NCBI GenBank assembly: GCA_017514235.1 | Contig: JAFWKK010000039.1 | Location: forward strand, 1-64,000 | Direction: 5' to 3' | DNA: 64,000 nt | Source of the DNA: Kiritimatiellia bacterium | GTDB taxonomy: Bacteria > Verrucomicrobiota > Kiritimatiellia > RFP12 > UBA1067 | In this document: positions 1 through 64,000 of the stretch, in pieces | Layout of the letters: each line of letters opens with the position of its first letter | Position numbering within the stretch: the first letter of the stretch is position 1 | Position numbers and translations under genes: made by a program | The notes under the pieces: generated by a model | Told to the model about the DNA's origin: nothing | The model's input: only the letters and a program-made list of their open reading frames with translations | The model's database searches: none

Positions 1-111
1 CTGGAATATCCCCACCTTTGGGAAACGCTGTCGAGCCCTCGGAAAGGCCCGCGCGGTTTTTGCGGAATTCCGAAGGTTTTGCGGCCATGCTTGTTGCGGA
101 AGCGGTTAAGT

Positions 112-815
112 CTACCCCGAAAGCAGCTCGAACTCCATCTGCAGGTCGCCGCATTCCTCGCGCGGGCATTTCCAGCCGCGCCACCTGCCGTGCCTGACGA
201 AGAGCCACCTGAGGCCGTCCGCTATCGCGTAGTAGAAGAACTCCGGCACCTCGAACATCTTGCGCGAGACCTTGGCGACGTGCCTGGCGAGCGCGTCGAG
301 CTTCACCTTCTTGCCGAGCCACGCGGCCGCGAAATAGGCGACCGCGACGACGAGCGCGGCCATGTTCTTCAGCCGTTGGCAGTCGAGAAGCCTCATGTGC
401 TCCAACCTGTAGGACTGCTTGACGAACCGTATCGTGTCCTCCACCCTCCAGCGGGTCAGGCAGCCTTGCACGACCTCCCAGAGCGCCTTTCTCGTGCGCA
501 CCGCGTTCAGCGTCGTCAGCAGCATCATCGGCTTCTCGCCGCCGGGCCACTTCACGACGACGAGATGCAGGTCGGCGTCGGGCCAGTCCGTGCCTCATGT
601 AGAACCCGAACATGCCGTCGCCGTCGCCGCCCCTGTCGTAAACGAATATGCCGCGACCGTTGGTCGTCGAGGCGATCTGCCCGATCACCTGCTCCACCTC
701 GTCGTTCTCGCTGACGTACTCGGGGTGGACGGACGACCACAGCCGCAGCATGAGAGGCACTATCTTGCGGCATCCGTTCTCGCGTTCTGAACGCAATTAT
801 GCTATCATTTCCCAT
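112..815 (-). pseudogene. IS4-family DDE transposase remnant, frameshifted
   Basis: The best-preserved part is 112-575, encoding the C-terminal catalytic region. It contains R-WRV-E-DTIRFV-K, which fits the R(3)E(6)K part of the IS4 YREK signature, with Cys where the Tyr is expected. Upstream the reading shifts frame twice: near 585, where an MRHGL stretch leads into DWPDADLHLV in another frame, and between 797 and 779, after a short start segment at ATG 815 that has a GGGG-type ribosome binding site. The N-terminal domain of a normal 400-450 aa transposase is missing. It is almost certainly inactive on its own but could be mobilised in trans by a complete copy elsewhere. Confidence 0.75.
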
Positions 816-849
816 GTCGGTTCCCCTTGGTGGTTTGTTTGCCCGTGGC

Positions 850-858
850 ATTATACCA
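850..858 (-). promoter_or_regulatory. Extended -10 promoter of the IS transposase
   Basis: On the minus strand this reads TGGTATAAT, 34 nt before the transposase ATG at 815. It is the same extended -10 box found before many host genes in this window. Confidence 0.5.
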
Positions 859-1012
859 CACCCAGCAAGTGGAACCGACTTTTCGCTTATTTCACTTCAG
901 AAAACACATCTCGCCCAATAGAATCAGGCATACGACCCGTTTCAGGGGTCAAAAACTGGGGATATTCCAGCAAGCCAGTCGCACCGGGAGGAGGAGGCGA
1001 GGCCTGCCGGCG

Positions 1013-3208
1013 TCACCTGATAATAATCGCCATGCCAGTGTATGTCAGCCAACCCGACCTGTCCAACGTCACACGCCTGCCGTTGAGACGTATTTGCTTG
1101 ACCTGGCTTTCGGTGAGTCCTCCGCCCGAAGTGCCGAAGCGGACGCCGCCAAGAAGCTCGCCTGACCGATCCGTTGGGATCGTCACGTTCAGCGTGGCCC
1201 CCTCGGCCCACTCAACGGACGACTGGTCATAGCAAGTGAAGCATGCTCCATTTTCAAGCTTCAGCCCCGAATCGGCGGCGAGCGTAACCCTGCCCAGACC
1301 GTTGCTCGTGTTCGCCGCCGCCGCGAGAGTTCCACCGCACAGCACGATGGGCGTCTTTTTCGAGCTGTCGCCCCAGAGATCAGACGCGCCAAGCTTGATT
1401 GCGCCGCCCTCGATCAGCACGGCACCCGGCACAGTGTATGCGCCGTTGAGCCGCACCGTGCCAAAGCCGATCTTGCGCAGCACGTTCGTGGTGTACGTGA
1501 CCGTGCCGCCGTGCATTTGTATCGGCTTCGTGAACACGAGGTCGGCATCGAAACTGCCGTCGCCCGTCTTCGCCACGTTGAAGGTGTTGGTGGAAACCTT
1601 GTTCGCCCCGTAGCTGCAGAACTGCACAAGCACGTTGTTGGTCGAAGGCGCATAGCCGCCGACGTTCCACGTAAAGCCCGTCCCCAACTGCCCTATGCGC
1701 ATCGGCTTGCTTGCGCGGTCGGCAGTCACGTCGATGAGCGCCCCATTGCGTAGCGTCAGGTTCTTGAGGTCTGTTGAAAGCGATGAGGAATCCCCGCTTG
1801 ATATCAGCAGTGTTCCTCCGTTCAGCGTCACATCGGTGTTCTTGCCAAACGTCCAGTTCGCCGCCTGATGCAGAAGACCGCCTTTCTCCACGACAAAGTC
1901 GCACGCGCCGCCCTTGACGCCGCCAGCGTTGAAATTCAGAGCGCTGCTCATCTTCAGTATGCCACCGTCTTTCACCGTCACGGTGCTGTTGGTCGGGTAT
2001 GCCTTGGCGTTCGTTATGTTCAGCAGCATCGGATAGCCGTCAATGCCCTTGACAACAAATGGCGTGCTCCCGCACCACTCGATGGATGTGGAGATCGTGT
2101 TCGTGACAGCGGGAGACGCTGTCGGTTTCGTCGTCTCGTACACGAAGGTACCTGTCGCAGATTTGTTGCCGGAGTTGACATACCATTTCAGATCGTTGTA
2201 GGAGCCGTCGCAGAAGGCGATCGTGCCGCCCGTCGGCCCAGTGTATGACGCCTGCTCCAGTTTCGTGACATCGGCCAGCTCAAACCGCGCACGCGCTCCT
2301 GGTCTTGCGCTGTTGATGTGCTGAGTGCCGGCACCCTCGAACCGCATGACGAATGTGTCGCCGACATATTGGAGTGCGACAGTGTTGACGCCATAGCCAA
2401 TGGTATCCCCGCCTGTGTACAACGACTGCTCCGCCACTTCCGCAGTGTCCCAGAGCACGTCAACGTCGAATCCATGATTGACGGGAGCGGAAGCATTCGA
2501 GTACACTGAATAGGCTCTGACGGTGCGCATCTTGATGTCCGCGCCGACCTGCCTCATTTCTACCTTGATGACCCTGGCAACCTTGCAGCCGTCCTTGTCT
2601 TCCGCTGCTTTTACGTCAGCTGCTCCAGTCTGGTATTGGAAAGAGAGCCTCCCTGTTTCTCGCACAAGGATGTGCGGAAATAGCGTCTGCGCTCTGTTGA
2701 GCCATCGCTGGCCGCTGGTGGAATCAATTTCAAGACCGTTCTCGTCCTTGTAGTCCTGGAAGATTCCCGTCGGCTCGTAGTCGTCGAGGTTGGCGTTCGC
2801 GAGAACCGTGACGTAGTCGGCGCCGACAAGGTTCCGATAAAAATGGTTTGTCACAACGGCGGGGGCGGCAGGCGCCGTCATCGTGCAGTTGCGTATCCAT
2901 GTATCGTTCTGGAAAACGACTTTGCACTTCTTCGACGCCGTGACGGACGCGGCGGCGGTGTTGTCCATGAACTTTATCTTGCCTCCGGTGAATACAAACT
3001 CGTCGCCGTCGGCTGGCGGATTTACCGTCATCGTCTGGATTCCGCCTGTTGAATGGTAGGCATATGTGATGTACCCGTTGTGGGATGAGGCGGGCTGGCC
3101 ATCCTCCGTCCACGCATCGGTATAGACCGTCGCGTATGCCGCGCCGCCGAGCAATAATGCCATGCACATGCTGACGAAGTTCCGAGCCATGCCTTTTGCC
3201 GTATTCAT
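1013..3208 (-). CDS. Secreted autotransporter-like beta-helix surface protein (731 aa)
   Basis: The start at 3208 was chosen over the upstream in-frame ATG at 3379 because it has an AAGGA ribosome binding site and opens directly onto a signal peptide (MNTAKGMARNF, then a hydrophobic core ending GGAAYA). The mature protein is rich in Gly, Thr, Asn and Ser. Its second half has repeated short strands of the type 'GGTLLISSG' and 'VRLNGAYTVPG', typical of autotransporter-associated beta-strand (PATR-like) right-handed helices. It ends GMAIIIR, a short hydrophobic tail with a terminal Arg that recurs in secreted proteins of Kiritimatiellota-type genomes (recalled, not searched). The role is probably cell-surface display or adhesion; no catalytic motif is visible. 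A PAS-AraC regulator is divergently transcribed across a 169-bp gap and may control it. The insertion sequence sits just past its 3' end. Confidence 0.75.
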   Translation of the reverse strand: MNTAKGMARNFVSMCMALLLGGAAYATVYTDAWTEDGQPASSHNGYITYAYHSTGGIQTMTVNPPADGDEFVFTGGKIKFMDNTAAASVTASKKCKVVFQNDTWIRNCTMTAPAAPAVVTNHFYRNLVGADYVTVLANANLDDYEPTGIFQDYKDENGLEIDSTSGQRWLNRAQTLFPHILVRETGRLSFQYQTGAADVKAAEDKDGCKVARVIKVEMRQVGADIKMRTVRAYSVYSNASAPVNHGFDVDVLWDTAEVAEQSLYTGGDTIGYGVNTVALQYVGDTFVMRFEGAGTQHINSARPGARARFELADVTKLEQASYTGPTGGTIAFCDGSYNDLKWYVNSGNKSATGTFVYETTKPTASPAVTNTISTSIEWCGSTPFVVKGIDGYPMLLNITNAKAYPTNSTVTVKDGGILKMSSALNFNAGGVKGGACDFVVEKGGLLHQAANWTFGKNTDVTLNGGTLLISSGDSSSLSTDLKNLTLRNGALIDVTADRASKPMRIGQLGTGFTWNVGGYAPSTNNVLVQFCSYGANKVSTNTFNVAKTGDGSFDADLVFTKPIQMHGGTVTYTTNVLRKIGFGTVRLNGAYTVPGAVLIEGGAIKLGASDLWGDSSKKTPIVLCGGTLAAAANTSNGLGRVTLAADSGLKLENGACFTCYDQSSVEWAEGATLNVTIPTDRSGELLGGVRFGTSGGGLTESQVKQIRLNGRRVTLDRSGWLTYTGMAIIIR

Positions 3209-3238
3209 CTTTGCATCCTTCCCAGTTTGGCTGATGCT

Positions 3239-3247
3239 ATTATCGCA
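3239..3247 (-). promoter_or_regulatory. Candidate extended -10 for the surface protein gene
   Basis: On the minus strand this reads TGCGATAAT, about 30 nt before the ATG at 3208. That leaves a short leader holding the GGAAGGA ribosome binding site. No convincing -35 box was seen. Confidence 0.35.
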
Positions 3248-3365
3248 TATTCCTGAAAAGGTTTCTTGCACAATCCGCGCATAAATGTGCATGATTCGCT
3301 CAAGGTCCTCGAACAGTTTCTCCGGCATCCGCACGGAACTGCCGCACAGGAACGTGCAAATAGTG

Positions 3366-3371
3366 TATAAT
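3366..3371 (+). promoter_or_regulatory. -10 box placed for a leaderless AraC-type regulator mRNA
   Basis: TATAAT lies 6 nt before the ATG at 3378 and there is no Shine-Dalgarno. The expected transcription start would fall at or within a base or two of the start codon. Confidence 0.45.
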
Positions 3372-3377
3372 CCGCGC

Positions 3378-4172
3378 ATGAGACACAGGACACGCTATTC
3401 GAAGGCTGTCGTATCGCGGGAAAGGTTCCTTCGCATGCGGCAGGCTTTTCTCAAGAAGGCCGGCACATCCATGCAGCTTCTGGCGGACCTAATGGAATCA
3501 ATGCCGAACGTGTCGTTCTGCGTCAAGGACACCGCAGGACGCATCATGTTCGCCAACCGCTACAACGCCGACATCTCCGGCTGGCAATCGGTCGACGACA
3601 TGCTGGGCTATAGATCAGAAGAGCTGTATCCGCCCGACCAAGCCGCAGTCTACGCCAACCGCGACCGCGAAGTGCTGGAGACTGGCGTGCCGATCGTCGA
3701 GCGCATCTACGGTTTCGTGGCAGACCGCTCGGCCAACCTGAACTGTGTCACCGTAAGGCCAGTAATTTCCGACGGCGGACGGCGCATCGGCACCGCCACG
3801 GTGTACTGGCGGGCTCAGCAAAGGATGCGGGCCGCCAACTGGTACGACCCTGTGCGCAAGGCCGTCGTCTACCTGAACGAGCATTACGCGGAAAACGTCA
3901 CCGTAGGGCAGCTCGCCGGCATCGCGCATTATTCACCGGCGCAGTTCTGTCGGCGCTTCCGCGCACTGACGCAGATGTCGCCGACAGACTACATCTCGAA
4001 TGTCCGCGTCAACGCCGCCAAGACGCTCTTGACCACAACAGACATGCTCATCAGCGACATCGCGGCGGACGTCGGGTTCTTCGACCACTCGCACTTCATC
4101 CGCACGTTCAGGCGCATCGTCGGCACTACGCCAGCCAGGTACCGCAGGTCGCAGACCCGATCCTGGGCATGA
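3378..4172 (+). CDS. PAS-domain AraC-family transcriptional regulator (264 aa)
   Basis: Residues of about 30-140 form a PAS sensor: 'LADLMESMPNVSFCVKD' with 'GRIMFANRYN' and an 'IGTATVYWRA' strand. Residues of about 160-262 form the double helix-turn-helix AraC/XylS DNA-binding domain: 'VTVGQLAGIAHYSPAQFCRRF', then 'ISDIAADVGFFDHSHFIRTF' and the classic ending 'GTTPARYR'. It probably senses a small molecule or redox state through the PAS domain and activates a nearby target; the divergent surface protein gene is the obvious candidate. The ATG at 3378 was preferred over 3285 because the domain homology starts just after it and a -10 box sits 6 nt upstream. It converges with the exonuclease gene, leaving only 7 nt between stop codons. 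Confidence 0.85.
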   Translation: MRHRTRYSKAVVSRERFLRMRQAFLKKAGTSMQLLADLMESMPNVSFCVKDTAGRIMFANRYNADISGWQSVDDMLGYRSEELYPPDQAAVYANRDREVLETGVPIVERIYGFVADRSANLNCVTVRPVISDGGRRIGTATVYWRAQQRMRAANWYDPVRKAVVYLNEHYAENVTVGQLAGIAHYSPAQFCRRFRALTQMSPTDYISNVRVNAAKTLLTTTDMLISDIAADVGFFDHSHFIRTFRRIVGTTPARYRRSQTRSWA

Positions 4173-4179
4173 CGGCCTG

Positions 4180-4650
4180 TCAGCCGAGCAACATCGCGAG
4201 GCGGGCGCAGGCGACGGCATCGTAAAGCCCGTCGTGCCAAGTGCGACCCTCGATCTCCGGGGCTATGCCGAACATGGCGCATAGGTCGCCGAGCGCATAG
4301 CTCGGAAGCCGTGGGTAGCGCGCCTTTGCGAGCCGCAGCGTGTCCGTCCACGGTCCCCATGGCGTCAGCGGCGCGACACGTGTAAGGATCGTGCGCTCGG
4401 TGGCGATGTTGTGCGCCACCAACCGACGCCCTGCCAGATGCGGCTGCCATATCGCAAACGAACTCTGCAGGGTGCCGAGCGCATCTGCCTCGTGCGCACG
4501 GGCGGGAGCACCCTCGACGTCGAAGAAGAACTCGCGAGTCTCGACTATCTCGCCACCGCGCACGACGGCAATCCCGAGTTGCCACGGCTCGTTGGTCGCG
4601 CCGCCTTCAAAACCTGTCGTCTCGAAGTCAATGGCCGCGAACTCGTCCAT
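4180..4650 (-). CDS. DnaQ-like DEDDh 3'-5' exonuclease (156 aa)
   Basis: The three exonuclease motifs are present: ExoI 'AAIDFETTGF' (DxE) near residue 8, ExoII 'LVAHNIATERTIL' near 77-89, and ExoIII 'WHDGLYDAV' (H....D) near 138-146. The compact size and lack of extra domains suggest a stand-alone nuclease acting on DNA or RNA 3' ends rather than a polymerase III epsilon subunit. The start at 4650 overlaps the folP stop codon by one base (TGATG), so translation is probably coupled. It is the last gene of the operon running from 9864. A longer upstream reading frame exists but lies inside folP and is rejected. Confidence 0.8.
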   Translation of the reverse strand: MDEFAAIDFETTGFEGGATNEPWQLGIAVVRGGEIVETREFFFDVEGAPARAHEADALGTLQSSFAIWQPHLAGRRLVAHNIATERTILTRVAPLTPWGPWTDTLRLAKARYPRLPSYALGDLCAMFGIAPEIEGRTWHDGLYDAVACARLAMLLG

Positions 4651-5366
4651 CACTCCCCCAGCGCCTCCAGTACGCGCAATGCCTGGACCGTCTCCTTGAC
4701 GTCGTGTACGCGCACGACTGACGCGCCGTGCCGCGCACACCACATGGCTATGGCCAGGTTCCCGCCAAGGTTCTTGCCGGTAACCTTCTCGCCAGTCAGC
4801 TTCTTCACGATGCGCTTGCGACTCGCGCCTACCAGCACCCGCCCCCGCTTCGCCAGCTCGGGTACCGACCACAGCAGTGCAATATCCTCCTCCCGCGACG
4901 TTCCAAAGCCGATCATCGGGTCGATATAAATGGGGACAGTCCCCAATTCGGCGGGGACTGTCCCCAGAGACTGTGCAGGAATAACGAGCTCTGCACCACT
5001 TTTTGCGCAAATACGCAGCATTTCGGAAATCGGCTCGGCATAGACGCAGTTGACGATCTTGGCTCCAGCCTCAACAGCGCGAGCCGCCGTCTCCGGGTGA
5101 TAGGTGTCGACGGAAATGGGGACAGTCCCCCCCTTGCATGATAGGGACAGTCCCCGAAGGACTGGCTCCACGCGGTGCCATTCCTCCTCCCAGCCGACCG
5201 GTTCGGCGCCCGGACGGGTCGATTCCCCGCCGATGTCGATGATGTCCGCGCCGTCAGCAATCAGGTTCCGTGCCCGGCGGATCGCCTCCTCGGGACTGAA
5301 GTAGCGTCCGCCGTCCGAGAACGAGTCGGGCGTGACGTTTACGATTCCCATTACCTTGCAGTTCAT
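4650..5366 (-). CDS. folP: Dihydropteroate synthase carrying in-frame palindrome insertions (238 aa)
   Basis: The enzyme condenses 6-hydroxymethyl-dihydropterin diphosphate with p-aminobenzoate in folate synthesis. Signatures in order: 'GIVNVTPDSFSDGG' (residue 6 on), 'GGESTRPGA', 'ISVDTYHPETAARAVEAGA', 'DPMIGFG', 'LVGASRKRI' and 'RVHDVKE'. It is shorter than usual (about 270-280 aa). The segment between 'ELVIP' and 'IYIDPMIGFG', which normally holds an MH-x-G-x-P helix of about 30-40 residues, is replaced by two Gly-Thr-Val-Pro heptapeptides encoded by palindromic DNA. A second pair of palindromes is translated just before 'ISVDT'. The start at 5366 overlaps the rnhB stop (ATGA). Activity may be retained, but the insert sites make this uncertain. 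Confidence 0.88.
   Translation of the reverse strand: MNCKVMGIVNVTPDSFSDGGRYFSPEEAIRRARNLIADGADIIDIGGESTRPGAEPVGWEEEWHRVEPVLRGLSLSCKGGTVPISVDTYHPETAARAVEAGAKIVNCVYAEPISEMLRICAKSGAELVIPAQSLGTVPAELGTVPIYIDPMIGFGTSREEDIALLWSVPELAKRGRVLVGASRKRIVKKLTGEKVTGKNLGGNLAIAMWCARHGASVVRVHDVKETVQALRVLEALGE
4931..4965. repeat. Pair of GGGGACAGTCCCC palindromes inside folP
   Basis: Palindromes lie at 4932-4944 (15 bp if flanking T/A are counted) and 4953-4965, centres exactly 21 bp apart. Read in the folP frame they encode SLGTVPAE then LGTVPI. Each is a perfect 6-bp arm dyad around one central base. Confidence 0.9.
5117..5155. repeat. Second palindrome pair inside folP
   Basis: Copies lie at 5118-5130 (perfect) and 5143-5155 (one arm mismatch at 5143), centres 25 bp apart. 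In the folP frame they read GGTVP and RGLSLS, so the same element is translated in two different frames. Confidence 0.85.
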
Positions 5367-6004
5367 ATGTCCAACTCCATCTGCATGACCGGCCCGAAGC
5401 TGCGGCGGTGCTCGGGGCATGGGCCCAATCGGGCGAGTGCCGCCAGATGCTCCTTGGTCGGATATCCCTTGTGCCTGGCAAAACCATAGCCCGGATAAAG
5501 CCGCTCGAGCCGCAGGCAATCGGCATCCCTTGCGGTCTTCGCAAGGATTGACGCCGCGGCTATTAGAAGCGACTTGGCGTCGCCCTTGACCAGGTTCTTC
5601 GCATGCGGCAACGTCGTCACGGGGAGTCCGTCCACAAGACAGTGGAGCCGCTCCACGTCCGTGCCGAGCGCGGCGGCCACCGCATCTGTGGCGCGGCGCA
5701 TGGCGAGATGCGTAGCGTGCAATATGTTGAGCTTGTCGATCTCTTCAGGGCTCGCGCTTGCCACGGCCCATGTGCAACCGGGCGTTGCCTTGATTACCTC
5801 GGCGATTGCGGTGCGGCGCTTCTCGCTCAGCTTCTTGGAATCGTTGACAGAGCTCCATTCTCCAGAAAGAAGTTCCACAGCGCGCAAGAGCGGAACCGAC
5901 ACCGCTCCCGCATAGACGCCACCTGCGAGCGGACCCCTGCCAGCCTCGTCTATGCCCGCCACGGGATCGCCGAGCGCCATCTCGAACTCTAGCGAAACCG
6001 CCAT
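5363..6004 (-). CDS. rnhB: Ribonuclease HII
   Basis: RNase HII cleaves the RNA strand of RNA-DNA hybrids and single ribonucleotides in DNA. At 213 aa it has the normal length. Motifs: 'GIDEAGRGPLAG' near residue 17 (metal-binding D and E plus the GRG substrate loop), 'NDSKKLSEKRR' near 53-63, 'LVDG' with a further conserved Asp, and 'SILAKTARD' near 152-160. The C-terminal 'YPGYGFARHKGYPTKEH' is the usual family ending. It begins 4 nt after the upstream lipoprotein gene stop and ends in a 4-nt overlap with folP, within the nadC-coaX operon. Confidence 0.95.
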   Translation of the reverse strand: MAVSLEFEMALGDPVAGIDEAGRGPLAGGVYAGAVSVPLLRAVELLSGEWSSVNDSKKLSEKRRTAIAEVIKATPGCTWAVASASPEEIDKLNILHATHLAMRRATDAVAAALGTDVERLHCLVDGLPVTTLPHAKNLVKGDAKSLLIAAASILAKTARDADCLRLERLYPGYGFARHKGYPTKEHLAALARLGPCPEHRRSFGPVMQMELDI

Positions 6005-6008
6005 TCCG

Positions 6009-6536
6009 TCATCGGGCCGGGTTGTCGAGCTCGCGCACGACGTCCAGCAGCTGCTCCGCGAGATCGGGGTCCTCGTCGAAGATGTTGACGTTGTCGGAAT
6101 ACGTGTTGTTGCAGATGTTCGCCGACACCGCGATGAAGCGGTCCTGCGACTTGCGTTTAGACGACTTGCCGGTCTTCTCCCTGTCGAGAAGGCCGAAGTT
6201 CACCAGGTTCTGAAAGATGTCATGAGCGTCCTTCGGGTCGATGGTGAAGCGGTGGGTGCGTATCTTCGACCAATCCTCCTCCTTGTAGCGCTTTGCGAAA
6301 TCGTTCGACACGAGTTCGCTCGTGCCCTTCTTCACGATAACCTGCCCGTTGCCGTATATCTCAACGCCTATGCGGCGTATCGGAGTGCGGCTCATGTTGT
6401 AGTAGTGTATGATCACCCAGTTCAGGGAGCTCTCGCGCACTGTTATGTAGGGGTCCACCCAGAACGGTCCGCACCCGGCGATCGGGGCGAGGAGCGCAAC
6501 GGAGACGGCGAAAACCTTCAGAATCCTTGGGAGCAT
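6009..6536 (-). CDS. Predicted lipoprotein of unknown function (175 aa)
   Basis: The start at 6536 gives a lipoprotein signal peptide (MLPRILKVFAVSVALL) with lipobox IAGC at about residues 20-23. Upstream in-frame starts lie deep in coaX and would bury the signal. The mature part has 'PYITVRESSLNWVIIHYYN', consistent with a small beta-rich domain, and a charged C-terminal helix 'DEDPDLAEQLLDVVRELDN'. I do not recognise the family. It overlaps the end of coaX by 19 nt and precedes rnhB by 4 nt, so it is part of the housekeeping operon. Location is probably the inner or outer membrane, facing the periplasm. Confidence 0.7.
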   Translation of the reverse strand: MLPRILKVFAVSVALLAPIAGCGPFWVDPYITVRESSLNWVIIHYYNMSRTPIRRIGVEIYGNGQVIVKKGTSELVSNDFAKRYKEEDWSKIRTHRFTIDPKDAHDIFQNLVNFGLLDREKTGKSSKRKSQDRFIAVSANICNNTYSDNVNIFDEDPDLAEQLLDVVRELDNPAR

Positions 6537-7267
6537 ATTAGTCCTGTTCCGTAGAGGGTCAGCGTAGGGTCTATTGCGAACGGGAGGTCGAGTCCGGAGA
6601 GGACCCACCTTGCGAAGCCGCCTGTCGCGACGAGCCGAAAGTCGCAGTCGAAGCCGCGTTTCAGCTCCGCGACGATCTCCCTGACCATGCCACGGTATCC
6701 GATGCGGGCACCGATGCGCATGGCCTGCACGGTCGAGCGTCCGATCCTCGGAAGACGTCCGCCGGCGAGCGACATGCGCGGCAAACGGGCCGTGCGCTCG
6801 AAGAGATAGTCGCGCATCAGCGGGAAGCCAGGCGCGATCACGCCGCCGCGCCAGACCCGGTCAGCGGTGACGACGGCCGCAGTTAGGGCCGTGCCGAAGT
6901 CCATTATCAGCACGGGCGATCCGTAGCGGGAGACGGCCCCGGCCGCATCGGCCAGGCGGTCTGCGCCGATGGTCTCCGGCTTCGGATAGTCGAGGCGGAC
7001 CCCGACGGCAGGAAGGTCGCGGTGCGACACGGCGCGGAGACGCAGGCCGGCCTTTCGCGCGAAGGCGCGAAAGGCCGCGTCCTTGCCAGGCACGACGCTC
7101 GCGTAAGCCAGCCCGGCTACGCCGTGCGCGCCCCTCGCCGCGCGCGATGCCGCAGCGAAGGCGGCCTCTGCGGGACCGTCGCAGTGCGCCACACGGCTGA
7201 CGCGGCCGTCGGACCAAAGCCCGACGGCCGTCGAAGTGTTGCCAACGTCTATGACGACGAGCTTCAC
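6518..7267 (-). CDS. coaX: Type III pantothenate kinase
   Basis: CoaX phosphorylates pantothenate in the first step of coenzyme A synthesis. It is an ASKHA-fold kinase of 249 aa, the usual size. Visible motifs: 'VVIDVGNTSTAVGL' (phosphate 1) at residue 4, 'GADRLADAAGA' (substrate loop) near 100, 'LIMDFGTALTAAVV' (phosphate 2) near 120, and 'GGVIAPGFPLM' near 140. The start is GTG at 7267, overlapping the stop of the DUF1080 lipoprotein gene (GTGA), which implies translational coupling. Confidence 0.93.
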   Translation of the reverse strand: MKLVVIDVGNTSTAVGLWSDGRVSRVAHCDGPAEAAFAAASRAARGAHGVAGLAYASVVPGKDAAFRAFARKAGLRLRAVSHRDLPAVGVRLDYPKPETIGADRLADAAGAVSRYGSPVLIMDFGTALTAAVVTADRVWRGGVIAPGFPLMRDYLFERTARLPRMSLAGGRLPRIGRSTVQAMRIGARIGYRGMVREIVAELKRGFDCDFRLVATGGFARWVLSGLDLPFAIDPTLTLYGTGLICSQGF

Positions 7268-8760
7268 AGCTCCTTTATGAATATGTTACGCCACTCCGTA
7301 GGGTCGCCGTGGCACTGCAGCTCGATCTGCTCGGACGGGAAAATCTTCTGCGAGCGGTCCCAGTAGTTCTCGAGCGTTACGTTGTCCACCACGAGCTCGC
7401 CGTTCAGCCAGACCGAGACCTTCTCGCCCTTCATTATGACATGGAAGCGGTTCCAGTCGCCGACCTGCCTGTCGGCAATCTTAAGGGCCTTTGAGACGTT
7501 GCCCGTCTTGGCATACCTGTTGTTGTAGAGACCGCCCGAGCCGATGTGCCACTGGTTGTGCGCGTCCCATATCTGGACCTGCGGCGAACCGCGCAGGTAG
7601 AGGCCTGAGTCGCCGGTGACGGACATTATGCGCCAGTCGGCCCACATCTCGAAGTCGGCGTAGTCGCGCTTCGTAGCAAGCGAATAGCCTCCGTTGAAGC
7701 CGTCGAAAAAGAGGTTGCCGTTGCGCACCGACCAGTGCGCGTCACGCTGAGCGTCGGCCTTCGCCTGCATCTCAGCGCGCTTCTCGGGCGTCGCCTTCTG
7801 CCGCACGAGCGGATTGTCGAACTTCTCCTCGGTCGTCACGCCCTTCCACATCGCCTTGATCTGACCGGGGCAGCCGTCGAAGTACGTCTCGAACCCGCAC
7901 GGAGCCTTCATCTTCTGGCACGGGCAGACCTCGCCCATCTTCGCGCTGTCGGGCAGCTCCTTGATGCGAATGTTCTTCCACTTGACGTTATGGCCGTGGC
8001 CCAGCCAGCCGATGCGCCCGCGCATGTTGTGGATGCCGGGGTGCGCCCTCCCGTCGGGCGTGTCGGTGCCGTCGCCCTTGAACTTCGACAGGTCGGCCTT
8101 CGTGATGAGGTAGCCGTTCAGGTACACCTCGATCTCGCTGCCGATGACCTTGACCTCCTCGAAGTTCCACATGCCGGGCTTGCGGACGTAGCTGCCGCCT
8201 CCGGTGAAGTTCTGGTCCTTGCCCCAGATCTGCTTGCCCGCATTGTCGCGCAGGCTCGGCACGACGCCGTAGACCGAGCCCGTGTACTGGTAGGGCTTCA
8301 GCTTGTCCTTCTTCGCCGCCGCGTCATAGTAGCTGGGGCCGCCGTCGTCAAGCAGCTGAAGCTCGCACATGGCGTAATACGCGGCGTCCTTCGACGGGTC
8401 GGCGATGCGTATGCCGAGGCCGTTGTTGCCGTCCTGCGGCATCATGAACTCGAACCGCAGTATGAAGTTGCCGTATTCCTTCGCCGTCACAAGGTCGCCG
8501 CGCTGGCCCGCCGGCAGCTTCCTGTCGGGGAAGCACTGCAGCACGCCGGGCTCCGCAGGATCGACGCCGTACATGGCCGTCGCGCCCTCCCAGCCCTCGA
8601 GGTCTACGCCGTTGAACAGCGACACGAACCCCTCGTTCACCGCCGCCGGATAACGGCAGCACTTCTTATCCGCCCCGGACTTTGCCGGTTCGGTCTTCGT
8701 GCAGCAGCATCCCGCCACCGCGATTCCTGCGACAATCGCCGCAACCGTTCTCATCTTCAT
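7264..8760 (-). CDS. Lipoprotein with two DUF1080 (3-keto-disaccharide hydrolase-type) domains (498 aa)
   Basis: The start at 8760 has a GGAGGACAAC ribosome binding site and begins a lipoprotein signal (MKMRTVAAIVAGI, lipobox VAGC). Two concanavalin-like DUF1080 modules follow. The first is at about residues 45-225 ('EGFVSLFNGVDLEGWEG' to 'VKWKNIRIKEL'), the second at about 310-498 ('GLYLRGSPQVQIWD', 'VSVWLNGELVVDNV', ending 'EWRNIFIKEL'). The linker is Cys- and Lys-rich. The family is abundant in Verrucomicrobiota and Planctomycetota and some members act on 3-keto-glycosides; the activity here is inferred. Its place between nadC and coaX is unusual for a glycan-acting lipoprotein. It overlaps both neighbours by 4 nt. 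Confidence 0.85.
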   Translation of the reverse strand: MKMRTVAAIVAGIAVAGCCCTKTEPAKSGADKKCCRYPAAVNEGFVSLFNGVDLEGWEGATAMYGVDPAEPGVLQCFPDRKLPAGQRGDLVTAKEYGNFILRFEFMMPQDGNNGLGIRIADPSKDAAYYAMCELQLLDDGGPSYYDAAAKKDKLKPYQYTGSVYGVVPSLRDNAGKQIWGKDQNFTGGGSYVRKPGMWNFEEVKVIGSEIEVYLNGYLITKADLSKFKGDGTDTPDGRAHPGIHNMRGRIGWLGHGHNVKWKNIRIKELPDSAKMGEVCPCQKMKAPCGFETYFDGCPGQIKAMWKGVTTEEKFDNPLVRQKATPEKRAEMQAKADAQRDAHWSVRNGNLFFDGFNGGYSLATKRDYADFEMWADWRIMSVTGDSGLYLRGSPQVQIWDAHNQWHIGSGGLYNNRYAKTGNVSKALKIADRQVGDWNRFHVIMKGEKVSVWLNGELVVDNVTLENYWDRSQKIFPSEQIELQCHGDPTEWRNIFIKEL

Positions 8761-9635
8761 GTTGTCCTCCATTCTAGTGAAAGGTCTACGGAACCCGCCG
8801 AATGCGTAAGGCACCCGAGGGAAATTGCCGTCACTCCGGTCGCCGCGACGGCGCGGGCGCGGTCGAGCGTGATTCCGCCGGACGCCTCGGTCTTCGAGAC
8901 GCCGCGGCACAGCTTTACGCATTTCCTCATGTCCGCGCAACTCATGTTGTCGAGCATTATCCACTCCGGCTTCGCACGAAGTGCGCTCGCACACTCGCGG
9001 ATGCTCTCCACTTCCACTTCGACCGCTAGCTTAGGGAACGCCCGCCGCGCGGCAAGGACCGCCTGGTCTAGCGCGTCGGGATCGCCGCCGCGCCAGAGCC
9101 GCCGGTGGTTGTCCTTCATGAGGATGCGGTCGAACATTCCGAAGCGGTGGTTGGTGCCGCCGCCGCACGTGACGGCGTACTTCTCGAAGACGCGCAGCCC
9201 CGGCGTCGTCTTGCGCGTGTCAAGGACGAGCGTGCCGTATCTGGCGGTCGCATCGACGAACCGGCGCGTCAGCGTGGCCGTCGCGCACATTCTCTGCATG
9301 AAGTTGAGGGCGGTGCGCTCTGCCGCAAGGATCGACCGAGCCTTGCCACGGAACGTCAGGATCGGTTCAAGCGGCTTCACTCGGGATCCGTCGGGCTTCA
9401 GTATGCGGACCTTGACCTTCGGATCCACCGCCCGCATGACGGCCGCGGCGACAGTCGCACCGGCGACAATGCAACCTTCGCCCTTCGCGTATATCTCACC
9501 CTCGGCTACCGCCTCGGGGGCGACAAGGGCTTCGCTCGTCGCATCGCACCAGGGATCGCCCAGGTCCTCGTCAAGCGCCAGGCGCACTGCGGCCCTGGCG
9601 GACTTGAGGCGCATCACATCCCTCGGCGCGCCCAT
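8757..9635 (-). CDS. nadC: Nicotinate-nucleotide diphosphorylase (carboxylating), quinolinate phosphoribosyltransferase
   Basis: NadC converts quinolinate and PRPP to nicotinate mononucleotide in de novo NAD synthesis. At 292 aa it matches the family. Motifs: 'ALDEDLGDPWCDATSEAL' near residue 20, 'AERTALNFMQRMCATAT' near 105-121, 'LDTRKTTPGLRVFEKYAV' near 138-155, 'GGGTNHRFGMFDRILMKDNH' near 158-177, and 'EVEVESIREC' with 'IMLDNMS'. It begins one base after the small membrane protein stop and overlaps the DUF1080 gene by 4 nt. Confidence 0.95.
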   Translation of the reverse strand: MGAPRDVMRLKSARAAVRLALDEDLGDPWCDATSEALVAPEAVAEGEIYAKGEGCIVAGATVAAAVMRAVDPKVKVRILKPDGSRVKPLEPILTFRGKARSILAAERTALNFMQRMCATATLTRRFVDATARYGTLVLDTRKTTPGLRVFEKYAVTCGGGTNHRFGMFDRILMKDNHRRLWRGGDPDALDQAVLAARRAFPKLAVEVEVESIRECASALRAKPEWIMLDNMSCADMRKCVKLCRGVSKTEASGGITLDRARAVAATGVTAISLGCLTHSAGSVDLSLEWRTT

Positions 9636-9636
9636 C

Positions 9637-9864
9637 TCAGGCGCCCTTGAGGAATTCCCAGTGCTGATAGATGACGAACGTCAGTACGCCGACGACCGCG
9701 AGCGCAGCAAGGCCCGCCACCATCGCGACCGTAGTCGCAACGCCGCCGGACGAGCGCCCGGCGTTAGGATCTATGTCGAGCCTGAAACGTTCGGGCACGC
9801 CCGCCGCCCCGGCCGCAGAAGCATCCGCCGCATCCGATTCATTGATTGGCTTCTTGATAGTCAT
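9637..9864 (-). CDS. Small single-pass membrane protein (75 aa)
   Basis: The N-terminal 40 residues are polar and Ala-rich ('NESDAADASAAGAAG'). One transmembrane helix follows at about residues 43-68 ('GVATTVAMVAGLAALAVVGV'), with a short tail. I do not recognise it. It is the first gene of the eight-gene operon ending at 4180. An extended -10 box ends 7 nt before its ATG with no Shine-Dalgarno, so its mRNA is probably leaderless. Confidence 0.6.
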   Translation of the reverse strand: MTIKKPINESDAADASAAGAAGVPERFRLDIDPNAGRSSGGVATTVAMVAGLAALAVVGVLTFVIYQHWEFLKGA

Positions 9865-9871
9865 GCCACAG

Positions 9872-9880
9872 ATTATACCA
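9872..9880 (-). promoter_or_regulatory. Extended -10 promoter, leaderless start of the nadC-coaX-folP operon
   Basis: On the minus strand this reads TGGTATAAT with 7 nt between the hexamer and the ATG at 9864. No ribosome binding site fits in the gap. Confidence 0.6.
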
Positions 9881-9897
9881 CGATTAGCTGCCGGAAA

Positions 9898-10512
9898 TCA
9901 AGGCCGCGGTTCCGCCGAACCGGCGAATTCGCTCATCGTGGCCTCTCCGGCATGGCTGATGTGGCGCGGACGAAGGAGCTGCCATGCCGTCATCAGCAGG
10001 ATCCGCAGGTCAAGCCAGGGCGAGCGGTTGTCTACGTATTCGACGTCAAGACGGAACTTCTCCTCCCATTCGAGCGCGTTTCGCCCGTTCACCTGCGCCC
10101 AGCCGGTGATTCCGGGACGCACCTCGTGGCGACGGCCCTGCTCCGCAGTGTAGCGCGGCAGGTAGCGGACCGGCAGCGGACGAGGCCCTACGAGCGACAT
10201 GTCGCCCTTCAGGACGTTCCACAGCTCCGGCAACTCGTCAAGCGACGAGGCGCGCAGGAAACGTCCGAACGGGGTGAGACGCTCGGCGTCCGTGCCTGGG
10301 CCGACGCGCATCGTCCGAAACTTGACGAGCCGGAACTGACGCCCGCCCAGCCCCGCACGCAGGTCATGAAAAAGGACAGGCCTGCCCAGCGCAACCCGCA
10401 CCGCAAGCGCCACCGCCGCCGCAAGCGGCATCCAGACAGGAGCCGCTGCAAGAACCAACAGCACGTCCGCGATCCGTTTCACGTTCACCGCCGCATCACG
10501 ATTCCGACGCAC
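9898..10512 (-). CDS. Undecaprenyl-phosphate sugar-1-phosphate transferase (bacterial sugar transferase family, 204 aa)
   Basis: A short-form polyprenyl-phosphate phosphoglycosyltransferase that would start a cell-surface polysaccharide repeat unit on the inner membrane. Residues of about 15-40 form the membrane anchor. The cytoplasmic catalytic part shows 'FRLVKFRTM', 'SLDELPELWNVLKGDMSLVG' followed by PRP, and 'RPGITGWAQVNGRN', all hallmark motifs. The start is GTG at 10512 with an AAAGGGG ribosome binding site. It lies 9 nt after the VWA gene, so they are probably co-transcribed. Sugar specificity cannot be read from the sequence. Confidence 0.9.
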   Translation of the reverse strand: MRRNRDAAVNVKRIADVLLVLAAAPVWMPLAAAVALAVRVALGRPVLFHDLRAGLGGRQFRLVKFRTMRVGPGTDAERLTPFGRFLRASSLDELPELWNVLKGDMSLVGPRPLPVRYLPRYTAEQGRRHEVRPGITGWAQVNGRNALEWEEKFRLDVEYVDNRSPWLDLRILLMTAWQLLRPRHISHAGEATMSEFAGSAEPRP

Positions 10513-10521
10513 AGGCCCCTT

Positions 10522-11568
10522 TCAGGCCATCCGCCGCGCGGCGGACATGGATAGGGAAACTGCCAGAAGGATGAGCACGGCGCCGGCGAGGAGAAACGGC
10601 ACGAAGTGCTCGCGCCAGCGGTTGAACACGTCCGCATCAAGCCTGGTCGTCTCCAGCTGATCGATTTCGTCGAGGGCCTTCTCCAGCGAGTCGCGGTCGT
10701 TCACGGGGAAGTACGTTCCGCCGGTACGCTTCGCGATGGACTTCAGCTGCTTCTCGTCAAACGTCATGTCGACGTACTGTATCGTCTCGCGGCCGAAGAA
10801 GTCGCGCCCGAAGATGGGCGTCCGCCTGGAACGGGTGCCGACGCCAATCGCGTAGACCTTCACCCCCATCTTCGCGGCGGCGGCGGCGGCCTCGTCGGGT
10901 TCCACCGCGCCGGTGTTGGACACGCCGTCCGACAGCAGTATCACGATCTTGGACTTAGGCTTGGCGTCCTTGAGGCGGGCGAGCGCGGTGGCGAGGCCGT
11001 CGCCCACCGCCGTCATCTGCTCGTCTGCGGCGATCGCGCGGCCCTGCGCGTCAAGGGCGATGGAGGGAATCTCCACGCCCTTCAGCACGTTGAGCAGCGC
11101 CTCGTGGTCGGCGGTGAGCGGACTGCGCGTCGCGGCATAGCCGCCGAACGTGACAAGCCCGATCAGGTCGTCCGGGCGCTTCGACACGAATTCGGCGAAA
11201 AGCTTCTTCACTACCGCAAGGCGCGTCGTGTTGCGCGAGAACCGCTCCCCGCGAGGCGTCAAGTCGAGCGCGTCCATCGAGCCGGAGACGTCCACGGTCA
11301 TGGCTATCGCGATCGCATCCACCGACTTCTTCTCGCGGGCGAGCGACGTGCGCGGACGTGCGGCTGCGAGGACTAGCAGCGCAAGGCCGGCGAGGAGCAG
11401 GTACGGCGTCATCGCCGCGACGCGCGCGCGCCAGCCCGCCGCCCCCGCCGGAATCCGCCCGAGGGCCGAGAACCTTATCCCCGCCTTGCGTCCGCGACGC
11501 AGCAGCCGCCACGCCGCCACCGCAAACGGCACGAAAAGGACCAGCATCCATGGATTGGCAAAGCTCAT
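10522..11568 (-). CDS. BatA-like von Willebrand factor A domain membrane protein (348 aa)
   Basis: Two N-terminal transmembrane helices (about residues 3-22 and 54-72) precede a VWA domain at about 80-290 with the MIDAS motif 'MTVDVSGSMD', a conserved Thr region and 'VILLSDG'. A third helix lies at about 318-340. This layout is that of Bacteroides aerotolerance BatA proteins, usually encoded with MoxR ATPase and BatB; neither is present here. The start at 11568 was chosen because 'MSFANPWML' is the typical family beginning and an extended -10 box lies 7 nt upstream. Function is probably membrane-linked protein assembly or stress resistance (inference). Confidence 0.82.
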   Translation of the reverse strand: MSFANPWMLVLFVPFAVAAWRLLRRGRKAGIRFSALGRIPAGAAGWRARVAAMTPYLLLAGLALLVLAAARPRTSLAREKKSVDAIAIAMTVDVSGSMDALDLTPRGERFSRNTTRLAVVKKLFAEFVSKRPDDLIGLVTFGGYAATRSPLTADHEALLNVLKGVEIPSIALDAQGRAIAADEQMTAVGDGLATALARLKDAKPKSKIVILLSDGVSNTGAVEPDEAAAAAAKMGVKVYAIGVGTRSRRTPIFGRDFFGRETIQYVDMTFDEKQLKSIAKRTGGTYFPVNDRDSLEKALDEIDQLETTRLDADVFNRWREHFVPFLLAGAVLILLAVSLSMSAARRMA

Positions 11569-11575
11569 GGCGCAT

Positions 11576-11584
11576 ATTATACCA
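11576..11584 (-). promoter_or_regulatory. Extended -10 promoter for the BatA-like gene, leaderless
   Basis: TGGTATAAT on the minus strand, 7 nt before the ATG at 11568, with no Shine-Dalgarno between. Confidence 0.6.
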
Positions 11585-11602
11585 CAAGAACGCCGCGCTC
11601 CG

Positions 11603-12514
11603 TCAGGAAACGGGCGCACTACCGCCGCGCCGGCTTCCGGACGGCACGAACTGCCTGACTGCGTCTATGGCAAAATTGGCGTAACGCTTCAGCTGCGGCA
11701 CCAGGCGCAACTCCGCGTCAGGAACGAGAAACAGGCACTGGCGCTCCAGAAGCTTGCCGCCTTCCGTCCTCAACTTGTGCCCCAGCCAAACGTTGAAGAA
11801 GCGTTCCGCCAGAAACGCCGGCGAGCGCACGAGCGAATACGTCGCATCGTCCGGCCAGACGGAAACGCTCTCCAACTTTTGCAAGATGTCGAACTGCCAC
11901 GCGAGATACTCCATGGCCCAGTCGCGGCGCATTACGAACTGAAGCCACAGGTAGGCGTGGCGCCCGTTCAGCCACGCCTCCATGTCCGGGGCGTAGTCCG
12001 CGTAATCCGAACGCACGATCTTCATCAGGGCGTCAAGGTCTCTCATGGAATGCCCGCCCATGGCATACTGCTCATAACAGCTCCCAACGTTTCTGCCGAA
12101 TCGCGAAGGCGCGGGAACTACGACGTCGAACCCGCCTGCGTCGATGCACGGCATGACGTTCGCCTCCGAATATCTCTCGGCGAAACCCTGTGCGAAACTA
12201 CCGAAGGAGACGTGCTTGAGACGAAGATTCCGCGGCGCACGGGCAAAATCGAGAAAGCGTCGGTAGTGGCACATGCCTACATAGTCCAGTTCACGATGCT
12301 CAGGAAGATGGTTCTTCCAAAGCCAATAATGGGCAGTCAGCTCCGCCCAGACGCGGTTCTTGGCCGAGATGTTGTCGCCGACATCGTCCCGCAGCGCTCC
12401 CTCCCTGGGACCGCTCACCGCGCAACCGGCCTGAATCGGTTCCACGCAGTCAGACCTGTACAGCGGGACCGGATTCCGCCCGTAGTAGACGGCAAATATC
12501 TTCAGCCTGCTCAC
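11603..12514 (-). CDS. DUF4422 capsular polysaccharide glycosyltransferase-like protein (303 aa)
   Basis: The start is GTG at 12514, overlapping the stop of the upstream gene (GTGA). This fits 'KIFAVYYGRNPVPLY' as the N-terminal strand of the domain. Characteristic family features: 'NRVWAELTAHYWLWKN', 'LDYVGMCHYRRFLDF', a 'SCYEQYAMGGHSMRDL' segment, and a C-terminal 'FFNVWLGHKLR'. Members act in capsule or LPS glycan synthesis. It is the last gene of the bamA operon; its upstream neighbour also looks like a glycan-assembly protein, so the pair probably modifies a surface glycan. Confidence 0.82.
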   Translation of the reverse strand: MSRLKIFAVYYGRNPVPLYRSDCVEPIQAGCAVSGPREGALRDDVGDNISAKNRVWAELTAHYWLWKNHLPEHRELDYVGMCHYRRFLDFARAPRNLRLKHVSFGSFAQGFAERYSEANVMPCIDAGGFDVVVPAPSRFGRNVGSCYEQYAMGGHSMRDLDALMKIVRSDYADYAPDMEAWLNGRHAYLWLQFVMRRDWAMEYLAWQFDILQKLESVSVWPDDATYSLVRSPAFLAERFFNVWLGHKLRTEGGKLLERQCLFLVPDAELRLVPQLKRYANFAIDAVRQFVPSGSRRGGSAPVS

Positions 12515-13362
12515 AAGATGCCGTTTCTCCGTTCCGCCGCCCGCTGAACCGGACAGGCGATGAACGGCTTCCAAATGAAGTCTTTCAGGAACCTGCGGAC
12601 ACATGACGAGAGCCTGTCGCGCAAGGACGGACGATACGGGCTTTCGCCGGGCCAGCGCGTCGCCCTTATGACCTGGGAGAAGAACGCGTCCTGATTCTCC
12701 ACATGCTCCCAGCGCGCGAGAATGCGGCTGCGCGTCTCCGGCCTGGCAAGGCAGCGGTACGCCAGCGCGGAGAACACGCTCTGGTCGTGACGGCTTTCGA
12801 TCAGGCAAGGAGGCTGTTTCCGGCGTTCCTCGGGCGTGACGTCCGAAAACAGCTCCATCCTTTCGGCCATGTACCGCCGCCACTCCGAAAAGAACCGCAC
12901 GGTGAAGTCGGACTTGACGGCGACTATCACCGTAGCCATGAACTGGTGAAGGCCACGGAACGAGATGTCGTTGAATTCCTGCACCAGCTCAGCCCTCGAC
13001 CACCGCTCCATCTTCTGGTATATCCGCTGCACAAGCAGATCGCAGCCGTCCATCTCGCGCCATATCCGCTTCCACTCCGAGCCTCTGCAAAGAGAGCAAC
13101 CTGCGTCGCAGTAGACAAGCACGTCCCCGTCGGAAATCTCCCCGAGCGCCTTCAGAATGACGTCCGGCTTCCACGACCACAGTCCTGCGCCGCGCGGCAC
13201 GGAAAACGCCGGACACTTTCGGACGAGCTCGGACACGTCGTCCCGCCCATACGAGAACACGCCGTCAAACTCTCCGGTGGCGACGGCCTCGGCGGCGATG
13301 CGCCTTGCCGCAGGCCTGAAAGTCCCGTCGCCGTAAGAAACAAAGAACTTGCGCCGCTTCAT
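12511..13362 (-). CDS. Putative glycosyltransferase-like protein (283 aa)
   Basis: The N-terminal half carries an alternating alpha/beta pattern with 'DVLVYCDAGCSL' near residues 80-91, resembling the acidic metal-binding motif of GT-A glycosyltransferases. It also has 'GAGLWSWKPDVILKAL', a substrate-pocket-like stretch seen in capsule glycosyltransferases. The C-terminal 60 residues are basic and may contact the membrane. Assignment is by motif and by context, as it is translationally coupled to the DUF4422 gene. It begins 9 nt after the sigma-like gene. Confidence 0.6.
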   Translation of the reverse strand: MKRRKFFVSYGDGTFRPAARRIAAEAVATGEFDGVFSYGRDDVSELVRKCPAFSVPRGAGLWSWKPDVILKALGEISDGDVLVYCDAGCSLCRGSEWKRIWREMDGCDLLVQRIYQKMERWSRAELVQEFNDISFRGLHQFMATVIVAVKSDFTVRFFSEWRRYMAERMELFSDVTPEERRKQPPCLIESRHDQSVFSALAYRCLARPETRSRILARWEHVENQDAFFSQVIRATRWPGESPYRPSLRDRLSSCVRRFLKDFIWKPFIACPVQRAAERRNGIL

Positions 13363-13371
13363 CGACCGGCT

Positions 13372-13983
13372 TCATTTCCCCTGCGCAGCGTCTCCGCTTC
13401 CGGACCTGTCGATTCGCGGCCAGGCTTCGCGCATGAACTTGACGCTTCGAGAGAATATCTGGTCGACGTTCGCGGCGGACGACACGTCCAGGAAATCCCT
13501 GATCTCCTCGCTTGAAAGGTGGAAGCGGGTCTTCAGCAGGTGAATGTAGCAGCGCAGCGGATCCTCGTTCCACAGCAGGCGGAAGCACCAGTGCGTCATC
13601 TGCCAAACCTCGTTGCGGGCGATTCCCTTGCCGGCCGGGACTGGTATCTCGATCTTCGCAGCGCCGTCATCGGAGCCGGCGTTGGCGCCGTCTATGGATA
13701 TCTCGCCATGGGGATTCGGGTCTGCGTTGAGCACGTATCCGCGCACGTACTTCCTGAGCCAGCCCTCGAAGCTGCCGTCGCCCCGGTAGAGGTCGATCTT
13801 GCCGCGCCCGATCATCTCGTCATAGAGCATGCCCATCAAATCGCCGACGTCCAGCGAATAGCGGCGCATCAGCTCCGCCGAGCGCATCGACTTCGACTCG
13901 GGCTCGACGACCCGTTCCCACACGAGCCGCCAGCCGTCATCTTCGCCGTTCTTGACGAGCGTCCACCATTCCTTGTCCGTCAT
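13372..13983 (-). CDS. Sigma-70-like (ECF-type) transcription factor (203 aa)
   Basis: The start at 13983 overlaps the upstream stop (ATGA). Residues of about 45-95 resemble sigma region 2 ('YSLDVGDLMGMLYDEMI' followed by 'GSFEGWLRKYVRGYVLN'). Residues of about 160-195 resemble region 4 ('HLSSEEIRDFLDVSSAANVDQ'). The linker 'GEISIDGANAGSDDG' is acidic. No anti-sigma factor lies beside it. Its place inside an outer-membrane biogenesis operon suggests a role in envelope gene control, but sigma activity is inferred from a weak resemblance. Confidence 0.6.
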   Translation of the reverse strand: MTDKEWWTLVKNGEDDGWRLVWERVVEPESKSMRSAELMRRYSLDVGDLMGMLYDEMIGRGKIDLYRGDGSFEGWLRKYVRGYVLNADPNPHGEISIDGANAGSDDGAAKIEIPVPAGKGIARNEVWQMTHWCFRLLWNEDPLRCYIHLLKTRFHLSSEEIRDFLDVSSAANVDQIFSRSVKFMREAWPRIDRSGSGDAAQGK

Positions 13984-14297
13984 ATGAACGTAAGCCCTCC
14001 CGGCACCGGCGGCATTCCGCGGCGGTGAAGCCACAGCGGAACGGAATGGACGCCGGCCACGAAGTCGGAGTAGCGCATCTCCGCCGCGCCGTCCTTCACC
14101 TGCAGGCTTTGCCCTGCGAACTCAAGCGTCCCCGCGCGAACCGGCTCGTCCTCGCCGTCGGAGATCTCGATAGGCAGCATCGTATCCCCGTCCGCGCCCG
14201 GCGGAAACGTCACCCGCGCCATCCAGCGCAGCTTGGGCTTGGCTGTCCGATGCGAGATGAGGGTGAAGGCGATTGTCTTGTCGGGCGGAGTCTTCAT
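13980..14297 (-). CDS. Hypothetical protein (105 aa)
   Basis: A small, probably cytoplasmic, beta-rich protein with no signal peptide or transmembrane helix. Short strands such as 'KLRWMARVTFPPG' and 'AGTLEFAGQSLQVKDG' and a C-terminal 'VHSVPLWLHRRGMPPVPGG' are visible. I do not recognise it. It overlaps aroQ by 4 nt upstream and the sigma-like gene by 4 nt downstream, so it is translationally coupled to both. It may be a partner of the sigma-like factor. Confidence 0.6.
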   Translation of the reverse strand: MKTPPDKTIAFTLISHRTAKPKLRWMARVTFPPGADGDTMLPIEISDGEDEPVRAGTLEFAGQSLQVKDGAAEMRYSDFVAGVHSVPLWLHRRGMPPVPGGLTFI

Positions 14298-14725
14298 GAA
14301 GGAACCTCGGCAAAATGGCGTATGGCGTCGGCGTACGACTCGAAGCCGCGCCCGGAGAACGTCCGCTCCGCAACCATGCCGACGTAGGAGACGCGGCGGA
14401 AATCCTCGCGCGCCTTCGGCTCGGTAAGATGGACCTCGGCTGTGCGCACGCGCACGGCCTTGACGGCGTCAAGGATCGCAACCGAGGTGTGCGTATACGC
14501 AGCGGCGTTCAGGACGAGGGCGTCGAACTTGCCGGGGCACTCCTGTATCCAGTCGACAAGGTCGCCTTCGTGGTTCGACTGGCGCACCTCGACCTCGACC
14601 CCGCACTCCGCCGCGACGCGGTTCACGAATTCAACGAGGTCGCCGTAGGTGGCGCGGCCGTAGAGCTCCGGCTCGCGGACTCCAAGAAGGTTAAGGTTCG
14701 GCCCGTTGGCTACGAGCAGCCTCAT
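14294..14725 (-). CDS. aroQ: Type II 3-dehydroquinate dehydratase
   Basis: AroQ removes water from 3-dehydroquinate in the shikimate pathway. At 143 aa it has the normal length of the dodecameric type II enzyme. Motifs: 'NGPNLNLLGVREPELYG' at residues 7-23 with the catalytic Tyr, 'RQSNHEGDLVDWIQ' near 48-61, 'NAAAYTHTSVAILDA' near 73-87, and 'EVHLTEPKAREDFR' near 97-110 with the catalytic His. It overlaps lpxD by 4 nt. The long upstream reading frame in the same frame is antisense-like noise within lpxD. Confidence 0.95.
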   Translation of the reverse strand: MRLLVANGPNLNLLGVREPELYGRATYGDLVEFVNRVAAECGVEVEVRQSNHEGDLVDWIQECPGKFDALVLNAAAYTHTSVAILDAVKAVRVRTAEVHLTEPKAREDFRRVSYVGMVAERTFSGRGFESYADAIRHFAEVPS

Positions 14726-15777
14726 CCGGCCTCCCGCCCGTGCCCGGCCTTGAGCACCGCCAGCTCGGCCTTGAGCGCCTTGACCTCTGCCTTGAGCTTC
14801 GCGATTGACTTCGGCGCAAGCGTAATCGACGCAAGTTCCTTCATCGACATCGCCGGAGAGCCTATCACGTACTTCGCCGAGCCGTCGAGCGACTGCGGAA
14901 CGCCTGCCTGCGGACCGACCTGGACGCCGTCGGCTATCTTGATGTGGCCGGAGATTCCTGCCTGGGCCCAGATGAGGCAGCCAGCGCCGATCTCGGAAGA
15001 CCCGGCGACGCCCGACTGCGCGATCAGCCCGGAGTAGCCCTTGACCTTTACGTTGTGGCCGATCTGCACGAGGTTGTCGATCTTCGTCATCGGGCCTATG
15101 TAGGTGCGTCCGATGCGCGCCCGGTCGATCGTCGTGTTGGAGCCGATCTCGACGCCGTCGCCTATCTCCACGATGCCCAGCTGCGGAATCTTCTCGATGA
15201 AGATCGAGCCGTCCTCGCGACGGCCGTTGGTGAAGCCGTATCCGTCGCCGCCAAGCCGCACTCCGCAGTGCAATATGCAGTCGCGGCCGACTATGGTGCC
15301 CTCGCGCAACGTGACTTGCGGATATATGTGGGTGCCGGCGCCGATGCGGCAACCCTCGCCGACGAAGACCTGCGCCTCGATCACCGCGCCGTCGCCTATC
15401 TCCGCGTCCTTCTCTATCACGGTGAACGCGCCGACATGGACGTCTTTGCCAAGCCGGGCGGACGGGGCAACGAGCGCCGTCGGGTGAACGCCCGGAGCGC
15501 GCACCGGCTCTGGCGGCGCAAATAGCCGCGCGGCGGCCATGCACGCATGGTCCGGATCGGCGACTCGTATGACTGCGCATGGCGCGCCGCGGTCCCAGTC
15601 CGGCGGCAACAGCACCGCCGACGCCTTCGTCGTCGCGACAAGAGTGGCGTGACGCGGATCCTTGCAGAAGCTCAGGTCGCCGGGGCGGGCCTCCTCAAGG
15701 CCCCCGCACGCGAAGAGGTCGACGTCGTCGCCCTCGAGCGTTCCGCCAAGGACGCGCGCCAGCTCACTTGCCTTCAT
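14722..15777 (-). CDS. lpxD: UDP-3-O-(3-hydroxyacyl)glucosamine N-acyltransferase
   Basis: LpxD adds the N-linked 3-hydroxyacyl chain in lipid A synthesis. The N-terminal uridine-binding domain occupies about residues 1-95. A left-handed beta-helix of hexapeptide repeats follows ('GAVIEAQVFVGEGCRIGAG', 'GDGVEIGSNTTID'). The catalytic His lies in 'KIDNLVQIGHNV' near residue 240. The C-terminal helix, rich in Lys, Ala and Leu, is typical. At 351 aa it is normal. It overlaps skp by 14 nt, repeating the widespread bamA-skp-lpxD gene order. Confidence 0.95.
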   Translation of the reverse strand: MKASELARVLGGTLEGDDVDLFACGGLEEARPGDLSFCKDPRHATLVATTKASAVLLPPDWDRGAPCAVIRVADPDHACMAAARLFAPPEPVRAPGVHPTALVAPSARLGKDVHVGAFTVIEKDAEIGDGAVIEAQVFVGEGCRIGAGTHIYPQVTLREGTIVGRDCILHCGVRLGGDGYGFTNGRREDGSIFIEKIPQLGIVEIGDGVEIGSNTTIDRARIGRTYIGPMTKIDNLVQIGHNVKVKGYSGLIAQSGVAGSSEIGAGCLIWAQAGISGHIKIADGVQVGPQAGVPQSLDGSAKYVIGSPAMSMKELASITLAPKSIAKLKAEVKALKAELAVLKAGHGREAG

Positions 15778-16330
15778 CGCGGCCCTTCGCGTCCTTGGGT
15801 TCCACGCCCATCGCCAGCAACACGGCGTCGGTCACGTCGTAGGAGCCCTTCGCAAAAGGCGCGGCAGACTGGTCGATTACGATGTCGTAGCCCTTCTCTT
15901 CCGCGAACTTCGCTATCCTGCGGCGGAGATCGTCGGTCGTCGTCTTCAGGAGGCGCCCCTCAAGATCCTGCAGGTCCTGGCGGCAACGCATCGCCTCCGA
16001 ACGGTAGCGTTGCTCGATGCCGAACAACTTCTGCTGAATGTCCATCAGCTTCTTCTCAAGGTCGGTCTTAGCCTTGTCGGCCAGCATTGGGTTGCGCAGC
16101 TGCTCCGCGAGCTGCTTTCCCTCGGACTGCAGCGTCTCGCCCTCCGACTTGATGACTCCCAGCTTCTTCTGGTAGTCCTTGTCGGTGGAGGACAGCAATT
16201 CCTTGTTGGAATCATAGTTCGGGTGGTTGCGCACCAGGAGCACCATGTCGACGGTTCCAAGCTTCGTCTCTGCGGAAGCGACCGCCGCCATCGCCAAAGC
16301 GGCAAACGTCATAAGCCAAGATTTTCTCAT
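15764..16330 (-). CDS. skp: OmpH/Skp-family periplasmic chaperone (188 aa)
   Basis: Signal peptide MRKSWLMTFAALAMAAVASA, then a coiled-coil-rich body ('GTVDMVLLVRNHPNYDSN' followed by long charged helices at about 50-140) and the C-terminal 'RRRIAKFAEEKGYDIVIDQS' typical of the family. Skp holds unfolded outer-membrane proteins for BamA. An in-frame GTG at 16336 is an alternative start; an AAGGA box lies 4 nt from the GTG and 10 nt from the ATG. It sits 61 nt after bamA. Confidence 0.9.
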   Translation of the reverse strand: MRKSWLMTFAALAMAAVASAETKLGTVDMVLLVRNHPNYDSNKELLSSTDKDYQKKLGVIKSEGETLQSEGKQLAEQLRNPMLADKAKTDLEKKLMDIQQKLFGIEQRYRSEAMRCRQDLQDLEGRLLKTTTDDLRRRIAKFAEEKGYDIVIDQSAAPFAKGSYDVTDAVLLAMGVEPKDAKGRDEGK

Positions 16331-16391
16331 TTTCACATTATCCTTATCTTACCTGTCATACTGTCATTGACAACGGCCAGGCGACCATCTG

Positions 16392-18833
16392 TCAGAAGTC
16401 ATAGCCGACCGAGAAGGAGAACACTTCCTTCTCGGCATGGTCGGGCTCCACGAACGGCATGCCGAAATCGAGCCGTATCGGGAACATCGGTATGTCGAGA
16501 CGCAAGCCAAAGCCGCCCGTCCAGGCGAAGACATCGTCGAAGTCGAGGTCGAATACGTCCTCGCCAACCGAGCCCGCGTCGCTGAAGACGGCGAAACGGA
16601 ACATCTTCACGATCGGTATCGTGTACTCGACGTTCATGCAAAGGAGCGACTGTCCGCCCCACGGAGCATAGTCGCCGTATGCATGCGTAAACCGCTTCAC
16701 CTCCCTGACGGTCGGCGACACGTAGCGGTATCGTATGCCGCGTATCGACTTCGGTCCGCCGAGGAACATGCGGTTGTAGATCGGCACTTCGCCGGAGAAC
16801 CCGTCGATCGTCTCGGCGCGCACGCCGACCATCAGGACGTGATCGAAGCGCTTCCATACGTTGAAGTAGCTGCGGTGGTTGAAGCCAAGCCGCCAGTACT
16901 CGTTGTCTCCGGCCGGAGCGATGTCGAGGAAGAGCTTCGTGCGGTGGCCGCGCGTCGGAATGCGGAAATTGTCGCGGCTGTCCTTCGCCCAGAACAGGTG
17001 GATCACCGGCTCCATCGCGTCGCCATACTCGCGCTCCTCCTCGCGGAAGACCTGCCTGTAACGCAGCCTTGCGGGATAGTAGCTCTTGCCGACCTCGTAA
17101 TAGCCCTTGTCGACGTCGTCGAACTCGATGTACTCGCCGGAAAGGCCGAGGCCGAGGCGCCCGAACGGCTCCCACGTCGGCCAGAACTTCACCGGGTATG
17201 TGAGCGACGCCATGGCACCGCTGCGTATGAGGTCGTACTCGTCATACCAGCGGAGCCTGCGGTAGGCGTCGACCGAAAGCTCGAGGAGACGCCCGAACAG
17301 GTGCGGCTCGACCACTCCGACCTCGGCGGACTGGTAGCGCGGGCCCCAGGCGACGTAGATGCGTCCCTTCTGTCCGGCGCCGCGGAACAGCTTCGTCGGA
17401 GCGAAGAGGTCGAAGTTGTTCTGGTTGACCTCGGCCGAGACGTAGATGGAGTCGACCGTTGAAGCGCCTACGCCGACCATGAACGAGCCCGTGTTCTTCT
17501 CCTCAACCTCGTAGACCAGGTCGCGGTACTCGGCGCCGTTCGCGTCCTTGCCGCGGTCGGTCGGCTCGAGATAGTAGCGCACGCGCGAGAAGTAGTCCAG
17601 GTTCTCAAGGCGCTTCTGCGAACGCTCCGCACGGTCGGCCAGCATCCTGTCGCCGGGGCCGAGCGCGATCTCGCGGCGGATCACCTTGTCCTTCGTGTAG
17701 TCGTTGCCCCTGATGCGCACCTCGTTCAGCACAACCGGAACGCCCTCGGTCACCTGGTATACGATGTTCACGACGGCGGCGTCGGAGGTGGGGATGCGCT
17801 TGACCGCGACATGCGTGTCGGCCAGGCCGTAGTCGCCAGAACCCACGGCGACCTCTATGCGGTGCGCGGCATCGGCGAGCGTCTTCTGCCCGGCCACCGT
17901 GCCGGACTCCGGCAGCTCGCTCTTCTCGCGCACGACCGACTCGGGATAGCGGGTGAGTCCCTTGATGCTCGACTCGCCGATCGTGTAGCGAGTGCCCTCG
18001 CTGACGCGGAAGACGACCGCCACCTTACCCTCGGACACCGGACGCTTGTCGGGCCCCTCGACCTTGACGTCAAGATAGCCGTGGTCGCGGTAGACCGTCG
18101 CCAGCTTTTCGCAGCACTGCGCAAGCTGGTCGCGGGTCACGGGGCTGTCGGTGAACCAGCCGACCGGATTCCACCACGGCAGGTCGTCGATCGCCTTGTG
18201 AAGCTCGGCGACGTCGAATTCGCCGTCCGCAAGCGGAGAGCCGGGCATGAGCTCCGACCACACCGAGACGTCGACCGCGTGCGTCGCGCCCTCGAACGCA
18301 TATTCGGCCACCTTCTGCCTGACGCCCTCGGTGATCACGAACGTCACGTTGACGTCATTACCGCCCACGACCGTCGTCGTGAACACGACCTTGGCGTCGG
18401 GGTAGTGCTTCTTCTGATAGGCAAGGCGCACCTTCGCCGCCGCCGCCGCCAGGTCGGACTCGCCGTAGAGGTAGCCGTCCTTCAGCTCGGCCTCGCGCGA
18501 GACCTTGGACTCGCTGAACGCATCATTGCCCTGCACGATCAGCGGACCGGCGAAGCGCATCTTGCGCTTCACGAAAAACGTCACCTCCACGCCAGACGCC
18601 ACGCGACGCGCGTCCGCAGTGATGTCCTCGAACTCGCCGGCGTCCTTCAGAGAATTGACGTCACGGGTCACCGTAACTGGATCATAAGGCTTGCCAGCCT
18701 TCGTCTGGCATCGGCTCGCGACCGACGACGTGTCGCCGCCGAAGCCGTCCAATGCCTTGACGCGAACCTCCGTCACGTCCGCAGCGAACGCAACAGAGCC
18801 GAATACCGCAATAACTGCAAGTAGCTTTTTCAT
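16392..18833 (-). CDS. bamA: Outer-membrane protein assembly factor BamA
   Basis: Signal peptide MKKLLAVIAVFGSVAFA is followed by several POTRA domains (about residues 20-420; e.g. 'FAGPLIVQGNDAFSESKV', 'VVLNEVRIRGNDYTKDKVI') and a C-terminal 16-strand barrel. The barrel includes 'GGPKSIRGIRYR' (the VRGF/Y-like lid-loop motif) near residue 695 and ends in a terminal Phe (SVGYDF), the outer-membrane signature. At 813 aa it has the normal size. It inserts beta-barrel proteins into the outer membrane. The start at 18833 was chosen for the signal peptide and an extended -10 box 10 nt upstream. First gene of an eight-gene envelope operon. Confidence 0.95.
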   Translation of the reverse strand: MKKLLAVIAVFGSVAFAADVTEVRVKALDGFGGDTSSVASRCQTKAGKPYDPVTVTRDVNSLKDAGEFEDITADARRVASGVEVTFFVKRKMRFAGPLIVQGNDAFSESKVSREAELKDGYLYGESDLAAAAAKVRLAYQKKHYPDAKVVFTTTVVGGNDVNVTFVITEGVRQKVAEYAFEGATHAVDVSVWSELMPGSPLADGEFDVAELHKAIDDLPWWNPVGWFTDSPVTRDQLAQCCEKLATVYRDHGYLDVKVEGPDKRPVSEGKVAVVFRVSEGTRYTIGESSIKGLTRYPESVVREKSELPESGTVAGQKTLADAAHRIEVAVGSGDYGLADTHVAVKRIPTSDAAVVNIVYQVTEGVPVVLNEVRIRGNDYTKDKVIRREIALGPGDRMLADRAERSQKRLENLDYFSRVRYYLEPTDRGKDANGAEYRDLVYEVEEKNTGSFMVGVGASTVDSIYVSAEVNQNNFDLFAPTKLFRGAGQKGRIYVAWGPRYQSAEVGVVEPHLFGRLLELSVDAYRRLRWYDEYDLIRSGAMASLTYPVKFWPTWEPFGRLGLGLSGEYIEFDDVDKGYYEVGKSYYPARLRYRQVFREEEREYGDAMEPVIHLFWAKDSRDNFRIPTRGHRTKLFLDIAPAGDNEYWRLGFNHRSYFNVWKRFDHVLMVGVRAETIDGFSGEVPIYNRMFLGGPKSIRGIRYRYVSPTVREVKRFTHAYGDYAPWGGQSLLCMNVEYTIPIVKMFRFAVFSDAGSVGEDVFDLDFDDVFAWTGGFGLRLDIPMFPIRLDFGMPFVEPDHAEKEVFSFSVGYDF

Positions 18834-18843
18834 GATTGGTGGT

Positions 18844-18852
18844 ATTTTACCA
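18844..18852 (-). promoter_or_regulatory. Extended -10 promoter of the bamA operon
   Basis: TGGTAAAAT on the minus strand, 10 nt before the bamA ATG, with no ribosome binding site. Confidence 0.5.
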
Positions 18853-18856
18853 AATT

Positions 18857-19954
18857 TTAGGCTTCTGCGGACGATGAAAGCATGTCCTGGAGAACTTTCC
18901 TGTAAAGGTCGCGGTCCGGAACCTTCTCGATGGCGGACTTGCCGATGCCGGCCGGCACGGTGATTGCGTCGGATCCGGACGCCAGCCGCCAGGCGTCCAA
19001 GCCACAGAGAAGATTGTCCGCCTGGTTCAGCAGGTGGCGCGAATGGGTGAGCCCGTCCAGCGCCCCGCACATGTCAAGGAAATCGACTATGCCGTCGCGA
19101 TCGTCGGCATCCAACAGCCCGCGCTCTACGGAATAGCTGGAGTCGATGCAGATGCCTATGCACACTGCGTAGCCGTGGGGAAGCTTCCAGCCGCTCATTG
19201 CCTCCAGGCGCACCGCCGCCCACTCGGCGAGACTCGTGGGGCCTTTCTTGGCCCGGACGGAGCATGCTGCGGACACGATTTCCTTCAGGGCCTCAAGGTC
19301 GCGCTCGCAGTAGGCGGGAGCGAGAGCACGGAGCTTCTTCATAAGCGAGGCATCGCACGCTACGGCGAGTCGCACGGCCTCGCCGATGCCGCCGCGCCAT
19401 ACGCCGTCCAGCACCGTCGCTGCGAAAGACGGGTCTATCACGACCGCCGCCGGCGTGGACGGAACGCGCAACGCGTCCTTGACGGTCGCCGAGTCCACCG
19501 CCGCGTAGTCCGCGAACGCGGCATCAAGCATCGCCGCCGGCGTGGTCGGCACTCGCACGACCTTCACGCCGCCGCGCACCTGTGCCGCCGCGTAGCCTGC
19601 GACGTCGAGAAGCGTGCCGCCGCCAAGCGCAAGGACGACGTCGTCCTTGCCTAGCTTCGCTTCAAGCATTGCCGAGACGATTCGAAGGGCGCTCTTGAGG
19701 TTGTCCGCCTTGATCTTCTCGCCGGCAGCGACGACCACCGGGTTCCCGGCGAGCCTGATTCCGTTGCTCTGCACGTAGCGCCCGATCTCGGCGCCAAGGC
19801 CTTCCGTCCGCTGGACGACGTTCATGTCCGCCACAATGAGCACGCGCGGGGAGTCGGACCCGGCGACCGCCCGCAGGGCGTCCGCCAGAACCTCCGACTC
19901 GCCGAAGACTCCTTCGGTCGTCTCAACGGGATAGGTACAGCAGTTCTTCCGCAT
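18857..19954 (-). CDS. AroB-fold 3-dehydroquinate synthase-like protein (365 aa)
   Basis: This has the sugar-phosphate cyclase fold: NAD-binding 'ALGGGTLLDVAGYAAA' near residue 110, 'RGGVKVVRVPTTPAAMLDAAF', the metal-ligand Glu in 'WRGGIGEAVRLA', and a metal-ligand His in 'LPHGYAVCIGI'. In true AroB the PTT motif is followed by a D-SS-GGK signature that binds substrate; here it reads DAAFADYAAVDS, so that signature is absent. It may be a divergent AroB or a cyclase with another substrate. It overlaps the recN end by 32 nt, and lies downstream of recN and two tRNA genes. Confidence 0.75.
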   Translation of the reverse strand: MRKNCCTYPVETTEGVFGESEVLADALRAVAGSDSPRVLIVADMNVVQRTEGLGAEIGRYVQSNGIRLAGNPVVVAAGEKIKADNLKSALRIVSAMLEAKLGKDDVVLALGGGTLLDVAGYAAAQVRGGVKVVRVPTTPAAMLDAAFADYAAVDSATVKDALRVPSTPAAVVIDPSFAATVLDGVWRGGIGEAVRLAVACDASLMKKLRALAPAYCERDLEALKEIVSAACSVRAKKGPTSLAEWAAVRLEAMSGWKLPHGYAVCIGICIDSSYSVERGLLDADDRDGIVDFLDMCGALDGLTHSRHLLNQADNLLCGLDAWRLASGSDAITVPAGIGKSAIEKVPDRDLYRKVLQDMLSSSAEA

Positions 19955-21524
19955 GTTTCCTCACTACGCTTGTCATTTTTTCTCCGCCGAGCATGCGCGC
20001 GACCTCCTTGACGCGCTCCTCACCCTCGACTGCCGAAATCGTCGTGCGCGTCCGTCCGCCGGACACCGCCTTCGAAACAACCAGATGCCTGTCGCCGTAG
20101 ACGGCGGACTGAGGCAGATGCGTGATGGCTATGACTTGGCGGCGTTGCGCCACGGCACGCAGCTTCTCGCCGACGGCCCTGCCGGCCTCGCCGCCGATGT
20201 TCGCGTCGATCTCGTCGAACACGAGCACCTCGGCGGAATCGTGCGCCGCCAATACGCCCTTCAGCGCCAGCATCACGCGCGCGATCTCGCCGGAGCTGGC
20301 CACCTCTGCGAGCGGACGGTCCGGCTCGCCGGGATTGGGCGCAAACATGAATACGACGCGGTCGCAGCCGTGCGCCGTCGGCTCGGACGGCTCCAGCGAG
20401 ATGCCGAACTTCGCCTGCAGGAAACCGAGGTCGCGCAGGCTCGCTGTCACCGCCTTGGCCAGCCTTGCTGCGGCAGAACGTCTTAGTGACGTAAGCCCAA
20501 CGCCCGCCGTCCGCAGTTCGCGCTCTGCGGACGCAATGTTATCGCGCAGTTCCGCAATCCGCTCCTCTCGGTGCTCAAGAGCGTCCAGACGCGACTTCTT
20601 CGCGCCCAGGCTTTCAAGTATCTCGGCAACGGTCGCGCCGTACTTGCGCTTGAGGCGGTTCACGAGCGTAAGCCTCTTGTCCAACGCCTCAAGATCCTCG
20701 CCGCCGGCGTCCAGCGCCAGGACAGCATCTGCCACCGCTCGTGAAAGCTCCTGCACGCGGCCAGTCAGTTCCTCGGCTTCAGCGGCCCATTCCGCAGCGG
20801 CAGGCAGATGACGGGCCATCGAGCGAAGGCGCAGCTGCAGCTGGATCAGCATCGCGGCGGCTGACTGGTCGCCGCCAAGCGCCTCAGTCACGGCGTTCGC
20901 GTCCTCCACAAGCTCCTCGGCGTGCGCCGCCGCCGCATGGCGCTCGGCAAGAGTCTCGTCATCTTCGGTCAGCCCCGCGTCCTCTATCTCGCTCACCTGA
21001 TAGCGCAGCATGTCCAGCTCGTCTTCGCCGCCGCCGGACTCCAGTGCGTCCAGCTCGGCGCGAAGCCCGGTCCATTCGGACCATGCCGCCGCATAACCGC
21101 GCGCGTTGCCGGTGCCTGCTGACAGCGACACGTCGCCAAATCCGTCAAGGGCCTCGCGCTGGAAAGCCTCCTCGACAAGGCGCTGGCTTGCAGTCGGGCC
21201 GAGCATGTCAACTCTCGCACGGCCGAAGTCGCGAAGCTCCGACACCGAAACCGACTCGTCGTCTATCCACGCCCGCGACCGGCCCTGGGCAGTGACGGTG
21301 CGACGCAGAACGGCATCGCCGAAATCCGCCTCGACTTCGGCTTCCTTCGCACCGCCGCGAACCACGGACGCGTCCGCGCGACCGCCGAGCACCAGCCCCA
21401 GCGCATCCATAAGTACGGACTTGCCTGCTCCAGTCTCACCCGTAAGCACGTTGAGTCCCGGGGCAAAAGTCGCCTCGGCATTCTCGACAACGGCGAGATT
21501 CCTGACTGTAAGCCTCTTAAGCAC
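19923..21524 (-). CDS. recN: DNA repair protein RecN
   Basis: An SMC-like ATPase acting at double-strand breaks. Walker A 'GETGAGKSVLMDALG' is at residue 29, a coiled coil spans about 150-370 (many Ala, Glu and Arg), the ABC signature 'VASSGEIARVMLALK' is near 425, and Walker B 'VLVFDEIDANIGG' near 455 with 'AITHLPQSA'. At 533 aa it is close to the usual 550. It lies 36 nt downstream of the tRNA-Gly gene and may be read from the same transcript. Confidence 0.95.
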   Translation of the reverse strand: MLKRLTVRNLAVVENAEATFAPGLNVLTGETGAGKSVLMDALGLVLGGRADASVVRGGAKEAEVEADFGDAVLRRTVTAQGRSRAWIDDESVSVSELRDFGRARVDMLGPTASQRLVEEAFQREALDGFGDVSLSAGTGNARGYAAAWSEWTGLRAELDALESGGGEDELDMLRYQVSEIEDAGLTEDDETLAERHAAAAHAEELVEDANAVTEALGGDQSAAAMLIQLQLRLRSMARHLPAAAEWAAEAEELTGRVQELSRAVADAVLALDAGGEDLEALDKRLTLVNRLKRKYGATVAEILESLGAKKSRLDALEHREERIAELRDNIASAERELRTAGVGLTSLRRSAAARLAKAVTASLRDLGFLQAKFGISLEPSEPTAHGCDRVVFMFAPNPGEPDRPLAEVASSGEIARVMLALKGVLAAHDSAEVLVFDEIDANIGGEAGRAVGEKLRAVAQRRQVIAITHLPQSAVYGDRHLVVSKAVSGGRTRTTISAVEGEERVKEVARMLGGEKMTSVVRKHAEELLYLSR

Positions 21525-21560
21525 GACCTGTCAGACCAACCGAATCCCTATCTTCAGGAA

Positions 21561-21634
21561 TGGAGCGGGCGATGGGAATCGAACCCACGTAAGAAGCTTG
21601 GGAAGCTCCTATTCTGCCATTGAATTACGCCCGC
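21561..21634 (-). tRNA. tRNA-Gly (CCC)
   Basis: A 74-nt cloverleaf on the minus strand. Acceptor GCGGGCG pairs with CGCCCGC, the T-loop is TTCGATT, and CCA is encoded at the 3' end (TGG at 21561-21563 on the plus strand). The anticodon loop TTCCCAA gives CCC. It closely resembles E. coli glyU (recalled, not searched). Confidence 0.93.
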
Positions 21635-21645
21635 AGAAAAGCACC

Positions 21646-21735
21646 TGGCGGAGAGAGAGGGATTCGAACCCCCGATACCTTGCGGTATGCATGATTTCGA
21701 GTCATGTGCATTCAACCAGGCTCTGCCATCTCTCC
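21646..21735 (-). tRNA. tRNA-Ser (CGA)
   Basis: A 90-nt class II tRNA on the minus strand with a long variable arm (CATACCGCAAGGTATC), acceptor GGAGAGA and encoded CCA. The anticodon stem-loop TGACTCGAAATCA gives anticodon CGA. It lies 11 nt upstream of tRNA-Gly. Confidence 0.93.
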
Positions 21736-21748
21736 AACGACGGCGCGT

Positions 21749-21754
21749 ATTATA
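21749..21754 (-). promoter_or_regulatory. -10 box for the tRNA-Ser/tRNA-Gly/recN unit
   Basis: TATAAT on the minus strand, 13 nt before the tRNA-Ser 5' end, preceded by TTG. Confidence 0.5.
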
Positions 21755-21823
21755 CAATAATGGGTTTTTCTAAGTCAAGGGGACCTGCAAAAAAATAAGC
21801 GAACCTGCGGCAATAAGGGTTAA

Positions 21824-21844
21824 GCAGGCTGCTCCGCAGCCTGC
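21824..21844. repeat. Perfect 9-bp hairpin GCAGGCTGC-TCC-GCAGCCTGC
   Basis: A 9-bp perfect stem with a 3-nt loop, followed on the plus strand by AAAAG. It lies between the gyrA-unit terminator and the tRNA-Ser promoter. It could be a terminator for the minus strand only if a T-run followed, and that side reads TTAACCC, so I treat it as a repeat-type palindrome. Confidence 0.7.
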
Positions 21845-21879
21845 AAAAGGGACTGCGGCCTAAATGCCGACCAATTAAA

Positions 21880-21920
21880 GCCGCTTCGCGGCAACTTGAC
21901 TTAATAAAGCCGCGAAGCGG
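21880..21920 (-). terminator. Stem-loop terminator after gyrA and the repeat surface protein
   Basis: Arms at 21881-21892 and 21909-21920 are exact 12-bp reverse complements with a 16-nt loop. Each arm can also fold into its own small hairpin. On the minus strand the structure lies 10 nt past the stop codon at 21931 and is followed by TTTAATT. Confidence 0.55.
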
Positions 21921-21930
21921 ACCGCAGACG

Positions 21931-22656
21931 TCAGAACGACGCGTTGGCTATGACCATAGCCGGCAACGCGGCGGACTCCGGAATCAGGTTGATCAACCCG
22001 ATCTGCACGCCATGCATGCGCGACGCGGCGTTGAATGCGCCGAGCTGAAGGCCCGTGGCGTCATAGGCGGTGTTGACTGCACCAAGCTGGAAGCCGACCA
22101 TCCTGTTGGCATAGTTCACAAAACCCGCCGAGAACCCGACGAAATCTTCCTGGTCGGCGTTCACGAGGCCCGTCTGCCAGCCTGCCGAGACCGAGACGTT
22201 CCAGTTGATGATGCCGCCGAACTGAACGCCGTAGAACGAGCCGTCATAGTTCACTGCACCAGCCTGCAGCCCCCAGAACTCACTCCACACGACATTAACC
22301 AAGCCATCCTGAATGCCGTAGAAGTTGCCGTCCAAAACATTGGCAAGCCCACCACCCTGAATGCCGTAGAAGCTGCCGTCCGTCCACGAGAACGCCGAGG
22401 ACTGGATGCCGGCGACAGAGCCGCGCGACATCTCGACGATACCCGCATCAAGGCCGAACACGTCGTTGTTGCAGCCGAAGATGCCGCCGAACCGCAGGCC
22501 ATAGATGTCGGTGGACATGAACGGCAGCTGGATCGGCGCTGCAATGCCGATGCCGAGCGGCGACCATGCCCAGGCGCGTTCGTCGGCCCGGACATTACTC
22601 GTAAGGCAGAAGGCGACCGACATGGCGGCCGCCGCGACCGTAATGGACTTCTTCAT
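21931..22656 (-). CDS. LA_2272-type repeat surface protein (241 aa)
   Basis: A signal peptide (MKKSITVAAAAMSVAFCLTSNVRA) precedes many short repeats of the form G-x-Q-x-G-x-x-N, for example 'FYGIQDGLVNVV', 'GLQAGAVNYDG', 'GFQLGAVNTAYD' and 'GVQIGLINLIP'. Each is a beta-hairpin unit as in the LA_2272/LA_2273 surface repeat family. It is probably exported to the cell surface. Its ATG overlaps the gyrA stop codon (ATGA), an unusual coupling of a surface protein to DNA gyrase. Confidence 0.8.
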   Translation of the reverse strand: MKKSITVAAAAMSVAFCLTSNVRADERAWAWSPLGIGIAAPIQLPFMSTDIYGLRFGGIFGCNNDVFGLDAGIVEMSRGSVAGIQSSAFSWTDGSFYGIQGGGLANVLDGNFYGIQDGLVNVVWSEFWGLQAGAVNYDGSFYGVQFGGIINWNVSVSAGWQTGLVNADQEDFVGFSAGFVNYANRMVGFQLGAVNTAYDATGLQLGAFNAASRMHGVQIGLINLIPESAALPAMVIANASF

Positions 22657-25193
22657 TGGTTTTCTCCTTCTTTGTTGCTGGAAGAACTGTCATCGTCGTC
22701 GGAGCCCGCGCACACTGAGACGCTCACGAGCGTCGCTCCTTCCGAGAGGCGCACGAGCTTCACGCCCTGCGCCATGCGGCCCTGCACGCTGAACTGCGAG
22801 ACGGCACTGCGGACCATCTGCTGGTCGCTGGTTATCGAAATCACATGCTCGTCGTCGGAAACCGCATGCGCGGCTACCACGTCGCCGTTGCGGTCGGCAC
22901 CCTTTATGCCTATCATGCCCTGCCCGCCTCGGCCGTGCCTGGTGAAGTCTGCGAACGCGCAACGTTTGCCGTAGCCGTTCGCAGTGGCGATGAAGAGCGT
23001 CTTGGAATCGTCCACAGAATCAAGCGAAACCACCTGGTCGTCACCTATGAGCCTGATGCCGCGCACGCCCGTCGCCGCGCGGCCCATGCGGCGCACGTCG
23101 GCCGCAGCAAAGCGCATCGCGCGCCCGCCCTTGGTCAGCATGATCACGTCGTCGGACGGCTTCACCAGCCTGACTCCAACGAGCTCGTCGCCATCGTCGA
23201 TGTTGATCGCCCTGATGCCGGAACGGTTCACGTTCTGGAAGTCCCCGAGAAGCGTCTTCTTCACCGTGCCGTGCCGCGTGGCGAAGAACACGTCCACGTC
23301 GCCGTCAAACGAGCGTATCGGCAGGAGCTGAAGGACCTGCTCCCCGGGCTGAAGGTTCAGCAGGTTGATGAGCGGACGCCCGAAGCTCGTCTTCTGCGCC
23401 TCGGGTATCTCGTAGGCGCCCTTGACGAAGAGCCGCCCCGTGTTGGTGAAGAACATCAGCTCGTCGTGAGTCTCGGCCACGAAGACGAGAATAATGAAAT
23501 CCTCTTCCTTCACCTGTGCGCCCCTGACGCCATGGCCGCCGCGCTTCTGCTCTCGGTACTCGGTGAGCGGCACGCGCTTGACGTAGCCGCGGTTCGAAAG
23601 CGTGATGACGCATGGTTCGTCGGGTATGAGGTCCTTCACCGAGACCTCGTTGGCGTCGGCCACGATCTCGGTGCGGCGTCGCGAATCCTCCTTCGCGCAG
23701 TAGCGCGCCTTGATGTCGGCGAGGTCGGCGCGAATGATGGCATAGACCTTCTCCGGATCGGCGAGGATCGCCTTGTACTCCGCTATCGCCGCAAGGAGCT
23801 TCGCCAGTTCGTCCGCAAGCCTGTCGCGCTCAAGGCCGACGAGCTGGTAGAGGCGCATCTCTAGGATTGCGTTCACCTGCGGGTCCGTGAAGCCGAAGCG
23901 CGCCTGCAGCGCGGCCTTCGCCTCTTCGCGGCTCTTTGAGGCGCGGATCATGCGCACCACCTCGTCGAGGTTGTCTATCGCCAGCAGCAGGCCGTCGATG
24001 ACGTGCTTCCTGGCCTCGGCCTTCTTCAGGTCGAAGCGCGTGCGGCGCGTGATCACCTCGAAGCGGTGGCCGACGTAGCACTCGAAAAACTCCTTCAGGT
24101 TAAGCACCTTCGGCCGTCCGCCGACGATGGCGAGCATCACCGCGCCGAACGTTGACTGCAGCGCGGTGTGGCGGTAGAGGTTGTTGAGCACGATTTCGCC
24201 GACGGCGTCGCGCTTGAGGTCTACGATGATGCGTACCTCGTCGTCGCCCGACGTCTCGCCGCCGCGCTTCGAGTCCTTGGTGTGCCCGCCCGAGATGTCG
24301 CGTATGTCGCTGATGCCCTCGATGACCTTGTCCTTCACAAGCTCGGCCATGTGGCGGATCATCTCGGTCTTGTTGACGCCGTACGGTATGTCTGTTATGA
24401 CGATGCGGCCGCGGCCTCCGCCGTCCGGCTCCTCGACCGTAGCATGGCCGCGCACCGTGAGCTGCCCGCGCCCGAGCTTGTACATCGCGGCGATCCCGTT
24501 GCGGCCGCATATCTGCGCCCCCGTCGGGAAGTCGGGTCCCTTCACGAACCGCATCAGGTCGTCGACCGTGCAGTCGTCGCGGTGCTGCACGTACCAGTCG
24601 AGTCCGTCGCAAAGCTCGCCGAGGTTGTGCGGCGGGATGTTCGTCGTCATGCCGACGGCGATGCCCGACGATCCGTTCAGCAGCAGGTTCGGCAGCTTCG
24701 CCGGCAGGACGGTCGGCTCCTGCAGGGTCTCGTCGTAGTTCGGGACCATGTCGACCGTGTCCTTCTCGAGGTCGCCGAGAAGTTCCTCCGCGATGCGCTG
24801 CATCCTGACCTCGGTGTAGCGCATGGCGGCCGCGCCGTCGCCGTCGATCGAGCCGAAGTTGCCGTGGCCGTCGACCAGCGGAACGCGCAGCGAGAACGGC
24901 TGCGCCATGCGGACGATCGTGTCGTAGACCGATGTGTCGCCGTGCGGATGGTACTTGCCTATCACCTCGCCGACGACGCGGGCCGACTTCACGTGCTTCG
25001 AGTTCCACGTGTTGTTCAGCCGGTGCATCGCGTAAAGGCAGCGGCGATGGACGGGCTTCAGGCCGTCGCGCACGTCCGGGAGCGCGCGCCCGACGATGAC
25101 GCTCATGGAGTAGTCGATGTAGTCTCTCGACAACTCCTCTTCGATCTTGACGTCCTCAAGAACGCCCGTCTGCGCACCATCTGCCTCGTTCAT
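22653..25193 (-). CDS. gyrA: DNA gyrase subunit A
   Basis: GyrA introduces negative supercoils with GyrB. At 846 aa it has the usual length. The catalytic Tyr lies in 'AAAMRYTEVRM'. The quinolone-determining region is 'HPHGDTSVYDTIVRMAQ', with Thr at the Ser83 position. A GyrA-box-like 'EQKRGGHGVRG' starts the C-terminal beta-pinwheel at about residue 530. The C-terminal tail is acidic and Ser-rich. No gyrB is in the window. The start at 25193 is 8 nt from an extended -10 box and lacks a Shine-Dalgarno. Confidence 0.96.
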   Translation of the reverse strand: MNEADGAQTGVLEDVKIEEELSRDYIDYSMSVIVGRALPDVRDGLKPVHRRCLYAMHRLNNTWNSKHVKSARVVGEVIGKYHPHGDTSVYDTIVRMAQPFSLRVPLVDGHGNFGSIDGDGAAAMRYTEVRMQRIAEELLGDLEKDTVDMVPNYDETLQEPTVLPAKLPNLLLNGSSGIAVGMTTNIPPHNLGELCDGLDWYVQHRDDCTVDDLMRFVKGPDFPTGAQICGRNGIAAMYKLGRGQLTVRGHATVEEPDGGGRGRIVITDIPYGVNKTEMIRHMAELVKDKVIEGISDIRDISGGHTKDSKRGGETSGDDEVRIIVDLKRDAVGEIVLNNLYRHTALQSTFGAVMLAIVGGRPKVLNLKEFFECYVGHRFEVITRRTRFDLKKAEARKHVIDGLLLAIDNLDEVVRMIRASKSREEAKAALQARFGFTDPQVNAILEMRLYQLVGLERDRLADELAKLLAAIAEYKAILADPEKVYAIIRADLADIKARYCAKEDSRRRTEIVADANEVSVKDLIPDEPCVITLSNRGYVKRVPLTEYREQKRGGHGVRGAQVKEEDFIILVFVAETHDELMFFTNTGRLFVKGAYEIPEAQKTSFGRPLINLLNLQPGEQVLQLLPIRSFDGDVDVFFATRHGTVKKTLLGDFQNVNRSGIRAINIDDGDELVGVRLVKPSDDVIMLTKGGRAMRFAAADVRRMGRAATGVRGIRLIGDDQVVSLDSVDDSKTLFIATANGYGKRCAFADFTRHGRGGQGMIGIKGADRNGDVVAAHAVSDDEHVISITSDQQMVRSAVSQFSVQGRMAQGVKLVRLSEGATLVSVSVCAGSDDDDSSSSNKEGENQ

Positions 25194-25201
25194 ACTTGGA
25201 T

Positions 25202-25210
25202 ATTATACCA
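25202..25210 (-). promoter_or_regulatory. Extended -10 promoter of gyrA, nearly leaderless
   Basis: TGGTATAAT on the minus strand, 8 nt before the gyrA ATG. The intervening bases ATCCAAGT hold no ribosome binding site. Confidence 0.6.
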
Positions 25211-25214
25211 AAAT

Positions 25215-26756
25215 TCACTCCGCCAGGCGACAGCCTTCCGCACCGAACATCCGGGCGATGCTCCCGACGGCCTCGTCGCAGAACCGGTAGCCGCCCTCGT
25301 GCCCGACCTTGCCGACGTTTATGCCGCCGCTGTAGCCGACCGAGTTCTCCGAAACTGCTGTCGGCAGGTAGCCGCCGCTGCCGCACTTTGTGACGATGAA
25401 CGTCTGCACCGCGGCGCTACGCGCCTTGATGACCTGTCCGTAGGCTAGGTACAGCTCGAACGGGCAAGTCACCATCGCCACGTCGCCGATGCGCGTGACG
25501 TGCATCTCGAAGGAGTATTCCTTCACCGTGTCCTGCTCCGCCGCCCGCGCCAGCACAGCCTTGTCGACGTCCATGACCGCATACGGGTGCAGCTTCGAGT
25601 CATACGGGCCAGGACCGCCCTTCGCCTCGTTCTCGTGGACCTTCGCAAGGAAGTCGTTCCACGCCGAATCGCCGGGCCACTTCGCCTGCAGCGCGTCCAG
25701 CTCCTTCTTCGCAGCAGCGACTTCAGCCTCGGTCACGCGACGCATCGGCACGGTCACTGTGCGGTTCTCGTGCTTCAGCACCGCGTCGCGCGACATCGGC
25801 CCCGGCTTCGCAGAGGTCACGCATCCGACGAGCCTGTCGGAAAGCAACTGCACCATGTCGTCGTGCCAGCCGTCCGGCTCGGTGCGCCCGCGCCGCACGA
25901 GGTCGCGCGGACTCTGGCAGCCCGCCGCCCCGATCTGGTAGAGCATCCCAAAGTCTTCGCCGTAAAGCTTTTTCAGCTTCTCGCGCGTCGCGCCTGCGAA
26001 GTCGGACGACACCTGGTAATTCGCCTCCATCACCTGCGACGGGCACGCCACGTTGAGCACAAGGCCCGTCTTGCGTCCCGACGCATCCACGGTGAAGAGC
26101 ATCCCCACACCGTCATCCTCGCCCTCGAGCATTCCCACGAAGTCCGGACGGCTCGTGTCGCCGTACATCTCGGTGGAGCCGTCCGCATAGCGCGCGAGAC
26201 GGCAGTGACCGACGCGCGCGGTGCCGAAGGCGCGGCAGACGCCGCCCGGCTTCAGGCCCTTCCACGCCCTTACGTAGGCCCCGGCCACGAGGTCGAGCGC
26301 GAAGTCGGAGTACTCGTTCGGCCCCCACACGTCGGGCTGCTTGCGTTCCATCTCCTCGGCCCTCGGCGTGCCGCTCGGACGTATCGCCGGCGCACTGTGC
26401 GTATGGATTGCGCCCATGTAGACGTGCTCGACTGCGATTTCCGGAGCCAGCTCCTTAACCCTTGCGCGGACGCGTTCGACAAACGGCTGCCAGGTAGTCA
26501 CGTTGTCAATCGACCCCATGAGCACGTAATCTCCGCCGCGGCGCATCGCAAGCGCGACGAACTTGATGCGGCTGTGGTACGGGTTTGCCTCGTCGGCAAG
26601 CCGCTGGTAGTACTGGCCGCAGAGCGGGATCCTTTTCGTCGTCGGCGGAGTTATGTCCGCCTCGGCCCACCCGATCTCCAGCCCGGTCGACTGAACGGTC
26701 TGCGCACATGCGACGCCAACGGCGCCACAGACAACAAGCAACGCAATCTTCTTCAT
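25215..26756 (-). CDS. Neutral/alkaline ceramidase-like secreted protein (513 aa)
   Basis: A signal peptide (MKKIALLVVCGAVGVACA) is followed by the start of the neutral/alkaline non-lysosomal ceramidase-like domain: 'IGWAEADITPP', 'IPLCGQYYQRLADEANPYHSR', 'VYMGAIHTHSAPAIR' (metal-binding His pair), 'NVACPSQVMEANYQVSSDFAG', and a C-terminal 'FIVTKCGSGGYLPTAVS'. Such proteins are common in Verrucomicrobiota and Planctomycetota, and their substrates are mostly unknown; true ceramide hydrolysis is not implied. Monocistronic, with its own extended -10 box 10 nt upstream and no Shine-Dalgarno. Confidence 0.8.
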   Translation of the reverse strand: MKKIALLVVCGAVGVACAQTVQSTGLEIGWAEADITPPTTKRIPLCGQYYQRLADEANPYHSRIKFVALAMRRGGDYVLMGSIDNVTTWQPFVERVRARVKELAPEIAVEHVYMGAIHTHSAPAIRPSGTPRAEEMERKQPDVWGPNEYSDFALDLVAGAYVRAWKGLKPGGVCRAFGTARVGHCRLARYADGSTEMYGDTSRPDFVGMLEGEDDGVGMLFTVDASGRKTGLVLNVACPSQVMEANYQVSSDFAGATREKLKKLYGEDFGMLYQIGAAGCQSPRDLVRRGRTEPDGWHDDMVQLLSDRLVGCVTSAKPGPMSRDAVLKHENRTVTVPMRRVTEAEVAAAKKELDALQAKWPGDSAWNDFLAKVHENEAKGGPGPYDSKLHPYAVMDVDKAVLARAAEQDTVKEYSFEMHVTRIGDVAMVTCPFELYLAYGQVIKARSAAVQTFIVTKCGSGGYLPTAVSENSVGYSGGINVGKVGHEGGYRFCDEAVGSIARMFGAEGCRLAE

Positions 26757-26766
26757 GGCAACGGGT

Positions 26767-26775
26767 ATTATATCA
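26767..26775 (-). promoter_or_regulatory. Extended -10 promoter of the ceramidase-like gene
   Basis: TGATATAAT on the minus strand, 10 nt before the ATG at 26756. Confidence 0.55.
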
Positions 26776-26797
26776 AAAAACGTTGTAGCGGGGGGGC

Positions 26798-26827
26798 TTG
26801 CGCCACAGGGGCGCGTTATGGTAGAAT
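26798..26827 (+). promoter_or_regulatory. Promoter of tRNA-Ile2
   Basis: -35-like TTGCGC at 26798-26803, an 18-nt spacer, then TAGAAT at 26822-26827 preceded by TGG. The tRNA begins 15 nt downstream. Confidence 0.45.
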
Positions 26828-26842
26828 GTACGTCATTACGAC

Positions 26843-26919
26843 GGACCCGTAGCTCAGTCGGTCAGAGCAGGTGACTCATAATCTCCGGGTCGTGGGTTCA
26901 AGTCCCGCCGGGTCCACCA
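26843..26919 (+). tRNA. tRNA with CAT anticodon, most like tRNA-Ile2 (lysidine-type)
   Basis: A 77-nt cloverleaf: acceptor GGACCCG/CGGGTCC, T-loop TTCAAGT, CCA encoded. The anticodon loop CTCATAA gives CAT. The D-arm and anticodon region (GAGCAGGTGACTCATAATC) closely match E. coli ileX rather than the elongator tRNA-Met, so the C34 would be modified to lysidine by TilS and read AUA. Elongator Met is the alternative. One T-T mismatch is seen in the anticodon stem. Confidence 0.85.
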
Positions 26920-27014
26920 CTTCCTCAAGCGCAGTTAGACAATCCGCGCCGACGGACCATCCACCCCGGGCAATCAGCCGCCATTCGACCTAAGCGCCTT
27001 CGGGCCCAAAGGTT

Positions 27015-27785
27015 TCAGGGATAGTCCGCCGGCACGGTAAGAACCTCGCAGCCGTCGTCGGTGATGGCGACGGTATGCTCGAAATGCGCGGACAGGCAGC
27101 GGTCGCGGGTGACGACGGTCCAGCCGTTCTCCAGCACGTCGGTCTGCTCGCCGCGCTTCGTCATGGAGATCATCGGCTCGATCGCAATAGTCATGCCTGG
27201 CTTCAGCACGAGCTTCGTGCCAGGCTTGCCGTAGTTGGGCACCTCAGGGTCCTCGTGCACCGTACGCCCGACGCCGTGCCCTATCCAGTCGCGAACAACG
27301 CCGAAACCTGCGTCCTCGGCGACCTTCTGAATGGCATAGCCGACGTCACCGAGATGGACGCCGGGGCCGCAGGCCGCGATTCCGGCGCGAAGGCACGCCT
27401 TGGTCGTCTCGACGAGACGCACGACCTCCGGATCGGTTACGCCCAGCATGACCGTCCGCGACGTGTCGCCGTTGAAGCCGTGCACGCAGATGCCGACATC
27501 CGTCTTCACCAAGTCTCCGGGCATGATTATGCGATGGCGCGACGGTATGCCGTGTATCACCTCGTCGTTCAGAGAGACGCAAAGGTGTCCGGGAAAGCCC
27601 TCGTAGTTGTGGAAGCTGGCGCGCACGCCGTGCTTCTCGCAGTAGGCGGCCACGAGGTCGTCGATCTCGCCGGTCGTCATGCCGGGCGCAACGGCCCCGG
27701 CGCAGATGTCGCGAATCTCCGCGCTCATCCGGCATGCCTCGCGCATGCGGCCGATCTCGGCCTTGCTCTTTATGTCAACTCTCAT
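27015..27785 (-). CDS. map: Type I methionine aminopeptidase
   Basis: Map removes the N-terminal Met from nascent proteins. It is a 256-aa single-domain enzyme. The five metal ligands fit: Asp in 'VKTDVGICVHG', Asp in 'NGDTSRTV', His in 'IGHGVGRTVHEDP', Glu in 'TIAIEPMISM' and Glu in 'FEHTVAITDDG'. The substrate His is in 'YEGFPGHLCVSLNDEVIHG'. It lies 71 nt downstream of tRNA-Val on the same strand, so the two may be co-transcribed. Confidence 0.96.
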   Translation of the reverse strand: MRVDIKSKAEIGRMREACRMSAEIRDICAGAVAPGMTTGEIDDLVAAYCEKHGVRASFHNYEGFPGHLCVSLNDEVIHGIPSRHRIIMPGDLVKTDVGICVHGFNGDTSRTVMLGVTDPEVVRLVETTKACLRAGIAACGPGVHLGDVGYAIQKVAEDAGFGVVRDWIGHGVGRTVHEDPEVPNYGKPGTKLVLKPGMTIAIEPMISMTKRGEQTDVLENGWTVVTRDRCLSAHFEHTVAITDDGCEVLTVPADYP

Positions 27786-27856
27786 GTGGCTTTACGGAAC
27801 GGGCGCCCCGCCCGGCCCTGCCCTGCCGAACGAAGCGCCTCCGCTGCAAATCCATC

Positions 27857-27933
27857 TGGTGGGCGATACTGGACTCGGACCAGTGACCCCTACCGTGTGA
27901 AGGTAATGCTCTAACCAACTGAGCTAATCGCCC
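27857..27933 (-). tRNA. tRNA-Val (CAC)
   Basis: A 77-nt cloverleaf on the minus strand: acceptor GGGCGAT/ATCGCCC, encoded CCA (TGG at 27857-27859 on the plus strand). The anticodon loop TTCACAC gives CAC. It lies upstream of map. Confidence 0.92.
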
Positions 27934-27952
27934 GAGATGGAAGTCAGCGCAA

Positions 27953-27961
27953 AGTATATCA
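27953..27961 (-). promoter_or_regulatory. Extended -10 promoter of tRNA-Val and map
   Basis: TGATATACT on the minus strand, with the tRNA 5' end 19 nt downstream. Confidence 0.5.
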
Positions 27962-28038
27962 TATACCCATGTCTTGATGCAAGGGTGAAATTGGCGTAAA
28001 CCGGGGCACCGCCGACATGAGCGGACCGCGCAAGACGA

Positions 28039-29346
28039 TCAGAACGAATAGCTCAGCGTCAGGCCTATCTGGTGAGAAAGACCGTCGCGAGTGGCGAAGC
28101 GGTAGGTCTTTCCGGTGTCGGCCGTATAGTCCTGCTCCTCGCCGACCATCAGCACCAGGCCGTAGCATGCGGCGATCTCAAGGTCGTTCCAGCTCCAGGC
28201 AAGGCCGCCCGAGATGATGTGGCGGTCGCCGGCAGGCAGCATTGTCGAGCCAGCGTCCGGCGCCGTGCTGCACGGATCCATGTCATACACATACGACGCC
28301 ATCGCCGACCAGTTCTCGGCAAAGTCCCATGCGCCGCCGAAGCTGAAGCGGAACACGTCGTCCCAGTCAAGCATCGTGGTCTTGTCGCCACCTTCCAGGT
28401 TGAAGGTAAGCTTGTCCATCGACGACCAGCCGGTCCAGGTCATCGCATAGCCCAGGTGCACGGTATCGGTGACGTCCCAGTTCAAGCCGGCGGCGATAGA
28501 CTGCGGCAGGCGTATGTCGGCGCCGGCGTCTCCCCTCGCCTTGAGCGCACCTGCCGCCACCATGCCGACGATCTGGTCAGGCGTCGCCTTGAGATACGGC
28601 GCGACGGCGTTGATCGTGGCGGTGTCGATCGACTTCACGTGAGTCGAGTAGTGTCCGCGCACCTTGGTGTCGATATACGACCTGTACATGACGCCGAGCG
28701 AGAGATTGTCGAGAATGCGATAGCGGGTGGAAACCTGCCAGCCCCAGTCGGCACAGCCGTTGTCGCCCTCCAGGCTGGTACTCATCTGCCCCAGACGGTA
28801 TGCGCCGGCGGTCGCCATGGGCTTGGAGTACTGCTCGAACGAGAAATAAAGTATACGGAAGCCCGCCGACACCGACCAGTCTTCCGTGATGCGATAGGCC
28901 AGGTTCGGGTTGAGGACGATTCCCTCCACAAGAGTCTCGGTCGTGTTCCAGTTCATCGCCCAGTTGTCATCATACTGAGTGCCAAGTCCGTACTCGGGGG
29001 CGATGCCGAGACCGAAGGAAAAATCCCACGGAAGCGGCTGTACGGCATACACGTGCGGCAGCAGGAAGCCGCCCGGATCCATGCGACCCGCACCCTTGCC
29101 ATTCACGCGGGCCGAGGCGCGTGGCGCCTCGATGGCCGTGCCGGCGGAAATCACGGTGTTGGTGAAGTCCGATATCGTCGCCGGGTTGTAGAAGTTCGCC
29201 GCGCCATCAACCGCACGGCCCATTACGGCACCGCCCCAGGCAACACCCTTCGCAGACCCTTCGTAAAGGGCGAAGCCCGCTCCGGAGGCCACAAACGACG
29301 ACATGGCAGCGACAGCCGCCGCCATTCCACAGACTGATTTCTTCAT
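28039..29346 (-). CDS. OmpP1/FadL-family outer-membrane transporter (435 aa)
   Basis: Signal peptide MKKSVCGMAAAVAAMSSFVASG, then the FadL N-terminal plug 'GFALYEGSAKGVAWGGAVMG' leading to 'DGAANFYNPATISDF'. A 14-strand barrel follows with aromatic-rich strands, ending 'LTLSYSF' with a terminal Phe. The family moves fatty acids or aromatic hydrophobic molecules across the outer membrane. The start at 29346 has an AAAGGATT ribosome binding site. It is monocistronic and has the most canonical promoter in the window with a dyad over the -10. Confidence 0.9.
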   Translation of the reverse strand: MKKSVCGMAAAVAAMSSFVASGAGFALYEGSAKGVAWGGAVMGRAVDGAANFYNPATISDFTNTVISAGTAIEAPRASARVNGKGAGRMDPGGFLLPHVYAVQPLPWDFSFGLGIAPEYGLGTQYDDNWAMNWNTTETLVEGIVLNPNLAYRITEDWSVSAGFRILYFSFEQYSKPMATAGAYRLGQMSTSLEGDNGCADWGWQVSTRYRILDNLSLGVMYRSYIDTKVRGHYSTHVKSIDTATINAVAPYLKATPDQIVGMVAAGALKARGDAGADIRLPQSIAAGLNWDVTDTVHLGYAMTWTGWSSMDKLTFNLEGGDKTTMLDWDDVFRFSFGGAWDFAENWSAMASYVYDMDPCSTAPDAGSTMLPAGDRHIISGGLAWSWNDLEIAACYGLVLMVGEEQDYTADTGKTYRFATRDGLSHQIGLTLSYSF

Positions 29347-29370
29347 CTTGAATCCTTTCATGATGTGACG

Positions 29371-29406
29371 GTGTGACATTATGGACTTTTTCGTCACACT
29401 TGTCAA
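29371..29406 (-). promoter_or_regulatory. Canonical promoter with an overlapping operator dyad for the FadL-type gene
   Basis: On the minus strand TTGACA (29401-29406), a 17-nt spacer and CATAAT (29378-29383) make a near-consensus sigma-70 promoter. Inverted GTGTGAC (29371-29377) and GTCACAC (29393-29399), 15 nt apart, straddle the -10, and a further GTGAC lies at 29365-29369. This suggests a repressor or activator site. Confidence 0.6.
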
Positions 29407-29500
29407 GGGGGTATTTTCTCTCTGCGCGGAAACTTACTCACCGCATTGACTGCAAAACCACGGATGGTGCGGAATACCCGGTGCGTCTATCGCAAAAGGG

Positions 29501-30403
29501 TCAGTGCAGCACCTCTGCCAGACGGCGCAGGGGGGCGTCGCGGCGGCGGATGTCAAACGCTATGAAGGCGGAATCGGGGTGGTTCGCCAGACGGCGCGCA
29601 GCTATACGCAAGCGCACGTGGCTGAGCGCAATACGCCACTCGTCTACCGGCCACGGCGAAAGTTCAACCATCCGTCGGAAAAGCTCGGTGAGCCTGCGCC
29701 TTTTCTCCTCCGAAAGCTCAAGCCGTCGGACACGCTCTGTGAAGGCATAGGCCGCGTCCTCGCACGCAAGACCCTCGGTAAGATCGTCGGTATCGAAAAC
29801 CGCCGCGAACCGATCGCCGTCAAAGCCGTAATTCTTGGGCTGCAGGTCGCCGTGAATCGTGACAAGCTTCCGGTTACCGTAAGTCCGCTCCGCCTCGGGA
29901 ATCGACAGCAGAGGCCCAAGGAGCCGTCCGGCCAGCCTGTGGCGCAGGGCATAGCAACTCAACTCGCCGTATTCGCCGCGCGGCGAATCCGCTTCGGCGA
30001 GCGGCGCGACCGGGCCGCGATATGCGGCTAGGGCGTCAGCTAGCGCAATGCATCCTTTCAGGAAGCTGCCGAGCTGGCCGTCTGTCATGTCCTCGGCGTT
30101 GATGCGCTCCGCCTCCTTCCACTCCAGACAAAGGACGGCGTGACCGTCGAAGTCCATCGGCTCCGACAGAACCGGGCGCGGCAGGAACGGACGCTCCGCG
30201 GCAGACGAGAGGAAGGAGAGCGTCCGTCCGGCCGCATCCGGCTCCGTGACCTTCACGAACATCGGCGCACAGCCGATGGCGGTCGCCTTGAAGACCGGCC
30301 AGGCGCATTCTATGCGCAAGGGCGTAAGGTCCACAGCCACCAGCCTGAGCCGTTCGGCCAGGAGATTGGAGAGACGGCGGACGTCGACGCGGCCCAGTTT
30401 CAC
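29501..30403 (-). CDS. Aminoglycoside phosphotransferase-like kinase (300 aa)
   Basis: The protein-kinase-like APH fold is indicated by the catalytic loop 'VTIHGDLQPKNYGFDGDR' (HGD-x-x-x-x-N) and the following 'AAVFDTDD' metal motif. An N-terminal lobe contains 'APMFVKVTEPDAAGRTLSF'. Relatives phosphorylate sugars, choline or antibiotics; the substrate here is unknown. The start is GTG at 30403, overlapping the stop of the glycosyltransferase gene (GTGA), so the two are coupled. It could phosphorylate a sugar made or moved by its neighbour. Confidence 0.72.
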   Translation of the reverse strand: MKLGRVDVRRLSNLLAERLRLVAVDLTPLRIECAWPVFKATAIGCAPMFVKVTEPDAAGRTLSFLSSAAERPFLPRPVLSEPMDFDGHAVLCLEWKEAERINAEDMTDGQLGSFLKGCIALADALAAYRGPVAPLAEADSPRGEYGELSCYALRHRLAGRLLGPLLSIPEAERTYGNRKLVTIHGDLQPKNYGFDGDRFAAVFDTDDLTEGLACEDAAYAFTERVRRLELSEEKRRRLTELFRRMVELSPWPVDEWRIALSHVRLRIAARRLANHPDSAFIAFDIRRRDAPLRRLAEVLH

Positions 30404-31188
30404 CCGATGCGCTCCATCAGGTCCCTGACCCACGGCGCAGGCCGCGTCCAGGTGTTGAGGTGTCGTCCCCGATAACCGGCTATCGCCTGCTCCGGCGACG
30501 GATCGCCGTGGAAGCAGAGTATGCGCATGTCCGCCGGACGTCGCGGCGCCAGAAAATGGTTGAGCGGCCAAGGCCAGGTGCAGCTGCGCTTGAACGAGCA
30601 GACGAAGTTGGCAGGCCACCAGTTCACGTTCGCCTCGCCGACGGCGTGCGTCATGAAGCGCTGTTCGGTGGAAAACACCTCCATGTCCATCGCCTGCTCC
30701 ATCTCTCGGAGGAACGTGCGGTATACGTAATCGAACCTGCCGCCGGCCTCGAAGCGGAAGCACGACGAGTTGCCGACGAACGGGCGCGGACGGAAGATGC
30801 GCTTGCGCAGCTCGATCCAGTTATGGATCATGCAGAACTCTCCCGGCTTGTAGTCGAAGAAGCAGTCAAGGGAGCCCGTTATCAGCTGGTCGATGTCAAG
30901 AAACAGCGTCGGGCCCTCCAGTCCGGCGAAGCCGGTGCGGAACACGGTCAGCTTCGAGAGCAGGTTGGGCCACGTTGGATAGTAGCGGTTCAAGACCATG
31001 TTCACGGGCTTGTCGTCAAAGGGCGCTGTCTCAACTCCGGCGTCGAGCCCGGAGGGGTCGTCAGTGACGCAAACGAAGCGGAACGGGCGCGAAAGGTTCG
31101 CCCGCACGCCCCGATAGAGCCTGTTAACGTATTCCGCGCCGTAGCGACGGCCCCACTTCAGGCAAAGGACGTTGACTCGGTCGGACAT
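30400..31188 (-). CDS. Glycosyltransferase-like protein, GT-A fold (262 aa)
   Basis: The start at 31188 has a GAGGTG ribosome binding site. Residues 5-120 look like a GT-A nucleotide-sugar domain: 'VNVLCLKWGRRYGAEYVNRL', 'PFRFVCVTDDPSGLD', and 'GPTLFLDIDQLITGSLDCFF', where DID is the metal-binding acidic motif. 'WTRPAPWVRDLMERIG' ends the protein. It resembles LPS or capsule glycosyltransferases. It follows hydG by 8 nt and is coupled to the kinase gene. Confidence 0.75.
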   Translation of the reverse strand: MSDRVNVLCLKWGRRYGAEYVNRLYRGVRANLSRPFRFVCVTDDPSGLDAGVETAPFDDKPVNMVLNRYYPTWPNLLSKLTVFRTGFAGLEGPTLFLDIDQLITGSLDCFFDYKPGEFCMIHNWIELRKRIFRPRPFVGNSSCFRFEAGGRFDYVYRTFLREMEQAMDMEVFSTEQRFMTHAVGEANVNWWPANFVCSFKRSCTWPWPLNHFLAPRRPADMRILCFHGDPSPEQAIAGYRGRHLNTWTRPAPWVRDLMERIG

Positions 31189-31196
31189 GTCACACC

Positions 31197-32728
31197 TCAG
31201 AAGAAAAGGTCGCGCTCGCCGCGACATGTTGCCTCGTACTGCTTCATCACGGTCGGATAGAACTTGGGCAGCCATTCCTTTATGCCCGCCAGCTCCTTCT
31301 CGATGAGGCGGTCGCCTATCGCGCGCGTCTCGTCGCTCGCAAAGTCGTCGAGCCACTCGCGGAACGTGAGCACCGCGTTGATCTTGCAGAACTTGCCCTC
31401 GCGGCCAGTCTTCAGCGCGTCCATGATGCAGCCGCCCGTGCGCCCGCAGCGGTAGCCAGCCGTGCAAAATGACGTGATGGTTCCGCGCGAGGCGAGATAG
31501 CGCACCATGTCGTCCAGCGAGCGCATGTCGCCAAGCATGAACTGCTGGCGGTCCTTCTCCTGGTGAGACTCGTGGGCGAAGTCGCTGTAGCCCTTTATCG
31601 CGATGTTGCTGGAGCAGTCGAGCTGCGTCATTCCGCGGTCAAGCACGCGGTTGCGGCTCTCCGGCGACTCGCGGGCCGTCACGATTATGCCGGTGTAGGG
31701 GATCGAAAGCCTTGCGATCACGATGATCCGCGCGAACGTCGCGTCGTCGATGAGCCATGGCGACTCCTCCGGCACGCGCGTGCCGCTAGCCGGCTCGAGG
31801 CGCGGGAACGAGAGCGTGTGCGGGCCGATGTTGAACCAACGCTCCAAGTCGCGCGCGTGCATCACGGTCGCCAGCAGCTCGTAGCGCCAGTCGCAGAGAC
31901 CGTAGAGAACCCGAGCCCCACGTCGTCCACCCCCGCCTCCATGCAGCGGTGGAAGCACGTGGTGCGCCAGTCATAGTTCCCCTTCACGCTCCACGCCGGG
32001 TGCATCTCCTCGTAGAGCTTCCTGTTGTAAGTCTCCTGAAACACCTGGAACGTGCCTATGCCGACCGAGCGCAGCACCTTCAGGTCCGCCACCGGCAGCG
32101 GCGCGGCGTTCACGTTCACGCGGCGGATTCCGACGGGCGCGCCGGTGCGCGGTGCCTTCACCTGTCTCGCGTAGCACGTTTCGATCGTCTCGGCGATGTA
32201 CTCGGTGGACGTCGACGGGTGCTCTCCGTAGACCGCGATGAGCCGCTTGTGGCCGATGCGACCGGCGAGAACGTCGACCTCCTCCTTCAGCTCGTCCATC
32301 GTCAGCACGCGGCGCTTCTGTTCGGCGTTGCCCTGGCGGAAGCCGCAGTAGCGGCAGCCGTTCACGCAAAGGTTCGACACGTAGAGCGGCGCGAACACCA
32401 CGATGCGGTTGTCATAGACCTTGTGCTTGATGCGGTCGGCGGTCGCGCGCATCTCCTCGAAGAGCCCGGGGTCTGTGACCTGCATGAGGACGGCAGTCTC
32501 CTCCGGAAGCAGCGTCTCGCAAGTCGATTCGCTTTTCGCAAGTATCTCCCTTACGCGCACCGGGTCTGCCGCGACACCGTCCGTCGCCGCGATGAGGCGG
32601 CGTATCTCCGCCTCGTCGATGAAGTGCCGCCCGCCCGGAAGGTACCTGTCGATCTCCGGCTGCACCACGAAGTTCTTCACGTAGTCAGCCGCGTCGCTAA
32701 ACTTCCTTATGCCTGAAACGTCTGCCAT
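31197..32728 (-). pseudogene. hydG: HydG-type [FeFe]-hydrogenase maturase, interrupted by a single-base frameshift
   Basis: The two halves together make a radical-SAM tyrosine lyase of about 510 residues. The first half (start 32728, or ATG 32737) has 'KVYDNRIVVFAPLYVSN' and the CX3CX2C motif 'CVNGCRYC', then 'GIGTFQVFQETYNRKLYEEMHP' and 'MEAGVDDVGLG'. The frame then shifts at 31910-31912, where a GGG run on the minus strand would need one more G to continue as 'VLYGLCDWRYELL'. The second half has 'IGPHTLSFPRLEP', 'IPYTGIIVTARE' and the C-terminal 'FCTAGYRCGRTGG'. The HydG CX2CX22C cluster motif is present except that the second Cys is Gly, with exact spacing. HydE and HydF are not in the window. 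The break may be real or a sequencing error. Confidence 0.82.
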
Positions 32729-32825
32729 TTCTCCCACGTCTTTCCAGCAAAGACAGCCGCCCCCGATCCGCGCCTAAGCGTGACCCCTCCTTCACATGTC
32801 GCTGTCTTGCTCATAGTGGTGGGAA

Positions 32826-32834
32826 ATTATACCA
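32826..32834 (-). promoter_or_regulatory. Extended -10 promoter of the hydG-glycosyltransferase-kinase unit
   Basis: TGGTATAAT on the minus strand, 97 nt before the ATG at 32728. This is the longest leader among these promoters. I see no TPP or other known riboswitch core in it. Confidence 0.5.
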
Positions 32835-33040
32835 AAAACAGGCCGGGCCTTTCCACTGCGTTTCTGGTTGGAGGTTCCCCAATTTTCATCTTCTTGCAAC
32901 GCCTGCCGAACCATTTGAGCCACCTGTGCCTCATAAAGGAACTCCGACGGCTGAAAAAGCAGTAGGCTACACTACCGTTTCGCCTCGGCTTCGCGCCCTC
33001 CAGCCGACAGTCTGCCGGCACGGCGTTGTTTTTTGGGGGT

Positions 33041-33060
33041 CTGGGGGCTGCGCCCCCCAG
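33041..33060. repeat. GC-rich palindrome
   Basis: Arms CTGGGGGC and GCCCCCCAG enclose a TGC loop with one bulged base, preceded by a T6-GGGGG run. It has the look of a dispersed repeat or stable RNA hairpin, not tied to a gene end. Confidence 0.6.
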
Positions 33061-33168
33061 TTTCGGACTCGCCATGATTGCCTGCGAAACTTCGGTTGGA
33101 TCACGCGAAGCACAAGGCGGAACGTTAGTGCAGCCACTTTTTCAACCCTCGGAGTTGATGAAGCGGCC

Positions 33169-33260
33169 ATTTCACTTGCCGAATGCACCCAATAAGCGAA
33201 TCGGCCAATGTTTCCATGGGCATGATTCGCTCTGACACCTGAAATCTGGGGATATTCCAG
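33169..33260. mobile_element. Solo right end of the insertion sequence found at 1-970
   Basis: TGGGGATATTCCAG at 33247-33260 is identical to the right terminal repeat at 957-970. Upstream, ATTTCACTT (33169-33177), CCCAATA and GAATC occur in the same order as inside the first element (from 889), although spacing has drifted. No partner repeat or transposase remains nearby, so this is a decayed relic. Confidence 0.6.
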
Positions 33261-33363
33261 GGTCGCGACGTCCTGGATCACTATGCTTCCCGGTCGGGCT
33301 GTGGTGGCATCCGGCGCTGGTCGACTTTGACCCGCACCAAACACACTTGCCGTCGTACGCTCC

Positions 33364-34758
33364 TTAGGAACTCCTATCTACAACTCCGCATATGTCCTTG
33401 CCTATGTTCAGAACCTTGAAGCCTATTCTGCGCAGCTCTTCTCCGTCAAGGCAGTTTCGCGTATCAAACACCAGCGCTGGCTTGCGCATCGAATCGAATA
33501 TGCGGCGCCAGTCAAGCTCAGGGTAAAGGCTCCAGTCCGTCATGAGGAGAACGGCGTCGGCCCCTTCTGCCGCCACGTACGGGTCTTCCTCGAATACGAT
33601 TCCCGCGCCGTCTCCGGCGATGTCTGCAAGGTCACGCCTGGCGTTGGGAATCGCCTTCGGATCCGTTATCACGAGCCTTACGTGTTCGTCGTTGAGGAGC
33701 CGGGCTACGGTGCCGGCCGGAGTCTCACGCGTGTCGCCCGTGTCTGCCTTGAAGGCAAAGCCAAACATCGCCACCTTCTTGTTGGCAAGGGTGTTGAACA
33801 TCGCCTTAAAAAGGCGCGACACGATTCTCTCCTGCTGATGCTCGTTCATGCGGATCACCTGCGTCCAGTATTCCGCCGCCGTGTGAAGGCCGAAAGTCTC
33901 ACAGAGATAGACCAGGTTCAGCACGTCCTTCTTGAAGCAGCTCCCGCCAAAGCCAGGCCCCGCCTTGAGGAACTTTGCCCCGATGCGATGATCTGCGCCC
34001 ATTACCCGCGCCACCTCGTCGACGTCGGCTCCGGTCGCCTCGCAAAGTCCGGCGATAGCGTTGATCGAGCTCACCCTCTGCGCCAGGAAAGCGTTGGCGG
34101 CGAGCTTCGTAAGCTCGGCAGACCACACGTTCGTCGTCAATATCTTCTCGCGCGGAACCCATGCGGCGTAGATGTCCACGACTTCCGCAATCGCCGCCAC
34201 GCCCGTCTCGTCCTGCGGACCGCCTATCAGCACGCGGTCAGGCGACAGAAGGTCCTTGACAGCCGTCCCCTCCGCAAGGAACTCCGGGTTGGACAGCACT
34301 GTAAAACGATGCTTGGCATGATCGTTCAGAATGGCTTCCATCGCCGCTGCCGTGCGCACCGGAAGCGTGGACTTCTCCACGACGATCTTGTCGCCGCCGG
34401 CATATTCCTTGATCTCGCGGGCGGTCGCCTCCCAGTACTGCAGGTCGCTCGCCCTGCCAGCCCCTCGGCCGAACATCTTCGTAGGAGTGTTCACGCCTAC
34501 GAATACGATGTCGCACTCCCTGACTGCGGACCTGATGTCTGTGGAGAAAAACAGGTTCTTGCCCCGAACCTCCCTGACGACGTCCACTAGCCCGGGCTCG
34601 TATATCGGCAGCTCGAAGTCTTCGGAATTCCATGCCGCGATGCGGGAAGCGTTTATGTCGACGACAACCACCCTGCGGCCGGGATTCATCTTCGCGATGA
34701 CGGCCATCGTTGGTCCGCCGATGTATCCGGCACCTATGCAAACAATGTCTTTGTTCAT
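33364..34758 (-). CDS. ugd: UDP-glucose 6-dehydrogenase (464 aa)
   Basis: Ugd oxidises UDP-glucose to UDP-glucuronate for surface polysaccharides or lipid modification. The NAD-binding 'VCIGAGYIGGPTMAVIA' lies at residue 5, 'FVGVNTPTKMFGRG' near 90, and the catalytic Cys in 'AGPGFGGSCFKKDVLNL' near 285. 'FGFAFKADTGDTRETPA' is the C-terminal UDP-binding stretch. The length and 'TKMFGRGAGRASDL' insertion look like the long eukaryote-like form. The start at 34758 has an AGGAGG ribosome binding site; upstream in-frame sequence lies within lpxL and is rejected. Last gene of the fabF operon. Confidence 0.93.
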   Translation of the reverse strand: MNKDIVCIGAGYIGGPTMAVIAKMNPGRRVVVVDINASRIAAWNSEDFELPIYEPGLVDVVREVRGKNLFFSTDIRSAVRECDIVFVGVNTPTKMFGRGAGRASDLQYWEATAREIKEYAGGDKIVVEKSTLPVRTAAAMEAILNDHAKHRFTVLSNPEFLAEGTAVKDLLSPDRVLIGGPQDETGVAAIAEVVDIYAAWVPREKILTTNVWSAELTKLAANAFLAQRVSSINAIAGLCEATGADVDEVARVMGADHRIGAKFLKAGPGFGGSCFKKDVLNLVYLCETFGLHTAAEYWTQVIRMNEHQQERIVSRLFKAMFNTLANKKVAMFGFAFKADTGDTRETPAGTVARLLNDEHVRLVITDPKAIPNARRDLADIAGDGAGIVFEEDPYVAAEGADAVLLMTDWSLYPELDWRRIFDSMRKPALVFDTRNCLDGEELRRIGFKVLNIGKDICGVVDRSS

Positions 34759-34789
34759 ATTGCCCGTTCCTCCTAACTTCAGCCGTCCC

Positions 34790-35608
34790 TCAGTCGTCGC
34801 GCCACTTGCGGTGCATCCACAGGTACTGCTCGGGGTAGCGGCGGATCGCCGCCTCAAGGCGGTCGTTAAGCGCCTGCGCCGCCGCATCGCGGTCGGCGTC
34901 CTTCCCGAACACGAGCGGCGCGTCGCCGACAAGGCGGTAGCGGTAGGGCGCGATGCGCACGAATGAGCCGACGACGACGGGGCAGCCGTAGCGGATGGCA
35001 AGGCGCGCCGCCGAAGTGACGGTGCGCGTCGGGCGCCCGAAGAACTGCGTCTTCGCCCCGCCGTACGAGTACTGGTCCATCAGAATCGTCATGGCCGCAT
35101 TCTCGCGCTGCCACTGTTCCAACACGCCCTTTGTAAAGCCGTCGTTCTTGTTTACGATCGTGACCGGTCCGCGGAAGTGGTGTTTCCTTATCCAGTTCTG
35201 CAGCAGCTTGCTGTCCATCACCCGCGCGACAGCGATCATCGGTCTCGCGAATGAGATTATGTTCGTCGCGGCTTCCCAGCAGCCGTGGTGGCCGGAGACG
35301 AGCAGCACGGGCCTGTCAGTGTCGTCGAGAAGCGCCTTGACCGCCGTCCTGTCGGCCTCGGAGCAGTCGAGATGGTCGCGCCAGTTCTCCTTCGTCACGA
35401 CACCCGGCACGCACAGCGCCTCGCACATGTGGCCGAGGAAATGGCAGAAGGCACGTTTCGCGATCCGCCGCGCCTCCGTCTCGTCGGAAGCTACGCCGCC
35501 GCGCAGGAGATTGTCCACAGATATCCGGCGACGACGGCGGAAGAGCGGCCAGAACGCGGCGGCTAGCCCGCAGCCAAACCCGTAGGCATGCCTCTGAACG
35601 AACGTCAT
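34790..35608 (-). CDS. Lipid A acyltransferase, LpxL/HtrB family (272 aa)
   Basis: The catalytic H-x4-E motif is in 'LLVSGHHGCWEAAT' near residue 105. Also present are 'SVDNLLRGGVASDETEAR' near 30, 'MTILMDQYSYGGAKTQFFGR' near 175, and a C-terminal 'RYPEQYLWMHRKWR', all as in late acyltransferases that add secondary acyl chains to lipid A on the inner membrane. The start at 35608 overlaps the hisD stop (ATGA). It fits the lipid theme of fabF and fabZ in this operon. Confidence 0.9.
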   Translation of the reverse strand: MTFVQRHAYGFGCGLAAAFWPLFRRRRRISVDNLLRGGVASDETEARRIAKRAFCHFLGHMCEALCVPGVVTKENWRDHLDCSEADRTAVKALLDDTDRPVLLVSGHHGCWEAATNIISFARPMIAVARVMDSKLLQNWIRKHHFRGPVTIVNKNDGFTKGVLEQWQRENAAMTILMDQYSYGGAKTQFFGRPTRTVTSAARLAIRYGCPVVVGSFVRIAPYRYRLVGDAPLVFGKDADRDAAAQALNDRLEAAIRRYPEQYLWMHRKWRDD

Positions 35609-36876
35609 GCGAACCGGATGGACGCCGCGCGGCCGTGGCCGTCGAGCCCTTCGACGGCGGCGAACGCCTCGATGGTTCGCCGCGTCTCGGCCAGGTCCGC
35701 GCGGGTGAACGCCACGAAGCTGTGGCGGCGGCGGAAGTCGTCCGGCGTAAGGCCGCTGAACATGTTTGCCGCGCCGCCCGTCGGCAGCACGTGGCTTGGT
35801 CCGGCCACGAAGTCGCCGGCCGATTCGGGCGTCCAGGCCCCTGCGAACACCGCGCCTGCCGCACGGACGCCCCTCATCACCTTGAGCGCGTCCTTGGTCA
35901 TTATCTCGAAATGCTCTGGCGCGAAGCGGTTCACGACCTCAAGCCCTTCGGCAACGTCCTTAGCCACAACGATCAGTATGCCGTCGCGGTCGATCACACG
36001 CTCCACGAGCGCGCGGCGGGAGAGCGTCTTGGTCTGATCCAGCACTTCGCGGCGCACCGCCTCAGCGAACTTCGCCGACGTGCAGACGCAGAGCGACTTC
36101 TCCCAACCTGAGCCGTGCTCCGCCTGCGAGAGAAGGTCCGCGGCGATCCAGCGGACGTCCACCGAGCCGTCCGCAAGAACAGCGATCTCGCTCGGGCCCG
36201 CCACCTGATCGATGGCGACGTAGCCGTACACCTGGCGCTTCGCCGCAGTCACGTAGGCGTTGCCGGGGCCGGCGATCTTCTGCACCTTGCGGCAACTCTT
36301 CGTGCCGAAAGCCATCATGCCTATCGCCTGAATGCCGCCGACGCGGTAGACTTCGGTTGCGCCGGCGAGCCGGAGCGCATAGAGGAGCGCAGGATTCACC
36401 CGCCCGTCCTTGCCCGCTGGGGTGCAGGCGACGATTTCCTTCACTCCGGCGGCCTTCGCCAGCGTAACCGTCATCACCGACGTCGAGGCGAGGGGCGCCG
36501 TGCCGCCCGGCACGTACACGCCGACGCGGTCCATCGGCGAGAAGAACTCGCCGGCCGTTCCGCCGCACGGGGTCCTCATGCTCCACGGCTTGCGCAGCGA
36601 CTCGCGGGAGAACCTCATGACGCGCCTGTGCGCGTCGCGTATCGCGCGCGCCACCGCAGCGGGCACGCCTGCGACTGCCGCGTCGTCCAGAGGGCAGCGC
36701 AAGTCGCGCCCGCGAAACCCGTCGAACTCAGCCGCGTACTTCCTTACCGCCGCGTCGCCGCGCGCCTTAACGTCGGCCAGCACCGCAGCAGCAGCCTTCT
36801 CCGCCGCCTCCGGGAACGCAGGCCTGGCGTTGAACGCCTCAAGCCTGCGGTCACCGGCCTTGACTATGCGAATCAC
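35605..36876 (-). CDS. hisD: Histidinol dehydrogenase (423 aa)
   Basis: HisD performs the last two steps of histidine synthesis, from histidinol to histidine. Motifs: 'RVGVYVPGGTAPLASTSVMT' near 110, 'AGATEVYRVGGIQAIGMMAFG' near 170, 'KIAGPGNAYVTAAKRQVYG' near 200, 'DQVAGPSEIAVLAD', 'LLSQAEHGSG' with zinc ligands, and 'NRFAPEHFEIM' with the catalytic Glu/His. The start is GTG at 36876 with GGAGG 8 nt upstream, one base after the fabZ stop. No other his gene is nearby. Confidence 0.95.
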   Translation of the reverse strand: MIRIVKAGDRRLEAFNARPAFPEAAEKAAAAVLADVKARGDAAVRKYAAEFDGFRGRDLRCPLDDAAVAGVPAAVARAIRDAHRRVMRFSRESLRKPWSMRTPCGGTAGEFFSPMDRVGVYVPGGTAPLASTSVMTVTLAKAAGVKEIVACTPAGKDGRVNPALLYALRLAGATEVYRVGGIQAIGMMAFGTKSCRKVQKIAGPGNAYVTAAKRQVYGYVAIDQVAGPSEIAVLADGSVDVRWIAADLLSQAEHGSGWEKSLCVCTSAKFAEAVRREVLDQTKTLSRRALVERVIDRDGILIVVAKDVAEGLEVVNRFAPEHFEIMTKDALKVMRGVRAAGAVFAGAWTPESAGDFVAGPSHVLPTGGAANMFSGLTPDDFRRRHSFVAFTRADLAETRRTIEAFAAVEGLDGHGRAASIRFA

Positions 36877-36877
36877 T

Positions 36878-37357
36878 TCAAGCCTCCCTAGCCTTGGCGC
36901 GCTCGCTGAGCATGCACTTGACGAGCGCCTCCGCCACGAGTTCGCCGTTGACATATCCCTTCAGCGAAAAGACGCCGAGCGGCCTGCGGACCTTCTCGTT
37001 GCGGACAACCGTAACAAGCGTGTCGCCGAGCCGCACCGGACGGCGGAAGCGCGCCCTGTCCACCGCCGCGAACGCAAACACCGCCTCCTTGTCCTTGCCG
37101 CCGACGAACCCCTGCGACACCATGCCGGCGCCGGCTACCTGCGACATCGTCTCTATGAGGATCATTCCCGGAACCGCCGCCGTCCCGCCTGACGCCGGCG
37201 TCAGGTATTCGAAATCCTCCGGCCTGTAGGTGAACTCGCCCACGCACCCCGTTTCATCGGCGGTGATGAGCCTGTCCACGAACAGGAACGGCGGCCTGTG
37301 CGGCAGTAACTCCACGCCGGGGTTGCCGCATTCGTGACTGAATTTCGGAATTTCCAT
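36878..37357 (-). CDS. fabZ: 3-hydroxyacyl-ACP dehydratase FabZ-type (159 aa)
   Basis: A hot-dog fold protein with the catalytic His in 'LLPHRPPFLFVDRLI' near residue 20 and Glu in 'PGMILIETMSQVAGAGM' near 68. 'RARFRRPVRLGDTL' is the usual C-terminal strand. It dehydrates 3-hydroxyacyl-ACP in fatty acid synthesis. It follows fabF by 17 nt and precedes hisD by 1 nt. Confidence 0.9.
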   Translation of the reverse strand: MEIPKFSHECGNPGVELLPHRPPFLFVDRLITADETGCVGEFTYRPEDFEYLTPASGGTAAVPGMILIETMSQVAGAGMVSQGFVGGKDKEAVFAFAAVDRARFRRPVRLGDTLVTVVRNEKVRRPLGVFSLKGYVNGELVAEALVKCMLSERAKAREA

Positions 37358-37374
37358 GTCGGACTCCGAACCTT

Positions 37375-38658
37375 CTATGCCTTCTTCAGCACCAGCACGC
37401 CGTTGTGTCCGCCGAAGCCGAGCGAGGTCGACACCGCTACCCTGATGTCGCGCGGGCGGCCGACGTTCGGCGTGTAGTCGAGGTCGAGCGGAGTCTCGCC
37501 CGCAGCGACGTTTACGTCGAGATCAGGCTTCTCGTAGTTGATCGTCGGCGGCACGAATCCCTCCTTGATGGAAAGCGCGGTTATCGCCGCCTCCAGGGCG
37601 CCGGCGCCGCCCAGCACGTGGCCGTGCATCGACTTGGTGGACGATATGCTGATCTTCTTCGCGCCCTCTTCGCCAAAGACCCTCTTGAACGCCTTGGTCT
37701 CCATCTGGTCGTTGAGATGCGTGGAGGTGCCGTGCGCGTTGATGTAGTCGACCTCTGACCTGTCCGTGACCCCTGCATCCGCAAGCGCGATCTCTATCGC
37801 CCGCACCGCGCCGTCGCCGGACGGGTCGGGAGCCGTTATGTGGTAGGCGTCGGCGGTGGCCCCGTACCCGGCCAGCTCGGCGTAGACCTTCGCGCCGCGC
37901 GCCTTCGCATGCTCCTCGGACTCGAGGATGAGGCAGGCCGCGCCCTCGCCCATCACGAAGCCGTCACGGTCGGCGTTGAACGGACGGCACGCCTTCTCGG
38001 GCGTGTCGTTGAAATGCGTCGAAAGGGCCTTCATCTTCATGAACCCGCCGACGGTGAACTCGATGATGCAGCCCTCCGAGCCGCCGGCGATCACCACGTC
38101 GGCACGCCCGGCGCGTATGAGGTCCATGGAGTATCCGATTGCGTCGGTCGAGCTGGCGCAGGCGGTAGTGACGACCTGGCAGGGACCCTTCGCGCCGATG
38201 GCGATCGACACGTTGCCGGCCGCCTCGTTGGGTATCAGTTCAGGCACCGCGAGCGGCGAAAGCCTGTCGGGGCCGCGGTCGAAAAGCGTCTTGTAGTTCT
38301 CGCCCGTCACTTCCATGCCGCCGATGCCGACGCCGAAGATCGTAGCGACGCGGTTCATGTCGGGGCGGTTCTCGTCCGTATACCCGGCGTCGGCCCACGC
38401 CTCCTTCGCAACGGCGACGGCGAACTGCGCGAAGCGCGCCATGTGGCGTACGGCCTTCCTGTCCAGCAGGCCGGACTCGATCGCGTAAGCCTGAAAGTCC
38501 TTCACCTCGGCGGCGACCTGGCTCGTGCACTTCGATGCGTCAAACTGCGTAATCCTGCCAATGCCGGGCTTGCCGGCCTTGATGGCCGGCCATGCGGCGG
38601 CCTTGCCGTTGCCGCTCGCGCACAGCATGCCGATTCCAGTAATCATAACCTTCTTCAT
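37375..38658 (-). CDS. fabF: Beta-ketoacyl-ACP synthase II
   Basis: FabF elongates acyl-ACP with malonyl-ACP. The catalytic triad is Cys in 'VVTTACASSTDAIGYSMD' near 168, His in 'YINAHGTSTHLNDQMET' near 305, and His in 'STKSMHGHVLGGAGALEA' near 343. 'MITGIGMLCASGNG' at the N-terminus and 'SLGFGGHNGVLVL' at the C-terminus are typical. At 427 aa it is normal. Upstream lies a GGAGGA ribosome binding site. It is the first gene of fabF-fabZ-hisD-lpxL-ugd. Confidence 0.96.
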   Translation of the reverse strand: MKKVMITGIGMLCASGNGKAAAWPAIKAGKPGIGRITQFDASKCTSQVAAEVKDFQAYAIESGLLDRKAVRHMARFAQFAVAVAKEAWADAGYTDENRPDMNRVATIFGVGIGGMEVTGENYKTLFDRGPDRLSPLAVPELIPNEAAGNVSIAIGAKGPCQVVTTACASSTDAIGYSMDLIRAGRADVVIAGGSEGCIIEFTVGGFMKMKALSTHFNDTPEKACRPFNADRDGFVMGEGAACLILESEEHAKARGAKVYAELAGYGATADAYHITAPDPSGDGAVRAIEIALADAGVTDRSEVDYINAHGTSTHLNDQMETKAFKRVFGEEGAKKISISSTKSMHGHVLGGAGALEAAITALSIKEGFVPPTINYEKPDLDVNVAAGETPLDLDYTPNVGRPRDIRVAVSTSLGFGGHNGVLVLKKA

Positions 38659-38713
38659 GCGAAGTCCTCCTCTTCCTTCTCCAACGAATTGGCGTCGATG
38701 AAAATGTCAGTGT

Positions 38714-38722
38714 ATTATATCA
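38714..38722 (-). promoter_or_regulatory. Extended -10 promoter of the fabF operon
   Basis: TGATATAAT on the minus strand, about 55 nt before fabF, whose leader holds a GGAGGA ribosome binding site. It stands back to back with the dapB promoter, 30 bp away. Confidence 0.5.
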
Positions 38723-38752
38723 AATATCTCCGCCATGCGTACGGCTTATTTG

Positions 38753-38761
38753 TGGTATAAT
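38753..38761 (+). promoter_or_regulatory. Extended -10 promoter of dapB
   Basis: TGGTATAAT, 20 nt before the ATG, with an AAAGGAAA ribosome binding site in between. No -35 consensus is seen. Confidence 0.55.
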
Positions 38762-38781
38762 AGGGCGCAAAGGAAACTGAC

Positions 38782-39507
38782 ATGAAAATTGCCATTCTGG
38801 GCGCCGCAGGGCGCATGGGGAAAAAGCTGTGCGAACTCGCGCCGGGCGAGGGACTGGAGGTCGTCTCGAAGGTGGACATCGCCGACGGCTACGACCGCAC
38901 CTGGTCGACGGAGACCGAGGGAGTCATAGACTTCTCTTACCACGCCGCCGTGCCGCCGGCAATCACCACGGCCGCCGCGCAGGGTCTTCCTTACGTGATC
39001 GGAACCACAGGCCTCACGCCAGACGAGCAGAAGTCCGTCGACGACGCCGCCGCGAAAATACCGGTCGTCCAGAGCGGCAACTACTCGCTGGGGGTCAACC
39101 TGCTGCTCGCGCTGGTGCGACGCGCCGCCTCCGTGCTTGGCCCCGAGTACGACGTCGAGATAACGGAAATGCACCACCGCCACAAGAAGGACGCCCCGTC
39201 CGGAACCGCCCTCATGCTGGCAAAGTCCGCTGCCGCCGGACGCGGCGCAAGCGGTGAATTCCTCTACGGAAGGCGCGGCGACATCGGCGAGCGCCCGGTC
39301 GGCGAAATCGCAATCCACGCCCTGCGCGGCGGCTCGGTCGTCGGCGACCACACCGTAATGTTCGCCGGCGAGCTGGAGCGCGTCGAGCTTACGCACAAGG
39401 CGCAGGACCGCGCCGCCTTCGCCGCCGGAGCCCTCAAGGCGCTTCTCTGGGCAAAGGGACGGGCCCCCGGCATCTACACGATGCAAGAAGTACTCGGCCT
39501 CAAATAG
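38782..39507 (+). CDS. dapB: 4-hydroxy-tetrahydrodipicolinate reductase
   Basis: DapB reduces the dihydrodipicolinate precursor in lysine and meso-diaminopimelate synthesis. NAD(P)-binding 'KIAILGAAGRMGKKL' lies at the N-terminus, 'YVIGTTGLTPDEQ' near 75, 'SGNYSLGVNLLLALV' near 100, and the catalytic 'EITEMHHRHKKDAPSGTAL' near 130 with the HH-x-x-K motif. At 241 aa it is slightly short but complete. It converges with miaB; the two overlap by 8 nt at their 3' ends. Confidence 0.95.
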   Translation: MKIAILGAAGRMGKKLCELAPGEGLEVVSKVDIADGYDRTWSTETEGVIDFSYHAAVPPAITTAAAQGLPYVIGTTGLTPDEQKSVDDAAAKIPVVQSGNYSLGVNLLLALVRRAASVLGPEYDVEITEMHHRHKKDAPSGTALMLAKSAAAGRGASGEFLYGRRGDIGERPVGEIAIHALRGGSVVGDHTVMFAGELERVELTHKAQDRAAFAAGALKALLWAKGRAPGIYTMQEVLGLK

Positions 39508-40843
39508 CCTCGCCGACAAGTATCTGCGGGTGCGCCTCCGTCACGCGGACCAAAACAGGCGTGCCGACCGGCGGCGGGCTCCCTGCAGCCTCCCAGACCA
39601 CAATGCGGTTGCCGCCGTCGCGTCCTGACAGCCGCGCTCGGTTGCGCTTCGACGGACCTTCGCAAAGCACTTCGCGCACCGTGCCAACCAGCCTCTCGTT
39701 GCGCCGCTGCCCGCGCAACTCCTGGTCCGCCAGCAGAACCTGGTCTCGCCGCTCCTTCTCCGCCAACGGGACGTCGTCCGGGAGCCGCGCCGCCCGCGTG
39801 CCGGGCCGCGGCGAATACTTGAAAACGAAAGCGTTGTCAAAGCCTGCCTCTTCCATAAGCGACCGCGTAGCCTCGAAGTCCTCCTCCGTCTCGCCCGGAT
39901 AGCCCACGATCACGTCCGTCGTCAGCGAAAACTCGGGATCCAGCTCTCGCAGCCGCCGCACCGCCGCGAGATACTGTTCGCGCGTGTAGCGCCGTCCCAT
40001 GTCCGCAAGTATCCTGTCGCTCCCGGACTGAACAGGTAGGTGCAGGTGGCGGCAGACCTTCGGGCACTCCAGGTACGTGCGCACCAGCTCATCGGTGCAA
40101 CCGGACGGATGCGCAGAGGTGAAGCGTATCCGTCGCAGTCCCGGAATCGCGTCAAGCGAACGGAGCAGGCGTGGGAAAGCCTCCGCAAACCCGCCGGGAT
40201 TCGGCTCTCCGGCGTCCCATGCCCTGTTGCGCACGCCGTAGCGCAGCACGCTCTGCCCGAGGAGGCACACCTCGGTAATGCCATGCTCGGCGAGGCTTCG
40301 CACCTCTGCTATCACCTCGCGCGCCGGACGGGAGAACTCGTGGCCGCGCACGTCCGGCACGATGCAGTAGCTGCAGCGGTTGTCGCAGCCGAGCAGCACG
40401 GTAACGTAGCTCTGGAACGGCGCACCCGCTCGCGACAACCCGGAATGCGCGTCCATGCCTGTCGGCACCTCGTCGTCGCCGACCTCCAGCAGCCCGTGCT
40501 CGCCGCCGTTTACGACGCGGTCGATAAGATGCGGAATCAGCCCGAAACGGCGCGGGCCAACGGCGAAATCGAGCTTGGGAAGCAGCTTGAAAACGTCCGC
40601 GCCCAACCGCTTGACGGCACAGCCCATAAGGCCCGTAACCTTCTTCGCGGCAATCAGGTTGCCGGCCTTGCCGACAGCCTTCTCCTCCGCCTTCTGGCGC
40701 ACCGTGCAGCTGTTGACGATGACCACATCGGCGTCGGCCTCTCCGGCGGCGCGCTCGTGCCCGGCGGCCAGCATGAGCGCTTCCACCGCCTCAGAGTCGC
40801 GCACGTTCATCTGGCAGCCATACGTGTGAATGTGAAACTTCAT
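39500..40843 (-). CDS. miaB: tRNA-2-methylthio-N6-dimethylallyladenosine synthase
   Basis: MiaB methylthiolates i6A37 in tRNA. The N-terminal UPF0004 domain carries three cluster Cys ('YGCQMN' at residue 10, 'VNSCTVRQKAEEKA' near 46 and 'LMGCAVK' near 75). The radical-SAM 'GCDNRCSYCIVP' lies near 155, followed by 'HLHLPVQSGSDRIL' near 268 and a TRAM domain at about 375-440. At 447 aa it is full length. It lies 22 nt after folB. Confidence 0.94.
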   Translation of the reverse strand: MKFHIHTYGCQMNVRDSEAVEALMLAAGHERAAGEADADVVIVNSCTVRQKAEEKAVGKAGNLIAAKKVTGLMGCAVKRLGADVFKLLPKLDFAVGPRRFGLIPHLIDRVVNGGEHGLLEVGDDEVPTGMDAHSGLSRAGAPFQSYVTVLLGCDNRCSYCIVPDVRGHEFSRPAREVIAEVRSLAEHGITEVCLLGQSVLRYGVRNRAWDAGEPNPGGFAEAFPRLLRSLDAIPGLRRIRFTSAHPSGCTDELVRTYLECPKVCRHLHLPVQSGSDRILADMGRRYTREQYLAAVRRLRELDPEFSLTTDVIVGYPGETEEDFEATRSLMEEAGFDNAFVFKYSPRPGTRAARLPDDVPLAEKERRDQVLLADQELRGQRRNERLVGTVREVLCEGPSKRNRARLSGRDGGNRIVVWEAAGSPPPVGTPVLVRVTEAHPQILVGEAI

Positions 40844-40865
40844 TGCCCGAGGCTCCTTGCGACGG

Positions 40866-41204
40866 TCAGTCGTCCAGCACGGCAGTCGCCGAGGCGAGGC
40901 ACGGAACCGCGCCCGTCTTCGTTACGGACACGCTTGCAGCCGATATGCGCGGATCGGCCAGGCAGACGTCGCGCACGACCTTCGCGGCGCGCTCTATCAG
41001 CCGGCACTTCGCCTCCTCCAACGCCGTCCGTATCGCCTCCGCAAGCGCCGCGTAGTCGACGGCGTCGCCAAGGTCGTCAGTCTCAGCCGCACGGCCGTCG
41101 ACGGCCAGCTCCACGTCAACGCGCAGACGCTGCGGACGCTCCCGCTCGTCGGGACGCTCGCCGATAATGCAGTCCACGTCGAGCCCGTTCAGCCGAAGCC
41201 TCAT
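40866..41204 (-). CDS. folB: Dihydroneopterin aldolase
   Basis: FolB cleaves 7,8-dihydroneopterin in folate synthesis. The compact 112-aa T-fold shows 'LRLNGLDVDCIIGERPDERE' at the N-terminus, 'DLGDAVDYAALAEAI' near 44-58, and 'VSVTKTGAVP' near 91-100, the usual substrate-binding end. It overlaps the transporter stop by 4 nt. It complements folP at 4650 in the same window. Confidence 0.9.
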   Translation of the reverse strand: MRLRLNGLDVDCIIGERPDERERPQRLRVDVELAVDGRAAETDDLGDAVDYAALAEAIRTALEEAKCRLIERAAKVVRDVCLADPRISAASVSVTKTGAVPCLASATAVLDD

Positions 41205-42388
41205 GTCGCGCCTCCCCGGCGCCCGAAGAACCTGTCCGCGACAAGCGCGATGGCTCCGTCCCCAGTCACGTTGGCCGCAGGACCGTACCCGTCGAGCGCC
41301 ATGTAGAACGCCATCATGACCGATATGTGCTCCGGAGAGAGTCCAAGGACCGTGTCAAGGAAGCCTACGGACGCCATCAGCACCCCGCACATCACGCCGG
41401 GCGCGGCAACCGCCGCGATCGCAAACAGGAACGTAAAGTGCGCGACCTGCGCAAACGTGACGTCGAGGTCGAATATGAGCACGACCGCCAGCGTCGAGGT
41501 TATCATCTTGATCGCGCTGCCGACCATGTGGACGTTCGCGCACAGCGGCACGACGAAGTCGCGGATGTCTTCTGATATCCCGTTCTTCTCGCAGCATTCG
41601 AGCGTAACCGGTATCACAGCTGACGACGATGCGATTGAAAGCCCCGTCAAGTACGCCGGCGCCATGTTCCACAGGCACCTAAACGGATTCTTCCCGGCGA
41701 CGGACCCCGCAACTGCGTAGAGCGCCATGAGAAATACAATCGTCAGCGCCCAGCCCGTGCCGATAACTTCCGCCATCGTCACGGCCATCGCGCCGATCTT
41801 GCCGGACGCCGTCATCTCGCAAATCATCGTCATGATGTAAACCGGCAGGCCGGGGATAATTACCCGCTGGATCGTCAGCGTGACGATCCGCGCGAACTCG
41901 TCTGTGGCGGCCTTTACGCGCACCGCCCCCGTGACAACGATGCCGATGCCGACCATGAACGAAAGCGCAAGCGCCGTCAGGACGTCGCACACCGGCGGAA
42001 TCTTGACGTCTATGTACGGCAGCACCTTGGCCGCCTCCCCTGCCGCAGCCACCGCTCCCTTGGCGACGTAGAGCGGCAGGAGCCGTCCGGCTGCGAAGTA
42101 GGCGAACAGCGACGCGGCGCACGTCGACAGGTACGAGAATACCATCACGAAGAGCAGCAGCTTGCCCGCGCCCCTGCCGGCGTTCGCTATAGCCGGGGTC
42201 ACCAGTCCGAGTATGAGAAGCGGCACGATGAACTTCAGCACCTGCGCGAACAGGACGTTGAAAGTCTTAAGAACGCGTACGCCGACTTCGCCGACCGCGC
42301 CCGTATGCATGGCCGCGAAGCCGAGCGCCACGCCTACCGCGATGGCAATCAGAATCCGCCAGAAAAGGCCAACCTTGATCTTCTTCAT
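41201..42388 (-). CDS. Dicarboxylate/amino acid:cation symporter (395 aa)
   Basis: A DAACS-family transporter with about eight hydrophobic segments and the re-entrant Ser-rich signature 'SIASSSAVIPVTLECC' near 275, plus 'PLCANVHMVGSAIKM' near 305 in place of the usual N-MDG motif. It probably imports C4-dicarboxylate or acidic amino acids with Na+ or H+. The start at 42388 follows an extended -10 box by 9 nt with no ribosome binding site. First gene of a symporter-folB-miaB operon. Confidence 0.88.
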   Translation of the reverse strand: MKKIKVGLFWRILIAIAVGVALGFAAMHTGAVGEVGVRVLKTFNVLFAQVLKFIVPLLILGLVTPAIANAGRGAGKLLLFVMVFSYLSTCAASLFAYFAAGRLLPLYVAKGAVAAAGEAAKVLPYIDVKIPPVCDVLTALALSFMVGIGIVVTGAVRVKAATDEFARIVTLTIQRVIIPGLPVYIMTMICEMTASGKIGAMAVTMAEVIGTGWALTIVFLMALYAVAGSVAGKNPFRCLWNMAPAYLTGLSIASSSAVIPVTLECCEKNGISEDIRDFVVPLCANVHMVGSAIKMITSTLAVVLIFDLDVTFAQVAHFTFLFAIAAVAAPGVMCGVLMASVGFLDTVLGLSPEHISVMMAFYMALDGYGPAANVTGDGAIALVADRFFGRRGGAT

Positions 42389-42397
42389 GATTTGTGT

Positions 42398-42406
42398 ATG
42401 ATACCA
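42398..42406 (-). promoter_or_regulatory. Extended -10 promoter of the symporter-folB-miaB operon
   Basis: TGGTATCAT on the minus strand, 9 nt before the ATG at 42388. Confidence 0.5.
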
Positions 42407-42595
42407 AACCCTGCGCCACGCTTCAACCGCCGGCGCGACACAGGGCAGAGCGTTCGTCTTCCCTGCCGTCTTCAATGCGGCGGTCGCCGTGCCTCGAAAA
42501 AATGGCACGACGGAGGCATGTCCGTGACCAGAAGATCGCAGCTGTATGTCATACTACCCGCGTCTTCGACGACGAAGGCAGAAAGGAACGACAAA

Positions 42596-43306
42596 ATGAA
42601 CGAACAAGGAAATGACAACGCATGCGGGCAGGCCGCGGCATCGGCGACAGGTCGCCAGGCGGGGCAGTACCGGCCGCAGCTTGCAATCTATCATCCGAAC
42701 GGCAAAGGCACCGGCGGCGCAGCTAAGATCGATCTTCACCCGGCGCACGACGCCTCGGCAGGCTGCCTGATGCTAAAGCTCGCCAGCCAGTGCGCCGTTG
42801 GCGGGCAGTCCGGCGGAGTAGCGCAGTTCGCCCGGTTCGACTGGGAAAACGCGATCTCCGTCAAGCTCGACTTCAACGACATCTGCGCGATCCTCCAGGT
42901 GTTTGGAGGGGAATGCGAGTCGCTCTGCGATGGGCACGGGCTCTACCACCGCACGGCGCGCGCATCGACAAAGATCGCAATGCGCCACATCATCGACCCG
43001 CACCCTGGGTATTCGCTCGACCTCTACCGCACCTCGTCCGACGGAAGCGAATGCCGAGCGCACCTGATGCTTTCGCAGGCGGAGGCAGCGGGGCTCCGCG
43101 CGGCTATCATGGGATCCATGTCAACGATATGCTTCGGCATTCCGATGCTGATAGAGCACGACACCTCGGCCTACCAGGCGCTCAGCAGATCATGGCGCGC
43201 TGCGCGGCACAATGGGATCCCGGCGGAACGGCAGCCAAAGCCGAGCGTCACGCCCCGCCGTCAGCGGCTGTGTCATCCTACCTGTCCAGCCGATAATATC
43301 GGATGA
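42596..43306 (+). CDS. Hypothetical protein with a conserved-looking core (236 aa)
   Basis: The start at 42596 has an AAAGGA ribosome binding site. The N-terminal 35 residues are polar and low in complexity ('NDNACGQAAASATGRQAG'). The core, about residues 36-185, looks folded: 'YRPQLAIYHPNGKGTGGAAK', 'FARFDWENAISVKLDFNDIC', 'GECESLCDGHGLYHRTARAS', 'HPGYSLDLYRTSSDG'. The C-terminus is basic and Pro-rich. No signal peptide or transmembrane helix. I do not recognise the family. It converges with the pseudouridine synthase gene and overlaps it by 34 nt. Confidence 0.7.
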   Translation: MNEQGNDNACGQAAASATGRQAGQYRPQLAIYHPNGKGTGGAAKIDLHPAHDASAGCLMLKLASQCAVGGQSGGVAQFARFDWENAISVKLDFNDICAILQVFGGECESLCDGHGLYHRTARASTKIAMRHIIDPHPGYSLDLYRTSSDGSECRAHLMLSQAEAAGLRAAIMGSMSTICFGIPMLIEHDTSAYQALSRSWRAARHNGIPAERQPKPSVTPRRQRLCHPTCPADNIG

Positions 43307-43950
43307 ACGACCCGCTGCGGCGCCGAAACCTCCACCCACCGCCCGGTGTGCGGATGGCGGAAGCGCAGGCGCACGGATTGGAGGCACAGGCACGGGGCAC
43401 GGCGCGCGCCGTACTTAACGTCGCCCACCACCGGATGCCCCGCCTCGCTGAAATGTACCCTTATCTGGTTCTTGCGCCCGGACTTCAGCGACACCTCCAC
43501 AAGCGTCTCCCCGTTCCCGACGGCGAGCCTTCGCCATTCTGTGCGGGCGAGCTTTCCGAGCCGCGGATCCCTCACGCTGCGCACCTTCATAGTCTTCGCG
43601 TCATCACGCAGATACGACTCGAACACGCCTTCCGCGTCCGCAAGCTCGCCCTCGACGAGCGCCAGGTACGTCTTCTCGGTGAGCCGGTTCCAGTCGGCAC
43701 GGAACCACTCCGCCACCTCCTCCGTCTTGGCGAACATCATCACTCCGCTCGTCTCGCGGTCAAGGCGGTGAACCAGCCAGACGTGCAGGCGGCTCTTGCG
43801 CTGCCCCTTGCGCACGTAGTCGTTCAGCCACGCCTCCGCCGTGTTCTCCTCCTTCGCCCGCGTATGCGTTGCAAGAAGGCCTGCCGGCTTGTCGATTACA
43901 ACGACATCCCGGTCTTCGTACAGTATCGGAAACGGCAGTCGGTTCTTCAT
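43273..43950 (-). CDS. RluA-family pseudouridine synthase (225 aa)
   Basis: The catalytic 'VHRLDRETSGVMMFAKT' lies near residue 60. 'PFPILYEDRDVVVIDKPAGLLATHT' structure opens the protein, and 'SGRKNQIRVHFSEAGHPVVG' with 'LCLQSVRLRFRHP' closes it. There is no N-terminal S4 domain, so it is a short-form RluA-type enzyme acting on rRNA or tRNA; the target cannot be assigned. Confidence 0.9.
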   Translation of the reverse strand: MKNRLPFPILYEDRDVVVIDKPAGLLATHTRAKEENTAEAWLNDYVRKGQRKSRLHVWLVHRLDRETSGVMMFAKTEEVAEWFRADWNRLTEKTYLALVEGELADAEGVFESYLRDDAKTMKVRSVRDPRLGKLARTEWRRLAVGNGETLVEVSLKSGRKNQIRVHFSEAGHPVVGDVKYGARRAPCLCLQSVRLRFRHPHTGRWVEVSAPQRVVHPILSAGQVG

Positions 43951-43963
43951 GGCTGTGCGAAAA

Positions 43964-43972
43964 AGTCTATCA
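43964..43972 (-). promoter_or_regulatory. Extended -10 promoter of the pseudouridine synthase gene
   Basis: TGATAGACT on the minus strand, 13 nt before the ATG at 43950. Confidence 0.4.
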
Positions 43973-44009
43973 AATCCCTCAGCCGAAAGTCAATCCGGCC
44001 CGCACCCCC

Positions 44010-44038
44010 TTGATTTCCGCACTGAAAAAGTGTATACT
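44010..44038 (+). promoter_or_regulatory. Promoter of the tRNA-Arg/fMet/Pro cluster
   Basis: -35 TTGATT at 44010-44015, 17-nt spacer, -10 TATACT at 44033-44038. tRNA-Arg begins 20 nt downstream of the -10. Confidence 0.6.
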
Positions 44039-44058
44039 ATTGCCTGTTTTCGGTTCTT

Positions 44059-44135
44059 GGGGCTGTAGCTCAACTGGATAGAGCATCAGACTACGAATCT
44101 GAGGGTTGTGGGTTCGACTCCCGCCAGCCCCGCCA
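44059..44135 (+). tRNA. tRNA-Arg (ACG)
   Basis: A 77-nt cloverleaf: acceptor GGGGCTG/CAGCCCC, T-loop TTCGACT, CCA encoded. The anticodon loop CTACGAA gives ACG, expected to become ICG by TadA. Confidence 0.95.
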
Positions 44136-44153
44136 GTTCCGGAAGCGCCAGAT

Positions 44154-44230
<77 letters not shown>

Positions 44231-44253
44231 AATGTGTCTGGCGCATTCGGTGT

Positions 44254-44330
44254 CGGACCGTAGCGCAGCCTGGTAGCGCGTTTGCTTGGGGTGCAAAAGG
44301 TCACGAGTTCAAATCTCGTCGGTCCGACCA
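44254..44330 (+). tRNA. tRNA-Pro (GGG)
   Basis: A 77-nt cloverleaf: acceptor CGGACCG/CGGTCCG, T-loop TTCAAAT, CCA encoded. The anticodon loop TTGGGGT gives GGG. Confidence 0.94.
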
Positions 44331-44345
44331 GTCAAAACTCCATTC

Positions 44346-45059
44346 TTACCGGCAAGACGCGGCGCGCATCGCGGTAAATTCGCTCTTGGCCTGCTCCATC
44401 TGGGAGCGGAAGGCGGGTATGGTTTGCAGGCGCGAATAGGCTATTGCGGCGGCAAGGCGCGTCATGTCCACGTCACTCTGCCAATGCGCCCCGGCGATTA
44501 CGCGGTTTTCGCCATATTGCATGGCGCGGACGAAGATTTCGTTGGCCTTCGCCGGGCTTATCTCCGCAAGCACCAGCGCAGCGACCATGCTTCTTAGCGT
44601 GTGGCCGGAGGGATAGCTGCCCTCGTCACGCCAGATGCCGTCCTCCTTTGGGCAGAGTGGCTCCTCGTTGAAATATGCAAAGGGTCGGCGCCTGTGGAAA
44701 AACGCCTTTGGCGCAACTCGCATTTGATCTGATGTCGAAAGGCTGTCCTCGATGACTTTCCAGATTTTGGGCGTGTTCGTGGGGGATATCTCCATCCCGA
44801 ACGGCTTGGAAAATGCATCCGCCACGGTGGCGAACGACCATACGGCATCATGTCTGGCAAGTGCGGCGCGCCCGGGATCCTTGCGCTGCTCCTTGCCCCA
44901 TTCGTAGCGTGCGACGTCTCGCGTGAAGTCCGCGCTGCCAGGCTCCGGCGGCGCAGGAAGGCATTTTATGAGGTCAGGCAGTTCCTCGACTCCGCAGTAC
45001 GGCTCGGCAAAAGCGGCCAGCGCCGCCGCAACCCAAAGCAACATCATGCGATTCTTCAC
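44346..45059 (-). CDS. Class A acid phosphatase (PAP2 family, 237 aa)
   Basis: The PAP2 signature is complete: K-x6-RP in 'KAFFHRRRPF', 'YPSGH' for motif 2, and R-x5-H in 'NRVIAGAHWQSDVD'. An N-terminal signal peptide (MMLLWVAAALAAFA) points to the periplasm. It removes phosphate from a broad set of monoesters. The start is GTG at 45059, with GGAGGAGG upstream; ATG 45077 is the alternative. The 'LPDLIKCLPAPPEPGSADFTRD' segment before the domain is usual for PhoN-type enzymes. Confidence 0.88.
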   Translation of the reverse strand: MKNRMMLLWVAAALAAFAEPYCGVEELPDLIKCLPAPPEPGSADFTRDVARYEWGKEQRKDPGRAALARHDAVWSFATVADAFSKPFGMEISPTNTPKIWKVIEDSLSTSDQMRVAPKAFFHRRRPFAYFNEEPLCPKEDGIWRDEGSYPSGHTLRSMVAALVLAEISPAKANEIFVRAMQYGENRVIAGAHWQSDVDMTRLAAAIAYSRLQTIPAFRSQMEQAKSEFTAMRAASCR

Positions 45060-45102
45060 GGACGTTTCCTCCTCCACATGTTATTTTCCTTTAATGTAAA
45101 GT

Positions 45103-45111
45103 ATTATATCA
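45103..45111 (-). promoter_or_regulatory. Extended -10 promoter of the acid phosphatase gene
   Basis: TGATATAAT on the minus strand, about 43 nt before the GTG at 45059, leaving room for its GGAGGAGG ribosome binding site. Confidence 0.5.
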
Positions 45112-45191
45112 TAACCCCAAGCAGCTTACGGGCAAGTTCCTTGCGCTTGGCGCCCGGCAAAAATTCCCACTACCCTTGGCAACTGCATACA

Positions 45192-45200
45192 TGGTATAAT
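45192..45200 (+). promoter_or_regulatory. Extended -10 promoter of mfd
   Basis: TGGTATAAT, 12 nt before the ATG at 45213, without a Shine-Dalgarno. Confidence 0.55.
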
Positions 45201-45212
45201 GCGCACTGTCCG

Positions 45213-48200
45213 ATGAAGGATGCGCGAGAGCTATTCGCCTCGTATTTCACACTCCCCGGGGCGAACCCCGGCGGAGAGCGTTCTTTTTGCACTCCGTCGC
45301 TGACCGGCGCGGCGGACGCATTTCTTGCCCTGACACTAACCAGAAACGGACTCGTGCTGGCCGTAACGCCCGGTCTGCCCGACGCCGACAGGCTCGCCGA
45401 CGACTTGCGCCTCATCGCACCGCCTGAAACGCGGATTCTCGACTTCCCGCCGCCTCTCGACGGCGACCGCACGGCGCTCGGCGCACGTCTCAAGACCATT
45501 GCCGCGCTGAAGGCATGGGGACTGTCCCCATACCCTTGCGTGGTAGTCGCCGCCTTCCCCGCCATCTCAACGCCCCTGTCCGCACGGTCCGTGCCTAGCA
45601 TAACGTTGGGGACAGTCCCCGCAGACACGGGGACAGGCCCCGCAAATGTGGGGACAGTCCCCGGCCGGTTCGGCGAAATCTGCAACAAACTTGCGGAATT
45701 CGGCTATACGCGCACTCCACTCGTCGAACAGGAAGGCGACTACTCAGTCCGTGGCGGAATTCTCGACGTATGGAGTCCAGGCGACGAGTTCCCGGTTCGC
45801 GCGGAGTTTTTCGGCGACGAACTGGAGAGCCTCCGCACGTTCAACGCCTCAACCCAACTGTCGATAAGCCGTATCGACAGTTGCGAACTTCTGCCGGCCG
45901 CCGAACGGAACGACGCGCAAGACTCGCAGGACAAGGCGACGCTCCCAGACCTGCTGCCTCCTGACAGCGTTCTCCTCGCCCTTGAACACAACTCCTACGA
46001 CCCTACGCCCTTCGCGTCCGCTCAAGCCTTCACAACCAGGATCTTCACAGGCGACCCGGCGCCGCGCGGAGTTCCGTCCCTCGCATTCCAGACATCGCCG
46101 CTGCCAGGGTTCGCGGAACTCGGCGCCGACGAAGCTCATCATCCGGAGCTATTCGACGACGCCCGCAGGCGGCTCGAACGGCACCTCGACGCCGCCCGTC
46201 AGCGCGGCGCAAGCGTCTTCACCATCGACGGCCTTTCCGGCGGATTCGAGATCGGCAGCCTTGTCGTCGTGACGAAGGCCGACCGCGTCTTCACTCGCCG
46301 AAGGACCCGCTCGTTGAAAGGCCGTTCCGCCCCGTCGACCGGCGCACGGCTCTCGGACTTCGACGACCTGGAGCCAGGCGAATACGTCGTGCACGTGGAC
46401 TACGGCGTCGGGCGCTACATCGGCTCGTCCGAGATATTCGTGGACGGCGTGCGCAGCGAGGTTTTCACAATCGAATACGCCGACGGCGGCAAGCTCCACG
46501 TCCCGGCCGCCCACGCGCACCTGCTCTCCCGCTACGTCGGAGTGCGCGGCGAAGAGGTCCACCTGCACAGGCTGGACGGACGGCGCTGGGAGAAGGACAA
46601 GCTGAACGCGCAGCGTGCCGTCGCGGACCTCGCCGCCGCGCTTCTGGAGACGCAGGCGAAGCGCGAGACCGTGCCGGGCTTCGCCTACGACGTCGCCTGC
46701 GACGGCATGGACGCATTCGAAGCCGCCTTCCCATACGAGGAAACTCCGGACCAGGCGGCGGCGATCGACGCCGTAAAGCGGGACATGGCCGCCGCCAAAC
46801 CGATGGACCGTCTGATCTGCGGCGACGCCGGCTACGGCAAGACGGAAGTAGCGATGCGCGCGGCCTTCATCGCCGCGATGAACGGCAAGCAGGTCGCCGT
46901 GCTTGCACCGACCACCGTGCTCGCCGAACAGCACTTCGAGACATTCACCTCCCGGTTCGACGGAACCCCAGTGCGCATAGAGTCCGTCTCGCGGTTCCAG
47001 TCCGGCGAGACGCACCGAGGAACCTTCAGCCGTCTGGCGACAGGCGTCTGCGACATCGTCATCGGAACGCACGCGATACTCTCCGACCGCATATGCTTCC
47101 ACGACCTCGGCCTCGTGATAATCGACGAGGAGCAGCGCTTCGGCGTGCGGCACAAGGAGTTCCTCAAGCGTCTGCGCGCGACGGCCGACGTGCTGACGCT
47201 CTCGGCGACCCCGATTCCGCGCACGCTCTACCTGTCCATGACCGGCGCGCGCGACCTGTCGCTGCTGCGTTCGCCGCCGAGCGAGCGCGTCGCCGTCGAC
47301 ACGCGGATCGTCCGGGACTCCGACGAGACGGTGCGAAGCGCCATCGAGTCGGAAATCCGCCGGGGCGGACAGGTCTACTTCCTCCACAACCGAGTCATGT
47401 CGATCGCGAAGGCCGAGCGACGCCTGCGCGCCCTTTGCCCGAAGGCCCGCATTACCGTCGCCCACGGACAGATGGACGCGCGAACGCTGGCAAAGAAGAT
47501 GCGCGACTTCGAGCAGGGCCGCTTCGACGTGCTGCTCTCCACAACCATCATAGAGTCAGGCATCGACATCCCGAGGGCGAACACGATTCTCGTAGACCAG
47601 GCGGACACGTTCGGCATGGCCGACCTATACCAGCTGCGCGGACGCGTCGGGCGTTCGTCGCGGCAAGGCTACGCGTACTTCCTGCTGCCGCCTTCCGGAT
47701 CGGTCGACGCCGACGCCCGCGAGCGACTTGCCGCCCTGAAACGCCACGGCGGACTCGGCGCGGGCTTCAACCTCGCCGTCCGCGACCTCGAGCTGCGCGG
47801 CGCCGGCAACCTGCTCGGCTCCCAGCAGTCGGGGCATATCGCTGCCGTGGGGTTCGGGCTTTACTGCCAGCTGCTGAAGCGCACCATCGCCAGGCTCAAG
47901 GGCGAGAAGGTGAAGACGATCGTGGACGTCAGGCTCAACCTCGACTTCACCAGTCCGCGCCTTCCCTACGGCTACATCGAGGAGGACGCCCAGCGCATCA
48001 GCCTCATGAAGCGTTTCGCGGAGGCGCAGGACATGCGTGTCGTGCGGGCGCTCGAGGACGAGATGCGCGACCGCTTCGGTCCGCTGCCGCCAGAGGCGAG
48101 GGAGTTCGTCAGCCTGGCCGGTCTGCGCGTGGCCTGCGCCGCCGCGGACATCGGCAACATCGACACCAAGGGAATGCGAGCAGTCTTCTATAAAGCCGGT

Positions 48201-48311
48201 TCGCGCGAGGTGGCGCTTGTCATCGACCTGAAGAGCGCCTCGTCCCAGGGCAAGATATCCGAACTCCTCCGCGCCGCCGTGAAGGCGGGAAAGCGTGCAC
48301 GGGGAAATTGA
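45213..48311 (+). CDS. mfd: Transcription-repair coupling factor with a palindrome-derived insert (1032 aa)
   Basis: Mfd displaces stalled RNA polymerase and recruits UvrA. A UvrB-like N-terminal region (about 1-310) is followed by the RNA-polymerase-interacting domain ('LEPGEYVVHVDYGVGRYIG', near 388). The superfamily 2 translocase has Walker A 'GDAGYGKTEVAMRAAF' near 538, 'VIIDEEQRFGVRH' near 638, 'LSATPIPRTLYLSM' near 665 and 'QLRGRVGRSSRQGYAYF' near 808. A TRCF C-terminal domain ends it. Four GGGGACAGTCCCC-type palindromes at 45516-45662 are translated in the N-terminal region. The start at 45213 was chosen because homology begins there; the long upstream frame is antisense to the phosphatase gene. 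Confidence 0.95.
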   Translation: MKDARELFASYFTLPGANPGGERSFCTPSLTGAADAFLALTLTRNGLVLAVTPGLPDADRLADDLRLIAPPETRILDFPPPLDGDRTALGARLKTIAALKAWGLSPYPCVVVAAFPAISTPLSARSVPSITLGTVPADTGTGPANVGTVPGRFGEICNKLAEFGYTRTPLVEQEGDYSVRGGILDVWSPGDEFPVRAEFFGDELESLRTFNASTQLSISRIDSCELLPAAERNDAQDSQDKATLPDLLPPDSVLLALEHNSYDPTPFASAQAFTTRIFTGDPAPRGVPSLAFQTSPLPGFAELGADEAHHPELFDDARRRLERHLDAARQRGASVFTIDGLSGGFEIGSLVVVTKADRVFTRRRTRSLKGRSAPSTGARLSDFDDLEPGEYVVHVDYGVGRYIGSSEIFVDGVRSEVFTIEYADGGKLHVPAAHAHLLSRYVGVRGEEVHLHRLDGRRWEKDKLNAQRAVADLAAALLETQAKRETVPGFAYDVACDGMDAFEAAFPYEETPDQAAAIDAVKRDMAAAKPMDRLICGDAGYGKTEVAMRAAFIAAMNGKQVAVLAPTTVLAEQHFETFTSRFDGTPVRIESVSRFQSGETHRGTFSRLATGVCDIVIGTHAILSDRICFHDLGLVIIDEEQRFGVRHKEFLKRLRATADVLTLSATPIPRTLYLSMTGARDLSLLRSPPSERVAVDTRIVRDSDETVRSAIESEIRRGGQVYFLHNRVMSIAKAERRLRALCPKARITVAHGQMDARTLAKKMRDFEQGRFDVLLSTTIIESGIDIPRANTILVDQADTFGMADLYQLRGRVGRSSRQGYAYFLLPPSGSVDADARERLAALKRHGGLGAGFNLAVRDLELRGAGNLLGSQQSGHIAAVGFGLYCQLLKRTIARLKGEKVKTIVDVRLNLDFTSPRLPYGYIEEDAQRISLMKRFAEAQDMRVVRALEDEMRDRFGPLPPEAREFVSLAGLRVACAAADIGNIDTKGMRAVFYKAGSREVALVIDLKSASSQGKISELLRAAVKAGKRARGN
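45516..45662. repeat. Four GGGGACAGTCCCC-type palindromes inside mfd
   Basis: Copies lie at 45517-45529, 45608-45620, 45629-45641 (AGG variant) and 45650-45662. The last three have centres exactly 21 bp apart and are read as LGTVPAD, TGTGPAN and VGTVPGR. The first is read in another frame as WGLSP. Confidence 0.92.
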
Positions 48312-48323
48312 CGCAGAGCCCGG

Positions 48324-50042
48324 CTATCTCGCCGCCGCGTCGTAGTCGACGCGAAGCGGGACGTCAGGAAGGCACGTGCCCTGCCCGATCGCCGCGTCGA
48401 GTTCCCTCGCGCGGTCGTCGTCGTGCCACCAGTAGCTGAGCACGCCCTCCTCCCCGCCTAGACGCCCAAGCACGGTCTCCGGCGTCCCGAACTTGTTCCA
48501 GTAGAGCAGGCGGTGCTCGTCGGTATGCCAGAGAAGGACGTAGGGCACAGCGTCGGTCACGAGGCGGTCGATACGCCGGTAGGCGTCCTCGCGGTCTGCG
48601 GCGGACATCATCGTCTTTTCGCGCTCGATCAGCTCGTCCACCTCCGGAATGGCAAGACCGGTTATGTTGTTGCCTCCCGGCCGGCGGCCCTCGCGCGAAT
48701 GCCACGTCGTCTCCGGCGTGCGGATCACGGACGCGCCCCATGACGCCCATGTCATGTCGAAGCTGAACGAGTCCATGTCGCGCATCCAGCCTGCGAAATC
48801 CTTCCTGACGATATCCATCTCGACGCCGCACCTCGCAAGCGCGGAGGAGAACAGCGCGAGGAACTTGTCCTCTCCGGCCGAGCGCGAAAGGAAGGAGAAC
48901 CTGAAGCCGTTCGCCAGGCCCGCCTCGGCGAGAAGCCGCCTGGCTCCTTCCGGGTCGTAGGCCCATTGCCTGTTGGCGCACGGGTGCGCGGCGTCGTAAA
49001 GGTCGGTGTAGTAGCTGCGGAGAAGGAAGTATTCTCCGTTCATGAGCGTCTGGTTCATGGTCTCGCGGTCGATGAGCTTCGCCATCGCCTGCCGAACCTT
49101 CAGCTTGTCGAACGGAGGCCGGCGCATGTTCATGGCGAAGCCCTGGAAACCTATCGGATCGTGGTTGCGCACACGCCGCTTCAGTATCCAGTTGCGCGCG
49201 AACCTCTCGCCCTTCGTCTCGGCGTTCATTATGCGTGCCGAATAGACGGGGTACACGTCTATCATGCGTTTCTTGAACGCCTCGAAGGCGTTCTCGCCGT
49301 CCGCATAGTACCGCAGCACGATCCGGTCGAAGTTGCACATGCCCCGCACCGACGGGAATTCCCGCCGCCACCAGGTATCGCTGACGCGGAACTCGCACGA
49401 GATCTGCTCGTCGACGCGGTGAAGCGAGTATGCGGACGACACCGGCATTCCGACGAGCGAGACCGTGTTGAACGCCTTTCCCGCAAAGGCATGGCGCGGC
49501 AGTATCCAGAACAGGCCGCAGCTGGCGAGGTCGCGCCAGTCCTTCGGCGAATCGCCCTTCTTGCGGAAGCGCACCGTCCGCCCGTCCACGACCTCCGGGC
49601 TCTCGAATACGCCGAGCGTCGTCTTCCACGGGCCGGTGTCGCTAGTCGGGTCAACGACCGCGTCGAACGTCCACTTCACGTCGGCCGCCGTTACGGGCAC
49701 GCCGTCGGACCACTTCGCGCGGTAGTCGAGGACGAACGTGAACTCGTGCCCGTCGTCAGACACCGCCCAGCGCCTGGCGAGGGCTGGCTCGAAGTCGAGC
49801 GTGGCGGCGTCGATGGAGAGCAAGTTCTCGTACATGAGGTCGAAGGTCATGCGCGTATACAAGTTGTTGTCGACGTATGCGTTGTAGCTCTTCGGCGGCT
49901 GGCCGCCGCTGAAGCGCACGACGCCGCCTCTCCGCGCACGCTGGCTGGCGACAGGGTCGGGGTGCTCCGTCCAGCCAGGCGCCGGATACCATGTCGTCGC
50001 GGCCACTATGGCCGCGGAGGCCATTTCCGCGACAAGCGTCAT
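48324..50042 (-). CDS. ABC transporter substrate-binding protein, peptide/OppA type (572 aa)
   Basis: A short hydrophobic N-terminal segment (AEMASAAIVAATT) may be a signal or anchor. The SBP_bac_5 body has 'LYTRMTFDLMYENLLSID', 'WAVSDDGHEFTFVLDYRAKW' leading to 'SDGVPVTAADVKWTFD', and a C-terminal 'GNNITGLAIPEVDELIE'. It captures oligopeptides or similar solutes for the permease. Convergent with mfd with only 12 nt between them. Its start overlaps the exonuclease stop by 4 nt. Confidence 0.9.
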   Translation of the reverse strand: MTLVAEMASAAIVAATTWYPAPGWTEHPDPVASQRARRGGVVRFSGGQPPKSYNAYVDNNLYTRMTFDLMYENLLSIDAATLDFEPALARRWAVSDDGHEFTFVLDYRAKWSDGVPVTAADVKWTFDAVVDPTSDTGPWKTTLGVFESPEVVDGRTVRFRKKGDSPKDWRDLASCGLFWILPRHAFAGKAFNTVSLVGMPVSSAYSLHRVDEQISCEFRVSDTWWRREFPSVRGMCNFDRIVLRYYADGENAFEAFKKRMIDVYPVYSARIMNAETKGERFARNWILKRRVRNHDPIGFQGFAMNMRRPPFDKLKVRQAMAKLIDRETMNQTLMNGEYFLLRSYYTDLYDAAHPCANRQWAYDPEGARRLLAEAGLANGFRFSFLSRSAGEDKFLALFSSALARCGVEMDIVRKDFAGWMRDMDSFSFDMTWASWGASVIRTPETTWHSREGRRPGGNNITGLAIPEVDELIEREKTMMSAADREDAYRRIDRLVTDAVPYVLLWHTDEHRLLYWNKFGTPETVLGRLGGEEGVLSYWWHDDDRARELDAAIGQGTCLPDVPLRVDYDAAAR

Positions 50043-50830
50043 GAGGCTCCTGCCGGCGGCGGAGGCAGCCGCCCTTCCAGAGCGTCTGCCGCGATCATGC
50101 GCGCATCGGCCTCGAAGTCGCCCTTAGTCATCCAGCGCAGGAAGTTCGGCTCGCCGAGCAGCACCTGGCGGAGCGGCGTACCGCGCTTCTTGCCGAAGTT
50201 GATCGTCCACTCGCCGTCTCGCCAGCGGAAGCACCCGTTGCGGTCGGCGTTGAGCGGGTCATGCGGCACGAGGTACTCGTCCAGTTCGTCAATGCGCTTC
50301 GGCAAGTCGTCGTAGCGCTCCAGCTGAGCCTTAAGCACGTCAAGCGTGGCCCTGGCGTCCGCCTCGGCGCCGTGCGCGCCGTCGTGGGAGCGTCCGCAGT
50401 AGAAGCGGACGGCGGCGGTCAGGTCGCGAGGCTCCTTGCGGTGGTAGATGCGCTGCACGTCTATGCGGCGACGGCTGCCGGAGGCGAAGTTCAGCCCGAC
50501 TCGGGCAAACTCCTCCTCCAGGCACGGTATGTCGAACCGGTCGGAGTTGAAGCCGCCGAGATCGCAGCCGGCGAAGAAGTCGAAAATCTCCCGCGCACGC
50601 TCGGCGAACGTCGGGCAGTTCTTCACGTCCTCGTCGGCGATGCCGTGCACCTCCGTCGTCTCTGGCGGGATGGGTACGGTCGGGTTCAGTAGCCAGCACC
50701 GCCAGTCCTCCTGCCCGCCGGGCGACACCTTCACCGCCGCAAGCTCTATGATGCGGTCGCGCCGCGGGGACACCCCCGTAGACTCGATGTCGAACACGAT
50801 CAGGGGACGGGTCATCTCTATAGGAATCAT
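50039..50830 (-). CDS. DnaQ/ExoX-like DEDDh exonuclease (263 aa)
   Basis: ExoI 'LIVFDIESTGVSPRRDR' lies at residue 10, 'LGGFNSDRFDIPCLEEEF' (ExoII) near 91, and 'GAHGAEADARATLDVL' (ExoIII, H-x4-D) near 150. The C-terminal third ('NADRNGCFRWRDGEWTINFG', 'FLRWMTKGDF') is a small domain found in ExoX-type nucleases, with a putative nucleic-acid contact. It sits between an ABC permease and a binding protein gene, an odd place. An AAGG ribosome binding site precedes the start. Confidence 0.88.
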   Translation of the reverse strand: MIPIEMTRPLIVFDIESTGVSPRRDRIIELAAVKVSPGGQEDWRCWLLNPTVPIPPETTEVHGIADEDVKNCPTFAERAREIFDFFAGCDLGGFNSDRFDIPCLEEEFARVGLNFASGSRRRIDVQRIYHRKEPRDLTAAVRFYCGRSHDGAHGAEADARATLDVLKAQLERYDDLPKRIDELDEYLVPHDPLNADRNGCFRWRDGEWTINFGKKRGTPLRQVLLGEPNFLRWMTKGDFEADARMIAADALEGRLPPPPAGAS

Positions 50831-50833
50831 GCC

Positions 50834-51667
50834 TTACCTTTCGTTTCTAAGCGCGGGGTCAAGCCTGTCACGGAGGACGTCGGCGAGATGGTTGAAGACC
50901 AGGACAAGAAGGAATATCGCGGCGGTGGTGAACGCCATTTCCCACCAGACGCCCTGCCAAAGGCGCAGGCGGGCGTTGTTTATCATTATGCCCCACGAAG
51001 GCTCCCCCTGCACGCCGATGCCGAGGAAGGAAATGAAGACCTCCGTCGCAACCGCAGACGGAAAGCGTATCGAGAACTGGATAAGTATGATGTGCGCGAC
51101 GTTGGGCAGTATGTGGCGGAACATGATCCTCGGGGCGGAATAGCCGAGCGTCTTCGCCGCCTGCACGTACGCGCGGTCCCTGTGCTTTATTACCTCCGCG
51201 CGTATCGTGCGGCAAGTTCCCACCCAGGTCGTAAGGCCTATGCCGAGGTAGATTCCCGGGAGCCCCCGCCCGACCACAAGCGACACGGCCAGGATGAACA
51301 GCAGCCCCGGCATCGAGGCGACGGTTGCGCAGAGCCAGTTCACGACGGCATCGGGCCAGCCGCCGAAATAGCCGCCGACAAGCCCGAGCAGCACGCCTAG
51401 GGGAATCGCGATGAGGCTCGTCATGATTCCGACATGGAACGCTATCCGCGCGCCCTGCACCAGGCGAAGCGCGACGTCACGGCCAAGGTTGTCGGTTCCC
51501 ATCCAGTGCTCGAGCGACGGAGGCTGGTAGCGGTTCGCTGAGTCGACGCGGTTGTATGCCGGCGTCACGTCCCGCACCCGGGCCACCCGGTACTGTATCT
51601 CGCCGAAAGCCGCTGCCGCCGCATATGCGGCCAGCACCAGCAGCGCAGCGACTGTCGTTCTTGCCAT
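50834..51667 (-). CDS. ABC transporter permease, OppC/DppC type (277 aa)
   Basis: About six transmembrane segments. The N-terminal periplasmic part holds 'PSLEHWMGTDNLGRDVALRL', the classic OppC marker. The cytoplasmic coupling loop is 'HRDRAYVQAAKTLGYSAPRIM', and 'EVFISFLGIGVQGEPSWGIMI' lies near the end. It would pair with an OppB-type permease, which is absent from this operon. First gene, with a near-leaderless extended -10 promoter. Confidence 0.92.
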   Translation of the reverse strand: MARTTVAALLVLAAYAAAAAFGEIQYRVARVRDVTPAYNRVDSANRYQPPSLEHWMGTDNLGRDVALRLVQGARIAFHVGIMTSLIAIPLGVLLGLVGGYFGGWPDAVVNWLCATVASMPGLLFILAVSLVVGRGLPGIYLGIGLTTWVGTCRTIRAEVIKHRDRAYVQAAKTLGYSAPRIMFRHILPNVAHIILIQFSIRFPSAVATEVFISFLGIGVQGEPSWGIMINNARLRLWQGVWWEMAFTTAAIFLLVLVFNHLADVLRDRLDPALRNER

Positions 51668-51675
51668 ATGTGAAG

Positions 51676-51684
51676 ATTATACCA
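51676..51684 (-). promoter_or_regulatory. Extended -10 promoter of the ABC transporter operon
   Basis: TGGTATAAT on the minus strand, 8 nt before the ATG at 51667, with no Shine-Dalgarno. Confidence 0.6.
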
Positions 51685-51798
51685 AAAAACGCCGCCCTCG
51701 CGGGTCACGACATGCTCACAGCCAAATTAGAGAAAATAAAACCCAGATGCACGCACGACTTCGACAAAACTCGGAAACATTGTACCCCAGCTGGTCTT

Positions 51799-52602
51799 TT
51801 AAGGCAGAATCTTAAAATCCGGCAAATACCCAGCCACCCGCCAAGCGCAAAAGCCCTCCGCATACTGGCATCCGTATTGCATGCCGCGAAATGCGGCGAT
51901 CTTCCGTTTATTAAGTGAGATGTCTTCCGAACCCTTGAAATTCATCATATAAATTTTTTGGCTCGCATGCAAGTTGATTGCCTCGCAAACAGATTCCAAT
52001 TCGTCGGAGATATCAACATACACATCTGGGACAAAACCGATCTCTAGCCCAGCCCCGCAGGTGAACACGGACACCCTCTTCGTGCAAGGGCGTTCGACGG
52101 ACTGCTGGTTGATTCCTGGCAAGGAAATGACCATAGCACACACTATCTTTGCCGTCGTCCAATGATCCGGGCTCTCATCAGTCGGCGCATGAGTGAATAT
52201 AACATCTGGATCGGCCCAGCGCATAGCATCCAGAACCTTCGTGCGCATTTCGTTCGTATCAAAGAGACGTTCATCATCTGCCCTCAAGAAACGCACCTTT
52301 GCATCATAAATCTTTGCCGAAGCCAACATTTCCGCCTCACGTATGCGTCCAATCTCTTTGACATTTCTTATCGTGTTCGAACCGGTATTTCCGCTCGTCG
52401 TCAGGACAATGAATATGTTATGCCCCTGCTTGTGATACTTGAGAAGCGTACCTCCGCAAAGCAATTCAGCATCATCTGGGTGAGCACAGACGCAAAGAAC
52501 ATTCAACTTCCTGCCATTGTTATCGTCCGCCAGTGCGCCAATGCACGCCCATGAGACCATCAACGACAATACACACGACACTACCTTGATCATTCGTTCC
52601 AT
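51799..52602 (-). CDS. Secreted PIG-L family deacetylase (267 aa)
   Basis: A signal peptide (MIKVVSCVLSLMVSWACIGALA) precedes the LmbE/PIG-L fold with the zinc motif 'VCAHPDDAELLCGGTLL' (AHPDD) near residue 40 and 'FTHAPTDESPDHWTTAKIV' near 137 with the third ligand. Members remove N-acetyl groups from GlcNAc-type sugars. Here it is the last gene of the carbohydrate operon, so deacetylation of an amino sugar on the target glycan is plausible. It follows the GH28-SGNH gene by 17 nt. Confidence 0.88.
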   Translation of the reverse strand: MERMIKVVSCVLSLMVSWACIGALADDNNGRKLNVLCVCAHPDDAELLCGGTLLKYHKQGHNIFIVLTTSGNTGSNTIRNVKEIGRIREAEMLASAKIYDAKVRFLRADDERLFDTNEMRTKVLDAMRWADPDVIFTHAPTDESPDHWTTAKIVCAMVISLPGINQQSVERPCTKRVSVFTCGAGLEIGFVPDVYVDISDELESVCEAINLHASQKIYMMNFKGSEDISLNKRKIAAFRGMQYGCQYAEGFCAWRVAGYLPDFKILP

Positions 52603-52619
52603 TTTTCTTTCTTCCTAAT

Positions 52620-54806
52620 TCATTTCGACCGTCTCAATGTCGCCCGGCGATCAACAACATGAAACTCAGGACGGTTCCGCGTCCACCCCCAGCAAATCAG
52701 CATGTCCTTATCGGTAATAAAATCATGAATTCCCCTACGGCGGACCGACCATTCCTCCGGTGACAGCATAAACGAAACCTTGCCCTTGCCGACATACTTG
52801 CGGAACAACGGTGTTACAGCCTCGCGCCATATCCGGTACCCTAGGGCGTCCAGATGCAAGAGATCTTTCAAGAAAACTCCCTGCTTGGTCCGCCCGTCTG
52901 GCTCCAGGAACCGATCAGTAAAATCGACCCAGACCACACCCGAAAACGTGCGGATAATTTCGTTGACTTTTCCATTCGCCAACCTTCCGGGATCTGCGGC
53001 ATCAGTGCCGCATGGGAAGATCGGCAACAACAACACCTTCGCCTGCGGCTGCCGCGTTTGGACAAGCGTCAGGATGCGCTTGATCGCTGCGGCAGTCTGG
53101 TCGACTGTCTCGCCCGCATTCATGCGGTTGTTCGTGCCAATGGTCAACATGACAACTTTGGCAGCATAACCGTCCAACTCGCCGTTCTCAAGACGCCAGA
53201 TAAGGTTCTGCGTACGATCGCCGGCTACACCTAGGTTCAAGATGGAGAACTCGCTTTCCAATTCGGCATATTCTGCGTCGCCCCTGCTCAGAGCCTCGCC
53301 AGGGGAATGCCAGAATTGCATAATAGAATCGCCAATAAAGACAAGATCAAAGGTCTTTGACGAGTTTTTTTCAATCAACGCAAGGTGCTCGGCATGGAGC
53401 TTCTTCCACCAGTCATATGCGCTCTTCGAGAGATCTCGAAATCGCGTACTAGGAGTCGACGCAACGGACCTGACGGTCTCGCTCGCGCGGAAACCGCGGC
53501 AGTCATCGATCACGATCGGTTTGCGAACATCGGGAACCCGTGTCCGCATCCTGACGTTCTCGAAAGCGACGTTGTCAGCATGTCGCACATAAAAACCGTA
53601 GGCAGGCAGCGGCATGAAGTCGAACATGCAGGAATCCGGATAAGCCGTCTCAAGCTCCGGAACGGGACGCGTCACGTCTTCCTCGGTTCCGCCACCGGGG
53701 AACGTCAGGTCGATGTTACGCAACGTGATGTCCGACGGACGTCGCCCTGGCGTACCGGTGATCGAGCAAGCGATTCGGCTGTCGGCGATTCCCCGCACGT
53801 TTTCGATCAAGACATTGCGCAAATAGGTCTCCTTGCCAGGCTGCGGCTCGTGTCGCCTCTCTTCGCGAATAAAGATCGGCGTCTGATATCCCTCGACGTC
53901 GACATTGCGAACGATGATGTTCTCCATGTATCCTCCGTCAACGACCTCCAACGCTATGCCCGCGATACCACAGATCTTGTTCGTTACGCCTGGTGCCTGC
54001 TTGAACCACTCGAACCGATAGTTGTATTTCGCACGGGAGAAGACGCAGTCCTCAACAGTGATGTCCCGGAAGCCGCAGTAACTTCCAGTGCCAAACTTCA
54101 GGGCGTTGCAGCAACTGGCAAGTCTACAGTTCCGCACGACGACGTTCGTCACTTGGAAGAACAGGTCACTCTCCGTCTTGAAGACTATCGCATCGTCATC
54201 GGAGTCGATGTCGCAGTCTTCAATCAGCACGTTCGACGACTCCACGTCGATGCCGTCGTTTGTGTTGTTAACGTGGCTAACGCACTTTACGCGACGCACA
54301 GTGACCCCATCGCAGTTTCGGAGATGGCATCCCCAGGCCCCGCAGTCTCGGTAGGTGAAGTCCTCAAGAAGCACGTCGCGGCAACGAGACAATCGGATCA
54401 ATACCGGGAGGTCTTGCGGCTGGCTCTCGCCGGCAAGAGGAACGCTTTCGCGAAAGGCCCAGCCTCGTCCATTAATAATCCCACTGCCGACAATCGACAC
54501 ATTTACGGCTCCTTCGGCGTAGATGAAGCACCGTGCGCCACGAGAGGACGAATAGTCAGCCACATTCGTACTGGCATAGACCGTCACACCATCCATGAGG
54601 TTCAGCGTAACACCGCTTCTGAGTATGAATGGTTTCGCCTCGTAGTCGCCCGGCTCAACCCGAACCTCGCCGCTGCCGGCAACCGCCGCAGCATCGATTT
54701 TCTCTTGCAGATCAAGAAACCGCAACGTTTCTCCCGCATAAACCTGCCCGCAAGCAAATAGAACCGCCGGACAAACCGACTTTACCGCCATATCCAGCGT
54801 CTTCAT
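52620..54806 (-). CDS. Secreted GH28 pectinase-like and SGNH esterase fusion (728 aa)
   Basis: The start at 54806 gives a signal peptide (MKTLDMAVKSVCPAVLFACGQ) and a 16-nt gap from the upstream gene. Residues of about 25-430 form a right-handed beta-helix of GH28 type: 'NNTNDGIDVESSNV' and 'DCDIDSDDDAIVFKT' hold the Asp set, and 'LKFGTGSYCGFRDI' replaces the usual G-H-G. Residues of about 470-660 form an SGNH hydrolase: 'LVFIGDSIMQFW', 'GVAGDRTQNLI', 'TIGTNNRM' and 'KDLLHLDALGY' (D-x-x-H). It would cleave and deacetylate a pectin-like chain in one protein. Confidence 0.85.
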   Translation of the reverse strand: MKTLDMAVKSVCPAVLFACGQVYAGETLRFLDLQEKIDAAAVAGSGEVRVEPGDYEAKPFILRSGVTLNLMDGVTVYASTNVADYSSSRGARCFIYAEGAVNVSIVGSGIINGRGWAFRESVPLAGESQPQDLPVLIRLSRCRDVLLEDFTYRDCGAWGCHLRNCDGVTVRRVKCVSHVNNTNDGIDVESSNVLIEDCDIDSDDDAIVFKTESDLFFQVTNVVVRNCRLASCCNALKFGTGSYCGFRDITVEDCVFSRAKYNYRFEWFKQAPGVTNKICGIAGIALEVVDGGYMENIIVRNVDVEGYQTPIFIREERRHEPQPGKETYLRNVLIENVRGIADSRIACSITGTPGRRPSDITLRNIDLTFPGGGTEEDVTRPVPELETAYPDSCMFDFMPLPAYGFYVRHADNVAFENVRMRTRVPDVRKPIVIDDCRGFRASETVRSVASTPSTRFRDLSKSAYDWWKKLHAEHLALIEKNSSKTFDLVFIGDSIMQFWHSPGEALSRGDAEYAELESEFSILNLGVAGDRTQNLIWRLENGELDGYAAKVVMLTIGTNNRMNAGETVDQTAAAIKRILTLVQTRQPQAKVLLLPIFPCGTDAADPGRLANGKVNEIIRTFSGVVWVDFTDRFLEPDGRTKQGVFLKDLLHLDALGYRIWREAVTPLFRKYVGKGKVSFMLSPEEWSVRRRGIHDFITDKDMLICWGWTRNRPEFHVVDRRATLRRSK

Positions 54807-54822
54807 CGCCACCACCCATCCT

Positions 54823-57759
54823 TCAGTCATCTTCTCGTGGCACAACGCGAATACGATCAATCGACAGGGCCTCCCCGGTCATCACATTCACGGAAAGCTC
54901 GAGCTTACCGTCCAACATGTCCTCGCGGATAATCGGCAGCGTAACGGATGTCTTCTGGCCGCGTCCTACCGTAAAAGGCACTTCGAAGACACGCCCCTCC
55001 AACAGCCCTCGCCCTGATGTGAGATTATTGCCCGGCTGATGGAAGTCAATGCGCACGGATCCGGACACCGGCGCAAAGCCCTTAAGCGTTGTCGTGAAGG
55101 CCTTGCCGGTCCAACATGTCGCATCATCATAGACCGCTCCCGAAAGGTTTTCCTTCTTCGGCATAACGTCAAACTCCTTGGCCAACCAACGCACGTCCAT
55201 AGCAACTGTCCTGTCAGCGATCGGCTTCGCGAGATAATCCGCCAGAGAGGCGCGCAACCGCTTCGTAGCCGGATCACCCTTCTCGAGGTCATATCCGCAC
55301 ACCAGCAAACGGCCGTCGCCGACCTTGACCTCGAATAGCGTAGCGGAAAAAATAGAGAAGTGAAAGTCGTTGACTGAAAGCCCGATCGGCAGGAAGTTCT
55401 CCGGCATGTCAACCAGTTCGTGGATGAGTCCGCCTTGCGCGAGTTCATACCACTGCCAGTCGGTGAAATCCTCGGTGGTGAAGCCGCCCAATGCGGGATG
55501 ACGGACGTCGAACCAGGTGCCCAGTGCGGCCAGCGCCTTGTTCTGGACCGGGAACCAGCGCGCACTCCAGTAGACGGGCTTAAACTTGCCCTTCCCAGAC
55601 TTGCAACTCGGGCCCGTATACAGTACCGTGCCGCCTGCGCTGACAGCCCTCTTCATAACTTCCGGATCGGCCGTCAGCACTACGCCCGTCGGCATTGCGC
55701 ACTTATCCTCCTTAGGATATACCCAGAAATTCCAGCGGTTCGTCCCGAATCTGAACTCCTGCTTGACCCCAATCATGTCCGCAACCAGCGGAAGCGCGAT
55801 TTCACCAGCATCGCCCAGATGTCCCGGTGCAATGTCGACTGGCAGCCGAACCTCACACCGTTTCCCGTTCAGCACATAAGGATAAGCAGTGCCAGCTTTC
55901 AGCGCCGTGTCCGTCAAGTTACGAATCTGCAACTTTGCCTTGAATGTCTCGCCAACCGTCCAAACAAACTTCTCAAACCGCGCAAGATGACAGACCGGCC
56001 CCCAAACCGTGCTGAACGCCGGAAGATCGCGGAAGCCACGTTTCAAGTCATAGAATGGACCACGCCAGCCGACCAGTGCCTCGGCCTGTCCCGTATAGTC
56101 CTGGATATTTAGCAACTGAAGACCTCCGCAAGACGGTGTGCGCAAAAAACTCTCCACCTCTTCCTTATAAAGGATACGATTCAACTTCGCCGAGGCTTCA
56201 TGGTACTTATCGTTGAAACGAAGTGCGTTTCGGGCAACCGCTGTGTCGTAGTGACGCGACAGGTTCCACGGACGCATCGCGCCGTCAAACGGCTTGAGTA
56301 GATTCTCCCAAACCGGATAGACTGGCCATTGGCCGATTTCGTGGGCGATCGTCGGCACACGGGCTTTTGAATATATCCACTCGTAATCCCAGTCTGTCTT
56401 CGGATAGAGTTTCTCGCGAGCCATGCCCATTCCCGGGACAACGTGCGAAAGCGAGATATCGTCAGTCGCAGTCACCGTCCGTGCGGACGAGCAGTAGTAC
56501 AGCGGACGCGGATCGTATTTTCTCAGGTCAACAAGCCACTTCTCCATCTCCACGAAATTCGAGTTGCCGAGTTCATTGCCAACAGACAACGACAGGAAGG
56601 AAGGAGAATTACCGTAAGTGTCGACAATGTCACGAATCTCGCGCTTCACAAACGCATCAACCGGCTTACCATTGCCAACCTCGTCTCCGTCGCTCATCCA
56701 GTTGTCTGTCCAAATACAGGCCTCGGGCTGCAGAAAAAGCCCCATCTCGTCCGCAGCGACAAAAGCTGCTCCAGGCGGAGTCCACGAATGGAAACGAATT
56801 GTGTTCACGCCATCCTCGTTCTTCAGGATGGCGAACATCTTGCGCCAACTTTCAACGTCTGTCCACGGCACTCCATCCCGTGCAAAATTGGCGTTCTCGA
56901 CATTGCCACGCGTAAAGATATCGTTTCCGTTCAGCGTAATTGCCAGGCCCCGTGTCCCGTAGGTCTTGAAGCCGAAGCGAACGGCATGTTCAAAGCCTTC
57001 CTTAGCTCTTAGGCGGACCGTATAAAGTCGAGGATGAAACTCATTCCAGTAAACCGGCTCTTCCGCTAGTCCGACGACGATCCGTCCGTCGTGACATTCC
57101 CACCCCGTGATCTTTAGGTCATCAACAGTGATATTAATCACCTCGGCCAACGTCTCGATTTCGAAACGGCTCTCCGCCGGGCACCTCGCAAAGACCCGAG
57201 CGGCACGCAGTACATGCGCTCGTCGCAGTTCGATTTTGCCCAGAACGCCATTCCAAACGGCCTGCATGTTCGGCCCGTAGGCATGGGACTGTCTGGAGAA
57301 GTTATAAAAGCAGGAGTTGTCCACCCTAAGGTGAAGTTCGTGCTTCCCAGGTCTTAGCAAGGAACGAGGGACCGCTCGGACGTGTGGCGTCGACAGGGAA
57401 TCGCGCACGCCAAGCGAAACACCATCCAGCCAGGCTTCGCTCTTCCACATCACACGTTCAAGCAGAAGCTCGAGGTCATTGGCACAATCCGCTTCAGAGA
57501 GCTCGACCGTCCGAACATAATCAGCAGGTCCGACAAACTGATACTCCTGTGTCAATGCCTCAGACTGCGGCAAGTCCATCGTCGTCTGGAAATCATGCTC
57601 CGTCCACTTCGTCCCGAGTTTTGCTGCACCAAGCGTTCCCGGCAAGAAAATGTTAGCGTCAATCCCCTTGGCGGTCACGTGCCATTGTCCCGAAAGATCA
57701 ACGGCATCAACCGTCCCCGTTATTACATAAACCGACAAAACAGCAATAAAACTCTTCAT
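54823..57759 (-). CDS. Secreted glycoside hydrolase family 2-type enzyme (978 aa)
   Basis: A signal peptide (MKSFIAVLSVYVITGTVDA) precedes a GH2 jelly roll ('DYVRTVELSEAD', 'LHLRVDNSCFYNFSRQ'), an immunoglobulin-like domain and a TIM barrel. The acid/base Glu is in 'SLSVGNELGNSN' near residue 400 and the nucleophile Glu in 'VPTIAHEIGQWPVY' near 480. The C-terminal 350 residues are beta-rich. Substrate is unknown. Its ATG follows the upstream stop directly (TAGATG). Confidence 0.85.
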   Translation of the reverse strand: MKSFIAVLSVYVITGTVDAVDLSGQWHVTAKGIDANIFLPGTLGAAKLGTKWTEHDFQTTMDLPQSEALTQEYQFVGPADYVRTVELSEADCANDLELLLERVMWKSEAWLDGVSLGVRDSLSTPHVRAVPRSLLRPGKHELHLRVDNSCFYNFSRQSHAYGPNMQAVWNGVLGKIELRRAHVLRAARVFARCPAESRFEIETLAEVINITVDDLKITGWECHDGRIVVGLAEEPVYWNEFHPRLYTVRLRAKEGFEHAVRFGFKTYGTRGLAITLNGNDIFTRGNVENANFARDGVPWTDVESWRKMFAILKNEDGVNTIRFHSWTPPGAAFVAADEMGLFLQPEACIWTDNWMSDGDEVGNGKPVDAFVKREIRDIVDTYGNSPSFLSLSVGNELGNSNFVEMEKWLVDLRKYDPRPLYYCSSARTVTATDDISLSHVVPGMGMAREKLYPKTDWDYEWIYSKARVPTIAHEIGQWPVYPVWENLLKPFDGAMRPWNLSRHYDTAVARNALRFNDKYHEASAKLNRILYKEEVESFLRTPSCGGLQLLNIQDYTGQAEALVGWRGPFYDLKRGFRDLPAFSTVWGPVCHLARFEKFVWTVGETFKAKLQIRNLTDTALKAGTAYPYVLNGKRCEVRLPVDIAPGHLGDAGEIALPLVADMIGVKQEFRFGTNRWNFWVYPKEDKCAMPTGVVLTADPEVMKRAVSAGGTVLYTGPSCKSGKGKFKPVYWSARWFPVQNKALAALGTWFDVRHPALGGFTTEDFTDWQWYELAQGGLIHELVDMPENFLPIGLSVNDFHFSIFSATLFEVKVGDGRLLVCGYDLEKGDPATKRLRASLADYLAKPIADRTVAMDVRWLAKEFDVMPKKENLSGAVYDDATCWTGKAFTTTLKGFAPVSGSVRIDFHQPGNNLTSGRGLLEGRVFEVPFTVGRGQKTSVTLPIIREDMLDGKLELSVNVMTGEALSIDRIRVVPREDD

Positions 57760-60700
57760 CTACAGCTTCCCATCCCCTTGTCTCTTCAACACAGTACCGT
57801 CAACCAGAGAACCCAATAACGCCGCCGACTCTGGCAAATCAGACAATACGTCAAGCCCCCAGACAAAGTACGTCCTCCGTCCGTCCGGCAGGATTCTCTC
57901 GGCTAGGTGACAATAGCAACCCGAACCTCCTTCACTGACGATAATAAGATCCTTCTCGCAAAGATCTTCTGCCGGCAACGGTCTGCCGTCTCCGATAATC
58001 CGGAACAAAAGCGGCGACAGAACCCCCTCGTGCGGAAAACCTGCGAGCGCCGGGTGTGATGCAATGGCTGTCCCCATCTGCTTGCCCATCCACCACCAGC
58101 CCAAGAAAATATTGGGGACTCCATCGACCTTTCCAACAATGACGGCCGGCCGATTCTCGCGAATCGCCGACAGTGCTGGCTCCGACCCTTCCGCCGCAAC
58201 CGTCACTCCCATCGAAGCAGCCTTCGCCAGGACAACCGCCTTATTCGCCGACTTCGGGAAAAACCAGAAGTCCCAGGCATTGTTGCAGATCTCTGCACCG
58301 CCATCAACAATCCGTACCTTTAGCACGGCCTTGCAGGCAACAAAGACTTCTGGGACTGTTACCCGTTCCGATGCAACGGCGCGACATGCGCCTAGATCCT
58401 GTCGACCAAGCTCCCGCCGCCCCGCGACCAATGTTCTGTCGCCAACGACGAAAGCCCATTCCAGAATCCCTTGCGACAACGCCGCATCGCCATAATGCGA
58501 AAAACAAAATGACAGTTCCACAGCCTCGCCAACTCGGAAAACTCGGTTTGATTCAGCCGATGCCAACAAGACACAGGAGGCGGAATTGAACTGCGCAACC
58601 GTCTCCGTCGTCAAGCCGCCGTGATGCGGCTGCCATAGTGGATTAAAAAGACCCTGTGCGGAATAAGTTTCCGCTCCGGCATTCCAAACAACGGCATCGA
58701 CAATCGTCCAGAACGAAAATCCGTCGCAACCGGAATCAAGTCGCGCACGCTCAATGCCCATCCGTTGCCAATATCCCTGAAGGGCGAACTGAGCCGTCTG
58801 TAGCCGATCGCCCCATGCTAGACCCAACCCAGCCTTGCTCAACCATTTCGCACGTGCCTCTCGCGTGACCGGCGGGAGCCATGCCCCCTTATACCCAGAC
58901 TCGTCGCGCGAATCCGACTTGACACAAAGATTGAGGTACTCGTGAATGGTATATGGACGCGACGCATCGGCGTCTCCAGCCTCCCACGCACGCTGATGAA
59001 TCGGCTTGTAGTCAGCCACTTCCGGACCATTCCCCTCAAAGTTGCCACTTTGTGAAATAGCCAGCCGGTCGGGATCAAGCTCCTTGACAGTCCGATAGAG
59101 CTTGCGGTCCAGCCACTTGCCATGCGTCCCTTCATTGCCCATGCCATAGACGAGAAAGGACGGATGGCGACGGCGGAACCGATAAAGTTCAAGAACCATC
59201 GACTCCGGATCATACACACCATATTCAGTGGCAAAGTCCCCATAGTAGGGCAACTCCGCCTCAATGACGATGCCGAGCTCGTCGCAAACGTCAAAATACT
59301 CCGAGACCTCGCAGTGCGAATGAAAGCGCACCTGGTTGAAGCCCGCAGCACGGGCTTTCTCCAACTGCTGCCGCAGAACCGCCCTGTCGCCGATCGGCGC
59401 GCCGGTGATTGGCTGAGTGGCGCATGCTCCATAGCCACGCATGTAGAACGGCTTGCCGTTCAGATAGAAATCGCCGCCGCGAACCTCTATCTTCCGCACT
59501 CCAAAGCGTTCACGCCATGTCTGAACGATCTGGCCATTCCTGACAAGCTCGACTTTCGCTGTGTATAGGTTCGGATGTTCGGGAGACCACGGCCGGAAAT
59601 GACGAAGAGGCAGGTTGAGATCGAAGGTTGAGGTCGATGAAGAGAGCGTACGTTCAATCGACTCATCCTCGACCGTCGCCCGTAGAACAAGACCAGCATT
59701 CAGATCTTGACCTTCAACCTTGACCTTTACCTCGGCCTTTTGGCCGTCGAAATCGCCTCTCACCCATGCATCGTCTATGAAAACCTGCGGCGTCGTTTCA
59801 AGTTCCGGAGCCCGGCAAATGCCTCCCCAGCGATGTCGGCTTAGGAGACAACCGGAGACCGTCGACGCGCGGTTGTCGATCGCCATGACAACGCGGGACG
59901 TCTCTCCCGGTTCAACGAGTTTCGTGATGTCGAACTTCCAGTCGGCAACATACTCATTCATGATCGCGACCGGCTCTGCATTGACCCACACATGAGCTTC
60001 GCCGCGAATGCCACCAAGCTTTAACCACACGCGTTTGCCTTCCCAATCTTTCGGAATTGTTACATCACGCCGGTACCAGCCCACGCCCATCATCTTGTTT
60101 CGAAGCTGCAACGCCGAGTTGTCGCGCATAATCCAAGGTTCTGAAAGACCTGGCTTACCGACCCCTTGCGACTCCCAAACTCCAGGCACGTCAATTTCAC
60201 GGTAGGCACTCGTCATGAAACGGCGACTAGACTTCCAGTCCTCCTGCGCATAGAACGCGTCACCTTCCGGTTTGCGAAACGAAGACGAACTTTTCCCATC
60301 AAAAGAGACGAAATGCCACTTCCCATCAAGCCTGATGACCGTTCCAGGATCCCGCTCAAGCGGCGGATTTAGGACAGCGGGGTGGGCTGGAATCCCGGCC
60401 CACCCTTCTTTACCGTTAAGCTTCAATCCGAGGTCTAGGTCATCAGGCACCTCCCAGGTCTTTTCCGGCGTAAGGAAAAGAAACGGATGTAGGCCGAAAA
60501 CGTCAAAGCTGTAGTTATACATGTCGTAGGTCGTGGCCTTCTCTGCCGTAATCTTCCAGAGGCCAGGCTTTGGCTGTCCTGGGGAATGGAACCACCGCGA
60601 GCAGCCGATATCGTCCTGATCCCAGCAGAGCTTGCCGTCTGGATCGTAGACCTTAGCACGCACAAAGGCACTACCGCAACCGCCCGAGGCGAACACCAGA

Positions 60701-62280
60701 AAGCGTTCACACGATGCCGGTACACGCAAGTACGCCTCGCCAGGACCGCCATTCCAGGAAAGCGGCGGTTGGTTCTCCCGCGGGATCACCAAAGCGATCG
60801 GCGCATCCGTTTCCGTAAAGCCGAAAGCCTGTCCGCCAGCATCTAGCTCCAGGCGGTAGAAGCCTGCCGCCAATGCCTCAAAGTCAATGGCGGTTGCCTT
60901 GTCCAGTTCCGTAATCTCCGGCAATTCGGCGAGCGAACGCCCCTTTAGGTCCTTCAGGGAAAACTTGACGCCGTTAAATGCAAACGTGTTGATTCGCACG
61001 GCCTTGCCCGCCAGGTGCACCTTGCCAGGCCTTGCAGCATAAATGAGATAAAGCTGTCCGGCGCGGGCATTCATCGTAGGCAGCTTGACCGTTTGCCCCG
61101 GACAGGCATCGAAGATTTTCGCGCGGCCGAGATCGGACGGCATCAGCCGCTTGCGCCGTACTGGCGTTCCGTTGATGTTTACCGGCCGACCCGTCGCCTT
61201 CCACCCGCATCCAAGACCAAGGGACGTCACCTTCCCGCTGTCCGCCGGATCGGCAGCGCGACAGTTCTCGAATGTCGCTGACAACGTGTCGCGCCCGCCC
61301 AACCAGCTGAACGGTGCACGCGTCTGGTCCAAGTCGTCAAAGACACAGTTACGAAATGTCAGCGCTCCGTGGAACCCATGCACGATGTTATCAGAATGGT
61401 GGATCTTAAGCGGCCTGTGATTCTGTTCGCTGCGACAATTCTCAAGCGTAATCGATATGGTCTTAGAGCGGCCGTTCAGGTTGCCGACGGAAAAGTCGAA
61501 CCCTGAGCCGAGGTTGCGCCGCGAGATGCAGTCACGCATTACGATGTCATGAAGCATCTGATCCGGAAAATTTGGCTCGAAGTCGATGCCTGACATCGGC
61601 AACGTGCCACACGTGTCCTCCATGACACACCGCTCAACAAGCAGGCGGTCCGCCGTTATGACGCTGATGCCCTGCCGGTTGCTGCGCGTAAGCGTCACAT
61701 TCCGGATTACGATATCCGTGTTGGAACGGGCGTGCGCACTCGTGCCGAGGCAAATGCCATCTCCGCCTGCCTTGAAGACCTTCAGATTTTCAATCTGAAC
61801 ATTATGGCAGCCGCGCAAGACCATGGCATGCCGCCATTCGCCACAGGTGTAGTCATAGCGATTCGTGTAGTCATCCAGCCACATCCTCAGGGTACCTCCG
61901 CCAGTGATGATGACGTTCGTCACACAATCAAGCGTCAAGAGCGCATCGTCAGTATTTTTGTAGGCACCCCGCTTCGCGACAAGTTCCACGCCTTCTGGAA
62001 CAACCAGTTTCAAGTTGGAACGGATTGACAGCGGCAATGTGTAGTAGGGACCACCTCTGTTATCCAGCACCACAGTCTTTGCTCCAGACGCGAGCGCAGC
62101 TCGGATGAAACGCGTAGAATCATTAACGTCATAACCCCACCAAGAAACCTGAGCGTCCGCTATCTCGCCAGACTCAACTTGGGCCACCTTGTCCTGGCAA
62201 GCCCACGGCTCCTCGGCGAAAGCGCAAAGTGTAATGGCAGCAATCACTGCCATGACACCTTTCAGATGACGTTTACGCAT
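57760..62280 (-). CDS. Giant secreted beta-helix plus GH2 fusion enzyme (1506 aa)
   Basis: The start at 62280 opens on a signal peptide (MRKRHLKGVMAVIAAITLCAFA); ATG 62304 would add eight residues. Residues of about 30-380 form a pectate-lyase-like beta-helix ('FKAGGDGICLGTSAHARSNT', 'RQGISVITADRLLVERC'). A middle part of about 390-640 is beta-sandwich. From about 645 a GH2 enzyme follows: sugar-binding domain 'VGWYRRDVTIPKDWEG', acid/base Glu in 'VYGMGNEGTHGKW' near 1085 and nucleophile Glu in 'PYTIHEYLNLC' near 1150. It would attack a branched glycan with two catalytic modules. Confidence 0.85.
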   Translation of the reverse strand: MRKRHLKGVMAVIAAITLCAFAEEPWACQDKVAQVESGEIADAQVSWWGYDVNDSTRFIRAALASGAKTVVLDNRGGPYYTLPLSIRSNLKLVVPEGVELVAKRGAYKNTDDALLTLDCVTNVIITGGGTLRMWLDDYTNRYDYTCGEWRHAMVLRGCHNVQIENLKVFKAGGDGICLGTSAHARSNTDIVIRNVTLTRSNRQGISVITADRLLVERCVMEDTCGTLPMSGIDFEPNFPDQMLHDIVMRDCISRRNLGSGFDFSVGNLNGRSKTISITLENCRSEQNHRPLKIHHSDNIVHGFHGALTFRNCVFDDLDQTRAPFSWLGGRDTLSATFENCRAADPADSGKVTSLGLGCGWKATGRPVNINGTPVRRKRLMPSDLGRAKIFDACPGQTVKLPTMNARAGQLYLIYAARPGKVHLAGKAVRINTFAFNGVKFSLKDLKGRSLAELPEITELDKATAIDFEALAAGFYRLELDAGGQAFGFTETDAPIALVIPRENQPPLSWNGGPGEAYLRVPASCERFLVFASGGCGSAFVRAKVYDPDGKLCWDQDDIGCSRWFHSPGQPKPGLWKITAEKATTYDMYNYSFDVFGLHPFLFLTPEKTWEVPDDLDLGLKLNGKEGWAGIPAHPAVLNPPLERDPGTVIRLDGKWHFVSFDGKSSSSFRKPEGDAFYAQEDWKSSRRFMTSAYREIDVPGVWESQGVGKPGLSEPWIMRDNSALQLRNKMMGVGWYRRDVTIPKDWEGKRVWLKLGGIRGEAHVWVNAEPVAIMNEYVADWKFDITKLVEPGETSRVVMAIDNRASTVSGCLLSRHRWGGICRAPELETTPQVFIDDAWVRGDFDGQKAEVKVKVEGQDLNAGLVLRATVEDESIERTLSSSTSTFDLNLPLRHFRPWSPEHPNLYTAKVELVRNGQIVQTWRERFGVRKIEVRGGDFYLNGKPFYMRGYGACATQPITGAPIGDRAVLRQQLEKARAAGFNQVRFHSHCEVSEYFDVCDELGIVIEAELPYYGDFATEYGVYDPESMVLELYRFRRRHPSFLVYGMGNEGTHGKWLDRKLYRTVKELDPDRLAISQSGNFEGNGPEVADYKPIHQRAWEAGDADASRPYTIHEYLNLCVKSDSRDESGYKGAWLPPVTREARAKWLSKAGLGLAWGDRLQTAQFALQGYWQRMGIERARLDSGCDGFSFWTIVDAVVWNAGAETYSAQGLFNPLWQPHHGGLTTETVAQFNSASCVLLASAESNRVFRVGEAVELSFCFSHYGDAALSQGILEWAFVVGDRTLVAGRRELGRQDLGACRAVASERVTVPEVFVACKAVLKVRIVDGGAEICNNAWDFWFFPKSANKAVVLAKAASMGVTVAAEGSEPALSAIRENRPAVIVGKVDGVPNIFLGWWWMGKQMGTAIASHPALAGFPHEGVLSPLLFRIIGDGRPLPAEDLCEKDLIIVSEGGSGCYCHLAERILPDGRRTYFVWGLDVLSDLPESAALLGSLVDGTVLKRQGDGKL

Positions 62281-62290
62281 TATAGTGCTA

Positions 62291-63694
62291 TTATTTGAGG
62301 CCATCCGTCAGGACTAGACGGAAACCGGCGTAGTCGTAACGCGTCCACAGGTCTTTGCCTGTACGGGAAGCAGACCTCGCGGAAAGCGCTGAATACGGCA
62401 GCGATACGTCCCATTTCGAGTAGCGCGGAGACCAGCTGCCGCCCCTGACGGTTCCGAGCGTGGAAGTGCCGCCGTTGTAGGTCTTTCTCGAATCGTTAGG
62501 ATTGACATTGAGCCTGCCGTCCAGGCCAGTGATGTCCGTTTCATAAAAGTCAAGGCAAAACTCCCAGACATTACCGTGCATGTCATAGAGGCCCCAGGCA
62601 TTTGGCGCATACGAGCCGACTTGGGCCGTGCCGTTCGTTGGACCGACAATGTAACTCGGCTCAACCATGCCAGAACCGCCGTCGACAAAACCACCGTTGT
62701 AGGCGTAGCGGCCCGGCAGGTTGTTGTCTACGCCGGCGACTGTGGCGATAAGCGAACCGTCGTTCCAATATCCCTCCCCACGTCCAGCCCGACAGGCGTA
62801 TTCCCACTGCGCCTCCGTCGGAAGATCAAACGAGAATCCAGTCTTCGTCCTCAGCTTGCCAAGGAAAGAGTTCGGGTAAGGCGCGTTCGGCCAGTCATAG
62901 TCCGGGTTGGATTCAAGGTATTCTGCCGTCGGCCGTGTGCTGCCATCGACAGACCTTATTTCGCTTCGTCCGATCCATTCCGCAGGACGCATTGCGCCGC
63001 CCGTCTTAAATTTAGAGAAATTGTAGCCCGTCACGTACTGCCACTGCAACTGGGTAACCGGAAAGACGCCGATGTAGTAGTTGTTAGTGATCGTCGCCTG
63101 ATGCGTCGTTTCCCGCGCATCGTTCCACGGGGTGGCCTCGTTGACACTACCCATCGTGAAGGTGACGTTTTTCGCCGAAATCTTGCGTAGCACGAGCAGC
63201 GACTGGCGGTAATCGGGGTTCGTCAACAACCCACCGGGAAGATAGTTCTCGGCAGGGTAGTACTGCGCCGAATCCGCAACAGCGTCATTGCCGACATTAA
63301 CCACCATGTAGTCCGGAGGATTGTCAAGCGACCAGGCCGTCACGACAGCGCGCGCCTCGCCGGCCGGCACCTTGTGGTCCGGCCATGAGTGATCAGGATG
63401 CCAGGTAATGGTGTGAACAGCCTCGGCGTCACCGGACACCTTTTTCCAGACCTCGCTTCCGGGATCAAAGCAACTGATGTTTTCGCCGCCGATCGAGGCC
63501 CAGGTGCTGCCGGTAGCATTAGTCTGGATGTCTACCGTCACTACGGCCGGAGCATTCGCCAACCTGTAGGTGATTGTCACGGTCCTCGTGGCTACGTCTT
63601 GGGCCATCGTGACATCCGACACTTCGGGAACGGCCGCACGAAGCGCCAGAGCGGTCAATCCGCAAACAATAGACGCTGACCTGTTAAAGTTCAT
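62291..63694 (-). CDS. FGE/sulfatase-modifying-factor-like secreted protein (467 aa)
   Basis: The start at 63694 lies 8 nt after AAAGGA; ATG 63700 is an alternative. A signal peptide (MNFNRSASIVCGLTALALRA) precedes a beta domain of about 160 residues and an FGE-fold domain: 'NNYYIGVFPVTQLQWQYVTG', 'SFDLPTEAQWEYACRAG', 'NAWGLYDMHGNVWEFCLD' and 'GTVRGGSWSPRYSKWD'. In active formylglycine-generating enzymes the last motif is followed by two catalytic Cys; here there is none, so it is likely a non-catalytic binding form. No sulfatase lies nearby. First complete gene of the carbohydrate operon. Confidence 0.85.
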   Translation of the reverse strand: MNFNRSASIVCGLTALALRAAVPEVSDVTMAQDVATRTVTITYRLANAPAVVTVDIQTNATGSTWASIGGENISCFDPGSEVWKKVSGDAEAVHTITWHPDHSWPDHKVPAGEARAVVTAWSLDNPPDYMVVNVGNDAVADSAQYYPAENYLPGGLLTNPDYRQSLLVLRKISAKNVTFTMGSVNEATPWNDARETTHQATITNNYYIGVFPVTQLQWQYVTGYNFSKFKTGGAMRPAEWIGRSEIRSVDGSTRPTAEYLESNPDYDWPNAPYPNSFLGKLRTKTGFSFDLPTEAQWEYACRAGRGEGYWNDGSLIATVAGVDNNLPGRYAYNGGFVDGGSGMVEPSYIVGPTNGTAQVGSYAPNAWGLYDMHGNVWEFCLDFYETDITGLDGRLNVNPNDSRKTYNGGTSTLGTVRGGSWSPRYSKWDVSLPYSALSARSASRTGKDLWTRYDYAGFRLVLTDGLK

Positions 63695-63748
63695 TGACAT
63701 TTTCCTTTCTGATTGCCAATCGTGGAGTTGGAGTTAAAGAAGTTAGCG

Positions 63749-63997
63749 TTAATGAAAGATGATAAACATGCCTCGCGGTTTCGTAGACACGAACCGAGTG
63801 CTTTGCACTCCGAAGTCAAACGTCCGATACCGGGCCTCAAGCGGTTGTAGCGCAGACGGGGTACCGTACGTGTCCGTCTCCAACCCGATACCAGATGAAG
63901 CGGCCGAATGCGATCCCTCCGGAATTGCCGTATCTGCAACAACCCGTATTGCGGGCATCGCCAGACAGCACAAGAAGACACCAAACCATCGTATCAC
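63749..63997 (-). CDS. Small secreted protein, possibly 5'-incomplete at the window edge (at least 82 aa)
   Basis: The visible start is GTG at 63997, but the frame stays open to the window end, so the true start may lie beyond. It begins with a signal-peptide-like segment (RWFGVFLCCLAMPAIRVVA) and ends 'STKPRGMFIIFH', a hydrophobic tail similar to GMAIIIR of the surface protein at 1013. I do not recognise it. It lies 54 nt upstream of the FGE-like gene. Confidence 0.45.
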   Translation of the reverse strand: MIRWFGVFLCCLAMPAIRVVADTAIPEGSHSAASSGIGLETDTYGTPSALQPLEARYRTFDFGVQSTRFVSTKPRGMFIIFH

Positions 63998-64000
63998 TGC

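What the first reader, a model, noticed from the sequence alone, without database searches (positions are those of the whole stretch)
4931..45662. A 13-bp palindrome family confined to two coding genes and phased at 21 bp
GGGGACAGTCCCC or a close variant occurs eight times in 64 kb: four in folP and four in mfd, none noticed outside coding sequence. Within the mfd cluster (three copies) and one folP pair, centres are exactly 21 bp apart, i.e. seven codons and two helical turns. They are translated as tandem heptapeptides around Gly-Thr-Val-Pro. This looks like a mobile palindromic element that can spread inside genes in frame, like Rickettsia palindromic elements or REP sequences moved by a RAYT transposase.
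Basis: partly seen in the sequence, partly recalled or inferred. Interest (0 to 1): 0.78.

Follow-up and report, generated by a model that had tools for sequence, protein, structure and literature searches.

The report
Transposase-linked palindrome that overwrites genes
A 13-letter DNA palindrome that flanks a single-strand-DNA transposase gene family has appeared again and again inside ordinary genes of gut bacteria, often by replacing a similar stretch letter for letter instead of inserting itself, which bears on the open question of how such repeats spread.

Summary
The eight palindromes and the 21-bp spacings are real (16 strand-hits, 1.5 expected). The genome, a genus-mate of Kiritimatiellae gut MAGs, holds 21 exact copies against 0 in the control; 13 lie in ORFs with Pfam domains, 8 have no such support, so they are not confined to genes.

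The motif flanks RAYT/TIRYT-type Y1 transposase genes here and in relatives, Halomonas, Thermoleophilia and Coriobacteriales. It fits the published TIRYT consensus GGGGWSAS. In 11 genomes the flank variant tracks the genome-wide variant (rho 0.72).

In the three genes compared, many copies are not insertions. FolP with two to six palindromes is about as long as FolP with none (median 139.5 vs 138 aa); natural peptides (VPISVDT, AWxLSPYP, VEGLSPE) are overwritten in place, recurrently. One sister-species difference is three substitutions within 13 nt and no indel. A second mode adds tandem units of about 21-24 bp.

The 21-bp unit is not codon-driven: it dominates in a Coriobacteriales MAG whose copies avoid coding DNA.

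A new variant of a known kind. The mechanism of in-place spread is inferred.

The parts
4932..4944 (-). palindrome in folP, read GTVP before IYIDPMIGFG
4953..4965 (-). palindrome in folP, read LGTVP; 21 bp from the previous copy
5118..5130 (-). palindrome in folP over the conserved VPISVDT peptide
5143..5155 (-). 12-of-13 palindrome in folP, other frame (RGLSL), over a natural L[KR]xL scaffold; exact in G004
4650..5366 (-). folP (dihydropteroate synthase); start placed at MNCKVMG by inference
45517..45529 (+). palindrome in mfd, read WGLSP, over a natural AWxLSPYP-like peptide; no alignment gap
45608..45620 (+). first palindrome of the mfd loop array, over a natural LGxxP scaffold
45629..45641 (+). 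second unit (GGGGACAGGCCCC), 21 bp on
45650..45662 (+). third unit, 21 bp on
45213..48311 (+). mfd (transcription-repair coupling factor); start placed at MKDARELF by inference

Best explanation
The palindromes are the cognate repeat family of RAYT/TIRYT-class Y1 (HUH) transposases. Shown by comparison: association with transposase genes, lineage-specific motif variants, repeated appearance (or loss) at the same gene sites, in-place replacement without length change, and tandem addition of roughly 21-24-bp units (13-bp palindrome plus about 8 or more bp of spacer). Inferred: the transposase nicks hairpin-forming single strands, and a short palindrome-bearing single strand then anneals to a partly matching site exposed in replication or repair and is copied in, so the site is overwritten (micro gene conversion). 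Further copies arise beside an existing one by tandem duplication. In genes only frame-preserving outcomes at permissive loops (mostly G-[TS]-V-P and G-L-S-P) survive, which enriches 21 and 24 bp.
For: Transposase link: one PF01797 gene in the genome, with palindrome variants at 1009(+), 1822(-), 2061(-) around and inside it. Palindromes (relaxed 13-mer) lie within 400 bp of 32 of 104 Y1 ORFs compared and only inside 3 more; 69 have none. The flanked label clusters on the tree (11 changes against 27.3 shuffled, 0 of 500 as low). Halomonas L361 has 3+3 GGGGACTGTCCCC and L374 4+4 GGGGTCWGACCCC. Flank variant against rest-of-genome variant: rho 0.72, p 0.012, 11 of 14 genomes usable. Overwriting: in 30 FolP orthologues the median anchor-to-anchor length is 138 aa with no palindrome (n 13) and 139.5 with two or more (n 16). 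Match counts to GGGGWCWGWCCCC at 7 sites are bimodal: of 183 cells 55 have 13 of 13, 9 have 12, 19 have 9-11, 100 have 8 or fewer. Empty orthologues average 6.4-8.2 of 13 at six of nine scored sites (background 4.2). Recurrence: the tree needs 2 to 8 changes at six of seven sites shared by two or more species. Third gene (QueH-BirA): G004 VGGLSPE vs G000 VEGLSPE, 3 substitutions in 13 nt, with 0 of 30 and 3 of 30 differences in the flanks. Tandem mode: G004 +45 bp in that gene, G066 +57 vs G009 and G074 +21 vs G030 in mfd, G026 +24 vs G010 in folP.
Against: No excision, cleavage or transposition was observed. This genome's only detected RAYT is flanked by GGGGACAGGCCCC, not by the exact majority motif. 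Some palindrome-rich genomes show no or weak RAYT (G026: 31 exact copies, none; G014: 55 copies, one below cut-off), though they are incomplete drafts; and G017 and G031 have Y1 genes but neither variant. FolP length and palindrome number correlate weakly (rho 0.41, p 0.025), so some copies do add length. At FolP column 96 empty orthologues average only 5.0 of 13, and at two sparsely scored sites 5.7 and 4.0. The tree counts changes, not gains; some recurrence could be loss, and some near matches may be decayed copies. NCBIfam REP_Tyr_transpos scores 74.2, below its cut-off 80.
Confidence: 0.55

Rival explanations
1. The palindrome is a selected DNA or RNA motif (a binding site of a host or domesticated protein) that accumulates by point mutation and selection at near-matching sites, as uptake sequences do. 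The transposase only uses the same motif.
For: In-place substitution at near matches with little or no length change; 12-of-13 states exist (9 of 183 site-by-species cells); the same motif is kept in several phyla.
Against: Only 0-66 exact copies per genome in the 36 genus members, and clustered; the variant differs by lineage together with the RAYT flanks; few intermediate states at columns 96, 127 and 152.
Confidence: 0.25
2. Classical insertion of a small mobile palindrome in frame (RPE- or REP-like), followed by compensating deletions that restore loop length.
For: Length-changing differences between relatives exist: +21, +24, +45, +57 bp; intragenic REPs and RPEs are published (PMC3733652, section 15 read).
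Against: No alignment gap within the site at columns 51, 127 and 217 in the 30 FolP compared; a sister-species difference made of substitutions without any gap.
Confidence: 0.12
3. Chance codon usage in GC-rich genes with natural G-x-V-P and G-L-S-P peptides.
For: The underlying peptides are natural.
Against: 21 exact copies against 0 in the reversed control, 419 against 0 in G083, window 16 hits against 1.5.
Confidence: 0.02
4. Quasi-palindrome correction by template switching turns imperfect inverted repeats into perfect ones.
For: A natural GTCCCC right arm (codons for V-P) could template the left arm (inference).
Against: It should give many different palindromes, whereas one arm pair recurs and tracks RAYT flanks. 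The GGGGTCTGTCCCC and GGGGACAGGCCCC variants are not perfect palindromes (4-bp stems).
Confidence: 0.06

Closest known systems
TIRYT elements and their terminal inverted repeats (Di Nocera et al. 2013, PMC3733652; probably subclass 2.1 of Quentin et al. 2018, PMC6006769)
   Same: Y1 transposase gene flanked by inverted repeats fitting GGGGWSAS (GGGGACAG fits); repeats in singles, pairs and clusters; HuH motif NHFH fits NH[YF]H
   Different: Here the repeat core is a 13-bp palindrome with up to 419 exact copies in one genome, seen in Kiritimatiellae, Coriobacteriales, Thermoleophilia and Halomonas, and in Kiritimatiellae it also lies inside genes by in-place replacement. In the passages and sections I read, intragenic cases were given for GTAG and CGTC repeats and not for TIRs.
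GTAG REPs moved by RAYT (REPtrons)
   Same: Inverted palindromes around a RAYT gene, dispersed in the genome, some inside repair genes (O. terrae uvrA)
   Different: No GTAG tag beside the palindrome; 13 bp instead of 20-40 bp; overwriting
Rickettsia palindromic elements (RPE; in PMC3733652 RPE-4 and RPE-6 are CGTC repeats)
   Same: Palindromes inside protein-coding genes
   Different: No CGTC tag, transposase-linked, nearly length-neutral in FolP; shorter than RPEs as I recall them
DNA uptake sequences and HIP1 (recalled, not looked up)
   Same: Short motif arising by substitution within genes in favoured frames
   Different: Tens of clustered copies instead of hundreds to thousands spread evenly; flanks a transposase

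Membership tests
TIRYT repeat family | Inverted repeats on both sides of a Y1 transposase gene | tested here: met
   L016, L314, L322, L326, L327, L345, L346, L361, L374 have copies on both sides; 69 of 104 Y1 ORFs compared have none
TIRYT repeat family | Repeat motif GGGGWSAS | tested here: met
   GGGGACAG and GGGGTCAG fit; consensus read in PMC3733652 section 16
TIRYT repeat family | C-terminal helix-turn-helix domain in the transposase | tested here: inconclusive
   Pfam scan of the L016 protein at E 0.01 gives only Y1_Tnp and a sub-cut-off DUF3320
RAYT (TnpA-REP) | HUH Y1 core with NHxH and Y..LNP motifs | tested here: met
   NHFH and YVYLNPVRAG in the L016 ORF; PF01797 37 bits, cut-off 23; but NCBIfam REP_Tyr_transpos 74.2, below cut-off 80
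GTAG REP | GTAG tetranucleotide at one end of the palindrome | tested here: not met
   No such conserved flank in 253 and 115 aligned copies; these sets also held some stretches from other taxa by mistake
GTAG REP | Mostly extragenic | tested here: inconclusive
   2 of 111 with coding signal in a Coriobacteriales MAG against 78% of random positions; 32 of 90 in this genus against 451 of 630 random positions; 13 of 21 in Pfam-supported ORFs in this genome
Rickettsia palindromic element | CGTC tag and insertion that lengthens the protein | tested here: not met
   no CGTC flank; FolP length nearly unchanged
Mobile element | Demonstrated excision or insertion by the enzyme | not testable with these tools
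   needs biochemistry

The most novel reading that the evidence does not exclude
TIRYT/RAYT repeats spread by homing onto near-matching sequence: a hairpin single strand released by the transposase overwrites a partly complementary stretch of about 13 nt without changing length. REP-like repeats would then disseminate by enzyme-linked micro gene conversion and not by insertion.
Probability: 0.33. Interest if true: 0.86.

Novelty: new variant of a known kind. Interest (0 to 1): 0.63.

Why it matters
How REP-like repeats spread is described as poorly understood (abstract and introduction passages of PMC8266576). Genes that carry the repeat in some species and a same-length natural peptide in others give a readable record of single events. 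That makes 'insertion or replacement' directly testable, and shows a repeat family rewriting parts of conserved genes such as folP, mfd and birA.

Tried and rejected
Helical phasing or codon periodicity as the cause of 21 bp: rejected. G083 (Coriobacteriales) shows 20 of 26 adjacent spacings under 80 at exactly 21 (first listed places only), and copies from that genome lie outside coding-like DNA (2 of 111; the 35 loci used had been picked by the 21-bp pattern, so single copies are under-represented). Genus-wide, 101 unique pairs from 14 of the 32 genomes with pairs (listing cut) peak at 21 (29), then 22 (14), 23 (8), 24 (15), 3 at 20 or less, 32 at 25-42; 60 of 101 are multiples of 3.

Function of a GTVP heptapeptide: rejected, since copies sit in other frames too (frames of 32 coding-like genus copies: 20 as G[ST]VP or GTDP, the rest others) and the peptides are mostly ancestral.

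Counts and what was left out: FolP used 30 of 55 genomes with a match (loci cap); Mfd 36 loci of 59 genomes; the birA domain 22 genomes of 58. The RAYT tree used 104 of 115 ORFs, dropping those under 150 aa; two of its rows (L368, L381) repeat G004 genes, because G098 turned out to be the same genome. One search used 11 of 14 genomes; G000, G006 and G027 had no AC or TC flank. The logo and the spacer lists mixed in loci L162-L200 from other taxa under 'genus'; I rely on them only for the absence of GTAG and CGTC. The Mfd peptide search at the end returned nothing; the 45517 statement rests. Coding scores use a model trained on this window only; at that cut-off 10 of 21 copies pass, whereas 13 of 21 have Pfam support. 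The 90.8% identity counts overlapping loci more than once.

Printed sequence: a full-text search for the 12- and 13-mers gave 5 papers; I saw only that listing, whose titles and abstracts concern other subjects. Papers: PMC3733652 (passages, sections 15 and 16), PMC6006769 (passages, sections 17 and 20), PMC8266576 and PMC2817692 (passages); others only as search listings.
Full report
Observation. One search confirms the eight palindromes and the 21-bp spacings. The genome (3.96 Mb, 82 contigs) holds 21 exact GGGGACWGTCCCC and none of the reversed control; a looser pattern gives 34 forward against 5 control. Thirteen exact copies lie in ORFs with Pfam domains: folP (3), mfd (3), QueH-BirA (3), MnmE, an LRR protein, a DUF4838 protein and a rhamnosidase-like protein. 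Of the other eight, two ORFs scanned gave no domain and six were not scanned because their coding scores were low.

Where it is. Of 58 relatives searched, 21 of 35 other species of the genus have exact copies (up to 66), and 2 of 23 genomes of other families have one each. Two genus members can be matched to named records by coordinates. G004 has the same five RAYT places and the same count of 56 as G098, the genome of L150 (Kiritimatiellae bacterium RGIG2398, goat ileum). G008:C178 has the same length and pair position as L102 (Kiritimatiellae bacterium Tb.RUG.298). Counts in the 17 genomes picked from that list run from 3 to 419, with control 0 in all 17.

Transposase link. The genome has one PF01797 gene, with GGGGACAGGCCCC-type copies upstream, inside its 3' part and just downstream, beside a CRISPR-like array. 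Of 85 Y1 loci read in the first set, 83 gave an ORF with my profile; with 30 more loci from other taxa 115 ORFs were collected and 104 compared. Two clades made mostly of genus rows carry the palindromes: one of 20 rows (14 flanked, 3 inside only, 3 none; two rows repeat G004) and one of 7 rows (all flanked). Most other Y1 rows from these genomes have none. The tree is a FastTree with long branches. In Halomonas halodenitrificans two RAYTs carry two different palindromes, each in tandem on both sides. Genomes dominated by GGGGTCTGTCCCC tend to have RAYTs flanked by that variant (rho 0.72, n 11). The repeat fits the TIRYT consensus GGGGWSAS of PMC3733652.

Inside genes it often overwrites. FolP carries the palindrome at several homologous places. 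The peptides under some of them are old: VPxSVDT and RPGAxPV are present in the DHPS chain 2dqw. Between two anchors FolP measures 138 aa (median, 132-150) in 13 orthologues without the palindrome and 139.5 (138-166) in 16 with two to six; G006 and G065 with five have 139. Number and length still correlate weakly (rho 0.41), because some copies come with added units. At column 127 YxEP[IV] becomes YEGTVP with no gap in five exact orthologues and in G001 at 12 of 13; G021, in the same clade on the tree, and G009 and G066 beside it keep the outgroup-like peptide, so two gains are likely, though branch supports there are only 82-94. In G078 an LLRSIPEL-like stretch is LLGSVPTM. In mfd, 45517 covers an AWxLSPYP-like peptide. 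A third gene, chosen for its three copies before its orthologues were seen, repeats this: G000 AVSRGLSPLLAGTVPMIKWPND and G024 AVARALSPFLQGLSPAIKWPND have equal length, and G004 has a new palindrome at VGGLSPE where G000 has VEGLSPE, by three substitutions in 13 nt with 30 of 30 and 27 of 30 identical flanking bases, at about 91% mean identity.

It also adds units. G004 has 45 bp more than G000 in QueH-BirA, with a 22-bp unit repeated exactly; G066 has 57 bp more than G009, and G074 21 bp more than G030, in mfd; G026 has 24 bp more than G010 in folP. The window's mfd array 45608-45662 fits a natural LGxxP scaffold plus two 21-bp units. As a single strand the 55-nt array folds at -20.2 kcal/mol (z -5.4) and single copies at -2.7 to -3.3.

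Why 21 bp. In G083, 20 of 26 close spacings are exactly 21, and palindromes of that genome avoid coding-like DNA (2 of 111, against 78% of random positions). In this genus 21-24 bp is usual, with an excess of multiples of three. A unit of 13 bp plus about 8 bp, filtered by reading frame inside genes, accounts for both (inference).

Coding share. In this genus palindromes are not enriched in genes: 32 of 90 in loci not chosen by gene have a coding signal, against 451 of 630 random positions. So genes are tolerated targets, not the preferred place.

Mechanism. Shown by comparison: association, variant tracking, repeated change at the same sites, length-neutral replacement and tandem units. Inferred: that the transposase drives it, and that a released single strand anneals to a near match and is copied in. 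The strongest rival is a selected motif that accumulates by point mutation. The scarcity of intermediate states at several sites and the variant tracking favour the first; the 9 cells at 12 of 13 leave room for the second.

Noticed in passing
L215, L226, L227, L229 (folP of G069, G030, G035, G074): The same FolP loops carry short repeats of TTTCAAC / CTCAACT type in place of the palindrome; a second repeat family may use these loops.
   Followed up: partly
L016 1-960 (G000:C63): A CRISPR-like array (repeat GTCGCCCGCCTCGCGCGGGCGTGAATTGAAAC) ends just upstream of the RAYT and its first palindrome.
   Followed up: no
L156 6454-7552 (Halomonas halodenitrificans): Two dense arrays, 22 palindromes in the locus, with spacers such as CAACCGCC and GGTGGTG; whether they are intergenic was not checked.
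   Followed up: partly
L374 (Halomonas), L375 (Thermoleophilia), L386 (Coriobacteriales): Further palindrome variants at RAYTs: GGGGTCWGACCCC and GGGGACSGTCCCC, suggesting a family GGGGWC-N-GWCCCC with enzyme-specific arms.
   Followed up: partly
L016 1821, L314 2148, L317 698, L326 1171, L336 1097: Several RAYT ORFs of this clade carry a palindrome within their own 3' coding part, about 190-200 nt before the stop, so the transposase gene itself bears an intragenic copy.
   Followed up: partly
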